A stretch of 64,000 bases of DNA, taken from Heterotrichella gracilis (taxonomy: Eukaryota; Sar; Xanthophyceae; Tribonematales; Xanthonemataceae). The DNA lies in NCBI GenBank assembly GCA_032358255.1, contig JAULBX010031370.1, positions 310,001 through 374,000 on the forward strand, written 5' to 3'. The translations under genes were made by a program, and so were the position numbers. The notes below the pieces were generated by a model, which was not told where the DNA came from, did no database searches, and saw nothing but the letters and a program-made list of their open reading frames with translations. Below are positions 1 through 64,000 of the stretch, piece by piece; within the stretch, counting starts at the first letter, position 1, and every line of letters begins with the position of its first letter.

Positions 1-2693
1 CACTTTGCCAGTACTGCAAAGGAACAAGACGAATGGGCGACTGTGTTGAGTTCCAAGTCGAACACTGAAAGCGTTGTGCCCCTGCCCACGACACAGGACA
101 TATTTGCAAACAGCCACAGGTACGCAATAGTACTCCGTATCCTTCCATTCACCCAAAATATCAGTCACTGTTTCCTTATCTCACTGCCGATGGGTTGCAA
201 CAGACTTTGAATAAGCATGCATCGCATGCATGCACACGCACATGCACATGCATGCATGCATTGCATATGCATCACAATTGCATATGCATCACACAGCTAT
301 TTGCCAGGAAAGCCCCCAACCTTGCCTAACAACAGTAATACAGTTAACCAACTGCAAAGGGATTTGCTCAAAACCCTCACGAGGCCCTGTATTGCACCAT
401 GTAAGGCCCAAAGTGCGCTGCATGCCGCAGGGGTGGCTTCACCAGCGCGAGAGAGAATAGCGACTGGAGCGAGGCTCTGGCGCCCCCGCCCACTGCACAA
501 CCCCTGTACGCTGCCATCGACTGCGGGTCGCATGCGACAAGGCTGTTGATAAGCTCTGCAGATGGGGAGGTGCACAGGGCAGTGGTGGATACCCAGCTGG
601 GGGAGGGGCTGACAGGAACCAACAGGGAGCTGAACCAAACGGCCATGGCCAGGACACTGGAAGTGCTGCAAGAATACCGTGCTCTCCTTGACCTCCTGGG
701 TGGGTCCTCAACGCATGTTGCTTGACAACCCGCATCCTGATTGAGACATTACTGAGCAAGGCAGGGTGACACGCAAGACTACTCAGCAATAGCAAAAACA
801 CTGGATATTTAATTGCACAACACCTAATTTCCTTCAGATCTGGTGAATACTGTCCACACACAAAACTGTTGTGCTGGCGCAAACTTGGCCTTCTTCAGAA
901 TGGTTTTGTGGTGTCAGGCGTGCAAACAATAAAGGCAGTGGCCACTGCTGCGGTACGGAATGCAAGCAACCCGCACGACTTCCTGCAACCTGCGGAGCAA
1001 CTGCTTGGGGTTCCTGTGTCTGTCATTACAGGTAAGCGCAATCGTACCCCCGCGCTTTTTGTGGTTACAAGTTTAGGGTTAAGGGTTTCTTGGTTGTGAG
1101 GTGGTCAAGTGGGTCGCCATGCAGCCATTGCAGTGTGGCATTGCATGAGCATGGACATCCTACATGATGCCTCAAAGTGCAGCCAACGCCTTTTTTCATT
1201 GGTGATCACCACATGGATGGTGAATTGTGCTCCCACCGCCTGATTATGGTGAAGCTTGCATCGTGCTACCAGGTGTGCCATGCATGCAGTAGCCACACCC
1301 ATGGCCAGGTTCGAAAAAGGTTTCCAGGCCAACCCCAGCTCCCTTGCACTGTTAAGTTTAAGCCTAATGTCATCAACACCCTTCACTTCTTACCATGAAA
1401 TGACCCAATTCGCTGCCTGTCAGGTGCCGAGGAGGCGCAGCTTGCCTTCATAGGCGCAGCCTGCACAGGCACCAGAGGCAGGGCATTGCCGGGAGAAAGC
1501 ATTGCCGTAGTTGACCTGGGCGGCCAATCCACAGAGGTCGCCATCGGGTGCATTGGCCAGCCACCACGGGACGTGGTGTCGCTCCCAGTGGGGTGCATCT
1601 CCATTTCACACAGGCTTCACAGGGGGGGGGGCAATGAACCAGATGCACCATGTGTTGCTGAAGAAGAGGTGCGATGGCATGTGCGTTTTATCCATGATGG
1701 ATTGCAGCACAACAGTATGACTTGAGCAGCGCACAGCGTTGAAACCCTTGCATAGAAGTCAGGAAAAGGATTGTTTTTGCAGATTTGTGGGTACACTTCC
1801 TCGTCAGTGATACACACCCTTGCACAGTGTCATATCCGTCACATGGGCATGCAGGTGGCAGAGCCAGATGTACTGTCATCACAGGAAAGGCTGGTGGAGT
1901 CACTCGTAGCCACCCTGGCAGGGCACACCAGCCTGATGGAAGCGGTGAGCGCACAGCCTGTTGCCAGCTGCATAGCGGTGGGGGGCACCGCCACAACAGC
2001 AGCCGCCCTCCACGCTGGGCTGAGGGAGTACGATCATATAAAGGTCACGGGGATGCAGCTCACGGCTGCCGATTTGGTGCACCTTGCTCGCCAGGCAGCA
2101 GACGAGGATGGGCAGAGCAGGTAATGGTCAAACCCATTGATGCACTTACGGCGGGGTACCCCGCTGGGGGTCATCATACGGCACTGGGCAGTATGTGAAG
2201 GAGGTAGCAAGCAGCAATTGGCTTCATTCTGCCCCTATGAGGTTTGCACACCACGTTCCTGAGCTGGTTTAAACCCGCAGCACCTAGTGCTTGCTTGACA
2301 ATGTCACATTCAATGGTCACTCTTTGCATGTGTGCACCGTTCCAATTCCCATGATGAGGAGGTACCCGAACAGGTCACACTTCCACGTACTTGCCAACCT
2401 TGCATCTTGCAAGCCGAGCACCAGCTGTGCAAATTCAATGCTCTCTTGAAAATCAAGATTTGATAGAGAATTGATAATGAGTTAATCAGGAATTGATCAA
2501 CAATTTTCATACACTGCGCAGGTTGATGTCCCAGCACAGATGGCTGTCAGTGGCGAGAGCCAGCACCCTTGCCCCCGGCTGCTGTGGCATTGTGGCTTTC
2601 ATGCGGGTGCTGGGGGTGGTGGTGGTGGAGGTGAAGGATGCAGACCTGCTGCAAGGCTTGATGTTCCAGCAAATGCTAGGGCCAGCCATGTGA
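1..2693 (+). CDS. Ppx/GppA-family exopolyphosphatase-like phosphatase (5' end outside window)
   Basis: Family members hydrolyse polyphosphate or pppGpp using an actin-like ASKHA fold. Readable exons are about 1-119 (partial), 431-699, 899-1031, 1424-1680, 1783 or 1828-2120, and 2522-2693 (stop TGA). The exon at 431 holds the first phosphate loop, AAIDCGSHATRLLIS (usual form DxGTNS.RLL). The exon at 899 has the KAVATAAVRNA block. The exon at 1424 begins with GAEEAQLAF, which keeps the Glu pair that supplies the catalytic Glu, followed by the second phosphate loop VVDLGGQSTEVAI. The exon near 1828 carries GGTATT, and the last exon the Arg/Ala-Pro-Gly block before a hydrophobic strand. Splice phases join cleanly at 2120/2522. 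I see no C-terminal HD domain, so this is the short form. Substrate (polyP or pppGpp) cannot be told from sequence. Family call is firm; the exon near 1783-1828 has two possible acceptors. Confidence 0.85.
213..290. repeat. GCAT/ATGCAT simple-sequence tract in intron
   Basis: The intron before the 431 exon holds a run of overlapping GCATGCA and CATGCACA units. Similar GCATGC clusters recur near 21378, 26470, 35745, 57978-58022 and 60925, always outside recognised exons. Confidence 0.7.
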
Positions 2694-4015
2694 GGATCAT
2701 TTGCGGCAAACTACTCTTCATTTCTTTCTATTTCTCAGCAACTGTTACAGAGAGAGGCACTGGCACTTTCATAAGAATCGATGTTGACATTTGGAGAGTA
2801 CAACTCCTAACTAATTGACTAGCCTAGGCGGTAGCCTAGGCAAGAGACGAGATCATTCTAGTTTTATCAAACACCGAGTGTCAGCTGATGCCATCATATC
2901 AGTGACACGCTGTGTTGTTGTGCAACAATAAAGAAAGGGAATGCACAAATGGGTCACGGGCCCCGTAGTATAAGTAGTACAAGCACACATTATGGCCACT
3001 AGTTGCAGAGTACTGGCCCGGCTATGGTACTGTATTTGAATAACTGACGAGCGCCAGCTCATTAATATCCGCGGCTATTTTAAAATATTTTATACGTTAT
3101 TGAATATTCCCTAGATTGTTTTTCAAAGTGGATAATGAATTCTCCAGAACAATGCATTCCTAGCCTTGCGTCATGATTTAAAAAATTCGCTATGAACTGC
3201 AGGGCACTGTCCAGCTTGTTGAACCAACCAGAGAGTCTCTGACCCCAAACGATGCCGTAAGAAAACCCTAAACACTTCAAAACGCCAAAGGCGTGCATAA
3301 GGCGGCATAGTAATTACGCATAGCACCCAAAGAAAGGAATCAGGCAGGAAAGCCATCGCGGTGGGGGAAATTGTAGTGGCGGAAGGGGTAGGATCGGCAG
3401 GGAGCACGCCATGGCAGGTAAAAATTTTCAGGAGGTGTGGCAAAAATTTAACGAGGGATGGGGTGCGCAAGGACAGAAGAGGAGTGCATAGAAGAAGGGG
3501 TGATGCCGATGTGGGCTGTATGCATATGGCACACATGACAATGACTTCTGGTCCCCAGGGTGCAAGAAATGGGGGGCACTGGCTTACCTCCAACAGCTGG
3601 CAATTTAGAGACATATCTGCTTAACAAGGATGCTTCAAACAGAGATCTCAATAAATTCCAAAAAAGTGCTAGGTCCTACCGTGTCAAAAAAATGGTAACT
3701 GTGTGGGAGTGGATATGTAGAAGAAAGAAGAAAAGCCTTTGTGAGGGAGGGAAGAAAGGAAGCAAAGGTTAGGAGACCAGTGCAACACACAACACCACAT
3801 GTGTTCCACCTGGCTAGGCACCATATTATTATTTGAAAACACAACTGGTAGCCATAACTGCACACACAATTATAATTTCAATGTAAATTAAATCTGGCAT
3901 GACGGGCTGAAAATCCATGTCATATTTAAAACAATTAAAAAAATGGCTGTTGACCCTAACAATACTGGTGTCTACGAGAACCCACTGAACGCATGGTACC
4001 TGACTACCCGTGCCA
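2694..4015. other. Convergent intergenic region, no gene recognised
   Basis: This stretch lies between the stop of the phosphatase (+) and the stop of the GT14 gene (-), so it should hold both 3' UTRs. A short inverted GCCTAGGC pair is seen at 2821-2844. The short open frames here show no family resemblance and no splice-supported exon. Confidence 0.6.
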
Positions 4016-6760
4016 TCACACGGGCGGCGCCTGGCAAACCACCCCATCCAAAATGCCCATGCCCTTTGAACAGTCGTGCAGCAGCTGGGAGGTTGCATCC
4101 GCCACAGCGGCGGGGAACTTGCGCGCAAACAGAGGGCACCAATAACCAAGCTTGGCCTCGCTCCTGTGAAAACGCCCATACCCCCCGCATCGCACAATCC
4201 TGCGCCCATCCCCTCTGCTTTTACAAATGCCCCCTCCGCCGCAGCCATTGCCGCCTGTACCATGCAGCTTTTGTCGCTGCGGCACTGCGCCGAGGGCCTC
4301 GGGCACCTCAGCATTTTCACGAAATCGGCATTGATTTCCGCTGGGATGTAGGAGCGGGGGTGGTAGGATGCCTTGGTGGGCCACACCACTAGGGTGGTCA
4401 TCTCGTTGCAGGCTGTCTCCTCCTCCATCCCTAGCAAGGCCAGGAGGGAGGGGACGTAGTGCTCGTTGGCAAAGCACCCGGCCTTCACGTGGCAGTGCTG
4501 CAAGAAGGCATGGATGATGACATCATCGTCCACCGCCACCTGGGTGCAGGGGGAGGGGAATGCAACTAACTTTCTAACCATGACCAGCTGTCTTGCTTTT
4601 ACATTTTGGGAAGCGCTGATCAGAGATGAATACCTGTGCATTTTCCGTGCCCGGCGCAAACCAAAGTTTTCCTTGATACAAATAATTAATACCTATAAAT
4701 GATCAACTTCTTTTAACACTTTTATACCTGTGCATGTTTCCTGTCCAGCGCAAACCAAAAACCTCCTTGATAAAAATAACTAATGCCTATATTTTACCGT
4801 AATAACTTATTTCAATATTTTAAATACCTGTGCGTGTTTTCTGTCCAGCGCAAACCACTCGGAGCTCTTTCGCCAGTGCTCACAAGTAAGGTTGTTGGAA
4901 GCCATGGCGTGGACCCATCGGTTCCTGTTCATCTCAGCGGGTGTATCCCTGCAAGAAGGGTGCATGTAGCCATTAGGGTTTAGGTTTGAGGGTTTGGGAG
5001 GGGCCCCCCATTGCTGTTGTACGGTGGTGGGTATGCATGGTTTTGGGTTTAGGGTTTAGGGTTTAGGAGCGGCGCCTGTGCATGGGTTGGCTACTTTCTG
5101 GATGAGGGCCGCACCGCTCTTGCATGCGCAAACAGGACACCATACGGACGAATTTGATGCCAGCAAATCACACAAAATGCTACTGAGTGCTTTGGCGCCA
5201 GACTTACTTGCACGCGTCGACCCTGCTGAGGGTGTCCCCGATCAGCTGCTGGTACACCACCAAGAGGGAGTATAAGGGGATGTGAGAGCTGGATAGGAGC
5301 ACAAACTTGGAGTTGCGGGGGTCCTTCAGTGCCTGGCGGATCAGGTGGCGGGTGGCCACTGACATGTTGAATTGGCCCCAGGGGGTGGGAACCCTGTGCG
5401 CTGCAGGGTCATACGGAATTTGTTGAGGGTTCAGGGACCAGGAGACATTGGTGGTGTCCAGAGTTCAGGGACTTGGGTTGCGGTTTCAAGCTTAGGGTTT
5501 ACCCCATGCGCTGCATGACGATATGCTGATGCTCCTGATTCAAGCAGGGCCCACGCGGCGTCAATGCGGGTCAAGTGCGATGGTCACGACGATCAAGGCA
5601 TAATTTTACAAACAGGTAGGCACTTGTGTCCTCCGGGGCCCCGCCCACACACCTACTTCCCTCCCAAAAAACACGCTGCTCCTGCAGTAGCCCTGGAAAT
5701 CCCCATCCGGGTGCATGTACACAGTGAACAGGTGCTGCTGATCCAGGATAGGGTTCACCATGCCCTGGCTAGGGTTTTGCACTTCCTTGCGAGGGGGTCT
5801 GGGCTGCCGCGCCCTACCGCACAGCCGCTTCGTTTTGCTTTGGAAGGCCATGAAGGCATCCGACCCGTTGTAACACCCGGCTTCTGCCACAGTCCAGGCG
5901 GGTCAAAAGCAATTGTATATGGAGACCGAAAGTAGTTGTGCATGAGGATCAAAAATCCGATGGGACAAGGAGAGGATGACGGTGCCCCCAAGACAACGTG
6001 CAGTGATGAATGAATGGGTCCAGAGTATAGATTTCTATCAGGTTTTGAGCGTTTAGGGTTTAGGGTTCAAGCTTTACCCTTGTGCGCTCTGAAACCACGT
6101 CCTCCACACCCTCCCCAGTGGCATAGGGTGCTGCACCAGCCACAAGAGGGCGATGGTGGGTATGGCCAGGTGCTCACCACAAGGGTCCGACTCGGGCCCT
6201 AAGATAGGGTTTGGGACGGGCTTGCAATCGCGCTGAGTTTGGGGCCTTTTGGTGTGTGTAGAGTGGTGGGTTGAGCCAGGTTGGGACGCTTGTGATGGGG
6301 TGTCTGCGAAGGTTAGAGTGCTGTGTAATTGTAGCCGTGGCTTGCCTTGTAAATGTGTGCGCCTGGTGGCGGTGGTGGTGGAAGGGGTCTCCCTACTGCT
6401 CGCCAGGCTGTGCACACACACACGCAGGTTTGAACACCCTCGAAAGTGGGTGTCAGCAGGCGACCGGTACAAGGACCTAGCAGCGATTGTGCCCAAGTGG
6501 CCTACTAGGGTACCCAGCAGTGGAAACAAGCTGAGCATTCCCCTCCCCACAAAGCAATTGCAAACAGCCAGTCCCATTGCTAGATGATTGTCATCTGGGG
6601 CCTCTAGATGCATGTGTACCGTGCTGCACTCTGTCGACTTTGAAGTACGTGCACTTACGTTGTTGGTTGGAAGTATACGGTGAGACACAGCAGTCCCAGG
6701 GACAGATGCCTTCTTGATGGGCCACTGGCGTCCATAGTGTTTGAACACAGCTGTCAGCAA
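4016..6760 (-). CDS. GT14 / core-2/I-branching (DUF266-type) glycosyltransferase
   Basis: Predicted Golgi type II glycosyltransferase of the plant DUF266/GT14 group. Exons in coding order: up to 6078 (encodes IALLWLVQHPMPLGRVW, the family block 'AFLFL..PLPL..lWe.F'); 5764-5657 (LFTVYMHPDG and SSVFFGR); possibly a small one near 5540-5500; 5400-5208 (TPWGQFNM, ALKDPRNSKFVLLSSS, IPLY); 4948-4828 (EMNRNRW, WRKSSEWFALDRKHAQ); 4539 to about 4225 or 4310 (VAVDDDV, CFANEHYVPSLLAL, the family's 'FANEHYvpT'); 4163-4016 (CPLFARKFPAAVADA, stop TGA). The conserved blocks follow the family order without a gap. The open frame runs upstream to an ATG at 6760 and includes a hydrophobic stretch that could be the anchor, but that N-terminus is a guess. 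The penultimate donor is ambiguous because two phases are possible. Confidence 0.82.
4628..4858 (-). repeat. Triplicated exon-3'-end/donor segment, period about 98-100 bp
   Basis: The real exon end (LDRKHAQ plus GT donor, near 4828) is followed in its own intron by two degenerate copies, at about 4722-4790 and 4628-4699. Each keeps the shared core ATACCTGTGCAT (plus-strand reading) and GCGCAAACCA, so each copy retains a plausible splice donor. Confidence 0.8.
5045..5067. repeat. Plant-type telomere-like repeat (TTTAGGG)3 in intron
   Basis: Three contiguous heptamers stand in the GT14 intron upstream, in coding direction, of the 4948-4828 exon. On the coding strand they read CCCTAAA. Another short tract stands at 6053-6068. 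Confidence 0.85.
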
Positions 6761-7598
6761 TCAGCCATGGGGTTGTGCAGTTCGAACCTCGGCCCTGCAC
6801 CTTCCTTCAGCGACCAGCAAGTGACCTAGCATTGTACGAATAGGAAATGAGTAGCAGCCGCTATGATCACCAGTGGTCGCGATCGCCGCAGCACCGCTAC
6901 CACTGTCGTTCTGCTAGCGCTAGCTGAAATCGTTTGTATGCAGGGGCCATGCCATACCATGCCAACGCAGGCTCAGGGTGTTATCCAGTTTATTTAAACA
7001 ACAAAGCAGTACTGTAGCAGGAAAAGGAACAAGGTTCAGCGGGTGGAAGCGCGCTGGTCAGAGTCTGGAGCCGAAACCGCCCAATCAGAAAGGTTTTTTT
7101 CAACTTTAACCTTCCTATCTAGCTGCTAGCTAGGGTGTTTGAACGCTAGACCCTAGTCGAGTGGGTAAATAGAGAGAGACATGTATTGGAGCTCTTTCTG
7201 AAACGATCATCGCACATTGGTATAGCGACTACACACTGTACACATGATGACTTTCTGAGATGATCGCACAGTGTGTAGTCGCTATACCTACATAAACCCT
7301 GCGAAGCTGCATTGCCAGTCCTTGAAGGACACAGAGTCTTGCATGCAGCTTCCATGCCAGTAGACAGCCAAGGTCATCTCATGCATTGCATCGCATCGCA
7401 AGGGGCTGTGTACTTCATCAGCATTGCCCACATTTTCCAAGCCGCATGTCCCAAAATCAATTAAGTTGTGGTCAATGACTAGAAAACGTGCTGCGCCCCC
7501 GCATCCTAAGCCACCACCACGTATCACAGATTTTCCCACTTCCAGTCCTTGGGCAAGTAGACCCCAAATGATTGCCTTCAACGCCCATCTTGTTGAGC
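6761..7598. other. Intergenic region between two minus-strand genes
   Basis: It should contain the promoter and 5' UTR of the GT14 gene and the 3' UTR of the fringe-like gene. No coding block is recognised. The notable content is the perfect 21-bp inverted repeat at 7219-7288. Confidence 0.5.
7219..7288. repeat. Perfect 21-bp inverted repeat (hairpin)
   Basis: The left arm 7219-7239 begins GGTATAGCGACTACACA. The right arm 7268-7288 is its exact reverse complement, across a 28-nt spacer. A near-direct repeat of CTTTCTGA..CGATC lies before the left arm and in the spacer. Confidence 0.9.
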
Positions 7599-10500
7599 TC
7601 AGACCGTAGTGTCGTTCTCACAGCCTGCAGCTGACGGTGATGGCATTTTGACCCTGTCCCATTTCCCCCACCACTCTGAACCTTGGATTGGCGTTCTGCT
7701 TGCGTGCAGCGCTCTGCAGCAACAGGCAAGGGATTAGCCGTTAGATTAAATGTGGTTGGCTTATTTTTTACTCCATTTTTGCGCGCACACATAATTCCTG
7801 AAAATTCCTGAAACCATAGCCCTAGAAGTTAATTTCCATATTTCCCCTTTTGCTTGTTTGAAAACAAGTATCTTTAAATTCAATTCTTAAAGCTGATACC
7901 AGTGCAGTTGGGATGCGTGTGTCTGCAGAGCACTTTTATGCATATCGTTGTAGCAAGATCATTTTTTCGTGCAGCCTGCGCCCGATGCCATTATGCATGT
8001 GATCACGCACTTGTAATAATGTTGGAAGGCTGTATGCAGCCTGTGGTGGAGGTAGATGGGGGCCAAATCCTTGAGCTTGATGTTGTGGAACTGGTCCTGG
8101 TCGTATCTGATGTGCTTGAACAGCAGATCTTGTGCCAGGTACCTTGAGCGCAGGTGGATGGTCAGCACGTACTGAAGCTGCTCGTGGCACTCGGTGCTGC
8201 ACTCACCCTTGGCAGCCAGCTCCAATCTGCATCATGGTGCAGCAGTAAGTAAAAAATGAGAAACTAACACAATATTGATTAATCCAGTTGCTTCACAATG
8301 ATTAAAGTCACTGAATGGCAGACTTCCTTGTATTCGTACCTTCCATTTCACATAAATGGGGGACAATAAGACCTGGCACGTTTTCTGAGCAGTGGCAACA
8401 ACTACCCATGAATACAGCTAAGGCAGTAAAGCCAGGTCCGAGTCACTCAGTAAAGAATGCACATGTACTTGAGAAGTTTCCATGCACATTTGAGAGTGAC
8501 ACACTGTGAGACAAGCCCAACGGTATGGCAGTACCTGTCCAGGATCCCAATGGGGTCGTTACCCCTGTCCTCAGTGTCGTGATCCTCAGGGCCCTTTGCT
8601 TGTGGCCCATGGAAGCCCGGGTCAAACATGTTCACATGCTTCCGGTAGAACCCATATCCTGCAAAGGGATGAGATGGTGTGATTTATGCCAAACACGCCT
8701 TGGTCCATACAATGGACCTATTAGGCTGGGGTGATCATACCCATGAAGGCACTGACTGGCATCCAAACGTGGGATCCACTGGTGACCCATGAAGGCACTA
8801 GCTGGCATCCAACCTGTACCGATTAAAGCCATTTACAGATTTATGCCTTACTGGCTGGCATTTACATTCCCTGCTGATTATATAATGATCCTCCCCTGGG
8901 TCCCATGCTGAACTGCTGCATGCTGATATATGCTGAACGCACAGGGTGCCGACCAACATTTTTCAAGGCCATTGTTGTTAGGATATTGTTACACAACCCA
9001 TGAAGGCACTAACTGGCATAGCATGGGTTTTTGCTGTTCAACAAGTTGTGTGGCCCATGTGGACCTGTTTTCTCTGAACTGTGCAGCAGCTTTGACAACC
9101 ACATCTGCTGTGACACCACAACCACAGGTCCACAACCCCTGGGATTAAGGTGGGTGCAACATCAGACGTACTCATCAAAGCTGCTGCAACGCTCAGGGAA
9201 AACAGGGTCTTAAAGCTAGTGGCTAATACAAAAGCAATTTTTTGAAATGAAATACTGTGATTCCTTCAGTTTGCGTCATAAACCAGTTCCCAGAGACTCA
9301 GTCCCGTACCTGGATCGGTGGGTAGAAGGTTGAACAGGCGGTAGAAGATCTCCGTAAACATGGAATCTGCAATCAATTACACAGCACAATTAAAAGCAGG
9401 AGAGGGAAAGGGGATATGCAGTGAGCACAAGCACAGTTCAGAAGGCTCACACCAGGTCTGGACATCATGGGAATGTGCCACTTGGGACATGAGCAGTGTT
9501 CAACAGCTCTGCGCCGCTTGCGCAAGGCTAAACGCTTACGCAACGCTGACTTGCTGGAAAGTATGTGAGTGAGTGACTACACCCACCTCCAGATTCGTAA
9601 TGATCCTTGGTTTTCATGTAGTTGGCCACAGAGTTGTAGGATGCCAACCGCATGGCACCGCGGCTGATGATGGCTCCGGCACCTGCGCACGTGGTTCCAG
9701 CTCTTATAAAGTAATCTTATACACAAATATTGTATGCTATAGCAGAGAAGTTCCCTGCGTCTTGAACAAGTCCAAACAACTAGTGTCAGGACAAGTATGT
9801 CAAACCAACTCTGCAGTCAAATACTCCCATGCTGCTGCTACCATCACGCAAAGCAATCATTGGTTCTTTGGTGGCACCCATGGTGGACGGTGAATGACGT
9901 ACCTCCATGGATAAAATACCACCAGCCAGGTTTATGCTTGTTCCAGGAGCACCAGTGCTTGTTGAAGAAGCCCATGGTGTCCATCTCACACACTGCCTCC
10001 ACAGTGCAGGGGCAGGCCTGGCCACGCACAACAGAAAAATGCATGGGGTCAAAATGCTGCTTACAGCGCTCATATAGCCAGCTTATATTAATAGCTAGCT
10101 AACAGCGCTCATGTAGCAAAATTATGATACAAGCACCAGGCCTAATGGCACAATTACTTATATGTATTGAAGACAATAACAACCTGTGCACAGGCACTTA
10201 CAAGTGTTGAAGACAAAAACAAACTGTGAGCACAGTCGGATGAAATCCTGGAAACATTTTGCCATCATGGCATGTTGCCAGTTTATTTGTTACAAATCTC
10301 ACCGGCTGCGCGTTCCAGTAGTCACTAGGTGTGCCGTTCACCATCAGGGGGTCTTGGTAGCCACATGGCAGGCAGCGGGGTGCACGCCAGTTGGGGTGGA
10401 CGTACACATCCTTGTTATCTGCACATCCGCTCAACCCAGTGAGACGTGCCACGTGCATGCCACTGACAACTTGTTTGCCAGTCGAGGGCATGGTCACGAT

Positions 10501-13029
10501 TAAGGAAAGTACTGGCAGGAACACAGGAGGGAGTGGCAGCCTCGGAGGCTGGCTCTCTCTCTGTCTCTTCCTCACCCAATGTGAAGTGCATATTTATATT
10601 GCTGGCTACAGCCAATAACACCTAATCCGTACCTCTCCACTCTGGGAACCAGATGTGGTCCGAGAACACATAGGGCTGCTCGTGGTCAAAGCCCTCCAGC
10701 ACCCTCATCACATTGTCCATCACAAACACGGTGTCATCGTCCCCGTACATGATCCACTTGTAGTTGTCCAACCCCACTGTCTCGTTGGCCATGAAGGGGG
10801 TCATGGCGGCCCTGCAAGTAGCGATTCGCACAAAGTTTTAGGATTTAGGGTGTCGCATTATGATGGCCACATGGGAAATGGTCGGTGCAGGATGCGGCAT
10901 CAGTAAAGCAGCGCTTGCAAGCAGTGTTTGCAGGGTTCAAGCATGAACCCTAAACGACAAGCTGTAAGCAGTGCCTGCAAGCGACTGTGAATACTAGCAA
11001 GTGCTTCCAATCGCCAGACTAGCTTATTCTACAGTTGTACGGAAATTCCGACTTTGAGTATTGCGCAAACAGCAAAAACGTGCAACCTGAGTGCCCAATG
11101 ATATTTGGCTGTACTATAGCAGTTTAAACTCACCACCCAGTACTATACTTAAAGCATGTAAGATTTTACAGTTTAATCTGTACAGCAGCCAGATAAAGTA
11201 TAGTCATACGGTGTGCAATGTCCTTGAGCAATGACTTACCTTGCATCAACAGCCTTTTGCCACCTTGGGTCAATGTCATGCTCATCCGGCCAGTCACCGA
11301 AAATCTCCTGAGCTTTCTTCGACTCGTTCTGCACATGCGCAAATTCCACATTCAATCAACCCGTTTGATTACGAATGTGTAGCATGCAAGTACACTACTC
11401 AATCTTTCAACGGTTACTGTTGAAAGATGATCTACACTCATACTTTCTCTTGCCATTTACAGACGGACATAAATACGTGCTCATGAATATGCAGTTGTTT
11501 CACGCTTACATATGCAAGGTGCCAGTGGTGAAAATGTGAAACATTCATTATAGCACAAATAATTTTTGTGCACCGCTCACCATCCATGCCTCGTCCATGT
11601 GGATTGGCGCCTCCAGAGCCACAAAGGTCTTGATGCCCTTGCGCCAGGGGCGGCTGGCAGCCATCATACCCAAACTGCACAAAAATAACATTCAATTCAG
11701 TTTCAATTACCTTTCGTTTTGATTACATTTTGATTAACATTTTATTTATTTAATGCTTATTGCCTCCCAGGGAGCTTGCTTCTTTTGCAAGGTTTGTATG
11801 GCAGTTGCCCAAGGTGACATGGGGGCACAAAAATATAAAGCTGTTATGCTTTAAGCATCATGACTGCAACAATTGCAGCGCAGGTACTTTGTGCCCTTGG
11901 GCAGGTGTGTTGCTCTATGCAATACATGTCATGCCATGGCCTCCCACTGCCAAGCCATTACACATGCATACTCACCCTGCATGGGACGATGGGATGGCCA
12001 GCAGCATGTCGCTGCGCTGCAGCTTGTGAGGCCCAGTGGGACCTGAACCCCCTCTGTGCACCTCCCCCCTCCAAGAATCTGCTCCAGGCGGCTCTGAGCC
12101 GAACCCAGCCGCCTGCACCGCCGCAAAAATACTTAAAACGTTGAACTCACATATTTGAAATTGGTGCATTTGCAAACTGGTCGGTGCAAGGCATGCGATG
12201 GCGGGTGCTCATCTGGCTGTACTGCTAGAACGCAGATACTATAAAAGAATAAAAGGGGAAGAAAGGTTGCATCATGATAGGCCACGTGAAACATGCCCAG
12301 GCATCGAGATGTATGGGCACACGGCACAACCACTTTGCTTAGCCTTTTTTATAATAATCAGAACAACTGAGGAGCAAAATGACCTGCACTGCCGCTGGGT
12401 GCACCTCCGCCATCCCTTCCCCCCTCCCCTCGTGGTCCCTCTGGATCATATTCTCCACCCCCTTGGGCTGCTGACCTGGCGCAAAACGCCTGTCCTGGCT
12501 CCTCGCATCCGAGCTCTTCTCATACAGCTTGTGCACTGCGCTGCTGATGACTGCGTCCGGGCGGTAGCGTGCACTTGGATTGGATGTGCGCCTGTAGAGC
12601 GGAAACAAAAGGCTAAATCAATGTATCCGTCGCCCGGCAGCCTGTCGCTGAAGAGGCGCGTTTGAGGGTTTTGCAAAGCAAAAGGTATCCAATGGTCAAC
12701 TTCACTACATTGTGTGAAAACCCTTCCCAGCTACATGAGGTATGCTTGTGCAAAGGTCATGCGCACACCAGGCGCCATGGTGCCAATTCTTCCCACAACG
12801 CAGCCTAATCACTTGATTCTAAAACTTCAGGTGTTGTTTCTGCCCTGCAGTTCTATATCTCCCTTGCTTCTTCCCCACCATACCTGTCAGGTGATGTGAT
12901 CATCATGGCCATTGAGCTGAAGCCGATCACCATGAACACAATTGCAATCCACTGCATGGGGGTGGGGGCGGCCGCGCGACAGGCAGCCGCCACCCGCTGC
13001 ATGCGGGAGGGCTGTGCATGGCCCCGCAT
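7599..13029 (-). CDS. Fringe-like glycosyltransferase (GT31 / DUF604-type), type II membrane protein
   Basis: Coding-order exons: 13029-12894 (start ATG, then membrane anchor WIAIVFMVIGFSSMAMMI); 12591-12384; about 12117-11966 (ends DMLLAIPSSHAG); about 11695-11580 (ASRPWRKGIKTFVAL); 11328-11240; 10811-10633 (YKWIMYGDDDTVFVMDN); 10418-10303; 10017-9903; about 9681-9585 (GAGAIISRGAMRLAS); about 9368-9311; 8657-8536; about 8227-8013; 7713-7599 (stop TGA). GDDDT is the metal/UDP-sugar DxD motif of GT31, and GAGAIIS matches the fringe 'GGaG.a.S' block downstream of it. Splice phases join at 11240/10811 and 8013/7713. The link between the 12117 and 11695 exons does not keep frame, so a small exon or border is missing. 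Expected in Golgi; acceptor unknown. Land-plant DUF604 proteins are the closest match I recognise. Confidence 0.78.
8739..9019. repeat. Three copies of a 24-27 nt intronic repeat
   Basis: Copies of ACCCATGAAGGCACTRRCTG(GCAT) are at 8739-8765, 8785-8811 and 8997-9019, in the intron between the 9311 and 8657 exons of the fringe-like gene. Confidence 0.85.
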
Positions 13030-15040
13030 GCTGCACTTGGGTTAGGGGAGGCTGTTGTTTTCTGTGCTGCGTTGATTACAACTTAGCTACCCAGGTAATC
13101 CAGGCAATGGTCACCTAATCCGAGCAATGGGTGAGCTGCGGGGTTTGTGGTCGCTGGTTCCTGCTCGACTATGGGATGCGTGCACAGGCTGTGTTTGAGA
13201 GGCCGACTGTAGGTAGGTGTGATTTTGTCCCACAGCCGCTGCCAACCAGGCTTGGGAGGGTGCCGAGCGCTGCCCAAAACAAACCTGGAGCAGCAAAATT
13301 GAACCCTAGAGCAGCTGGTGTACAAACCCTGACGCCTCCAGTCCCCCGCCTTGTTTCAGGATTGGCTGCTCCACCCGCTGACTTGGTGTGACAATCTGCA
13401 CTGGCCGAACACTGTGTAGAGGTTAGGGTTTAGGGTTTAGGGTCCCAGCCTCTGGTGTGCGAAGAGTACCGGCTTGTAGACCCTGGGATTGGTGCTCTTG
13501 GTCTGGTACCTTGTTGGAGAGCTGGTTGGTGGGGTGCTGGGCGCTGTGTGTTGTATTGAGGCTCTATCTGTTTTCGCGGGGCGCACGCTGACACCTGGCG
13601 GTCACGTGCCGCGCTCCTGCTGCTGTGGCTGCAGTGTATTGCTGCTACCCCTCTGCGTTTATGTCTTCAGTGGTTACCTGCTGCCCCAAGGCTTGCAAAC
13701 CACTCTGTGGTCACCTGCACACATGAGGGGGACAGGGGTGATAGGGGTGCCACACAGAGGCTGTGTTTAAGAGTAGGATATTGTGCTGACTTGTGGAGTC
13801 TAAGCAGACTCCTGAGCATTCATTGAATGCTGGGCAAGCAACTGTGCCTTGGTGGCCAACTTTGACCAAATTGGACCCAATTTATGGCAGTGCCTTGTGA
13901 ATGATCAGAGGCCTGACAGGAAGGGGGGGGTTGTATACAGTCTTACGGGGCATCACACACACGCACATGAGGGCAACTTGAAGGGGAAACTTTCTGTCTG
14001 CGTTGGACAACCGCTAAGCCTTGTAAAAAATGAAAATTTATTGACAGCACATGGACCCATGCCAGCAAGCCATACGGCCCCAGCTCGCTTTCGTTAGCAT
14101 GTTGCTGTGATCTGTGCATGCAAAACCACGTCCAGTTTCCATGCTGTACATGCTGGGCTGAGGCACACCTTGAGCAAGCCACCGAAGCTCGGAGTGTGGG
14201 GGAGTCCGACTAACACGGGGCGTCTGGACCCATGCTATCACAGGTCGGCGACACACTGTGGCACCTGCTCAATGCCATTAGGACCTAGAACGTACGCACC
14301 TCGCACTTCTCGCAACTCGCTTGAAGCGTGCAGCGCACAAGTTACTCTCTCCAAGTTTGGCTGCTGCTGCTTCCAGTCTCGTGATTCGCACGCCCACTGC
14401 GCTCCTTGTACGGCTCTCAAACGCTGCCCGAAGCCGTCACTCTCATGCAAAGCGCCTTGCTTTCCGTTGCTTGCATGCGGCGCTTGCTGAGTTAGAACAA
14501 TAACATTCCTGAAGGCTTGCAAGCGCACCATGCAGGATGTATTTGCATCGCAGCACCAAGGCTGTGCGCCGCTCAGTTTCGGGCAGCTACCGCCAGACCC
14601 GCCAGGCTGGCACCCTGCACCGTCCAACCCGAGTGGGCGGACGGGCGGCTGTCGCACGTGCGCCACTGACAGTCCACGTGCGATCGAGCAGCACCCACAT
14701 CGCAGCTGACAGTTGGCAAGAGGTGAAGATGCCGGAGGGGTTACAACTGGGCAATCTGATCGATCACATGGGCGATGAGCACATGGGATCCACATGCACC
14801 CATCCGCATGGGGGTGCTCACCAACCAGGGGTTCTACATGCATGCTTGCAACATGGGCGTCTAACCTCAAACCTGGGTGTGTCTATGGGGACCACCTGCA
14901 CAGTCAATCGCCTTCTGAATTCCCCCAAATCCCGCAACGCCCTCACCCCCTGATCCACCCTCTAGCAGCCACCCTATCACCACTCTCTCTCCCCCCCTCC
15001 TTGTCATAAATGAGGCTTCCACCTCCCAACACCGCTCTCC
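13030..15040. other. Intergenic region, no gene recognised
   Basis: It lies between the start of the fringe-like gene and the stop of the UBX gene (both minus). It holds the fringe-gene promoter and a telomere-like tract at 13421-13443. A 210-codon minus frame (14238-14870) and a 138-codon plus frame (14537-14953) overlap; neither shows a family motif or splice support, so neither is called. Confidence 0.5.
13421..13443. repeat. Telomere-like TTTAGGG tract
   Basis: About three TTAGGGT-phase heptamers stand in a row in the intergenic region about 400 bp upstream of the fringe-like start codon. Confidence 0.8.
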
Positions 15041-18000
15041 CTACTGATCCTTACTCGCCTCCTCCCCATCATCCCGAGGCTTGCCCCCAAACTGCACCGA
15101 GTTGCCGTTCCAATACTGGTTGCGATCCGCGCCATCGCCATCCCCTGGCCCCTCCCCCTCCTCAGCGAGTGTGTCGTGTAGCATGTGCACATTGCCATCT
15201 GCCCCACCCCCCCGCTTGCGCAACCTGCTGCTGCTGGGCTCTGCTGAGGATGTACCCTCGCCTCCTGGCATGAGAAAACATCATTTAGGTAAGTACACTG
15301 ATTCCAGCACCAGGTTTGTACATGGAACTGCAGCCCTGCCTGTGCTGAACCCATTGCATGGAATGCATTGCAAGCATGCAAGTTTGCAGAAAGAATCAAT
15401 TTGGTTTGTGAATCAAACCTTGCACCTCAACGCTGACTACCCACATGGCAATAGTAATCTAATCTAGTTGACGCACCCCAACGCTGATCACCCACATGGC
15501 CATATACATACATTCCCACCAAACGGTAATCCAAGCGACGACCATATCACGTCTTCCTGTCACACTGCACCATGCTTCACGTCATACCTTCCAGCTGGTG
15601 TGCCTCCCCACGTTCCTCCTCGTCACTGACCCCACCTTCACCGCCCCCTGCTGCCCCACCACCACTCCACAGCCATGTCCAGGGGGCAGAGAGCATGCCC
15701 AACCACGTCCGCGCCTGGGAGTCGCCACCTGGAGCACAACAACAACACCATTTCAGCACATGTGGGCAGTAGTCATGACCACCGCTATTTCAGTCACATT
15801 ACCCCAACACCTACGCAGTTTCTTTTGCAACGGGGGCCCCTGCCGAGCACGTCAATTGCTGCAGCTTTGTTCATACAACTGAAGGTAATATACTTCCCAG
15901 GTGGCATGCCTCCACCATAGCCACTCGCCATGCACTCCTATTTTCCACAAGCAGCTGGCAGGTGCAAATACCCCCCTCCTCATACCAGCCGCTCCCCCCG
16001 CCTCCCATCTGGCACAGGCCCCAATGGCTGCAGCAGCAGGTGCAAGGGGGAAAGTAGCTTCAGCTAACCCAGGGTGTGGCCCATGTATCCCTTGCCAAAA
16101 AAAGCCAAAATTTTGACACAAGTACACCAATCCAGCACCCCACTCCCGCCATGCCCTCCCCACTTGCCCCCTCCCCTCCACACACCCCACCACTCCCCTC
16201 CCCATACCTGGCACAGGCCCCAGGGGTTGCAGCAGCAGGTGTGAGCGAGGGGGCAGCCCCAGCTCAGCCAGTGTGGCGCCCATGTCGGCCTCACCCAGAA
16301 CCCTCTTAGGGTACGGCACCACCAGGCAGTAGGGCACCCCGCTGTCTGTGCGGTGGGTGTCGATGTGGTGCCGCACCTCGGACAGGCTGGCGCCGGTGGA
16401 GAACTCGGCCCTGCAGGTTTAAGTAAGGGTTAGGGTTTGGCTGGTGATGCTATGCCGTACTTTGGGCAGGCAGGCGCGAGCGACCAACAGGGTTTGGGTT
16501 AGCGTAATATTTAGAGGAAACATAAGGCTTCTAAGCCTCCCGAAAGGGTGCGAATGCGATGCCGCGCTTTTCGCCCTACAGATCAGATTCAAGGTGGACG
16601 GTTAAATGTTAGATCATTCACCGCCAGCAATGCTAGGTAAGAGCATGACATGTGCTCTCAGGTCACAGGATAGGGTTGAAGTTAGGGTCAGCCCAACATC
16701 CCTCCACTCACCGCATGTGTTCCCCATTGGTCAGCCTGAACTGCATCAGGATGTGGCCAGGGGGCACAGCACCACCCGCCACCTCGCCGCCCCCTCTGCT
16801 GCCCGCCCCCTCAGGCCGCACTGACATTGGCTCAAACGCCTCGTCCTCCCCATCATACTCCCCTGCCTGTGCACTGGCTGAGGAGCGAGATGCCTCATCC
16901 TGATTGGCCGACGCAGATGCTGCCTTATCCTGAGTGGCTGATGTGGACGCTGGACTATCCCGCTTTGCTGACGTGGAAGCTGCTGAATCCTGGTTGGCTG
17001 AATCAAATTCTGCCTTTTTCTGATTGGGCAAAGTAGCGGGGGCCCCATCCCCAACCCCGCCAGGTGGCAGCGCGTCAGCCACTAGCACCCCAGCAGCCTG
17101 GCTCAGGGACTGAATACCCTTCCCTAGGGTTGCAGCCTGCAGCACCAGGGCGGCCGAGGGCGCCAGCTGGAGCTCCCCTAGGGTTTTGGTCAGGTCCTGG
17201 AGGGTGAAAACCCTCCTAGGGTACGTCTGGGCCAGGGTGTAGGGTTTCTTGCCATCTGTGCGTTGGATGTCCAGGTAGCGCACCACGATGCTGAGGGGGG
17301 TGGCCACCGGGAATTCAGCCCTGTTTGCAAGCGAACAAGCCAAATGGTCAGATATTGCAGGGTTTCAAAGGTACACACAGCGTGCAACATGCAGCACTTT
17401 ACCATCATTTAGATGCTGGGGTTGAAATACCCACATGAAATTGCGGCGCTGCGTAGGGGAGGTCTTGGAGGGCATGCACCATAATCAGGCACCATAATCC
17501 CTACATCAGCGTCCAAACCCTAAACCCTAAGATAGGGTCAGAAACCCCACCTGACGTATTCCCCATTGGTGAGCTTGACTTGCAGGTGCGCGTGGGTAGG
17601 GGGTGGAGGGGGCGGCGGAGGGGGCTGAGGTCTTTGTGCCTGCATTACAACAAGCATACCATAACGTCACCCCGCATGCCCCAACCCTAAACCTGAAACC
17701 CTTGACCTTGCATAATTCCAATGCCCGCCCTCACCAATGTCCCTCTTGCCCTTCATACAAAGTCCACTCCCTTGAGCCCCACCACCCCATCATACACACA
17801 CATGGGTACCCGCAACCTGGATGCCAATGGGTACCCTCAAACGGCATGCACCAACACCCCTTCTCCCCACACCCTACATACACCCATATCTACACTCGCA
17901 ACTTCCAACTGCACCCCGCCCTCCTCACACCCCGCACCGCGCCCACCTGTTTCTTCCCTGTGCCAGCGCCAGGCATTGGAGTGAGTGCCAGGTGGCAGCC

Positions 18001-20828
18001 ACCCACCAGCCCCAGCTCCCCCAGTGTCCGGCCCATGTGGTGGGCGCCGTAGGTGCGTGGGGCGGTGGAGGTGGTGGTGTTGGTGAGGCGGAAGGGGGTG
18101 GTGCCATCGGTGCGCGCAGCGTGGAGGTAGGAGACAAGCTGTTGGAGGGTGGTGGAGGGGGGGAACTCCGCCCTACGAGGGGGGGACGAGATGAATGAAG
18201 AGGGGTGGGTGGAGGGGGAGGGGGGAGATGGGGAGGTGAAGCACAGGCAAGGCTGCTGTATGGCTAGGGTACAGGTAAGGGTAATGCAGCCAAGTACAGG
18301 CAAAGGCTGGCGTATAGAGACATACAGGGAGGGGATCAGTGGGTTTGAGTATCTGGTTGCGTGGTTTCAAGCCAAGTGGCGGGTGGCTGCCCCCTCAGCT
18401 ATCCAGGAACCCATGTAAGAGACTCTCACCAATGCAAGTATGAGTAAGCTACACTGTGCAGGCTGGCGCTGAGCGGTGGCTGACAATAGCGTGAAAAATT
18501 CGACAAAGTTCATCGGACCCCTGATTTATATGGAGTATTAGAATTGAATACTTAGTTTCCACTCGCCTCAACGAGGTGCCATCCATGAGCGCAAACTGCA
18601 GGCTGATGGGCTGGTCTGCGCTAGGTGAAGCCTCCTCCTGCAGCACCCACATCCAAGTTGTAACGTGCATGGGAGCGTGCATGCGTGACACAATGGGTTC
18701 ATGTATGTATACACCCATGCAAGATACCGATGTTTTCACACCGTTTCACACCTTTTTACACATGTGTGTGGATACGATTCATCGTGATGCATCGAATGCG
18801 CGCCAACCATTTGGCACAGCACAAGAATGCGGTATCAATGGTATGCATGCACACCCACCCACCCACCTGCTGCTGTGGTGGCCCTGCCTCCCCTGCCTCT
18901 GGCTGCGCCTGTGGTTGTGGCTGTGGCTGTGGCTGTGGCTGTGGCTGTGGCTGTGGCTGTGGCTGTGGCTGTGGCTGTGGCTGTGGCTGCGCTTGGGGCA
19001 GTGCCTGCGCCAGTGCCTCTGCTACCGCTTCCAACAATGCAGGCTCCCCCGCCACCCCCAACCCTGCTCCCAACCCCTCCTCCCCTGCTCCCGCCACCGC
19101 CCCCGCTGCATCCGACCCGTCCTCTACCTCAGGCTCCTCCAGCATCTGAACCAGCAGCCCAGCAGAGGGTGCCAGCCCAAGGGCCCCGAGGGTGGCGTCC
19201 AGGTCACTGGCGCCAAATGTGCAGGTGGGGAAGGGCAGCGTCAGGGCGAATGAGGTGCTGCCAGCTGTCAGGTGCTGCTGCACGTGCTGGCGCACCTCGT
19301 GGAGGGTGGTGGTGGTGAGGAAGTCGGCCCTACAGGGGTTGATGCAGGGGTTTTACAGATGGATATTTTGATTGAATTTAAATCACATATAATTTCACAT
19401 GAAATATAATTCCACAATAAAAAAACCAGGGGCCTGAGGAATGCTGCGATACCTCAACGAATAGGATGTACATTTGCATGGTACGGCATCAAGAGGTGAT
19501 GCAAAGTGCAGGAGATCTGGAAACCTATACTCTATACATAGTAAAATGATTGGTATATATGCTTTCAAGTATCTACCTTGCTTTCTCCCCGTTGGGCAAT
19601 CTGAAGCTCAGCTGCACCACAGCATCCTCCGCCACAGGTGCCCCATCAGCCTCCAACCCACCACCCACAACCGCATCGCCCACCACACCCGCCACCTCAT
19701 CTATAGCTGGAATTGAAGGTCCCCGTGATTCTGACCCATCCCCGTCGATTTCCAAACCCTCCCCGGGTGTGGTTTCATCCCCGCCACCCTCCTTGGCCTG
19801 TGCCAGTCCCATCTGCGCTCCGCCGGGTGGGGGCTGGTGGGGTGTGCTTGCGGTGGGGTGGGGGGCGGGTGGTGTGGGGACTGTGGGGTGTGGGGTGGGT
19901 GGGGGGTGCTGTGCGTGTGGTGCTGGTGCCTGTGCTGCTTGCGGGTGCATGGCTGCTGTCTGCATCAGGCCGGCAAAAACCTGTGCTGCCACCGCCTGTA
20001 GCAGGAGGCGTGTGCACAGGTTTTCAGCTATGGTCCATGGAGTGTTATTGGTTCCATCGGTGGTGTGTGTGGTGAAGCAGGCAGGGTGGTGCATGTGGAA
20101 GGTGGTGGGGGGTGCTGTACACTTGTTTGCTGTGCACAGACACGGTCGTCACCTGTTTCTGCTGGTGGTATGCCAGCAAACCCTTGTTGAGGATCGCAAA
20201 CAGCTCTGGTGCGGGGCAGGTGCCCTTGTGGGACGCCAGCACCGAGCCTTGCATGCCCACCAGCACAACCTGTGTGGAAAAAGCCCACAACACTTAGCAA
20301 TGTGCGTGTTCGCGCTAACAACAAAGAGGTCAGGCAAGGGAAGAGTCACAGTGAACTAGTAGGGCAGAGACGTGTCACGCTGCCCCCTCACAAGGGGCGA
20401 TAGGGTTGGGGCATACAACACCAAAAAATAAACATTTCTCGTGCAACCTGTATACTACATGCAGACGGTTCAACTGTCGGTGTCGAGACTGTACCGTTGG
20501 CAAGACATCTGTTGCAAACACGCTGCTCCTGAATGCCCTTGCGTCTGCAAAATAGTGCCACTCCAAGTCGTCCTCTAGCAGCAGAACGATCGTGTCCTTC
20601 AGCAAGGCCTGGAACTGGGTGGTTTGCAACATTCCAGTGACATCGTAGGTGGCGTCGTTGTCTCCTGTACCGGGCAAAAGGCGCTCGTCAGGTCTCGTCG
20701 GCATTCAACAGGGAGTGCGTTATGCATGCGAAAATGCATGCCACACCTTTCAGGACCACTAGCAAGGGCTTCAGCTGCGTTGCGCTGGCCTGGACGGCGT
20801 CTGCCACACTCCCATTGAAAAACGTCAT
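15041..20828 (-). CDS. UBXN4/PUX11-like CDC48/p97 adaptor with four tandem UBX domains
   Basis: UBX proteins recruit the AAA ATPase CDC48/p97; UBXN4-type members act at the ER. Exons: 20828-20747 (MTFFNGSVADAVQASA, UBXN4-type thioredoxin-like start); 20664-20495; 20271-20154 (LVGMQGSVLASHKG, end of that fold); 19995-19577; 19329-18867; 18637-18567; 18173-17947; 17641-17552; 17320-16712; 16410-16208; probable small exon(s) near 16000-15880; about 15732-15586 (WLGMLSAPWTWLW); 15266-15041 (NQYWNGNSVQFGG, stop TAG). UBX1 spans 19600/19329, UBX2 18600/18173, UBX3 17590/17320, UBX4 16740/16410. Each is split by a phase-2 intron right after the Arg of 'R-A-(E/D)-F'. FPR-loop equivalents are FPTC (UBX1, Arg lost), APRT (UBX2), YPRR (UBX3) and YPKR (UBX4), so p97 binding is most credible for UBX3 and UBX4. 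Single UBX is the family norm. Confidence 0.85.
16010..16250 (-). repeat. Echo of UBX4 exon 3' end in the following intron
   Basis: Plus-strand 16010-16045 repeats 16206-16245 (shared CTGGCACAGGCCCC then TGCAGCAGCAGGTG). It is a decayed copy of the 3' end of the UBX4 exon, about 200 bp away inside the next intron. Confidence 0.75.
16875..17012 (-). repeat. In-frame 30-bp repeat encoding four decapeptides
   Basis: Inside the UBX3 exon, four diverged ten-residue units follow each other: NQDSAASTSA, KRDSPASTSA, TQDKAASASA, NQDEASRSSA. They form a low-complexity linker between UBX3 and UBX4. Confidence 0.8.
18907..18990 (-). repeat. Hexanucleotide (GGCTGT)n tract encoding a Pro-Gln repeat
   Basis: About thirteen near-perfect GGCTGT units (plus strand) lie inside the exon after UBX1 and are read on the minus strand as alternating Gln-Pro. 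The unit is six bases, so length change would not shift frame. Confidence 0.9.
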
Positions 20829-21274
20829 ACTTCTTTCAGTGCATGGGAGCTTGTGTTGTGAATCACAGGGCGATCAGCTGTTGATTAGACTGGATCACCC
20901 GCCCAGATCAAAGTATGAGTCTATGCTCCCTGCTGCCTGTGGGTGTTCCTCCGGGGGTGCCTGCGTGAGCTTGCTATCATGTGATACGCCTGTGGGTGAA
21001 AACAAAACCCTTTTTGTGAGTCTCGTCGACCAATTCTTTGGCGCCACCGTACCCGTTTGCTGTGTTACCCACCACTCCCGGTTAACTGCTATATCGCATA
21101 CAGCAGCTGGGCTAAGTGAAAGGGTGCAACAAAAATATAGACTTGGCTGGAACCTCGTCCAGTGCAAGCTCACTCAGGCTTAAGTCTGGTTTCGTTTGGG
21201 CAATCGATTGCCATCGTGCCATTGCCTGGGTTGGGTAGTGTGCATCAGGGGGCGCAAGGCGGGCTGGTGTTGCA
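20829..21274. promoter_or_regulatory. Divergent promoter region (UBX gene / enoyl-CoA reductase)
   Basis: The start codon of the UBX gene (20828, minus) and of the enoyl-CoA reductase (21275, plus) face away from each other with 446 bp between. Both 5' UTRs and both promoters must sit here or in shared DNA. I see no clear TATA box. Confidence 0.6.
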
Positions 21275-24003
21275 ATGAAGCTGTCTATACTGTCGCGTTC
21301 AGGGAGGGAGCTTGTGCCCGGTGGCCTGGAAGTACCTGAAGGGGTGCGCACTGGAGGATGGCAATTTCACCCTGATGCATGCATGCATTTGTTCAACTCA
21401 AACCGAAGCCGATGTTGCGGAACCAGTCTTGCGCTTAGGACTTTTCAGCTACTATTCAGCTCATAGAGTGTGCAAAGCATGCTTGGATGCGGATGCAACT
21501 GCCATCATCATCTGTACACATGCGTGCATCACATATATGCATGCATATCGACACCATTTGTGCTGCCACACGCTTCACACAGTATCAATGCGCACATATC
21601 AACACATCTACTGAGACGCACAGCACATATGCTTGCACGTACACGCAAGAACAATTTGCATGCCGTGGTGCATCGCCCATGTACGCATGGCAATTGCCTA
21701 GACTCAAGGCTGGTGCTTTTCTCCGGCCAGGCTACTGTGGAGGACCTCAAGAGCGCCTTTTTTGCAACCAAGAAGAAGTACTACCCAGAGAGGCAGCGCT
21801 TCAGCTTGCCCCCCAAGGCGGGAGAAAAGCGGGGCGTGGCCTTGGCTGATGGCAAGAAGCTGTCGGACTTTGCGCTAGCGGACGGGTCTGTGCTGCAGTT
21901 CAAAGACCTGGGCCCGCAGGTATGGATCAATTTACCAAACGCAGGACACTCTGCATCCCATATGCAGGACACTCTGCATGCCACTCTGTGCTCTATGGTA
22001 TGACACACGCCATGGTTTATTAATGAATCTGGGCTGCTCGAGCAGCTGGGTTCCTGCGCTGAAACCAGCCCGTTGTTGATGCTTGGATTCTCCTTGTCTA
22101 AGGGTTAAGTAACCAAACTAGTTTGAAACTCGTTGAAATCTCTGCACAGGTTGCCTGGAGAACCGTGTTCTTCTGGGAGTACTTTGGGCCACTGGTGGTT
22201 TACCCGCTCTTCTACTTCTTCCCCAATGTCTTCTACCCAGGCCACAGGTACGCTTGCACAATATAGAAAGGATAATATGCGTTGACAAACTGCACGCATG
22301 TCTCCACACCTTACCTCCCCTTGCAATTAACATGATATTTTGAAAGTGAGTGCACTGACCAATAGCCCTGTGCTTTCTTCCCGCACCTAGTCCAAACCCT
22401 AAACCCACCCTGCCCAGTCAGAACCACCCAAGCCATTGCATGCAGTAGCTCAACAATTTTGTACGCCACCGCAGTGTTCCCGAGAAGGCCCAGGTGCAGA
22501 CCTTTGCGCTGGCGTACTGGAGCTTCCACTATGCCAAGCGAATCTTTGAGACCTTCCTCATCCACAGGTAACACCCCACGACACAGGCATAGCTGGCAAT
22601 ACCTAGGCCCTCCTCCTCTTGCTTCTGACCTACTGGGATTGCCTTCTAAATTCGATACCTAAACAGATTCAAATTAAAGGTGTACTGTCATAGATATATA
22701 AAAAGAATATCATTACAAAACAATTTGGCATTTGTTTGAGGAATAAATCAACCTCCATCCTCAATGAGATGGGAGCTGTATTTTCCTTTCTTGGTTTCAG
22801 GTTCAGCCACTCTACCATGCCGCTGTTCAACCTGTTCAAGAACTGCGGCTACTACTGGATGTTTGCAGCCTACGTGTCCTACTTCATAAACCACCCGCTG
22901 TACACCGCGCCCTCATGGACACAGTCGCAGGTGGCGCTGGTGCTGGCGGTGCTGTTCCAGCTATGCAACTTCAGGTATGCATGCACGACCCGCACACTGG
23001 CCATATATGGCACAGGAACATTTGCCTGCATGCCGCTCAGTTTTGTTTTCAGGCACAAGAACCACTGCTTTTTCCCTAGGGGATATGTTTCAAGTCAACA
23101 GGAAATGGCATAATATATTGATAATGCTCGGATTTCCCACTGTGCAAAAGCGTTTTGTGCAGGCCTTTCCCCCTCCACTTCTGAATAATATATGTGCTTT
23201 TGCAGGACGCACCTGATCCTGAAGAACCTGCGGCCAGCGGGGTCCAAGGAGTACGCCATGCCCAAGGGATTCCTGTTCAACTTTGTCACTTGCGCCAACT
23301 ACACCACCGAGATCTACGCATGGGTTGCATTCACGGTGGCCACCCAGACCCTGGCCGCCTTCTTCTTCACCGCTGCGGGCACCCTGCAGATGATCCCATG
23401 GGCGGTGGCCAAGCATAAGCGGCTGCGCAAGGTGAGGCCAGGTCATCACTAGACCCGGCAGGTTGTGGTTAAGATGGGTTTTTGAAGAATGGGGAACGTC
23501 AGGGTATTTGGACCATTTTTTGGTGGCGATGCTTAGTTGCGCACCATTAGCCAAAGCACTGCAGCATTCACCCTGCATATGATCCCATGGGCAGTGGCCA
23601 GGCACAAGCGGCTGGCAAGGTGAGGCCATTGCCGGGGTTAGGTTCTAGGGTTATCACTAGGTCTGGCAGGATGGAATCAATGTGGCTTGTTAACGAATGA
23701 GGGGGTTGAAGAACATCAGTTTGGGTGGCCCCCCAGACCTAGCGGCCTTCAGATGCTCCCCTAAACCCTAAATTTTAAACCCTAAAACCCTAAACCCTAA
23801 GCATTTCTTCCCCTGGGCAGCGATCAAGCACAAGCGGCTGCACAAACTGGCCACGGGTTAGGATGGCAAATGGCTTGCTGTTCCTTGATATATAGCAAAA
23901 TTCAAACCGAGTCCTGCTTGGCTGGTGTGTGCAGTTGTTTGACGGCCAGGAGGGGCGCCCCAAGTTCAAGCGGCCATTCATCATCCTGCCACCCTTCCTG
24001 TGA
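21275..24003 (+). CDS. ECR: Very-long-chain (3R)... trans-2,3-enoyl-CoA reductase, ECR/CER10/TSC13 type
   Basis: Last enzyme of the microsomal fatty-acid elongase: reduces trans-2-enoyl-CoA to acyl-CoA with NADPH in the ER membrane. Exons 21275-21343, 21731-21919, 22150-22247, 22475-22567, 22801-22974, 23206-23431, 23935-24003 sum to 918 nt (305 residues), the usual plant length, and every phase joins. The N-terminus (MKLSILSRSGRELV, ATVEDLKSAF) is the ubiquitin-like domain of this family. Then come FFWEYFGPLVVYPLFYF, the NHPLYT block, HLILKNLRPAGSKEY, GFLFNFVTCANYTTEIYAW with the conserved Asn-Tyr of the active site, and the C-terminal FKRPFIILPPFL. The start ATG is the only one fitting the family N-terminus. 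Its promoter is shared with the divergent UBX gene. Steroid-reductase C-terminal fold; several membrane helices. Confidence 0.95.
23562..23858 (+). repeat. Two echoes of ECR exon 6 end in its intron
   Basis: About 23562-23670 repeats the end of exon 6 (ATGATCCCATGGGC, CACAAGCGGCTG), its GTGAGGCC donor and the start of the intron including the TATCACTAG stretch. A shorter copy at about 23808-23858 keeps CTGGGCAGCG and AAGCACAAGCGGCTG. Confidence 0.85.
23760..23801. repeat. Telomere-like CCCTAAA tract in intron
   Basis: Four to five imperfect CCCTAAA heptamers lie in the last ECR intron between the two exon echoes and about 130 bp before the final acceptor. Confidence 0.85.
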
Positions 24004-24842
24004 AGCCCCTACTGGGGAACTAGCCGGGTGCACATGTGTGGTGGAGCTCAGAGGCCCACTTCATGGGAGCCTGCAGCAGGAGGACGTATTACGACGATGT
24101 GGATGTGGAGGGGATTCGTGTACTATGGCCCCTGAATGATGTTATGGCGTGGGGGCTTGAGCACATGGGACCAAGTCTCGTGGCAGGCCAATGGGGTGCG
24201 GTTTGTTGGCTTGAGCCATATGCTTGATGCAAAAGCTCTGGGCGTCGTGTGTGGGTCCACCAGCAGCACAGCTGTCACGTGGTGTGCTTCTGAAAATGGG
24301 GGCAGCAGCAACTGGTGGGTTTGTTGAGCGCCATGACATCGGGCAGCACGCATGGCGAGTTGCTGGGCGCCTGGGCATCAGGTGGCGAGGCTCGATGCTG
24401 CCGTTTATGGGCTAGGATTGCTGCACCCGACTTAATTGTGTATGGGAGCAGCTGAGACTCTTGCAGGGGGGTGGTTTGTATCGAATGCATTGCCACAGCA
24501 GTGTGCTGGGCAGTCAGGGGAGTGCATGTGTTGAACGCACAACACATGAATTTGAAGGGTATCGTGCAAGTGGTCTGGGGAGCTTTGTACGTTTGTACAT
24601 TTAGTAGGGAGGAGACACAGACGAAGACTCTTGTGAACTTACCCTACAGGGTTTTGTAAAATGATTTGTAACACGCATACATGCATCGGAGACTTTCGAC
24701 AGTATTCAAGCGGCCGCACAGGCCGCATTATTTGCTGAATATGCCTGTAGCATTCTTCGCCCAGAGTTTAGAGGGCACTAGCTAGTGCCAGCGTTCCAAC
24801 TCACGAGACCAGGCGTGAGCTCCCCTGGGGAGGTGCAAAGCC
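24004..24842. other. 3' UTR/intergenic region
   Basis: Holds the ECR 3' end and the upstream region of the next gene. Two TGTAA motifs (24655, 24667), the polyadenylation signal of many chlorophytes, lie far downstream of the stop. No coding block is recognised. Confidence 0.45.
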
Positions 24843-25285
24843 ATGGCCATGCAGGCGCTCCGCCGAGCGCTTCAGCTTTCTGCAAGCAGGTCTAGCGGTC
24901 AGGCGCGTGGGTTTGTTCGCACGCCTACAAGCATGGCCCGAATGTGGTATGTGGGGAATGCCTACTTGGTGAAAGTCCCGCCAAATTGCCTGTACCGTGA
25001 CGAAGTGTACACCATAGAAGAGGCCTGTCTTGTGTACTACAACGAGGACATAAAACCTTCAAGGTGTGCGATCGCCTGTGGTCCGAGTATACGACAAAGG
25101 TGTGGGCCAGGGCAAGGCTGGACTGGTTCCCCCACCCCCAGTGTGGACCAGCAACTCCAGACCAGGGGCAACTGACCGAGGAGGAGGTTGACCACCTGAG
25201 GAAGTTCAAGGAGAAGCTAGAGGAGCTGGGGCTGGCCCAGCATATCACTGAGGAGGGCTGGTGTCACGTGGAGTACGAGGTCTAG
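24843..25285 (+). CDS. Small protein with mitochondrial-type presequence; apparent frameshift near 25050
   Basis: I do not recognise the family. The ATG at 24843 opens a basic, Ser/Arg-rich leader (MAMQALRRALQLSASRSS) ending ARGF, like a mitochondrial presequence, followed by ARMWYVGNAYLVKVPP and an acidic segment. Coding-like character then passes to frame 2: VWARARLDWFPHPQ and the charged helix EEEVDHLRKFKEKLEELG, stop TAG at 25283-25285. The switch falls at the AAAA run at about 25050-25053, too tight for an intron. One base missing there would explain it, giving roughly 148 residues. Either a sequencing or assembly slip, or a real lesion. A TGTAA lies at 25331. No neighbour suggests its role. 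Confidence 0.55.
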
Positions 25286-25370
25286 TAAGCGGACAAGAAG
25301 GTTGTCTATTGGCTTTGCCTAGCTGCGTAGCTGTAACCCGTGACAGAGGTAGGAATTGCAAGACTAAAGT

Positions 25371-25534
25371 ACCTATGGGAAACAAACCAATGCAACACTA
25401 GAATGCTCAGAGCCTGGCAACTCCTAGCTCTGTCTAATGGGTTATTGTCAGCCATCCCATTTATTGTCAGACATAGCTAGGAGTTGCCAGTCTCTGAGCA
25501 GTCTAGTGTTAGATTTGGTATGTTTCCCATAGGT
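25371..25534. repeat. Long imperfect inverted repeat (hairpin; foldback element or small-RNA precursor)
   Basis: The left arm, about 25371-25443, starts ACCTATGGGAAACA and includes CTCAGAG and GGCAACTCCTAGCT. The right arm, about 25462-25534, is its reverse complement with scattered mismatches. The loop of about 20 nt is flanked by two copies of TTATTGTCAG. There is no coding potential and no adjacent transposase. Confidence 0.85.
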
Positions 25535-26771
25535 AGGTTGTTCGTTTTTCAGCTATCATCCTGTGTGCTATATGGCTGAGATGGTTACGTATGGTATACC
25601 GTCCAGGAGTTGTTGTTACAAACTGGCTCTACCCTAGCCATGAAGGCTGAGAGAACGTTTTGCACCTGAATGTGCGCACCAGCGTAAAACCAGGCTCTAC
25701 CTGACCCTAGCCTAGGGTGTGTATATACAATTTGGAATAAAACTTCACACGCTCTAGCGTTCATATATGTCCTGTAACGACAGACCCCACGTGGTTCCCA
25801 GGGGCCTGGGAGCCGAGGCAGGCTGGTGCACGCAACAGCCGCAGCTCTGAATACTCTCACACTCCCAGCAGTCCCCCATTACCCGCATACATGCAGGTGG
25901 CAGGTGGTGGGCTGTGCGCTACATAGCATGTATGCTGCATGGCGCAGAGGCTCAGCAGAGGCTGGCCACCGCTGCCCCACACAGTTCACAGGCCGCAACA
26001 GCATGCATGGCTTGCCAGGCCCAAAGTGCACGCTCTACGTGTATGCATGCAGGGGATGTGTACAGGATGGTGCCTCTCGGGAGTTGGAGGGCTATCAATC
26101 TGTATGGATACATGCACCATCAGTTCATGATTTTTGCACTGCCGGATGCTTGTTACTGAGGAATTCATCCGGCAAGAGAATGCTGCAGTAATGTCAAACT
26201 CTGTTGCAACGCCCAATTGGTGGGCTCCCTGATGCTCCATGAGCGTCACAGTGTAAAGTGACCAACTGGTTGTTAGGGTTTTAGGGTTTTGTTGGGCTGA
26301 TAGAACGGGCGCCCTCGGACTGATTCCTATCGCCCTTTGCTTCAATAGAACAGGCAAAGCCTGGTTTAAAATTCATCTACTGGGCGCCAAATTACCCGCA
26401 CCTTGCACCTGCAGTGCTGGTTTGCAAGCTTTTTGGAAGAACCCGTGAAACGTGGTGATTTATTCTGGACATGCATGCATGCGCCTCCTCAGCAGTGTCA
26501 CCAAGCGTATTCCCCAGGGTGAACGAGATGAGTTCAACCAGTTTACCTAAATAGCGGCCAGTGCACGGAATGTGACATCAGCGCATACTGGTGACGCTGG
26601 CCACACTTGCCATGCATGTGCTGTTTCACTGACAAGGGTTGCCCTGGCGTAACAGCAACAGATCTATCGCAACAGATCTACTGTTATTCACCGTTTTTGA
26701 AACATTATACTGTCTTCTGAGTAGGAAAAACAGCTGGACGGTCGGGTTGGGGTGGAGCCTCTGAAAGGACC
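25535..26771. other. Intergenic region upstream of the OSCA channel
   Basis: No coding block or splice-supported exon is seen. It contains one TTAGGGTTTTAGGG tract near 26275, a GCATGCATGC cluster near 26471, and a tandem GCAACAGATCTA pair at 26655-26681. Confidence 0.5.
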
Positions 26772-29700
26772 ATGGAACCAACTTCTGAACCAATTGCAAA
26801 CACCACATCAGGCGGTGCCCCGCCCTGTAATGACCCCTATTGCTACAACACAACAGTGGAGGACTCGGATCTGGTGCAGGCGTGAGTCTACATACAACGT
26901 GGTGCTTTAAAGCTGCGATCTTGACCTGCACTTGTGCAGAATCCCCAGCTGGTCACCACCACTGACCGTTGCAGGTTCATCACCAACTCGTGCCTTGGAG
27001 TCCTATGCTTCGTGGGCTTTTGGGTGTTCAGAGGGAAGTTTAAGCTGTACCAAGCTCGGCTGGTATGTGCAATGCACCGTCTCCTCATTAACACCATTTC
27101 TCTTTGGCAGGCAGTGCAAAACACCCCAATACGTGCTTCAGGTTGTTGCTCTGCCAGTTTTAAATATCCTTGTTGTACTGCTCTTGTGTAGGAGCTTCCA
27201 GAGGTGGCAGTGCGGCCACCTTCCATGCAAACAAGCGGGTGGGCGTTATTTTGGTGAGTGTAACCTTGATTGGGCCGGTGGGGGGGTGGGGGTGGGGGTG
27301 GGGGGGAAACCCTAAACGCTGTGTGTCAGTACACCACTTGCTTGGTGCCAGAATTACGAGGTGAAAACAGTTAATTATGAGCCCATTCTGTTTCAGGTCC
27401 TGGCTCCCCCCTGTCTTCTCTATGAGCGAAGAGGACTTCGTGGAAACTTGCGGGCTTGACGCCATGATGCTGGTCAAAACTGCACAGCTGGGCATGGAAC
27501 TATTTCTGCCGCTCAGCTTTCTGGGGTGTTCCGTATGTAAGTTGGAATGCGTAATTGCTGTTAAATTTATTGAAGCCTGCATTGCATCCGTGGAAGTCCT
27601 GAAATAGCATTATAACAAATATATACTGGTTTAGAAAAACAAAATGTTGGTTTGCAGTGTTGCCAGTGAACGTTACTGGAGGATCTGACGCAGCCTCTGT
27701 CACCAACACCGACACTATGATGTCGCTGACAATCTCCAACCTCCCAACTGGCTCCAACAAGATGTGGTACGGTGGAGATTACGCGCCTGTTCAAGGACAG
27801 GCTGTGTACATAGTTATTTAATTTCCTTGTTTATGGTGGACATATGGGTTTGCGTGGGAAGATGCTGACCCTGTCATTGCTTGCCTGCATCTCACCGCCA
27901 TTGTCAAATCGCTCTTCCATGGATTGCGCTATCACATTTGGACGATCACATTGTGGTTATCTTTTCTGAAGCGCGTTGCAATGGCAGGTTTCACGTGGTG
28001 GTCTGTTGGATCTTCCAGCTGTACTGCTGCTGGCTGCTGACCCTGCATTACAAGGTGAGTTCAGCTTTGCATTGAGCACATCTTTGGCATGATTTGGAAG
28101 CCATTTCACACAGCTTTGCATTGCACGCACCATGGGCATAAGTTCAAATCCAGTGTCACAATGCTGTCTGTCTTGTGACACACTTCTTGATGCAGGGCTT
28201 TGTCAAGCTCAGGCAAAAGTTCATTGCTGACAGCATTCGAATCGATGCGGCTGTGGGGCGGTCTGTATCCCTGGGACGACCAAGTGTTATCCAGACAGAA
28301 ATGGTATGCATTGCCTTGGCCGACTTGCACAGCTGAAGCTAATTCTGATTGTAAATCCATGTTGCACTTGTGCGTACAGGGATCGGTTTTGAAGGGCACT
28401 GCTAATGCCTCTTCTATTCACGTGTCAACGCCAACCCTGGCTGCACCTCATGACAGCCCACAGCCAGCCGAGGGTGAAGGGCCGCCTCCTCGTGGTGGAA
28501 AAAATGCAGTTGCTGGAGCATCTGTGCAGCAATTGCAGGATAAGCCCAGGGCAGGTGGACACGGCAGTAAGCCTACTCATATTGAAATGGCAAAGATGTC
28601 CAGCCCTTCATACCCTGTTGCTGGTTCTGAGGATGGTTGTTTAGAGGAGGATGGTCAAGATCTCACAGCCATTCCAGTGACACAGGCCACAGAAACGCAG
28701 CAATTAGAGGGAGAGGAGCTCCTTGGGTATGAAGCCAGCAGCGGCTTTGATGCACCCAACGATGGTGAGTACCGCGTGTGGTTGCAAATATACTATTGCT
28801 GTGATTTTCACAAGACCCATTTTTTGTTCCACTCCTGGCATTTAAATGAATTTCAGGTTTGTTCAGCCTTGTGGTTATGCCCGTGCCGTGCGGGCATTCC
28901 AATCGTTTCTGACAAGTATCCTGGTAATCAATACGCTCAAACCATTGTTATTCTCATGCAGTGGGCTATGGTGTGGTGAACCACTACTGGGACGCAAAGC
29001 TCGGTCACAGCCCTGAACTGCACGCACGCAAAAGCGTGCGGTTTCGAAGGGCCGTGGTCGCTCAGCTTCAGAGCGGTGAGGTAGTGAAGGCGAATGCGCA
29101 GCAGTATGCCCTGCTGGTGTTTGATGTGCCAGAGACAGGGACCGCAGGGGGGTGCGTTCCCGCTCGTTTAATTAAAAAGATATATCATTAAAAAACAATA
29201 TAAACTTACGACATATGATTTTAATTTGTGGTTCCCAGCAATAAGTACTCTTGGATGAGATGTTTGTTACAACAAGCCATTCTGTGCTTGCAGCTCACTG
29301 TTTGCAGTCCCTGGGAGTGGCTATATCTCGGTAGAGGGTGACTAGTGCACTCAGAATCTCTAATAAATGCTAGTGCATAATCGCTATTATGGGGTTCATC
29401 AGTTGCGACTGTACATTGCAGGCTGTCAGTGTCCTTTTACGAGTTCCTCGCCAACCTGGTCAAGTCCTGGAAGCGCAAGTGGCAACACAGGGACGAGGCA
29501 CTGGGCGATGATGAGGAGTCAGCGGGGCCTCCTGAAAGAGACCCAGTGGAGACAGTGAAAGGTACAAAAGTTGCCGCTAAAGACCTGTATGCATGTTTCC
29601 ATTGATGGCACAATCAACAAGCAAATGCCACAGAATGGCCTCGTCGCCCTTGAGGGCTAGCCATTTGCATTGTACCAGCGCGATGCAATACAAGTAAAAG

Positions 29701-32700
29701 GCAATGGTAATTGCCACGGGTGGCCATAACATGTTCTGCATTAGCAGGCATCACCAGCTTGCTAATCACAGTTGTGCAAGTAATGGCAACCCCACACCCC
29801 ATAAATCCATTTGCTTTTTCAATGTATTATCCCGTTATTTTATTTGTGTTTGCACCCATGTGGCCCCAGGCGGTGCCAGCCTTGGCCAGCCCGATACCCT
29901 GACAAGGGCCAACCTGGCCATGATGCGCTGGCGCAAGAAGACCACCACCGACTTCAAGCCCCAGGACAGCCTGGCAGAGAAGAGGCTGGCAACCCAGAAG
30001 ACGCGCATCCGCAACCTGCACGCAATCTTCCACGACCTCTTTGGGGACACCTTTGACCAGTTTGTGCCCATTTATGATTATCAGGTGGGGTGACCTATGG
30101 GATGTGGGTGACCTATGGGATGTGGCTGAGAGCTTGTCAGGCCATTGTCATCTCGCCCAATGTCAAGCCAGCAAACACCACCAGCCTGTGCAATGACACC
30201 ACAGCAACAGTTGGTGGTGGTGTCATATGGGCCTTGAAGCCTTTCCAGAACTGTGATTATAGTTATTATTTGCGATTGTGATGATGATTTTGATAATTCT
30301 TGGGATGTCGGATACTAATTGTGATTCTCATTTTGCTTTTTATATGTGTTTTGCAGGAGGTGGAGTGTCTGCTGTGGAAGTGGGATGCTGCGTACAGTCG
30401 GCTGGAGTTTGCGCAGTGGCGACTGTCACAGTCAAAGGACAATACGTAAGAACCTTGGGGTAGAACCACTACAAACGTTAATGACTACTTATTGCAGTTG
30501 TTGCGCTTTGCGCTGTTATTGGCAGTGACATCGGCATTGGCATTGGCATTGACACTGTAGTTAAAGAATGATCATCATTTTTATTATACATATAAATAGA
30601 TTGGTATACTCCCTGCAGGCGCCCCATGCACCGCTCTGGCTTCCTTGGCCTGTGGGGCCCCAAGGTGGACAGCATCGAAGGGCACACCCACGCTGTGGAC
30701 CAGCTGGAGCAGCGCATACTCACCGCGCGCGCACGCACCCTGGCAGGCCCGCCCTGCCCCACCTTCATCGCGCTGTTCAAGTATGCCAACCCCCAAATGC
30801 ACAGGCAAACGCCACATGTCGGCATGAGCATGCCCAGTGCCCAGTCAATGTCAGCTGCGAGGGCGAATGTATCTTGACATATTTGCAGCAATGGCCACAT
30901 TGCGCCCACAACACACATTCCCCTCCTCACCCACCATCCCCTTACTCCCCCTTGCAGCTCCCAGCTGAGTGCCAGCGTGGCTGCCCAGTCCAACCTCAAC
31001 CCCAAGGACGAGCACCCGTTTGCACTCACAGCACAAACTAGGCATACCCAATTGCACCCCCGCTACCATACTCCACACACACCCAGTCTCGAAACCCCAT
31101 AATCCACCCCACGCTCTTGACCCCTCCCTCTCCAAAACACACATTTTCACCCCTTGCAGCTCTCAGCTGAGCGCCAGCGTGGCTGCCCAGTCCAACCTCA
31201 ACCCCAAGGACGAGCACCTGTTTGCAGCCACAGCAGAGCCTAGGCACCACCATTGCACTCCCGCCTCCACAGTCCACACACACCCAGTCAAACCCCACTC
31301 CCCACCCCACGCACCTGACCCCTCCCTCTCCAAAACACACCTTTTCACCCCTTGCAGCTCCCAGCTGAGTGCCAGCGTGGCTGCCCAGTCCAACCTCAAC
31401 CCCGAGGGAGAGCACCTGTTTGCAGCCACAGCAGCACCCAGCCCCGAGGACGTGAACTGGCCTGTGCTCAAGTACACCTGGGTGCAGAGGGGGGTGCGGG
31501 GGCTGGTAGCGCTGCTGCCCATTCTTGCCATCATGCTGTTCCCAATTGGGGCGTTCACAGGTATGTGCATGAATAGTTGGCTAGTTGCATGCACTGCACC
31601 AGTCGAGTCAGCTAGCAGCCACCCTTGCACAGCGTGTGCCCAGCCCCGTTGATATGAGTTGGCCTGTGCTCAAGTACACCTGGGTGCAGAGGTGCGTGCA
31701 CGCAGGGTTAGGGTTTTGGGTTTGAGTTGAGCAGCCACTGCAGTGCCAAGGATTGCATTTGATTGTTGCCTTGCCATTTAGGTCAAAGTTGTCGACCAAA
31801 ATCAACCAACTTGGATCTGACCATGGTATAAATATGCCAGATGGCATCATTGCAGTAGTGAAAAGGAAAGAACAAATCATTGCAAGAAGGAAAATCAATT
31901 GAAAAGTTTGCTCCAAAATATCAAAAAAAGGATTCATTTCTCGAGGTAATCTGAACATCTACAACACGTGCACCATTTTGAGAAACCATCGTCAGTAGGA
32001 ACACGTACCCACTTACTAGTCCCACTGATCTCCCCCCACCACACACACACAATCCCACACAAACTTTCCCCCCCTTGCAGGCGCCATCGCCCAGCTGAAC
32101 ATTGCCCTGTGCGGCAACTCCACCAGCAACGACCTGCACAACGAGTGGTACTGCGCGCAGGGCAACCTATTCAGGCGCCTGCTCACAGCCATGCTGCCCT
32201 CCATCCTGCTGACGGTGTACCAGACAGTGGTGCTGCCGCAGTCGCTGTACTGCATTGCGCAGGTGGGTGGGCGGGGATAAACCCTAGGTGAACCCTAGCA
32301 CTGCCTTGGTGGAAATGGGTGGGCAGGGGAAAACATTAACAGAACCCTAGCAGGTGGATCACCATCTGGTGTCGGTGCTGCCGCAGGTGCGTACTGCATT
32401 GCGCAGGGGGGTGGGCAGGGAAAAGCCTTAGGTGAACCCTAGCACTGCCCTGATGGTGGTGGTGTGGCAGACTCCACTGCTTGGCAGATGGTGGGGGGGA
32501 GGAATACCCTCCCAGAACCCTAGGAGGTGGGGCAGTGGCCTTGCAGCAGTGCTACCACTGGTGTCTGTGTGTGGGGTGAGACCCTTCCCTGGGGTTCCCC
32601 GTCTCAATCCAGTGCCCTGCCACCTGTCACAGGTCGAAGGGCGCCACGTGTCGCTGAGCGCGCTTGACCTGCGCATCGCCCGGCTGTACTACTACTGGGA

Positions 32701-34545
32701 TGTGTTCAATGTGTTCCTGGGGGCGTTGCTGGGGGGTTCGGCGCTGAGCCAACTGGGGGCGGTCATCAGCAATCCAGGTGGGGTTTGAACTTGTAGGTTT
32801 TAGGGTGTAAGATGCAGGGTTTGGGCTGGTGGGGGGGTCGGCGCTAAGCCAGCTGGGGGTTGATGATCAGTAAACCCATGATGAAATGGTCCTTGTCTCC
32901 ATCCGTTCACCCCGCAACACCCCCCTACCGTACGCGTCTGTATCCCCACTCCACCCCACCCACCCCACCCCCGCAGGCAACCTGCTTGAGCAGCTTGCCA
33001 CCGCCATGGTCACCACATCCAACTTCTTCCTCAACTACATCATGTACAGGGTGCTGGTCATGCTGCCGTTTAAGCTCTTCTACCCGCACGGCCAGGTGTT
33101 CTTCGAGATACTGAGGTGGCTGCACCTGTGGCCAAGTACGTGGTGGTGGCGGTGGTGGCGGTGGCGGTGGTGGTGGTGGTGGTGGTGGTGGTGATGGTGG
33201 TGGCAGGGGGGAAGGATGAGGAAAATATTACTGTGCAGATATGCCCTCCTGCCCACCCACAATACTGCGGGACAGCGCTGAGCAAAACATTGTCGTATTT
33301 GTTTTGTAATCAAAACCCGACTCCTTCCTTGCAGCCCTGAAGAGCCCCAAGCAGCGCTCCCAGCAGGTGCTGTGGCGCAACATGCGCATCGGCAAGGAGG
33401 TGGGCGTGCTCATGCTCATCTACGTCATGGCGCTGTCGTACGCGGTCATCGCGCCGGTCATTCTGCCCTTCGCGCTGTGCTACTTTGCGGGGCTGTGGGT
33501 GGTGTGGCGCTACATACTGCTGTGAGTGTGTGGTGGGGTGTGGTATGGTGAGGGGTGGGGTGCTCAACTGCTTAGGGGTGGGGTGTGAAGGCACTGAGTA
33601 GATTTAGGGCTACTTTGCGGGGCTGTGGGTGGCGTTGCGTTACATACTGCTGTGAGTGGGTGGCGTGTGGGGTGGGGAAGGGTGTTGTCGATGTGGTAGC
33701 ATGTGGTGGGGTGTTGTGAATGTGTTGGGTGGCGTGAGTGGCGCAAAGGGTGCTCGGCTGCATGCTGCTTTGCGGACCACAGGTTGCCGGCCAATGCTGC
33801 GCAACCTGAACCCTAAACCCTAACCGGAAATCCTACACACCAAAATGGAACACTCTAAACCCTAAACCCAAAGTGCTGAACCCTTCCTCCACCCCCTGTG
33901 CAGGTACGTGTTCCAGCGCTGCTACGAGTCCGGCGGCGTGGTGTGGGTCTTTGTGTCGCGTGCCGTGCTGGGCTGCTTGGCTCTCATGGTGGTGTTCACT
34001 GGCGCGGTGCTCTACACCAAGGAAGGCTGGGTGCAGGGCAGTGTCATGCTGGCCTCCAGCCTGCCATTCCTGGTGGAAATGGACAGGTGAATGGGGATGG
34101 AGGGGGTGATTCTGCTGTGTATTGGTTAGAGCGTGTGGGGTGTGGGGTGAGGATGAGAATGGATCCAGTGGATTATACATTGATGTTTCCATTTTACAGT
34201 AAAGGTGTGGAAATCAGGCTGGGCAAAATGCGATACAATTTTTTTCGAAATTTCCAGATTTTCCGATTCGGAATCATAGCATTTTCATGTACATGTGCAT
34301 CACCTTGGCAAGTCATCTGCACCCCCCGTAATGTATAAAAATGAATTCATTCCCGCAGGTACTTTGAGATTCGCTTCCGCGCTGCTGTGCGCGACTTCCC
34401 CTTGACCATGCTTAGCCACGCCCCCCGCGCAAACGTGGACCCAGCCACATACACACAGCCTGCGCTCAGGGACGGGTCGGAGGGCTGGTTCCCCGAGATA
34501 GGCAAGGCATGGCAGTACTACGGGGTGCCCCTGTTCACATTGTAG
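26772..34545 (+). CDS. OSCA/CSC1 (TMEM63-type) mechanosensitive calcium-permeable channel
   Basis: Plasma or endomembrane cation channel gated by osmotic or mechanical stress (family knowledge). Exons: 26772-26881, 26975-27062, 27192-27253, 27397-27532, 27658-27766, 27988-28054, 28196-28303, 28380-28764, 28962-~29150, ~29293-29332, 29423-29561, 29870-30084, 30357-30445, 30619-30780, 31358-31560, 32081-32262, 32633-32777, 32977-33115, 33335-33521, 33904-34086, 34359-34545. Early exons give the three-helix RSN1 region (GLDAMMLVKTAQLG, LPVNVTGG). YALLVFDVPET opens the cytosolic PHM7 domain. Then comes the pore domain: DVNWPVLKY, VRGLVALLPILAIMLFP, SLSALDLRIARLYYYWDVFNVFLG, FFLNYIMYRV, and a soluble C-tail. 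The 28380-28764 exon adds about 128 disordered Pro/Gln/Glu-rich residues before the PHM7 domain. Total is near 1,040 residues, longer than the usual 700-800. Borders near 29150-29423 are uncertain. Confidence 0.9.
30958..31240 (+). repeat. Two upstream echoes of OSCA exon 15 start, period about 200 bp
   Basis: The exon at 31358 (CAGCTGAGTGCCAGCGTGGC...) is preceded by two tandem copies, at about 30945-31140 and 31141-31345. Both include the TTTTCACCCCTTGCAG acceptor and about 80 bp of exon. Both could act as acceptors. Confidence 0.9.
31638..31693 (+). repeat. Downstream echo of OSCA exon 15
   Basis: This stretch repeats the exon segment at 31437-31491 (CTGTGCTCAAGTACACCTGG, TGCAGAGG) inside the next intron, with GCCCCGTTGATATGAGTTGG replacing GCCCCGAGGACGTGAACTGG. 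Confidence 0.85.
32376..32425 (+). repeat. Echo of OSCA exon 16 end
   Basis: GGTGCTGCCGCAG, GTACTGCATTGCGCAGG and GGTGGGCAGG repeat the exon 16 3' end and donor (32229-32274) about 150 bp into the intron. Confidence 0.85.
32828..32868 (+). repeat. Echo of OSCA exon 17 end
   Basis: GGTCGGCGCTAAGCCAGCTG repeats TTCGGCGCTGAGCCAACTG of the exon 17 end (32737-32770) within the following intron. Confidence 0.8.
33138..33206. repeat. GGT/GGC trinucleotide microsatellite in intron
   Basis: A run of GGT and GGC triplets of about 65 bp starts near the donor of the 32977-33115 exon. Confidence 0.9.
33604..33661 (+). repeat. Echo of OSCA exon 19 end and donor
   Basis: It repeats GGCTACTTTGCGGGGCTGTG and TACATACTGCTGTGAGTG from 33478-33527, including the GTGAGT donor. 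Confidence 0.9.
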
Positions 34546-35977
34546 GGTGGGGTGTCCTTAGTGACATATCCTTGTTATATTTATTGCGACTTTTATTTGT
34601 TCCCACCCTTTCTTACCATCTTTAGAACTTTCCTTTTCTTCTTTCCTTGCAATGCTGTACGGCCAATATTTCGCATCGATTGCAATTAGATACCACCTGT
34701 GACATACGGAATTCTTTGCGACCGATGGCACTGTGAAAGGACAGCAGTTATGTTGCAAACATAACCGCTGTCCTTTTGCATGTATTGCTCCTTGGCGTGA
34801 TATGGCACCAGCCAATACCACCCAGCTTGGGGCCCCTTCTTGTACTTGTAAGTGTGGGGGTGGTCACTGCTGGGTAGGTGCTTTTTGAAAGATAAGGCGC
34901 ATGGGCAGGCCACAGTGCGAGGCCAGGTGCAACAGCTGTAGGGTTCGAAGTTTAGGGTTTTCGTTGTACGGGTGGTATGGGACACAGGCGCACAAGATGT
35001 GGCCTGCCCAGTGTGGGTCCAGGTGCAACAGCTGTCAAGGGTAGGGTTCCTAGGTCTATGGTTTATTTGGGCAGGGGACAGGCGCAAAAGCTGTGGCAGT
35101 GGGAGGGTGGCTGCTCTTGTGCAACAGCTGCAATCCATGTTGGCATGCGCAAGGGCCCTTGTGTGCCCCACAAGGGGTGGGCAGGCACCTGGCCGATTAT
35201 GCACAATGTGATCCCCTTGTAGGACCTGACGAACGGTGCAAACCGGATTTAATCTAATTTAGCCTAAGGGTGCAGCCCTTTTGTGGGCCTTGGGCGTACT
35301 GTGTCTCTGTGTCTCTTTCCTTGCAATCTGAAGAGGTGGTGCATGTGGTGCCAGCAACACCTTGGAGTATTTCTCATCTGGTTTTGGGTAATTTTTGGGT
35401 GACCCTACCACCTGCCAGGTGGCTTCTCTGGATTTGTCATTCGGAATAATTTTCGCCGCTGTAATCACTTCAGATCAAGACTGCACCTTGATGGAACCTG
35501 ATCCAAGCTCCTCTCTAAGAGCCAATTTGGCTCTTAGAAATTCTCATGATCAGTCCGGATCATCTTGCCTAGGAATCCCAAAAGGCAGATGTTGACATAA
35601 CGGTTTGGTCGACATTCACCTTGCGCTGTTGTCCATTGGTAGGGAGAAGCCTAGGACAACGACAACAGCAGTCGACGTTACTGCTCATCCCACATCCGTT
35701 CTGTATATATTGGCATTTGCTTCAAACAAGGGCGCTCGTCACATGCATGCATGCATTTGCAATTGTGCACCAGCCTCCCCGCACACTCCGAGAGAACGCC
35801 CATATCATTGAGAACGCCCATATCATTGATATCCCTCAAGGCTTCACGGCTTTCGGCTTGTCGTGGTCCATCACGCAGCGGCCTGCCTTTCTGCGGGCTT
35901 CCCGCCTTTCAGAGTGGGGTTTCCATGCCTAGCCTGTGATACTCTGCGTAGTAGAGGTAGCAGCGTTTCGGCCTAGG
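34546..35977. other. Intergenic region between OSCA and ABCG genes
   Basis: No gene recognised. It holds a 15-bp inverted pair with one mismatch (34738-34752 / 34760-34774), a duplicated segment sharing GGTGCAACAGCTGT (34925-34940 and 35021-35035), an 11-bp-arm palindrome CTAAGAGCCAA/TTGGCTCTTAG near 35515-35538, and a tandem pair of GAGAACGCCCATATCATT at 35801-35836. Confidence 0.55.
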
Positions 35978-38900
35978 ATGGATACCCTGGCGCGAACCTC
36001 GGAGTTACAGGGCCAGGAGCCGGTGCTGGACGGTCGCCACACGTATGAGGGGGCCACTGCATTCGTGAATGTGAACACCCGGCGACAGGACGAGGTCGCT
36101 GAGCTCATTGCTGCGGAGCTTGAGAAGCTTCGGGTCGACCCTGACCGCACACGCAAGGTGATCAATCATGCTCGCTGCTGCAGCTATCTGCCGTCCTGGT
36201 TGTGATGGGCTTCCCGCTAGATCTGCGCCTATGCATGCGTGTGTCGCCTCTAGATCTGGACCTAGCCGGTGTTGTCTGCGTTATGCCCTTTCCAGAAGAC
36301 TCCTGTACCAATAACCTTGGAGCGTTGCAGTTCAGGCACACCCGATATCCTTCCTGCGCTTTTTGCTTGAAGGTTGTGTGTGGGCAACTGCCATGTCACT
36401 TCACTCTGTGACCTTGTTTTACTTGGCCATGCTCTATTGGTATTGCTCTAACTACAGCGGTATCCCAACCTATTCTATCCTATAGGTTATTGTGCACGAA
36501 GAGGAGGAGCTTGACCACGATGGCAAGCCCAAGGTCTCTGTGGTGGAGCTGGGCAAAGTGACCCGCACCAAGCGCAGGCTGATCGCTGAGAGGGTGCTTG
36601 AAACCAACGACCAAGACAACGAGAAGCTGCTGCAGTCAGTGAAGGAGAGGCTGACCAGGTACTGGACAGCCCGCCGCCTTGTTGGTATCCAGCCAAGGGG
36701 ATCAGTTGGGCTTGCAGTAGTCTTCCCTGCGTGTGTCCTTGTGTGTGTCGAATAGCCAGGGTTGGCTGTGCGCATGCAATGGGTCAGAGCAATGCTGCCC
36801 ACATCGCTCTGTATGCACTTGTACATATTCAAAGCCTTGGGAAGGTTCTTGCAGGTATCTCAGTCCACACGCAGTCAACAGTTCGTGACTTGAAGGCACA
36901 TGCAGACTGGCTTGGCTCTACAGTATATGCATTGCCATTGAGCATCGCTTCACATGTGCCTGCAGGGCTGGCATCGAGCTGCGGAAGGTGGAGGTTCGTT
37001 TCCAGGACCTGAAGATAGAGGCGGATGTGTATGTGGGCGACAGCTCGCTCCCCACTGTCAAGAACAGCTTCAAGGAGCTTGCTGCGGTAGGGCGCTGGTT
37101 TGGGTTTTTAGGGTGTTAGGATGTGTATGTAGGGTTTAGGGTTTTGGGTTGCACAGCTTCAACCTCGACCGAAGGTCAAGGAGCTGGCCGCGGTGGGTGG
37201 CTGTTGGGGGTGTTAGGGTTTAGGATGCATGGGTAGGGTTAAGGGTTTGTATTGCACAGCCGAGGAGCCTCTTAAGCTGGCGGCAGGAAGGTAGTACTGC
37301 CTCAATCCAATCCAGATGCCAAAGCTTGTCTGGCACTGTTTCCATTGGCAGACGGTGCCCAATCAGTTTGCCGCTTACATTACTTTCGTGCTACCCACTT
37401 CCATGGCAGCCCATGTGGGTCACTAGCAAATATAAAAACTTGGGAAGACGCCTACATTTTTCAATTATTAAACCACTACTCCCAAACGTTGCAGAGGTTC
37501 CTACAGCCCGTGGGTCTGATGAAGGCCCACCAGCGCAAGCTGGACATCCTCAAGGGGATCAGCGGGGTGCTTAAGCCGGGGCGCATGTGCCTGCTGCTGG
37601 GGCCACCGGGGTCGGGAAAATCCTCGCTGCTCAGGGCACTGTCTGGCAAGCTGCGCACCCATGCCAACATCAGGGTGAGCAAACAATGCTGCATTCTTGA
37701 GCGTTTCCAATGTGTCTGTCGATGCGTTACGTTTGCTGATGAACTCGCTTATTTTGGAACGCAAGAAATATAGTTTGTGGAAGCCTCGTTTTGCTACTCA
37801 TGACCACGCAGTGCTCGCAGGTTGCTCCTGACACCATGCCACAGGCTGCACATGCATAGCCCTGCAGTGACTTCTCCTGCCGCCAATGTCTTGTCCCGTA
37901 TGGACACATAAGAAAGGAAGAAGGTGAATGCCCGCATGGGTGCGCAACAGGGTGCAGAGTTAGGGAGGCACAAGCGCAAACCAGACCCTACTGACCTCCC
38001 CTTCACCTATGCTGATATCACCCTTGTGTCCCCAGGTGAGCGGGGACATCACCTACAATGGCCTGCCCCTGTCCCAGTTCCAGGTGGAGCGCACAGCTGG
38101 CTATGTGGAGCAGGTGGACAAGCACCTGCCAGCCATGACCGTCAGGGAGACGTTTGACTACGCGGCGTGGTTCCAGGGGGTGGGACTGCAGGCAGGTGAG
38201 TGAATGCAACTGTCTTCTTTGTTAATGATGTACGCTGTGCGTTCCAGGGTTGAGAAGCATATGCAGCGTGGAAGTGCGCTGATTTCCAGCTTTGTTTTAG
38301 TGTATTGTACTGCTGTCAAGTTGCGAACAAGAGCCGACACCCACCCTCGAGCTGCGCACCTCAGCTGACGCTCAATTCTGGTTGCAGAGGAGCTGCGCGA
38401 GCTGAGGGAGAAGGAGAAGGCGATGGGGATTGAACCTGATCCCCGTGTGGATGCGTTCATGAAGGTAGGGGCACGATATCAAGACAGGATTTATATGGTG
38501 GCTATGGTAACAGGCAATGGCATCACAGTAAACAGGAGTATACGCCTAGGCTGCTGCTGTGGGTGCATGCTCCAATCATGGTGTTACAAATGATGGAGTA
38601 CAAGTAAAGTACACGATAGAAGCATTTGTAAAAGTGGGCATCACTGCCTGCCCAGGCTCAGTGCTGTAAATGATCTCACATGTTGTGGACATTGGCTCTG
38701 CAGTCAGATCTCCTGACTTTCAAATCCTCAGGGCCCATGCAAGAGTGCCAGCTCCCCAGCGACCATCAAGGCTGCGCTATCTGTCTATCTATCTACACTG
38801 CGATAACCCTCAAACACGCCATGTGTTCCCTGCAGCTGCATGCCAACAAGGCTGGCAAGTACAGCGTGGCCACCGACATCATCCTCAAGATCCTGGGGCT

Positions 38901-41900
38901 GGACATATGCGCTGACACCATCGTGGGCAACGAGATGGTGAGGGGCATCTCAGGAGGGCAGCGCAAGAGGGTGACCACAGGTAAAATCTGGATGTGACTG
39001 ACTGGAGATTCTATTGGTTGCCACTCTAAATTGGTTCTGCATCGTGCAAGAGATCACGCTTAGCCCAAAATCGCGCTTTTTGCCTAAAATTTTGCCTAAA
39101 ATCTATCAGATGCAGTAACCGCGGATACTGTTTTCACTGGTGCTGCAGCAGCCTCCTTCAACTCCAGTATCATGTCAGTGTGTGGTTGGTAGCACTGGTG
39201 CTGCAGCAGCATACTGCAGCTGAGTGTTATATCGATATGACACTCAGCTAATGAGTTGATCAGTGTGACTGATAGCTTCCTTGTGTGCTGCAGGTGAAGT
39301 GGTTGTTGCATCCATGAACAGCGCCTTCTAGATTGCATCTGCATCTAAGACTTATGAGAGTACATCATTTTATCCCAGTGGTGATGTTTACTGGTGCTGC
39401 AGCAGCATACTTGAGCTTTGTGTCATCTCATTGTGCTGTTCGAATGATGGCCATCTTGTGCGCTGTAGGTGAAGTGATTGTTGGTCCCAAGAAGGCCCTC
39501 TTCATGGATGAGATCAGCACGGGGCTGGACAGTGCCACCACCTTCCTCATCACCAAGTGCCTGTCAAACTACGCACACCTGCGGGACGCAACAATCCTCA
39601 TAGCGCTGCTGCAGGTGAGGTGGTCGGTACCTGTTGCCCAGTCATGGCACTGCCAGGGCACAAGTCCCCTTTTGCACATACAAGTTGTGTAAATCTCACA
39701 GCTAGGACCTTGATGGCCTCTCTCAGTGGAGGAGTTTGACAGTAGAATAGTCGCACAATGGACGAGCCACTTCAGATTGTTATTTGAGAGATCAATTGAA
39801 TGGAAATTACCCGGGTACACAGTCATCACGACCAATCACCCAGCTAGGTGTGGAAGTGTAGGGCGTCATCTTGGAGTTGAGTCATAAGGTGGCTTAGGAT
39901 GTACCCAACATGATTGCGCATTGCTGAACAAGGAGTGGCTTGAACAAGTGTGCGAGTTTGTTAGCTGCCCCCAGACATACTTGTCCAAAATATCTCGGAA
40001 TTTGTCAAATCCCCACACCTAGCTAATCCCCAACAAGAAACAAAACAACTGCATTGCCCACTGCGCCTCAAATCTTGTTGTCTTCCTGCGCAGCCTCCCC
40101 CAGAGACATTCGAACTCTTTGATGATGTCATGATGATGGCAGCAGGCCACATCGTCTACCACGGGCCCAGGGACCAGGTCATGCCATTCTTCGAGGGCCT
40201 GGGATTCTTCTGTCCCCCAAGGAGGGGTGTAGCAGATTTCATCCAGGACGTCACACTGCCAGGTACTACCGCGAGTGGATTTTATAATCCAATGGCATTT
40301 TAGCCAGCAGCACACTGAAAGTCAGTATTCAAGCATTGGACATGTGATTGATAGCCAATTTAGAGTCTGACGGGTGGCAAATGATCATTGAGCACATGTT
40401 TTGTATGCTCTAATGTCTGCCTTGTATACTTTGGTTCGTGCGAGGGCATGTCTTTCAATGAATATGTGCAGCAGCTGTGGTATTCGCCACATGGTTCGAT
40501 GGGCACTCAACTCTGTTGTGCAGTGGACCAGAAGCACTACCGCACTAACCCCAACTCCGAGTACGTGAGCGTGATGAGCATGATCAAGGCGTTCAAGGCT
40601 TCTGATCTGGGCAGGGCGCAGCAATCCCTGCTGGAATCCCCACTGGACATGTCTGAGGAGATGCGCACAAAGTCGCTGGTGTTCACAAAGTACGACGTGC
40701 AGCTTTGTTTACAAGTGTTTGGGGGAGGGGTGAAGGAGGGCTGACTGCACAGTGTAATTGCACCTACACGCGTGCTGCAGTGAGCATTAGGCAATTGTCA
40801 GGATTGCTGGGTAGATTTTGACTTGTACAAGTTGTGGGCCCATCTACTTTCAAGTACTCACTTGATTAATAGCGCATATGAGTGTCAAGTGTGAGATTGC
40901 CATGTCAGTGCAATCTCACACTTGACATAGCATGCTGGAAGCCGCACTTACCATTTTGCAATTGTTGCTGCAGGTATGGCCTTCCCTGGTACGGCGCCCT
41001 CCACGCCAACCTGTCTAGGGACTGGATGCTGACCCTGAGGAACACCTTTGCCCTCAAGGCAACCACGCTCCAAGTGGGATGGTACGTGGCAGCAGTAAAC
41101 ATTCCAGATTGGCCAGGGCCTGATACGGACAATAGCAGTACACATCGGCAAGGGTAGTAAGATAATAGGAGGACCTACTTTCATAATGGTAGTATTAACT
41201 TGTTACCTTGATGGTAGTAGTAACTTGTTACCCTTAATGGTAGTAGTAACTTGTTACCCTTGACACTGGGTAGCAGATGCCCTTTGTAGGGGAGGGATGA
41301 AATTGACGTTGCATGTGTGCCTTTGAGATGGGGGATGCGGGACTAAGGTCCTTAGTCCCGCATCCCCCATTTTTCGGGGTGGCGGTGGGGTCAAACAAGT
41401 TCCAGATCCTAGGTTTACAGGATTTGGGTCACTCACGAGCAGACGTTGAGGTTTTCCCGTTGATAATATGCTTAGCTGACATAATATGCGTGGTATGCGA
41501 ATTGGTGTGAAGGAGCATATTGACAGGGAAAGCTGGGTGGTGCGCAGGTTTGCCTTCATTGTTGCCACTGGCTTCCTCAGGCCTGGCAAGAACAATGTGG
41601 GTGATGGGAACCTGTTCATCCTTGAGATGTTCACGTCAACCCTGGTGGCAATCTTCTCTGGATTCTCCATGGTAAGATTTTTAATGAACCTGGCTTTATA
41701 AGGCAGCGGTTACATATCAAGCCCTGTGTTGCGTGATTGAAGCTTTCAAGGCTGTTGAAAGTATAGAGTGTGACTGGTGTGCAAGTGGATGGCATCAGTA
41801 CACTTCATGATCACATGCATCATGATGCAATGGCTGATCAGCCATTGCATGTTCATTCCGCACTAAATTAAATGCCTTGATGCTAGCAGGCATGACTGCA

Positions 41901-44900
41901 CTATGAGGAGTAAATTCCTCCATTGCTTCAGGTGCCAGAGACAGTGTTTGGGCTGCCTGTGTTCTACAAGCAGAGGAACGACAAGTTCTACCCTGCCTGG
42001 ACGTTTGCCGTGCCCAAGTTCATCCTGGACGTGCTCTTCTCATTCTACCAGGCCACTATCTACGTGCTCATCACGTACTGGGCGGTCGGATTCTCAAACT
42101 CTGCCGGAAGGTGCGTGCAATGCACAGCCAAATGGCTATTCGTGTGGCGGTTTTCATAGTATGCAAGAAGTCATGCCTTCACTGGAGAACAAAGCCCACA
42201 CACCCAATTTCTTTCCAGTATCTTCTTCAATCACCTTCCCAAGCTGCTGTTGCTCCTTGACGCATGGATGCCAAACCCTTTGCAGACGTTTTTTGACCAT
42301 GTCACCATGCTGTTCCTCAACACATACACCCTAAACCCTACCCAAAGCCCTACACCCTGTGCATGCAGGTTCTTCCTCAACTACGTCACCATGCTGCTCC
42401 TGTTCCTCAACACATACACCCTAAACCCTACGCCTAAACCCTACACCCTGTGCATGCAGGTTCTTCCTCAACTACGTCACCATGCTGCTCCTGTTCCTCA
42501 ACAGCAACGCGCTGTTCAGGATGTGCGGGGCGGTGGGCAGAGACCCTGTGCTGGCAGCCACTGTGGGGGTCATGGCGCTGTTCTCGGTCATCTTTTCGGG
42601 GGGCATCCTGCTGGCACGCTGTAAGTGCAAAAACAGTAAATTCATATGAATATAATCGTACCGTTATTATCATTTCTTACTTTTTTAAAGTACTGAGTCA
42701 CTCTGTGGTTGCGTATTCTTTGGGGGCATACTGCTGCAGGCTGAAAGTGCAAATTCTCTGAATAACGGTTGTCAATTCTAGCTGTATCTGCAGTCTATCG
42801 GTATCCACCCGTCTTCAAACACTTGTTGCTGCGCATGCAGTTCTGCCCACAACTGCCATATGAAATTTATCAGCATTTCTGCAGATTGTCTCAAGTCATT
42901 ACGCTTGAGGAGCACAAACTGAGTCATGCTTGATCTTTCCATGCAGATGACATCCCTGGCTGGTGGATTTGGGCCTACTGGATATCGCCCATTGCCTACG
43001 GCATGCGGGCCATGTCTGTCAACGAGTTCAATTCACCCTCCTGGGACACGCCATACCAGTACAATCCCGACGAGCGGCTGGGGACTGTCGTCCTCACGGT
43101 AATAAATTAATGATTTTGTTGAGGATACCTATACGCTAAATAATGTCAACTGGTGCACATAGCAGTGACCTGCACCAGTCTTATTATTTGGTAAATCGTC
43201 CGCCCAATGTGTGTGATGTATGCGTCATGTCATAAACCACCAGTTCTGCGCTGTCCCAGCCTTGATTTTGAGGTCCTTTAACGAGCGTTGTTTGTGTTTA
43301 TTTGATATTCATGTGAGGTCCTCTGAGTACCATCATGTTGTATGCCTGTTGGGGCATATTGCTGAGCTGTCCTGTATGCCGTGATGCAGAACTTTGGCAT
43401 TCAGACGGGCGGCTTCTGGGTCCCCATCTCAATTGGATTCTTGATTGGCACCCTGGCAATCTTCCACCTGTGCACGGTGGCTGCTTACACCTACCTCTCA
43501 TGTAAGGGCGCAAACCCTAAAACTTTGAAAATCAAACCCTAACCCTAATTCTACACCTCTTAGGTTGAACCCTCTTCCACCTGCGCACAGTGCGCACAGT
43601 CGCCTTCCAATTATGTGAGGGCGCAAATCCTAAGCCAAACCCTAGACGGCCTCCCTAAAGCCATGTTGCCCGTGTGGTTTAAACATAATTTTGTATATTT
43701 TTGCTACAAGAATTTACTTGTTTTGCAGTGGCCAATATTCGGAGATCATCTCATATACCACTCATCTCAAGCTGTAACCCCAAACCCTAAACCCTTAACT
43801 CACGTCTCAACTGCAGATCCGACGCGCGCGCCAACCTTCTCTGAGGAGGTGATGACAGCCCTGACCAGCGCCGATGGCTCCCAAGACGACCCCAAGGCAG
43901 TGGCCATCAACGTGCCTAAGGCAGTGCACGACTCGGACAAGGATACCGCGAAGGACTCAGGGTCCGATCACTCACCACCTACCACTGGGGACATGATACA
44001 GGTAACACCTCTGAAAGCCGTTTATGGACTGGCTGGATATTGTGTATGTGCATGTAATTGAAGTAATTCAAGTTCCTGCATTGTGGTACCACGTCGATAC
44101 TGAAACTTTCGTTGCCTTGCACATGCCAACCCTGGCGTGAATTTATTATTTGATGTGATTATTGGTTTATTTGGCTGTCACAGGACTGTTCTTTAACAGT
44201 CTTGTGAGCCCAGGGTGGCTCCCTGAATGAAGCAATATTTTTTGCTGAATGCGACGGTCAATTAAACCTTGTAAATCTTGTACAGGCGACAACACCAGCC
44301 ATCAAGGTTGATGACGAGCTGCTGGCCACCCTCACCCTGCCCTTCCAGCCTGTGGTCCTCACCTTCCAGAATATTCACTACTACGTACCGGCACCCGCTG
44401 GCGTGCAGGCCGAAGGTGGGTGAACTTTAGGGTTCAGGGTTTAGGGATTAGGGTGTGTAAGGTGAAGGTGGGCAGAATTGGCAAGTCCTTATATCAAGTT
44501 CTGACAGTACATTCACATGTTCAAATGCAAGAAATTAGACCTTTGAAAGGATATTGCAATTGGGCAGCAAATCCTATACCTTGCAAATCTCGTCATTCCC
44601 ATATGGCAAATGTTGTCTTTGTTTTTAATCAAACAGCATCTTGGCCTGGCAGGCGGTCAGCTTGAGCTGCACAAGGGCATAGGGTACAGGGTTTAGGGTT
44701 TCATCAGGGTTTGTTGGCCTGCAGGTGGCCAGCTTGCGTTGCTCATGGGGATAGTTTATAGGATAGCGCTACAGAGTATAGAATTCAGGTTTTAATCAGC
44801 ATGGGTTGGCCTGCAGGTGGCCAGCTTGAGCTGCTGAAGGGCATCAGCGGCGCCTTCAAGCCAGGGGTGCTCACTGCGCTCATGGGGGCATCCGGGGCAG

Positions 44901-47900
44901 GCAAGACCACGCTCATGGATGTGCTTGCAGACAGGAAAACAGGTAGGCTAGGGTGGGGGTGGGGCTGGGGGCTGTAGCTAGGGCCTGGGGTAGGGGTAAT
45001 GCACAGCATGGGATGACAGACAGAAAGCCAGATGCACTAGATCTGATAAGTACATGCTGCATCTTACATGGAAGGGACAGAGGAACGCATGTCACACCCT
45101 TACGTGTCCCTACCAAACACTCTGTTATGTGCTTTGCATGCGATGCAGTCAAGGCCAGTACTTTAGCACAAGCTCAGCAACTGATGATGGGTTGGTTAAC
45201 GGCTCAGCTAGAAGCATATCACAATAAATTGTATCATTACCAAATACACCGTCACCCCACCCCCTCTTAGATGGCAATTTCGTGGGCGATGAACGGCAAC
45301 CTCAAACCCTAAGCCCTAACGGCTAAACCCTGAACCCCACCCCATCTCAGGTGACTAGATCGAGGGTGACGTGCACATGAACGGCTACCCCAAACCCTAA
45401 GCCCTCAACCCTCAACCCTGTCACCCCACCCCCTCCCCAGGTGGCAGGTTTCGGGGCGACGTGCGCATAAACAGCCACCCCAAAACCCTAAACCCTGTCA
45501 CCCCACCCTTGCACAGGTGGCAGGATCGAGGGCGATGTGCGCATGAACGGGTACCCCAAGACCGCCCCCAGCCTGGCGCGCGTGATGGGGTATGTCGAGC
45601 AGGGGGACATCCACTCACCCCAGACCACCGTGGAGGAGGCGCTGTACTTCTCTGCAGCGCTGCGCACCGAGCGCAAGCTTCCAAAGGCCGAGATCTACAA
45701 GTGGATTGAGAGCGTACGTGCAATCATATCAGCATTGGCACAGATAATGGAAAATTAAAGCAAAAATGCTGCCATGACCATTCTCTCAAAAGAAAACGGG
45801 CCTGGTTCATTTGACATGAGCTGACCTGGCTATCAGGACAGGTAAGTATAAAGTATTACCATTGTGGTAATACTATGATAGACGGACAAAGTAGTTTACC
45901 CTGTAACCTAATTGTGCAAATCAAAGCCCTAAATATCCTGTCCCATGCAATGGACCTCATAGACCTTGGGCCGCTGGGGGTCCCCGGGATGTGGTGGGGC
46001 TGCCAGGGTCAATTGGCTGACCGTGACCCATGCCATGTGGCCCTAAACCCTAATCCCTACACCCCTGCCCCAGGTAATGGAGCCTGTTGACCTCTCCACC
46101 CTGAAACCTGTAACCCTAAACCCTGAACCCCAAACCCTAAACCCTGAACCCCAAAACCCCTGCCTCAGGTGATGGAGCTGGTTGACCTGTCCATCCTGCG
46201 CCACGCCCTGGTTGGCCTGCCAGGTGTCAACGGCCTGAGTGTGGAGCAGCGCAAGCGCCTGACCATCGCTGTGGAGTTGGTGGCAAACCCTAGCATCGTG
46301 TTCATGGACGAACCCACGTCAGGTAATAACCCTAGAATAGGGTTTAGGTTAGGGTATGTGTGGAGCAGCGCAAGTGCCTGACCATTGCTGTGGAGCTGGT
46401 GGCAAACCCTAGCATCGTGTTCATGGACGAACCCACGTCAGGTAGGGCATCTGTTACAGGGTTCTGGTACATATGATTCGGGCGTTAGGGTTCATGGATG
46501 AGCTGGCGGCAAACCCCAACATTTGTGTTCATGGACAAACCCCCATCAGGTGACAACCCTAGGGATAGTGTAACCCTATCCTATACCTTAGCCCTAGGGA
46601 TAGTGTAACCCTATCCTATACCATATAGGGCCCTATATACACTATGGTATTGCATTGGGGTCACCATTGCTGTGGAGCTGGGGTAGTGAGTGGGTACACC
46701 TTGTTAAGATGCTCGCTGTTTCCACACTGCAACCCCAAACCCCTCTTCCCTGCGCGCCGTCACACACTGGTATTCTGTGCTGCTGACCTGCCCTCCTTCA
46801 CTCCCATTTCCCCAGGCCTTGATGCACGCGCTGCCGCCACTGTGATGCGTGCTGTGAAGAACACCGTGCGCACCGGGAGGACCGTGGTGTGCACCATCCA
46901 CCAGCCCTCAATGGACATCTTTGCGGTATGGGCACATTGGCATCGATAGGTCGCAGCAATGTGCGCCATACTCCGTGCATGGGCAAGGAGAATTTACACT
47001 TGCTTGTGTTACACTACCAGGAGTTCCGGTGTGACTGTGGTCATTCATATCAAAACAACAGATCAGTGACTCGCGCCTTTGATTGCCCCCACACTGACCG
47101 CACTGACTCCCGCCCAACAACAACCTTTGCCGCCTCCCCCCCAGGCATTTGACGAGCTGCTGCTCCTCCAGCGGGGGGGCACATGCATCTTCTCAGGCCC
47201 GCTGGGCCCCGGCGGCCAAACCCTGATCGACTATTTCACAGCCCTGCCCGGGGTGTCGCCCATCCCCGAGCGCTACAACCCCGCCACATGGATGCTGGAG
47301 GTGACGGGGGTTGCTGCTGAGGCGCGGGTGGGGCTCAACTTCAGCCAGATCTACGCAGACAGCCTCCTGCGCAGGTACTTGATGCACTTGATTGTTCCTT
47401 GTAATGACCACTTACCGTGAATGAATTTGTTTATGTGAGTGTTGGGCCAACTCATGGTGTAAATTGTAGCTTTCTTTGTAGCCTCAGAGTCTATAGATTA
47501 TTTTAAGTGTAATAATCGGTATATTTTAGGGACATGTAGGCCACCATCACATTTATGGCGCAGCTGCAGGACACTACCATTGCTTAACCCTTCACCACTA
47601 GCTGCTCAAGACATACACCACCATGCTGAACAAACCCCCAAGAACGCGCTGAAACGAAAACCACGTCCCTTTTTCCCAGGGACGTGGAGGCCACCATCGC
47701 ATCCCTGGCGCAGCCCCAGGAGTCCCTGCCCAGGGTTGAGCACGCCACCATGTACGCCAAGCCCTTTGCCACGCAGTACCACCAGCTGCTCAAGAAGTAC
47801 ACCACTGCCTACTGGCGCACCCCCGACTACAACTACATCCGCATACTGGTCACCATTCTGCTGGGCTTTGTGATCGGAACCCTGTTCTGGAAGAGGGGAA

Positions 47901-49931
47901 ACAAGCGGTGCGTGGCTGCGTGTGAGGTTTTGGGTTGTATTTTGTTTACTTTGGATTGATGGTTTGATGGTTTGTAGTTTCTCAATTTTACTGGCGCGCA
48001 GCTGACTGCAATGAAGGCTGACTACAACCCACGTAGCAAGTGTACTTGCTCACTAATCCATTGTAAGAGGGTGACAGACCGGAAATCCTTAGGCTATTTA
48101 TCGACCCCTTGTTGCACTCCTTGCAGCACCACCGAGTCAGACCTGCAGAACGTGATGGGAGCCATCAACGCCGCCACCATCTTCCTGGGCGCCCTGTACA
48201 GCATCAACGTGCAGCCGGTGGTGGCGGTGGAGCGGGCGGTGTTCTACAGGGAGAGGGCCGCCTACTACTACTCTGTCTTCCCCTTCGCACTCGCACAGGT
48301 ATGGTTCCCTTTAGAACTCTATTTCCTACAATCACAGCAAGGATGGATCCAGCCTTCACAGCTTTCCTCCTTGAGAGCTGGGGATTGCCCCAACGGCAAA
48401 TGGGATGGGTATTAATCCCATGTTAGTGACCTTCTGTGTGACCTTCCACAACAGGGCACCGTGGATCTGGCCTACCTACTGGTCCAGTCCATGGTAAACA
48501 CCTGCATCACCATTCTGGTGCATCAGCAGTCTTGAGTTAATTACAGCACTGGCGCCAAATCCCTGACATAAACTTTTTAAGAGAGGCTTCTCCATCGCCC
48601 AATCTGCAACTGTCTCCATGTGAGTATCCTGTGACACATTCAATTTATTTTTCCTTCCCACTAGGGCACCGTGGAGCTCCCCTACCTGCTGGTCCAGTCC
48701 CTTGTCTACGCGTGCATCACCTACTGGTGCATCGGCTTCGAGGCGGACGCTGGCAAGTTCTTCTGGTTCTGCCTCTTCCTGTTCATCACCCTGGACTTCT
48801 TCACCCACGTGGGCATCATGGCGGTCAACCTCACGCCCTCCGTGCAGATGAGCACCACGCTCATGACCACCACGCTGGGGACCTGGAACGTGTTCTCGGG
48901 GATCTACATCCCCAGGCCGGTACGTGGCGGGGATGCACTAGGAAATGTGGCCGGGATATGAAAAACGCAAAACGTGACATGTGAAGTTAAAAACGAACCA
49001 CCATCACCCTCAGAAATTGCCCAAATTTGGAGCTGCGTCTACCGCACATACTCTGATGAGATCCCACCTTCCCTGTTTTACTTGCCCTTGAATAATTCTA
49101 CAAGTTGTTTTCGACGAAAATATATATGATTAATTGAATTTCTCCCCAATTTTCCAAAATGCAAATTAATTTTAGTGCTCCCAACGAGCCGAATGGGTTA
49201 ACGGTAGTTGATAGCTTTTGTCAGAACCCAAACCCATTCCTGGTCAGCTGTTTCTATGGCTCGATCTACCTTTCGTTCGAATGCACGACTGCAATTGCCA
49301 CTCAGATCGACCCTGCGGAACGTTTCGCTAACGCATCTCGGTCGGCATTATGCACAGTTGTTATATGTGCGTTTTCGCAACCCAGCAAACTTTCTTGAAA
49401 ATGAGCGACAGTAAAATAATCTATAGAGTGCGTTACGCTGGTCGAAAACAACTATCAACTCGCCAAATCGCCTGAAAAGATGTGTAAAGTGTAAAATGTT
49501 TAATTTAAAATACTTCCTCTGGCGAAATTAAAATTCCAGAAATGTTTCCTTGAAAGAGGGCCAACTCGGAGTACAGGTACTTTAAAGTTGGCATTCCACT
49601 TATTCCTATTTCTACAACCTGTTCTCTCTTTGTATGTCTTATTGTTTGTTGCTCCCTGCAGCGCATCCGGGGATGGTGGATCTGGCTGTATTGGATTAAT
49701 CCCCTGTCCTACACCACCTACGGTCTCATAGCCAGCCAGCTGGGGGACGTCACCTCCCCAATCACACTGGCATCCGGGGCCACCCAGCCCATCAACCAGT
49801 ACATCCAGGACACCTTTGGTTTCAAGCACAGCTTCATCGGCTGGGCTGCCTTCATCATCATCGGCTTCTGCATCACCTTCAGGCTGGTGGCAGCCATCGG
49901 GCTCAAATTCCTCAATTTCCAAGCCAGATAA
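35978..49931 (+). CDS. Full-size PDR-type ABC transporter (ABCG subfamily)
   Basis: ATP-driven exporter of lipids or hydrophobic metabolites, arrangement NBD-TMD-NBD-TMD. Exons: 35978-36157, 36486-36658, 36966-37086, 37495-37674, 38036-38195, 38388-38464, 38836-38980, 39469-39614, 40094-40262, 40524-40689, 40974-41081, 41548-41671, 41932-42110, 42460-42620, 42957-43098, 43390-43501, 43817-44001, 44286-44415, 44817-44942, 45517-45713, 46169-46322, 46816-46925, 47145-47374, 47680-47907, 48127-48298, 48665-48919, 49662-49931 (TAA); about 1,465 residues. NBD1: Walker [12 protein letters not shown], signature ISGGQRKR, Walker [14 protein letters not shown], and LLQPPPE where Gln replaces the H-loop His, as usual in PDR NBD1. 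NBD2: [69 protein letters not shown], all canonical. Both TMDs include the PDR 'WW.W.YW..P..Y' blocks. Substrate unknown. Exon sums miss divisibility by two nt, so one border is slightly off. Confidence 0.93.
40883..40927. repeat. Perfect 18-bp inverted repeat in ABCG intron
   Basis: Arms TGTCAAGTGTGAGATTGC (40883-40900) and its exact reverse complement (40910-40927) flank a 9-nt loop, about 45 bp before the 40974 acceptor. Confidence 0.95.
41183..41262. repeat. Three tandem copies of a 26-27 bp repeat
   Basis: Units of ATGGTAGTAGTAACTTGTTA followed by CCCTTA occur three times in a row, the first copy slightly diverged, in the ABCG intron after 41081. Confidence 0.9.
41328..41370. repeat. 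Perfect 20-bp palindromic hairpin in ABCG intron
   Basis: The arms 41328-41347 (ATGGGGGATGCGGGACTAAG) and 41351-41370 are exact reverse complements with a 3-nt loop. Confidence 0.95.
42285..42459 (+). repeat. Two upstream echoes of ABCG exon 14 start
   Basis: The exon start (TTCTTCCTCAACTACGTCAC, CATGCTGCTCCTG) at 42460 occurs almost perfectly at 42370-42412, with its TGCATGCAG acceptor, and in decayed form at 42285-42323. Each is followed by CACATACACCCTAAACCC. Confidence 0.9.
43565..43625 (+). repeat. Echo of ABCG exon 16 end
   Basis: CTTCCACCTGCGCACAGT and the GTGAGGGCGCAAA stretch mirror the exon 16 end (CTTCCACCTGTGCACGGT) and the start of its intron (GTAAGGGCGCAAA). Confidence 0.8.
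44645..44760 (+). repeat. Two echoes of ABCG exon 19 start (Walker A exon)
   Basis: GGTCAGCTTGAGCTGCACAA followed by GGGCATAGG (44656-44684) and CTGCAGGTGGCCAGCTTG with GCTCATGGGG (44721-44751) resemble the start of the exon at 44817 (CTGCAGGTGGCCAGCTTGAG). Confidence 0.8.
45268..45482 (+). repeat. Three upstream echoes of ABCG exon 20 start
   Basis: Blocks at about 45270-45320, 45349-45400 and 45439-45495 repeat AGGTGGCAGG..CGAGGGCGA, GTGCGCATGAACGG and CCCCAAACCC, as found at the real exon start (45514-45560). The three copies grow more exact toward the exon. Confidence 0.88.
46072..46158 (+). repeat. Echo of ABCG exon 21 start with telomere-like tract
   Basis: CAGGTAATGGAGCCTGTTGA with CCTCTCCACCCTG (46073-46103) mimics the exon start CAGGTGATGGAGCTGGTTGA, followed by CCCTAAACCCTGAACCC repeats up to the real acceptor. 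Confidence 0.85.
46352..46551 (+). repeat. Two downstream echoes of ABCG exon 21 (Walker B exon)
   Basis: 46358-46442 is an almost exact copy of the exon's last 85 bp (GTGGAGCAGCGCAAG ... CCCACGTCAGG). A shorter, decayed one lies at about 46491-46551 (GAGCTGGCGGCAAACCC, GTGTTCATGGAC). Confidence 0.92.
46556..46622. repeat. Tandem duplication of a 31-33 bp unit
   Basis: CCCTAGGGATAGTGTAACCC and TATCCTATACC occur twice in a row (46558-46588, 46592-46622) inside the same ABCG intron. Confidence 0.9.
47527..47637 (+). repeat. Upstream echo of ABCG exon 24
   Basis: GGGACATGTAGGCCACCATC, GGCGCAGCTGCAGGA and GCTGCTCAAGACATACACCAC resemble GGGACGTGGAGGCCACCATC and later parts of the exon at 47680, with an in-frame TAG in the copy. 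Confidence 0.85.
48452..48525 (+). repeat. Upstream echo of ABCG exon 26
   Basis: CAGGGCACCGTGGATCTGGC, CTGGTCCAGTCCATGG and TGCATCACC..CTGGTGCAT copy the start of the exon at 48665 (AGGGCACCGTGGAGCTCCCC), about 210 bp upstream. Confidence 0.88.
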
Positions 49932-51397
49932 GGGGGCAAATCCTCCCCCGCCACTCGACTTCTTCACCCTTTGGATGCACCCCTTGGAGCCACTAGCATT
50001 CGGGTGATACCAAGGCGATCAACTAGGCAATTTCACACAACTTTGGGCTTCGAGAATGCCTTCATTGGCTGGGCGGCGTTCATCACCTTTGGGTTTTGCA
50101 TTGCTTTCAGGCTGATGGTAGCCATTCATTAATTCCTAATCCAGAAAGTGTGTTTCAATCTCTGATTTGAAGCTTGCAGCCAGATAGAGTGCATTTCAGG
50201 ATGCCTCAAGTATAATAACTACAGCATTATACCCCTCAAGACAACTTGTTTTTTTTGTCAAGCCAATTCGTGTACTTACCTGGCCACATCGCGGCAGGGC
50301 TACATTGTTCATTCGGGGCATCGTTGCTCATACTGTGCACAGTGACTGACTAGTTGAAGTGTTGTGCGTCATGAATCATGATGACTCATGATGATTATTG
50401 TTGATATCTGTTTTTCTTGATGATGGGTTATGGTCACTCACAGCTGATAGTGTGCATCAAGTGCTCTGCAAACCGCACTTGCGGGGCGGTAGCCATTAGT
50501 GGTACTGAGTATTCAGGCCCTGAGTCAGAGGGGGCAGTAATATGCTGGGGCTGGGCTAGCAGCGCTGGGGCTGGGGCTAGCAGCGCTGAAGGCTAAAATT
50601 TCTAGATATTCTGCCACTGTTTTTTAGTCCAGCCGTAATAGTATATGCGGATTTGGTATCCACTGTCAGCCATTTTATGTCCATGGCTTAGCCCACCAGC
50701 GCAGCCTGTTTTTCTGGTGTTGTTTGTGGTCTGGTTGTGCACTGTCATCCAGTGAAAGGCATACTCTCCTTGCAATCTGCTTTTACAAGCAGTGGCCAAC
50801 ATTTATGTTGGTGTTTCTTTATTAGTTGGTCGCAGATTTCTGGAGGATTAGTACAGTGCATTTAAGCTGACTGCATGCAACTCCAGCCGCTAAAGGCCTG
50901 CATTATCAGTGATAATATGTGGATGATAATCATTGGAAGTTGAACGGTTGAGGTCAATTTGCAACCAACCTCTGGGGTTGCCTGAACTGCATGCCTATGC
51001 CATGGCGCCCTGGGCCACAGGCAAGCACAGGTGCTGCACCCGCTCTCAAGCACCAGCTGTCAAATACGCGTCGGAGCAGATCAGCTGAGTCATCATCTGG
51101 AGTCATGGTATTTGTTGCTCACGTAGGGTCTTGCCTTGGCAGGCTGACCAATTGCCAAGGGTTTCTTGGAACCAAAGGAAAACCCTCGCAGGCCGCCTTC
51201 CCTGAAGCTTCAGCTCCGACTGACTCAGGGAGCAGCTTTACAGGCAAGCTATATTCAAACCCAAAGCAAAACCAACCGGAGCCAACAGCCTTTGCACCAG
51301 CCCAACCTCCTGTTTAACCAGGCTGTTGCAAAGGTCCCTTTTGAAGCGGATATTGTGGGCTAAACAACCTTCACAAACTTCACTCCAACAGATCACC
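49932..51397. other. Intergenic region with a pseudo-copy of the ABCG last exon
   Basis: No intact gene is seen between the ABCG stop and the next ATG. It contains the terminal-exon echo listed below, a duplicated GCTGGGGCTGG..CTAGCAGCGCTG pair (50543-50588), and the presumed promoter of the ATP-synthase-like gene. Confidence 0.5.
50036..50138 (+). pseudogene. Decayed copy of ABCG terminal exon in the 3' flank
   Basis: TTTGGGCTTCGAGAATGCCT, TCATTGGCTGGGC and TTTCAGGCTGATGGTAGCCAT parallel 49816-49893 ([24 protein letters not shown]) about 210 bp past the stop. The reading ends in TAA instead of the native C-terminus. Confidence 0.85.
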
Positions 51398-54300
51398 ATG
51401 TTGGCGAGTTCGAACGGTGTGCGAAAAGGTTGCCCTTTCCCGGCCGCACACCACGACCTGTTGTCCACAAAGCTTTGCAACGCCAACACTTTCGTTAGGC
51501 GGCAGACATGGCAGCATGTCAGGCGTCCTCGCCACCACAGCAGTGTTGCCAACTCGTCACAAAACGAGGAGCCGGACTGGGACGCAGAGATGCAGCTGTT
51601 AAAGAAAAGGACACTAAAACCCAACCAAACTGAGGCGCTTCGGCAGTTGGAGGCCCGAACCGATGTGGGGAAGGTGGGCCCACATGTCGTCTGCGCAGAC
51701 CATATGCATGCATATTGGTGGAGTTCAACCCAAGCAAGGTGTTCCCAGCCAGTTATCCCACATGGGTTTAGCATAATGTCGTCAGACGTCTGAAAAGTGG
51801 TATGTTGAGCAGCAGCTTGTCGCCAGAACCCCAGGGCTCAACACTCACACTCGTAGAACAGTGGCGTTCATATCACTCTGTTGAGCGTCGCCCTTGTCCC
51901 GCAGGTGCTTTTCTGCAGTGACAGCGTCGCCATAGTGGAGGGGATCAACAACGACGCGCAGGTTGGCACGCAACTGTCGTTTGTCAGCGGGGCAACAGGG
52001 TGAGAGCCAGTAACCTTGTTCCTCACGTTGCAATACCCTCGCTTCACCATACACCACCCGCCTACCCACCACCCATGCGCTCTTTCAAAAGCCTCTGTGG
52101 GATACAACAGAGTCGGTAAACGAGCAGTATGATACCCCGGGTAACAGCCCTTGTGCCAGTAGGCATGCCACTCCATTCCATGCACTGTGCTCACCTTTGG
52201 TTGGGTTGCAGCGTGCTGCTCTGGCGGAGGAGTGACAACATCTGCTTTGCGTTTGTTGCGGGGGGGAGCGACAAGCTGCAGGCTGGGGACGGGGTGGAGT
52301 GCAAGGTCAAGGGCATTCTGCAGGTGGGACATGCTTTAGATCTAGGGTTTGCTCTAGGGTTTCTGCTAGGGCATGAGGATTCCGCCACTGAAGGACAGGG
52401 TCAACTTTAAGCGCACTTAAACCCTACCCCCTGCACATTCAAAGCCTCTCAAATTACCCTCCATTCACCCACAACGCAGGTGGTAGACGAAAAGGAGGGG
52501 GCGGTGACCAAGCGAGAGTACGGGATCGGCACAGTGCCCGCGGGGGATGGCTTGAAGGGCCATGTGGTCGACTTCTTGGGTCGACCCTTGGGCTCCCAAC
52601 AGCAGCTGGGTGCGGAGGAGCAGGTGCCTCTGTTCAACACGCAGGCTGACATGGAGTCGAGGGAGCAGATCAACCAGCCGCTGCTGACGGCCGTGATGGT
52701 GCGTGGGCCTCTGAATATCATTCTGAGCAGAAAGATTTTCATTTAGCAAGGTGGCTTAGCGCCCCCTCAAATTATCGTCAAATTTGGCTACTGATAACAG
52801 GCTTGGCGTGGGGTGCGATGGTGGTGGCGGTTGAGTACGGATGGTGACACAGCTCCTGTGTTGTACCAAATGCACTGGCAGGCAATTTCATTCCCAGCAC
52901 TAGCGCACTCTACACAGTAAGTTCAGGGGCTCATCCAGGAAACTCGGGGGCTCACCTTTTACAGGAAATTATCGGCATTGAACCAATTTGGACTGACACC
53001 CCCATGGCGCACACCCATTTTCCCCTTCCCGTTTCTCTTTCAGGCCGTGGACGCCCTGACACCCCTTGGGCGGGGCCAGGCGCAGCTCCTGACTGGCAAC
53101 CCCGGGTCAGGCAAGACACAGCTAGCGGTGGATGTCATTCGGGGGCAAAAAGGGAGCGACGTGCGGGTGGTGTACGCTACAGTGGACCGGGAGCCCAAGG
53201 AGGTGGAGCAGATTGCACAGGTGGGGAATCCTAGCTTATAAACCCTAGATACCCTTAAGCTCGAGTTCTAAACCTTGAATCCTGTGGACTGGGAGCAAAG
53301 GAGGTGGATCAGATTGCACAGGTGGGGAACCCTACGTTCTAAAGCCTAGATACCCAAGTTCTGAACCCTAATGCCTGGGCTGGGGAAGGCGCAGCTGGCG
53401 GTGGCTGTCAGTGAGGGCAATAGGGGAGCGGCATGCAGAAGTGGAGCAGATTGCACAGGGGGGGTTTGCCTGGAGGGATTGGGTTTTTTAAAGCCTCCTC
53501 ATCTGCCACGGTAATGCCGCATGGCGCGGGTTAAGTAAAGCCAAGTTTCTTGCTGGTGAAGCAGCTCGGATGGATTTGGAAGGATGGAGTATTTTGGGTC
53601 TTCGGTGTAGGGGGTGCATGGTGGGGCAGGACTGCACCCCGAGTACTCAGAACCTCTTAATCTAGTTGTCCTGCGAGAATGCCGGTAATTAACCTCTCTT
53701 CACCTCCTTTTCAGGACTTGGCTGCTGAGGGTTGCATGGAGTACACCACCATTGTGTGTGCCCCCAAGGGCGCCCCGCTGGGGGAGCGATACGCAGCCAT
53801 GTGCGCAGCATGCTCAATTGCGGAGCGGGTGCGGGACCAAGGGGGGCACGCGCTGGTGGTTCTGGATGACATCAGCGCAATGGTGGGGTGAAATGGTGGG
53901 GTAAACCCCTTCGCCTTCAGCCGCAACACACCGGTGTCCCCAGATTGACATGTGGGATCGCATCACCATTGCATTGGCATTCCTGGGATCACAGGCAACT
54001 AGTCTGTAAATGTATTGCAATGGTCATGGACGCCATGAAGGTACAGGCTTACAGGGAAACATGCGGCCCCCAACAGTGGAACACTCAGCAAATCCTCTTT
54101 TAACCCACCCACCCCTGCGCCAGATCGACATGTGGGAGCGCATCACCGTGGCGCTGGCATCCCTGGGACCCCAGGCACTGGAGCTGGAGGAGGGCCAATT
54201 AGCTGGCAAATCTCCGGAGGAGCTGGTGGAATATGAGGGTATGCTGGTGACCTCGGCGGCTGCCCAGCGGCGCAGGTTTTTCTCCTCCCTGGTGCAGCGG

Positions 54301-56493
54301 GCAGCCAAGATGCACCGGCGGCTCAAGGGCGGGTCCATGTCGCTGCTGCTGGTGCTGCCAGGTGGGGGCCAGGAGTGTTTGCAGAGGGGTTGAGGGTTTT
54401 GAAGAGGACTATGATAGGGTTTTCAAGGGTTGTAGGTCCATGTCGCTGCTGCTGGTGCTGCCAGAAGGGGCAAGGTTGAGATTAAGGGTTTTTACGGGGT
54501 TTAGGATCCATGTCGCTGACGCTGGTGCTGCCAGGAGGGTTTTTTGGAGGGTTTTCAAGAGGTTTAGGGTCCATGTGGCCGGCGCTGGTGCTGGCAGGCG
54601 GGGACACGGCGACGGGAGTTCAAGCGCTGGAGTCTCATGTGCGGCAGTGGGTTTTCATGTAAGGCTGGCAGCACTGCTCGCCCCCGGTGTGATGCGCACT
54701 GCCTGGGGCAGGGTGACAGGTTGCAATCACCACCAATTTTCCACTACCACCCCACCCATGGTCCCCTCGCCCACACAACACCGCCTGACCCCTGCAGGCA
54801 TGCCTGCTTCCGGTGTGATGCGCACCGCCCGAGGCAAGGTTGCTGGCTACAAGCACCTGACTGCGGAGCAAAAGGAGAAGCTGCTGGGGGCGCTGGAGGG
54901 CGGCGAAGGGGGGGCGCAAGGGGCGCAGGGTGCCAGGGGCGTGCGCACGGAGGTGGGTGGGTGGGTGGGCAGGGGTGGGGGGTGTAGGAGGTCCTTATAT
55001 CCTCCACGATAAAAGTGCATGCTGGTTGCACAAGATTTTGCACTACACCTGCAGATCCCATCGGATGGTGTACTAGTAGAGGCGATGACTGTCCACTTTG
55101 TAGGTCACAAAAAGTCCACGCTGATGAGAACTTCTGCTGGACAAACACACACGATAGACAAACACAAGGCTCAGCTGCCTGTTGTAGGTCAATACTGCAT
55201 GTTCTAAATGCAGTGTTGCAATCCTAGAACTCAACCCCAACACCGAAACACATTTTTAAACCCTAAACACAGCCCCAAACCCTAAAAGCATTACCTTCAC
55301 CTTGTGCAGGTTATTGAGGAATTCATGTCCATTGCGGATGGCCAAATAGTGCTGGAGGACCGGGCGTCGCCCTCCGACCCCATCCGCATCAACCCCCAGC
55401 GGAGCATCTCGCGAATTGGTGGCAGGGCGCACTACCCCGCACAGGAGGAGGTGGCGGCGCAGGTGTGTGACACCTGGCTGTAGGGTTTACGGTGTGGGGT
55501 TTAGGGTTCAAGGTGTACTTTTGCGGCGGATGGGGACTCCACCGAGTGGCAATATACTGTAGGTCCATGACACCTGGCAAGGGTACCCAATGTTGCAATG
55601 CCTGGCCTGCACAGGAGGCGACGCGCAGGCTGCACCTGGCAATGCAGGTGTAGGGTTAATAGTGGGAGGGAAAATAATCCATGATTGGGACTGAGGTTTG
55701 TTTTCGATCCCCACCCGCAGGTGCGCCTGTCCCTGGCTCAGGCTGAGGACGCGGCCCGCTTTGCCTCTGACCCCAACGCCCCCTCGGTGCTGCGGGAGGT
55801 GCGGCGGGCGAGGGTGGTGGCGGCGGCGCTGGCACACACGCCTGGCAGGCTGCACAGCCTGGAGGAGCAGGTGGGTGGTGGAGGGGTGGGGTGTGGGTGT
55901 AGGGTGGGTGGTGGGTGGGGTGGGTGGGGTGGCTGGCTGGCGCACACACCGATTAGGCCTGGACAGCCTGGAGGAGCAGGTGGGTGGTGGGTGGGGTGAA
56001 TGGGGGCTGGCTGCACAGTCTTGAGGAGCAGGTGGGTGGTGGGTGGGTGTGGAGGGATGAGGTGGGCGGGTTTCAGGGGGAAGGCACACACCAGGCAGGC
56101 TGGGGGGGTGGTGTGGGTACCTCGCATACACATGCATGGTCGACCGTGCGCAAATTATGCATACACTTGACGCACATGCACAGGAATGGCGCCCCAACGG
56201 GAGCAAATTATATAGGCAAGAAATGCACAAAAATCAACACTTTTTAACCCATCCCACTCCTCCCGCCTTTGCAGGTGGCCAGCTTGTTCCTCCTAGGCCA
56301 GGGTTCCTTTGACGACACCCCCTTGGAGGCGGTGCCTGGGGCCCTGGCACATGCACTCCAATGCCTGGCGCAGCATGCCCCCGAGACGATGCAGGAGATT
56401 GCGCAGACCAAGCAGCTGACCGCGCAAAACCGCGTGGCGCTGGCGGGCGCCCTGGAGAGCAGCCGGCTGGCAGCTGCACAAGCCCTAAGTTAG
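51398..56493 (+). CDS. Divergent ATP synthase F1 alpha-like protein with organelle transit peptide
   Basis: Exons 51398-51673, 51905-51999, 52212-52323, 52480-52698, 53044-53220, 53715-53882, 54124-54361, 54798-54952, 55310-55462, 55721-55870, 56275-56493 (TAG) total 1,962 nt (653 residues), with every phase consistent. The first exon is Ser/Arg-rich, transit-peptide-like. Then come the alpha/beta N-barrel (DSVAIVEGINN, VVDFLGRPLG), the nucleotide domain (AVDALTPLGRGQAQLL, P-loop GNPGSGKT, where alpha usually has GDRxTGKT) and Walker B ALVVLDDIS. SISRIG keeps the Arg equivalent to the F1-alpha arginine finger, ahead of a helical C-domain. It is longer and much more divergent than plastid or mitochondrial alpha, and the PPGREA/HSRLLER block is not intact (RRFFSSLVQRAAK). 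It could be a specialised paralogue rather than the working subunit. Location (plastid or mitochondrion) unresolved. Confidence 0.85.
53284..53462 (+). repeat. Two downstream echoes of the P-loop exon
   Basis: 53287-53326 repeats the exon end (GGGAGC..AAGGAGGTGG..CAGATTGCACAGGTGGGGAA). 53386-53461 repeats GGCGCAGCTGGCGGTGG and GTGGAGCAGATTGCACAGG, also from the exon at 53044. Confidence 0.88.
53938..54000 (+). repeat. Upstream echo of exon 7 of the alpha-like gene
   Basis: CCAGATTGACATGTGGGATC, GCATCACCATTGCATTGGCAT and CCTGGGATC..CAGGCA mirror the exon start at 54124 (CCAGATCGACATGTGGGAGC), 183 bp upstream. Confidence 0.9.
54425..54600 (+). repeat. Three downstream echoes of exon 7 end
   Basis: Copies of TCCATGTCGCTGCTGCTGGT followed by GCTGCCAG at about 54436, 54509 and 54570 repeat the last 30 bp of exon 7 (54333-54361). 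The third is the most diverged. Spacing is about 60-75 bp. Confidence 0.92.
54668..54712 (+). repeat. Upstream echo of exon 8
   Basis: CCGGTGTGATGCGCACTGCC followed by GGGCAGGGTGACAGGTTGC copies the exon 8 segment at 54810-54845 (CCGGTGTGATGCGCACCGCC). Confidence 0.88.
55935..56050 (+). repeat. Two downstream echoes of exon 10 end and donor
   Basis: GACAGCCTGGAGGAGCAGGT plus GGGTGGTGGGT (55962-55992) and GCACAGTCTTGAGGAGCAGG (56014-56045) repeat the exon end GCACAGCCTGGAGGAGCAGG and its donor. Confidence 0.92.
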
Positions 56494-57792
56494 GGTAAAG
56501 CGAAGGGTTTCTGGAGTTTGTGAGTTGGGGTGACGGGGTAGAATTTCTGCGGGCGCAGGGGGTTGTGGGTGTGGCACGCTGTGTTGAGATGTTTTGGGTT
56601 GGTGGGGCCATCCGGGGTGTTTTGGTGTTGGGAGTGCACGCTGGGGCGAAGGGCTGCGCACATGGTCGTGCATGGGCACTGTTTGGAGGCACATGACATA
56701 CTGCAATTTCTAATTTGTGCAGTGTTGGCACGTGCAGTGATGAGTATGCTCTGGTATACTGTCAAACCACACGGGGGTGTGTGGGCCACGGGTTGCTTCC
56801 CGGTGCGGGGCTGCCCAAACGTTGGGAATGCGAGGGGCTTGCAAGGGGTTCACGGGGTTTTAAGCCAGAAATGGGTACAATAAAATGCCCTGTATACCTT
56901 CCATTTGGACGTCTACCTGGGTGGGGGTTTGCCTTTCTTTCTTTGTCCCAGGGAGTGTGTGATGGTGGGAGTAGTGGCATATATGGTGTGGAACGCTTTC
57001 AGCAGGCTGGAACTTCATGGCTGGCTGTTTGTACATTATCCGTAGAGGGGAGTGCCTATTGCAGCTTGTCTTGATTTTCATCGTCCACTAGTGCTGGGAA
57101 TGAAGAATGTTTCTGTGCGTTTGCATAATGCTTTGGTAATGTCGACAGGTACAGACCTGTTCGATTTGTGACATGGGCAGCATCTGATACCCGTTCACAC
57201 TGCCTGGGTAGCTCGTGGCGTGTGTGATGTTCAGGAGTAAGAGTATTCACGTGGAATTTGCAACAGATGTCTTGTAGTGCAGGCTAGTTGGCAATTTTTT
57301 ATGCTCAGGGGCGCGCATCTGCTCCTGAGCAATGCTATTGCTAATTACCAGTTGATAGCCTACGGTATCCTTGGAAATGGGTCTCACTTCTGAGCCTTTT
57401 GAAGAAGTGCAGTTTGTCGCTGATAAGCCGTTGCTCTAACAGGCACTAGGATTGCGCCGAGGTGATAGGGGTTTTGGTTGTAGTTTGAACCCTGAACCCC
57501 GCACGCTGGTGCCCATGCATAGGGGTACAATCGTATGGGTTATATGGGCGCCGTGGAGCACAAGGCTTGATAGGCAGCAAGCAAAGGGGCTGATCCTTAT
57601 TGTTAGCACGCCCAGTTTTCACTTCCAGTTTCGTACAAAAGCTTTGCTGCAGCCAACGTTATCGGTCTGCTCACAGGCGTGTATCAATTGCAGTCTGCTG
57701 CAACCAAGCTGATACCGCACCGGATCTGGTACATCGTATCCTTCCTAGCTCCCCTGTCGACGCCTAGCGTATATGCTTTTTGCCGTGGGGAC
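56494..57792. other. 3' UTR and intergenic region, no gene recognised
   Basis: Short open frames only, with no recognisable family and no splice support. It contains the presumed promoter of the DTWD1 gene. No in-frame ATG lies between 57679 and the chosen start at 57793. Confidence 0.5.
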
Positions 57793-60026
57793 ATGAGTTT
57801 GGAGTTTGAGTCCCTGCGGCTGTCGGACCAGTCGCCGCTGCGGCAGGCCACCCGCCAGCTGTGCTCCGGCTGCAACCACACCCGATCCCTGTACTGCTAC
57901 GACTGCATCAAGCCCTTCACAGACGCACCCGTGCTGACGCTTCCCGTCCAGGTAAACAGGGCTGGTCGCTTGTGGTATATGCATGCATTGTGGACAAAAT
58001 GCATGCATGCATCTGTGCATGCATCATATCGCTGTACCAGGCACAAGTCTTGACAAGGTTTCTGTACACTTAGAGCAACCTGCAATATTGTAGAAGTACT
58101 TTTTACCAGGTTGCTTTTAGCTGTAACTTCCTTGCCAATTAGACTGGGCTGGCTTAGTGTGGCGGTTCTGACCCCATGCCTGTACCTCCCAGATCGACAT
58201 CGTGCAGCATGGCGAGACCAACGCCCGCGGCACCGCCGTCCACGCCGCCGTGCTGGCGCCCAACCACGTGCGCATGCACCGCCATGCCTCCGGCACCTCC
58301 CACCATCGGCGCACCAACCCCTTTGACCTGCAGCTGCCCGAGTTTGACCCAGCCACCACCGTCATACTCTTCCCAGAGAACGAGGTGGGGGCACAAAACC
58401 CTAAACTCTATACCCCGAACCCTAAACAGTCATGCTGGTTCCCAGGGAATGAGGTAGCCGCCCGAAGCCCTGAACCCTAAACCCTAAACCCTAAAACGCT
58501 TGCTTTTTTGTTCCAAATACACAAAATGTCTCCCCAAACTACACGATTTTGTTCAACCCACCTGACAAGCTCCCCATGCCCTGCAGTCCACCGACGTGGT
58601 TGGGCAGTGCGCGCCCTTTGAACGCGTGGTGGTGATCGAGGGCAACTGGAAGAAGGCGCGCCACATGCTCAACCACCCGCGCCTGGCTGGCCTGCGCAGG
58701 GTGCAGCTGCCCACCGATGTGCGCACCGTGTTCTGGTGGGTGGGAAGGCTGGACTTCGAACCGCAGCATGCACTTATAAAACACTCGCACCCTGCACAAA
58801 CACTCATGCTCCGGCACTTCCTGGTAGTCCCCGCGAGCAGCTCCCCAGGAAAAATCCTAAAAAAAACCACAAACACCCTGGGGAACACCTTTCCGTTATG
58901 TTATGGCGACCCCAAATAGAACTTCCCCAAGGATTCAACAAAAGCCCTGTAGGAACCCTAGAAAACCCTTGCCACAGGCGGCGAGGCGGCGCCACCTTCC
59001 GAGGCGCGGTTGAGCCGGGGCTGTGCACCATCGAGGCCATCCACTGCCTGTGCTCGCTGCTGGACCCCGGCGCCTGCCACGATGACCTGCTGTGGTACTT
59101 CTCGCACATTCGGGGGTTGGTGGCGGAGCACGGGTCGGCGCACGCGCGCTCGGTGGCGCGGCAGGTGAGGGGCATGGGTGGGGTTGGGGTTTTGTTTGCA
59201 TCAGTGGGGGATGTTTGCATCACTCGCGCGTTTGGTGGCACGGAAGATGGGGTTTACGGAATAGGGTGTACGGTATAGGGTTTAGGGTTCTTTGGACTGC
59301 GTTCACCTGTTGAGTTGGCATTCTGTGTAGTGTGATATCTTTGCCCTGGTTTGGGAGGTGGCATGGTTATGGTCTCCCGGTAGCGGATGCTGTGGCAAGC
59401 CTGTGTACCGTATTCTTGCCCTCTCAACGGCTCCTAATCCCGCCATCCCCACAATTCCACAGGTGGGATCAGGCTGCCAATCACAGCCCAAGGATGGCGC
59501 ACCTGCACCGCCCTCCCAGCCATGTTCAGCTGATCCACCAAGTCAGGCTGGGGCTGCTGACTCAATCGCACATCCCCAGAACCAAGAAGCTGGGGATGGC
59601 AATTTGAAAGCGAAAACCACAGCTCCTGACCGCAGCAATCCCGAGCAAGTGCCACGTGGATCCACCACAGGACATGATGGGATCGGGCATGTTGACACAG
59701 CGCCAGGCACTGCGGGAGAGGCTGCTGGGCCGCTGCAGGGCGCCGCGGAGGGTTCCTCTTTGGAGGCGGCGGCCCGCGAAAACCCTAATGCAGTGCCAGC
59801 GCAGGCCAGCGGCGCACCTGAGGCAACCCTAGGGTTTCTCACTGGCCAGGATGCCACACCATGTAGCAAGTGGAGCGCAGCTGCTACGGGGGTGGAAGGG
59901 GAAGCCACCGAGCCACCAAGGCCAGAGGGTGCTGGTGGTATGGAGGTGCAAGGGGGTGTCAATGGGCAAACAGGGGCCCAGGATGCGGACTTGGAGAGGC
60001 ATGGGAAGCGACAGCGGGTCAGCTGA
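57793..60026 (+). CDS. DTWD1: DTW-domain tRNA-uridine aminocarboxypropyltransferase (DTWD1 type)
   Basis: The family moves an aminocarboxypropyl group from SAM to a tRNA uridine (acp3U); DTWD1 proteins modify position 20 of the D-loop. Exons 57793-57951, 58193-58384, 58587-58735, 58978-59164 and 59463-60026 sum to 1,251 nt (416 residues) with clean phases. Visible blocks: a zinc-knuckle-like CSGCNHTRSLYCYDC, then VQIDIVQHGETNARGTAVHA (family 'vDii.HP.E...STaiHA'), VILFPE, VVVIEGNWKKARHM at the place of the DTW motif, RTVFWRR and LCTIEAIHCLCSLL. The eponymous D-x-T-W reads E-G-N-W here. The last exon encodes about 187 disordered Ala/Gly/Pro-rich residues ending KRQRVS, a possible nuclear signal, absent from the animal proteins I know. 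Confidence 0.9.
58432..58500 (+). repeat. Echo of DTWD1 exon 2 end, with CCCTAAA tract
   Basis: GGTTCCCAGGGAATGAGGTA repeats CTCTTCCCAGAGAACGAGGT (exon end plus donor at 58385), about 67 bp downstream. Four CCCTAAA heptamers follow at 58475-58496, as they also do, more weakly, after the real donor. Confidence 0.8.
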
Positions 60027-60698
60027 TGGTGGGGCCAGCTTTTCTTCTCGGGCGAGCCATGCGGGCTAGCTTGCTTGTTTGTTTCATGTCCCTGTCATGC
60101 TGCAAGCCCTCCTGCTAGGGATGCCAAAGTGGGTGGGTGTCACACCAAGAGGTAGCCCTGCTGGAGAGGTAAAGAGCCAAAATCAAAATAACGAACTGTA
60201 GAGTTTGCTTCCCCTCTCCTTTCTTTGTGGCATTCCACCTGGCCCGCTAAAAGAGTTTTGACCTTGAAGTTGAAAAAAAGTCCTCGTGGTTTTCCTAGTT
60301 CACTGCACGCAAAGCATGTTTTGTTGCAGTTGCTGTGTGAACGTTGCATGTTAACTACGCTGAGACGCGTCTCACTCGAAAGGTTGCAGTTGAAACACCT
60401 CTCTGGCGACTCAGATTCCCACCTGTAAAACACCGAGCCACCCCGCTTTGCAACTGGCCAACAGCGTGCAAGGCACTACACCGTACACTTTCTCCAAGCG
60501 TGTTGGTGCTCTGTCTGCCCGGATCCGCCTTTTGAACCTGTGCAGTCCCCATCTCTGTATCTTTGCATCAGTAACCACCTCCAGCCCACCTGGGGCCTTG
60601 AGGCAGGACCACACCACACGGGGGACCTTTCCAGCCACGCACACCAACACAACCAAGCGCAGCCTTGTACAAACCGCTGACCTCAGGCTACCGCTGAT
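60027..60698. other. Intergenic region between DTWD1 and GPATCH4-like genes
   Basis: It must hold the DTWD1 3' UTR and the next promoter. No coding block is recognised. A long minus-strand open frame (60411-60995) crosses it and runs antisense into the next gene, without support. Confidence 0.5.
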
Positions 60699-63327
60699 AT
60701 GAAGCTCCCGCACGGCTACGTGCCGGGGGAAGGCGTGAAGAAAGCCAGTGCCTATGGCGGCTTTGGGGAACGACTGCTGCGAAATATGGGTTGGGAGAAC
60801 GGCCAGGGACTGGGCAAGGACAATAACGGGATCACGGACGCAATAGTGGTCAAGATCAAGGAAGACACTGTTGGCGTGAGTACCTGACGCCTTGCTGCGG
60901 AGAAAATGTGTTATTATACCAGCGCATGCATGCATGCAGCCGTCAACATGTGTCTTATGCATGCACAGTGCAAAAGGTTTCCTAGCGGCGGCCACCTCAC
61001 TTGACTGACATCCAAGCGCAGTTCAAATTCTTTAACATACTAGATTACTCTGCAATGCGAGATTTTATCAAAATTATTTGCAGGTGGGCGGTGCAGCTGG
61101 GTACAAGTGGGAAGAGAAGTGGTGGGAGAACAACTTCAATTCCACGTTGAAGATCATAGGCGACCAGGTGAGGGTGGGCAAGCATGCACTCTTGTCACAA
61201 CCCACCTCCTCGCCCAGTCTTTGCAAGCTCTGAGATGCCCAAACCCTACCCGCATCCGGCTCCCCTCTCATCCCTTGACAAGCCCACCGCCACAACTGCA
61301 CACGCGCACACCACCCAGAACCTCTGGACGGAGTTTCAACTGTACCTTCTGGTACTCGTGTGACTCCAAACAGCTGTGGTGGCTGCAAACAGCCCAGACC
61401 CTAAACCCTAATCACACACACCTGGTTTTCGCCCCAGGCGCCTGCTGAAGCCTCCGACACAGACTCAGACTCCTCCGAGGATGAGTACATGGCCCGGGCC
61501 GCAGAGCACACCGCCGCGCCCCGCCCCTCCACCTCCAAGCCCGCCGGCGCCGCCCTGAACCGCGACGGGACGGTCGCCAGCGGCAACGCCGACGAGCTGC
61601 GCATCGCCGCTGACCTGGCAAAGGACCCCTGGGGCAGGTTTGGGGGGCGGGAGGGCAAGATGGCGCGCATCAGGCGCCAGGAGGAGCTCATGGCTGCCCA
61701 GGCGCGCACCAAGCTGCTGGGGCCGGGCGCGGTCCCCACAGATGCCGGCGGCGGGGCTGGGGCAGATGGAATTGTGGGGGCAGGGAACAAGGGGAAGCGC
61801 ACGCGGGGTGGTGCTGATGGTGGGGAGGGCAGGGATGGCGGGGGTGCGGCGGAGCAGGGCCAGTCCAAAAAGGCAAAGAAGGGCAAGGGGAAGGACGGGA
61901 AGAAGAAGCGGGGGGTTGACAGCAGCGACAGCATGGATTCTGACACCATTGCCTCACCCTCCCTCCGCCCGTCAGGCGATGCCGCACAGCCCTCAGCAGG
62001 AGCACAGCCCTCAGCAGCAGTGCCCCCCAAGCGCATCATCGTGGAGGTGGCAGTGGCTGCATCTAACGCCAACGCGCATGCGGACTTCGTTCCCCGGGGG
62101 CTGGATGGGTGGTGGGGCGCCAAGATGTTCCGCTCCTCGGGGCTGCTGGATGGCATGGAGAACACTGAGGACCAGCTGGCCAAGGAGCGGCAGACCTTCA
62201 ACGAGGATGACCAGGAGGCGCTGTACAACGCCACGCAGGACAAAAAGTCGTCTGGGCGCAAGGGGCTGGGCAGGGGGGTGAAGGCGCTAGGTGGGTTGGT
62301 GTGAGCTGGGTGGTAATGTGTGAGTCGGTGATGGCGTGATGGTGGACTGCAGATAGGGGATGTGTGGGTGTGCAGCTGGAGCTCACGCTCATTGAACGCT
62401 TCGGAGTGTGAGCGTGGTGTGTCTGTAGGCCGCGGTTTGTGTAGTCCTGCATGCCACTTTTCTACTTCACCACTTTGCCGCGTCACCCACATATATGTCA
62501 GCTGGGATTATAATTAAGCTTTGTCATCTACCAGCGCGTGGTTCCATCCACTACGGTTCATTGAGTATATGAAGAATCCATGAAATTTGTTTCATCATGC
62601 AGTGGGATTTTATCTAAGTTTTAATGGTGATGGGTTGGTGCTGATGTGCCTCACTGTACATGCAACAGGTACTGGAGAGGTGCGGGACGCTGGCTGGAAG
62701 GGGTCAAAAGTGGTGTTTGGAGAGGGGGGGGAGAAGGCGGGAGAGGGCACGCCAGCGCAAGACGGGGCAGCGGGTGAGACGGTTGTGAGCGTCAAATGGA
62801 AGAAGCTGATTGCCCAGGCGTTGGAACAGGTACACGCAGATGCATGTATGCCAATGCACAAATTTATTATCCCACAGAGAATTATACTGATTAACGCATT
62901 TTCATCTGTCTATTTATACAATACATTATTTTGCCAGTTGATGATGAACACATGCTGGCCAATCGCCAGCGGCGCGGACCCCAAGCAGGGTGCCAACGAA
63001 CGCGATGCACGCTGTCTCGCGTGGCCCCTTCTGCCCTGTTTTGTCTTAGACCCCTCCCCCACTGTATGGACCTGCCTTGACCTAAACCCTAAACCCTAAA
63101 GCTGCGCACACAGCTTGCACTGACCCACCCCACGCGCGCAGGCCGACCGCAACAAGCTGGCCCTCTCTATGCTCCACGAGAAGGTGGTCGCTGCGGCGCG
63201 GAAGAAGCACGGTCAGGCACTGACCATGAGCGTGGAGGAGATGCATGCTGTCATATCCGACAAGGTGCAGGGCAGCTCCCAGTTCATCCTCAAGGGGAGT
63301 AAAGTGCGCCTGTCCAGCGCAGCATAG
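60699..63327 (+). CDS. G-patch domain nucleolar protein, GPATCH4-like
   Basis: G-patch proteins activate DEAH/DHX helicases. GPATCH4 is nucleolar, linked to rRNA/snRNA modification. Exons 60699-60875, 61084-61167, 61438-62290, 62669-62829 and 63142-63327 (TAG) sum to 1,461 nt (486 residues), all phases consistent. The G-patch is at residues 20-62: GGFGERLLRNMGWENGQGLG, then NGITDAIVVKIKEDTVGVGG, followed by the GPATCH4-specific EKWWENNFNSTL. Next come an acidic Ser/Asp stretch (SDTDSDSSEDEYMA), a Lys-rich segment (KKAKKGKGKDGKKKRG) fit for nucleolar retention, the block FVPRGLDGWWGAKMFRSSG, and KWKKLIAQAL with a basic C-terminal helix. The start ATG lies 20 codons before the G-patch. Length is close to the animal protein (about 450). 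Confidence 0.9.
63081..63100. repeat. Telomere-like (CCCTAAA) tract before the last acceptor
   Basis: Three contiguous CCTAAAC-phase heptamers stand about 40 bp upstream of the acceptor of the final GPATCH4-like exon. Confidence 0.9.
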
Positions 63328-63414
63328 GAGGTCCCCGCCCACTTGACTGAGTGCTGAATCAGCGGCTTTCGGTTGCTGACCCAGGGCGATCTAGGACGGC
63401 CCCGTTACCTCATC

Positions 63415-63556
63415 AGCGGGGGAGAAACACGGCCAGGCGCTCGCATGACCCAGGAGGAGATGCATGCTGTCATCTCCCAAAAGGCGCAGGGCAGCTCCCA
63501 GTTCTTCCTCAACTAGCCAAGGGGAGCAGGGTGCGCCTGTCCAGCGCAGCGTAGTG
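63415..63556 (+). pseudogene. Decayed copy of GPATCH4-like terminal exon in the 3' flank
   Basis: GAGATGCATGCTGTCATCTC, AGGGCAGCTCCCAGTTC and GTGCGCCTGTCCAGCGCAGC repeat 63205-63325 of the real last exon, about 225 bp downstream. The copy has deletions and an internal TAG, so it cannot code. Confidence 0.92.
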
Positions 63557-64000
63557 GGGTAACGGTTCCAGTCAGGTCCTGACGGGGTCTAATGAGTCAT
63601 TTGGATCCCGTTTCTTCACGTTGCTTTTCTTGGCGCAACTCCACGAAGGGAACGTGCAGTCCTCAGGACTATGTGACCACTACTTGACCCTTTGGCGCAA
63701 TGCAATAGTTAATTGAATTGTTTTTTATGCTCCACTCGTTAATATGAATTCATAGCATTGAAATCCAAGTCAGAAGAGTATTAGCACAGTTTTTTTGTTT
63801 CACCTGTGTCATGGCACGAGGGACATACAAGTGCAATCAGGCTGCGCGCTAATTCTGCCAAGTTTGCTGCTTCCTTACCCCTTCCAGGGACTCAGTCAGG
63901 AGGCTCCATGCAAAGAAAGAAAGAAAGAAACAGAACGCCCCCACACACGGCGACAAACCACAACCACCAATGCAATGAATAGAGACGTGTGCACTAGGAC
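63557..64000. other. Downstream region, no gene recognised
   Basis: No coding block. It contains a short (GAAA)n microsatellite at about 63914-63930. Confidence 0.5.

Follow-up and report, generated by a model that had tools for sequence, protein, structure and literature searches.

Small tandem duplications have been described, in passages of PMC8355091, as products of CST/Pol alpha-primase fill-in of staggered breaks followed by end joining. Telomeric repeats are likewise reported, in parts of PMC2246262 and PMC7215372, to be inserted at breaks, in some cases with a duplication of the flank that was attributed to a staggered break; duplication was the sole change at 3 of 66 horse telomeric-insertion loci (~5%), according to a section of PMC7215372. 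Here we analysed a 64-kb stretch of DNA (the window) in which an earlier note had claimed that exon edges recur, degenerate, in the adjoining introns. We call such copies echoes, and we compared the window with a sample of 26 other loci.

Occurrence of direct repeats at exon edges

Self-BLAST of the window returned 44 direct repeats less than 1 kb apart. After telomere-like and short-period repeats had been masked, 35 pairs no more than 400 bp apart remained at E<=0.01, whereas neither the three dinucleotide shuffles nor the inverted orientation yielded any. The masked sample gave 102 such pairs, with 0 in shuffles and 1 inverted, so that the self-alignment check proposed in the earlier note came out far above shuffled sequence; a chance origin was rejected, as no shuffled pair reached E<=0.01. 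These sample counts cover all 26 loci, while L001, L002 and L005 (low GC) and L018 (all N) were left out of exon-based counts. Exon prediction relied on a hidden Markov model that was trained, unsupervised, on this DNA itself; it sometimes fuses adjacent genes and sometimes calls echoes exons. One sample gene matches chloroplast-type heme oxygenase, which together with the TTTAGGG repeat suggests a green-algal source.

The echoes in the window are real: a diagonal scan detected 57 events, 44 of which had at least 12 exonic bases in one copy, and 41 of these lay 60-450 bp apart. The 44 events fell in six of the seven gene models, 38 on plus-strand models and 6 on the single minus-strand model. 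Both strands are therefore involved, as had been claimed; the claimed number of at least eight genes went unconfirmed, since one model fuses two genes and an ABC transporter is split over two. The individual sites are as follows.

4629-4857, minus strand: direct repeat of 94-100 bp, right copy over a donor-side exon edge (predicted exon 4828-4948)
15973-16285, minus strand: exon-edge copy, spacing 200 bp, 73% over 115 bp
23380-23628, plus strand: TECR-like gene, exon tail and donor 23380-23440 with echo 23569-23628 (92%); weaker third copy near 23809
30948-31434, plus strand: acceptor and exon start in three units of 198-202 bp, 89-93% identity, in a gene that we take to be OSCA/TMEM63-like
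31437-31699, plus strand: exon segment 31437-31497, echo 31639-31699 in the following intron, 87%
32229-32456, plus strand: echo of a donor-side edge at 145-bp spacing, 88% over 84 bp, the intron part containing telomere-like words
32727-32859, plus strand: donor-side exon segment and echo, spacing 100 bp, 88%
33479-33684, plus strand: donor-side edge of the exon ending at 33521, with an echo at 130-bp spacing, 86%
37070-37260, plus strand: ABC transporter gene, echo of a donor-side edge at 106-bp spacing, 80%, the intron part containing TTTAGGG-like words
42301-42503, plus strand: young acceptor-side duplication, period 84-91 bp, 92-97%, CCCTAAA-rich intron part
43460-43633, plus strand: donor-side edge of the exon ending at 43501, with an echo at 113-bp spacing (74%) and a CCCTAAA-like spacer
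44631-44844, plus strand: acceptor 44817 with two upstream echoes (from 44641 and 44713)
45239-45563, plus strand: acceptor 45517 with upstream echo units at ~45254, 45334 and 45420; telomere-like intron parts
46041-46198, plus strand: acceptor 46169, echo 46041-46103, CCCTAAA-like spacer
46239-46562, plus strand: exon tail, donor 46323 (by eye), echoes 46358-46444 (97%) and 46500-46562 (83%)
47528-47805, plus strand: acceptor 47680, echo 47528-47571; second echo 47594-47621 of exon segment 47778-47805
48442-48736, plus strand: acceptor 48665, echo 48442-48527, spacing 211 bp, 81%
49765-50125, plus strand: last coding exon and decayed 3' flank copy (49991-50125), 72%
53110-53464, plus strand: ATP-synthase-alpha/beta-family gene, exon tail (end 53220) with echoes 53284-53355 and 53438-53464; segment 53110-53164 echoed at 53383
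53940-54177, plus strand: acceptor 54124, echo 53940-53997, spacing 180 bp, 84%
54331-54603, plus strand: exon tail (end 54361) with three downstream echoes at ~54435, 54504 and 54567; degenerate TTTAGGG-like spacer
54684-54857, plus strand: exon segment 54810-54857, echo 54684-54731, 79%
55794-56052, plus strand: exon tail (end 55890), echoes 55906-55998 and 56005-56052
63196-63554, plus strand: copy of an exon segment at 220-bp spacing, 80% over 140 bp

Across the window and 198 kb from 22 other loci we found 141 short-range direct repeats, 37 of them in the window. Their size (27-140 bp, 5-95%) and median spacing (154 bp) agree with the figures given earlier, direct orientation and local spacing both held when tested, and repeated copies form arrays of three or four. 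Of the 124 repeats spaced 85-250 bp apart, 97 had a partly exonic copy and none was intergenic. Below 85 bp, the diagonal scan counted 11 edge, 22 intron, 5 exon-exon and 4 intergenic repeats, which is ordinary minisatellite behaviour. Spacings at first seemed not to fall below 67 bp, most likely through a near-diagonal artefact of BLAST, as the diagonal scan found shorter repeats; BLAST also overlooked a 26-bp array reported by Tandem Repeats Finder. Overall, 116 of 992 predicted junctions bear an echo and 9 of the 22 sample loci have none, so that echoes are present genome-wide yet gene-specific. Pair counts are not independent, because several pairs share one junction.

Decay of the echoes and telomere repeats in their spacers

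For the codon, side and contiguity tests, pairs exonic in both copies were excluded; up to 3 exonic bases in the second copy were allowed in the splice-dinucleotide, mismatch-profile, telomere-placement and orientation counts. The true exon lay on the side expected if the extra copy is spliced away and the mRNA left unchanged in 55 of 58 pairs. In 66 echoes, mismatch at codon positions 1, 2 and 3 was.100,.116 and.190, and the coding constraint on the copy that an alternative exon should show was not found. Stops arose at the random rate (11 of 356 classified substitutions vs 3.2% expected), and 18 of 24 gaps in the echo exon parts were of 1 bp. These differences fit a non-coding, decaying echo beside a constrained exon. 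Copies had been said to keep the donor or acceptor, and a splice dinucleotide was indeed retained in 43 of 54 echoes, as neutral decay predicts. Ungapped mismatch rose from ~.12 within the exon part to.40 at a depth of 6-10 bp in the intron, and echo identity was graded from 100% down to <75%. The claim that echoes become more exact toward the real exon failed: the nearer echo was more identical in 8 of 18 multi-echo groups and the farther one in 10, and in the array cited for it (45239-45563) the 77-bp echo was 79% and the 166-bp echo 81% identical.

The intronic spacers between the copies were associated with TTTAGGG, the telomere repeat, which was found at contig starts, a link that the earlier note did not mention. 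Telomere 6-mers made up 14.67% of intronic spacer, an approximately fourfold enrichment over other intron (3.65%), against 0.97% of exon and 1.76% of intergenic sequence. An echo was present at 55 of 219 junctions with telomere sequence within 80 bp vs 61 of 773 others (OR 3.9, p 1e-10). The telomere strand pointed outward at 29 of 36 echo junctions vs 85 of 141 non-echo flanks (p.03), an orientation effect that is weak relative to non-echo introns and falls short of significance when donors (p.07) and acceptors (p.37) are taken separately. Pairing of intron ends by inverted telomeric repeats was rejected, as same-orientation pairs co-occur most strongly; the opposite G-5'/C-3' pair showed a weak association (OR 2.6, p.016), confined to the stricter threshold.

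Origin of the echoes

We tentatively favour, at a little short of even chances, the view that echoes arose when staggered breaks close to splice junctions were repaired with duplication, telomeric or other filler frequently being added, and that splicing allowed them to be retained. A break within ~100 bp of an exon-intron junction would be repaired so as to leave a local duplication: its staggered ends would be filled in and then joined, copying ~25-140 bp at the junction in direct orientation, with a median of 45 bp of exon and usually the splice site, sometimes with much more intron. In many cases filler DNA would be placed between the copies. This filler is commonly the telomere repeat of the organism itself, which tends to run 5'-TTTAGGG-3' outward from the exon and would have telomerase as its putative source. 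Because the intact exon retains its own splice site, the extra copy and filler would be spliced out as a longer intron; echoes would be kept because splicing removes them, would decay as neutral DNA once released from constraint, and would build arrays through recurrent events. That echoes lengthen introns, as suggested earlier, is supported. In favour of filler, L009 2271 reads as two copies of ~135 bp separated by a 27-bp spacer ending TTTAGGGTTTAGGGT, with none in the 30 bp beyond. Several observations run against repair with filler. Roughly one pair in four is a clear contiguous tandem unit, and of 58 distinct echo junctions 22 lack a clear telomeric spacer (<3 words, or a tie). Among 65 pairs, 25 have telomeric sequence in the spacer as well as past the echo (spacer only, 12; beyond only, 6), as would suit the duplication of a tract already in place. 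The multi-echo loci L010 and L026 are telomere-poor, and mammalian telomeric insertions rarely carry duplications, according to a portion of PMC7215372. The repair model also leaves unexplained the preference for exon edges over intron interiors, and for some genes. A more far-reaching version, doubtful though with some chance of being right, is that certain genes break repeatedly at their exon-intron junctions and that the telomere machinery helps to heal them. Telomerase would add TTTAGGG to whichever end bears the exon, before fill-in and joining, which would make telomere maintenance enzymes a main author of intron growth; splicing would then render the scars heritable at no cost.

The model of the earlier note, in which a plain tandem duplication spans a splice junction and then decays neutrally, seems to us unlikely, though a serious contender. 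Under it, exon edges would stand out because a constrained exon copy slows the divergence of a pair relative to two intron copies, and the neutral codon pattern agrees with it. Of 57 pairs, 15 had a clearly homologous intron part at z>4 (18 did at z>3 and 22 at z>2.5), pairs that do align along the unit, but simulated plain duplications kept one in 71-96% of pairs. A whole unit, equal in length to the spacing and lying head to tail, was likewise clear in 15 of 57 pairs only and did not hold overall. Duplication across splice junctions and neutral decay thus stand, whereas whole-unit duplication falls short as a full explanation. The 15 contiguous pairs had an intron:exon mismatch ratio of 2.43 (bootstrap 95% 1.70-3.77), a range overlapping that of simulated neutral decay (1.4-1.8), which suits the plain model.

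The event simulations, whose free parameters were indel rate and age range, replaced a test in which gene models were rotated against repeats (97 junction-spanning pairs vs 51 +- 6). With edge defined, as in the diagonal scan, by at least 12 exonic bases in one copy, we observed edge, intron-only and intergenic events at 97:19:0, where simulation gave 53-55%, 33-35% and 11-12%. Young events (>=92% identity) numbered 29, 1 and 0, against 38-66, 26-45 and 8-16 among simulated young events with silent-only survivors. Young pairs covered a median of.34 of their spacing vs.96 and.70 simulated, and simulated coverage dropped to.36 only with indels at 0.8 per substitution. Collapsing echoes to obtain shorter introns still predicted 60% edge events (from positions only, with no detection step) vs 93 of 104 observed. 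Exon-side limits, moreover, clustered 19-103 bp from the junction (5-95%; 73 cases, exon median 178 bp) rather than spreading over the exon, and homology ended more than 20 bp inside the exon in 14 of the 73.

Rather improbable, in our judgement, is that pre-existing telomere-like tracts acted as duplication hotspots through fork stalling or slippage, with later gene conversion by the exon renewing the exonic portion of the echo and leaving its intronic portion to drift. Telomeric sequence flanks real and echo junctions alike, with a share of the first 30 bp of 14-16% near the former and 14% near the latter. Eight contiguous pairs (z>4) with exon identity of 92-100% had intron identity of 69-84%. 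At L009 2271, mismatches counted by eye switch abruptly from ~2/96 to ~10/36 within a still homologous intron stretch, resembling the end of a conversion tract. Many spacers, however, lack telomeric sequence, and intron-only pairs, which we would expect to convert equally, are rare.

It is very improbable that the echoes are functional alternative or decoy exons or splice sites: some bear acceptor-like and donor-like edges and the predictor calls some exons, but codon positions 1 and 2 mismatch alike, frameshifts and stops occur at random rates and splice dinucleotides are lost at the neutral rate. We give hardly any credence to an assembly artefact placing alleles, two strains or overlapping contig ends side by side; the assembly does hold a foreign contig (C1, which reads as bacterial), but the youngest class has 13 synonymous vs 15 nonsynonymous differences, unlike two working alleles, decay is graded, arrays reach three or four copies, and both tested gene regions gave a single full-length match (in one, among 40 of 79 candidates scored).

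A dispersed element family (introner or transposable element) as general source of the spacers was rejected by inter-locus matching: 7 of 110 spacers of at least 40 bp matched another sampled stretch at E<=1e-3 (25-51 bp; four to one L016 stretch), and 262 kb of masked sequence gave 6 inter-locus matches at E<=1e-6. Intron creation by duplication of an exonic AGGT, another suggestion of the earlier note, calls for one copy over each end of the same intron and a spacing equal to intron length. This layout occurred in 27 distinct pairs of 141 (30 pair-intron rows), many where the predictor calls the echo an exon, but in only one, L012 8302, which adjoins a predicted exon of 3 bp, did the spacing come to within 3 bp of the length of the predicted intron, and this origin was rejected.

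Comparison with known systems

The component processes are known; the junction focus, the density and the telomere link appear to us to be new, and no report of such echo density or of the telomere link was among the matches listed in the open-access full-text literature, which most subscription papers lie outside. With 116 echo-bearing junctions, this compact genome holds a dense natural record of small duplications, which selection hardly sees because splicing hides them. It makes testable the lengthening of introns, the origin of cryptic splice sites and the action of telomerase and fill-in enzymes at internal breaks in genes.

As far as the relevant passages of each source go, the echoes share features with several described systems. 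Fill-in tandem duplications (PMC8355091) are likewise direct, local and left by repair, whereas echoes concentrate at splice junctions, recur in the same introns and often have a non-homologous or telomeric spacer, and their mechanism would be the same only by inference. Interstitial telomeric sequences (PMC2246262, PMC7215372) are also internal telomere repeats, sometimes with duplicated flanks; the intron share of the human ones fits random placement, whereas here telomeric sequence and duplications concentrate in introns beside splice sites. Tandem exon duplication (Exonize, PMC12343006) similarly repeats exonic sequence within a gene, but here mostly exon edges are copied and the copies look dead. 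The gained introns of Daphnia (PMC3443670) show direct repeats and inserted bases ascribed to staggered-break repair; those repeats are short and flank gained introns, whereas ours measure 25-140 bp, sit at a single junction and lengthen an intron that was already there. In the potato RdRp duplication (PMC4974935), which crosses an intron-exon boundary, formerly exonic sequence became intron, as here; that event made a new intron, whereas here existing introns have been lengthened at many junctions per gene, with the coding sequence apparently unchanged.

Direct repeats in the window and the comparison sample

The assembly holding the window spans 68.5 Mb in 903 contigs, from which we took a comparison sample of 26 stretches (L001–L026), each at most 10 kb and from contigs other than the window's. 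Gene-based work used 22 of the 26 stretches (198,125 bases), leaving out L001, L002 and L005 (GC.33–.35) and L018 (all N); together with the window these form a nuclear set of 262,125 bases. Contig C1, the source of L001 and L002, is 894 kb long with GC.33 and dense ORFs that appeared by eye to be histidine kinases and response regulators. It reads as a bacterial contaminant or symbiont inside the assembly, presumably a member of Bacteroidota, and L005 (contig C100, GC.35) resembles it in composition.

Genes were predicted by an unsupervised two-strand hidden Markov model built for the present analysis. A Pfam scan of six window pieces detected a Ppx/GppA phosphatase, a steroid-dehydrogenase/TECR-type reductase, an RSN1_TM/PHM7_cyt protein that we take to be OSCA/TMEM63-like, an ABC transporter (presumably of PDR type), an ATP-synthase-alpha/beta-family gene and a DTW-domain gene. 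The RSN1_TM/PHM7_cyt protein and the reductase were fused in one predicted model with an internal stop, and the transporter gene was spread across two models, only the first being covered by the scan. At 18900–18989 the hexamer TGGCTG occurs 15 times, and the predicted protein has an (Ala-Thr)n tract; gene 0 of L021 encodes a similar predicted tract.

Unmasked self-BLAST of the window yielded 44 direct repeats separated by 15–1000 bp. With telomere-like and short-period repeats masked, pairs at E<=0.01 and at most 400 bp apart numbered 35 in the window and 102 in the 26-stretch sample, against 0 in three shuffles of each; inverted repeats at the same thresholds numbered 0 and 1, respectively. 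A second scan, along diagonals, found 186 events versus 0, 2 and 1 in shuffles; the observation of the earlier note stands. The window contributed 57 of these events, 44 with an exonic copy. Across the nuclear set, the masked BLAST pairs numbered 141 and were 27–140 bp long (5–95%), with median identity 86% and median spacing 154 bp. The intronic minisatellite at 41176–41263 (three 26-bp units) is an ordinary short tandem array.

Placement at exon edges and decay of the copies

Scan events were classed as edge when one copy held at least 12 bases of predicted exon. At 85–250 bp spacing we counted 97 edge, 19 intron-only, 8 exon–exon and 0 intergenic events; below 85 bp the counts were 11, 22, 5 and 4. 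Among 71 pairs with one copy fully non-exonic, 58 had a junction in or near a copy: the true exon lay left of the echo (the decayed copy of the exon edge) at 32 right edges and right of it at 23 left edges, with 3 exceptions. Homology reached a median of 45 bp into exons of median length 178 bp, and ended most commonly 4–8 bp beyond the junction, although in 14 of 73 cases it broke off >20 bp inside the exon. At 30948–31434, an acceptor and exon start occur three times in units of 198–202 bp; the three exon copies are all open and alike; in place of dead echoes, they might be true in-frame triplicates of the exon.

In 66 non-overlapping echoes, mismatch at codon positions 1, 2 and 3 was.100,.116 and.190, as predicted for a freely mutating echo beside an exon free at synonymous sites only. 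The youngest class had 13 synonymous to 15 nonsynonymous changes, stop-making substitutions were 11 of 356 classified (random expectation 3.2%), and 18 of 24 gaps were 1 bp. Splice dinucleotides were retained in 43 of 54 echoes, the neutral rate at ~11% divergence. Echoes thus look like dead, neutrally decaying copies, and the decay originally proposed for them is upheld.

Telomere repeats in introns and at echoes

Perfect CCCTAAA arrays lie among the first bases of several contigs, among the places listed C70, C140, C526, C609, C717, C770 and C824, so CCCTAAA/TTTAGGG is very probably the telomere repeat of this genome. The two-unit word AAACCCTAAACC occurs 10,350 times, versus 50 for its reversed letters, and is contig-internal among the places listed (contigs C1–C3); interstitial telomeric motifs therefore look like a major genome feature. 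In window and sample introns the top 8-mer was the telomere-repeat word AAACCCTA, with others from the repeat not far below it; TGCATGCA ranked second. TGCATGCA/ATGCATGC was almost as frequent as the telomere words (90 and 72 times versus 109 for AAACCCTA), its reversals (2 and 0 times) being far rarer. Telomere 6-mers covered 14.67% of intronic spacer (the DNA lying between the two copies); coverage was 10.52% in the 100 bp of intron outside pairs, 3.65% in other intron, 0.97% in exon and 1.76% in intergenic DNA. For control words with reversed letters, the figures were 2.94% in spacer and 2.0% in other intron.

Echoes were present at 55 of 219 telomeric junctions (at least 7 bp of telomere sequence within 80 bp of a predicted junction) versus 61 of 773 others. 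Echo-rich loci were mostly also telomere-rich, with three exceptions: L010 and L026 carry several echoes but little telomere sequence, and L025 shows the opposite. Stretches L003, L008, L009, L012, L013, L014 and L023 are rich in both, and L003, L008 and L023 appear by eye to encode SNF2-type helicases; L004, L006, L007, L019, L020, L022 and L024 are almost free of both. TTTAGGG tended to read outward from the exon, at 29 of 36 distinct echo junctions; in flanks lacking an echo the figure was 85 of 141 (p.03). Taken separately, donors gave p.07 and acceptors p.37. Spacers held 7.3 telomere words per 100 bp versus 4.2 in equal lengths beyond the echo, the two contents being correlated (both in 25 of 65 pairs, spacer only in 12, outside only in 6). 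In the cleanest case, L009 2271, two ~135-bp copies flank a 27-bp spacer, and TTTAGGGTTTAGGGT occurs only between them. In L009, L012 and L014, spacers or flanks match the segment L016 4426–4519, which is therefore a minor dispersed repeat.

Origin of the echoes and comparison with known systems

The earlier note attributed echoes to tandem duplication across splice junctions followed by decay. This fits in part, but is not enough to account for all echoes. Among 57 testable pairs, the remainder of the duplicated unit showed clear homology in 15 at z>4, or 18 at z>3, and was unrecognisable (z<2) in 33. Among plain duplications simulated under exon constraint, by contrast, z>4 persisted in between 258 of 364 and 352 of 366. 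Simulated silent duplications at random sites gave edge:intron-only:intergenic ratios of 431:286:101 to 177:106:39, exceeded in edge share by the observed 97:19:0; young pairs stood at 29:1:0 versus 66:45:16 to 38:26:13. With shorter introns restored in 14 echo-rich gene models, the predicted edge share was 60% versus 93 of 104 observed. Ungapped mismatch also stepped from ~.12 in the exon part to.40 at 6–10 bp into the intron. Contiguous pairs alone had an intron:exon mismatch ratio of 2.43 (1.70–3.77), not clearly above the neutral 1.4–1.8, so that plain tandem duplication may be a complete account for this quarter of pairs.

For the echoes as a whole we propose, as the likeliest account, that a staggered break near an exon–intron junction, its ends filled in and then joined, would duplicate the region between the cuts, and that splicing would take out the extra copy and filler. 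In mammalian cells, CST and Pol alpha-primase have been shown to fill in staggered breaks (PMC8355091), and mammalian telomeric insertions at breaks are described, part of them with flank duplication (PMC2246262, PMC7215372). The present genome would combine the two pathways. As a candidate idea for the exon-edge focus, the strand leading out of the exon may be G-rich at both splice sites and well suited to prime telomerase.

Among the matches listed from full-text searches of open-access papers, no report described junction echoes so dense or their link to telomere repeats. Direct repeats at gained introns are on record (PMC3443670), and single junction-crossing duplications are already known, as in potato RdRp (PMC4974935).
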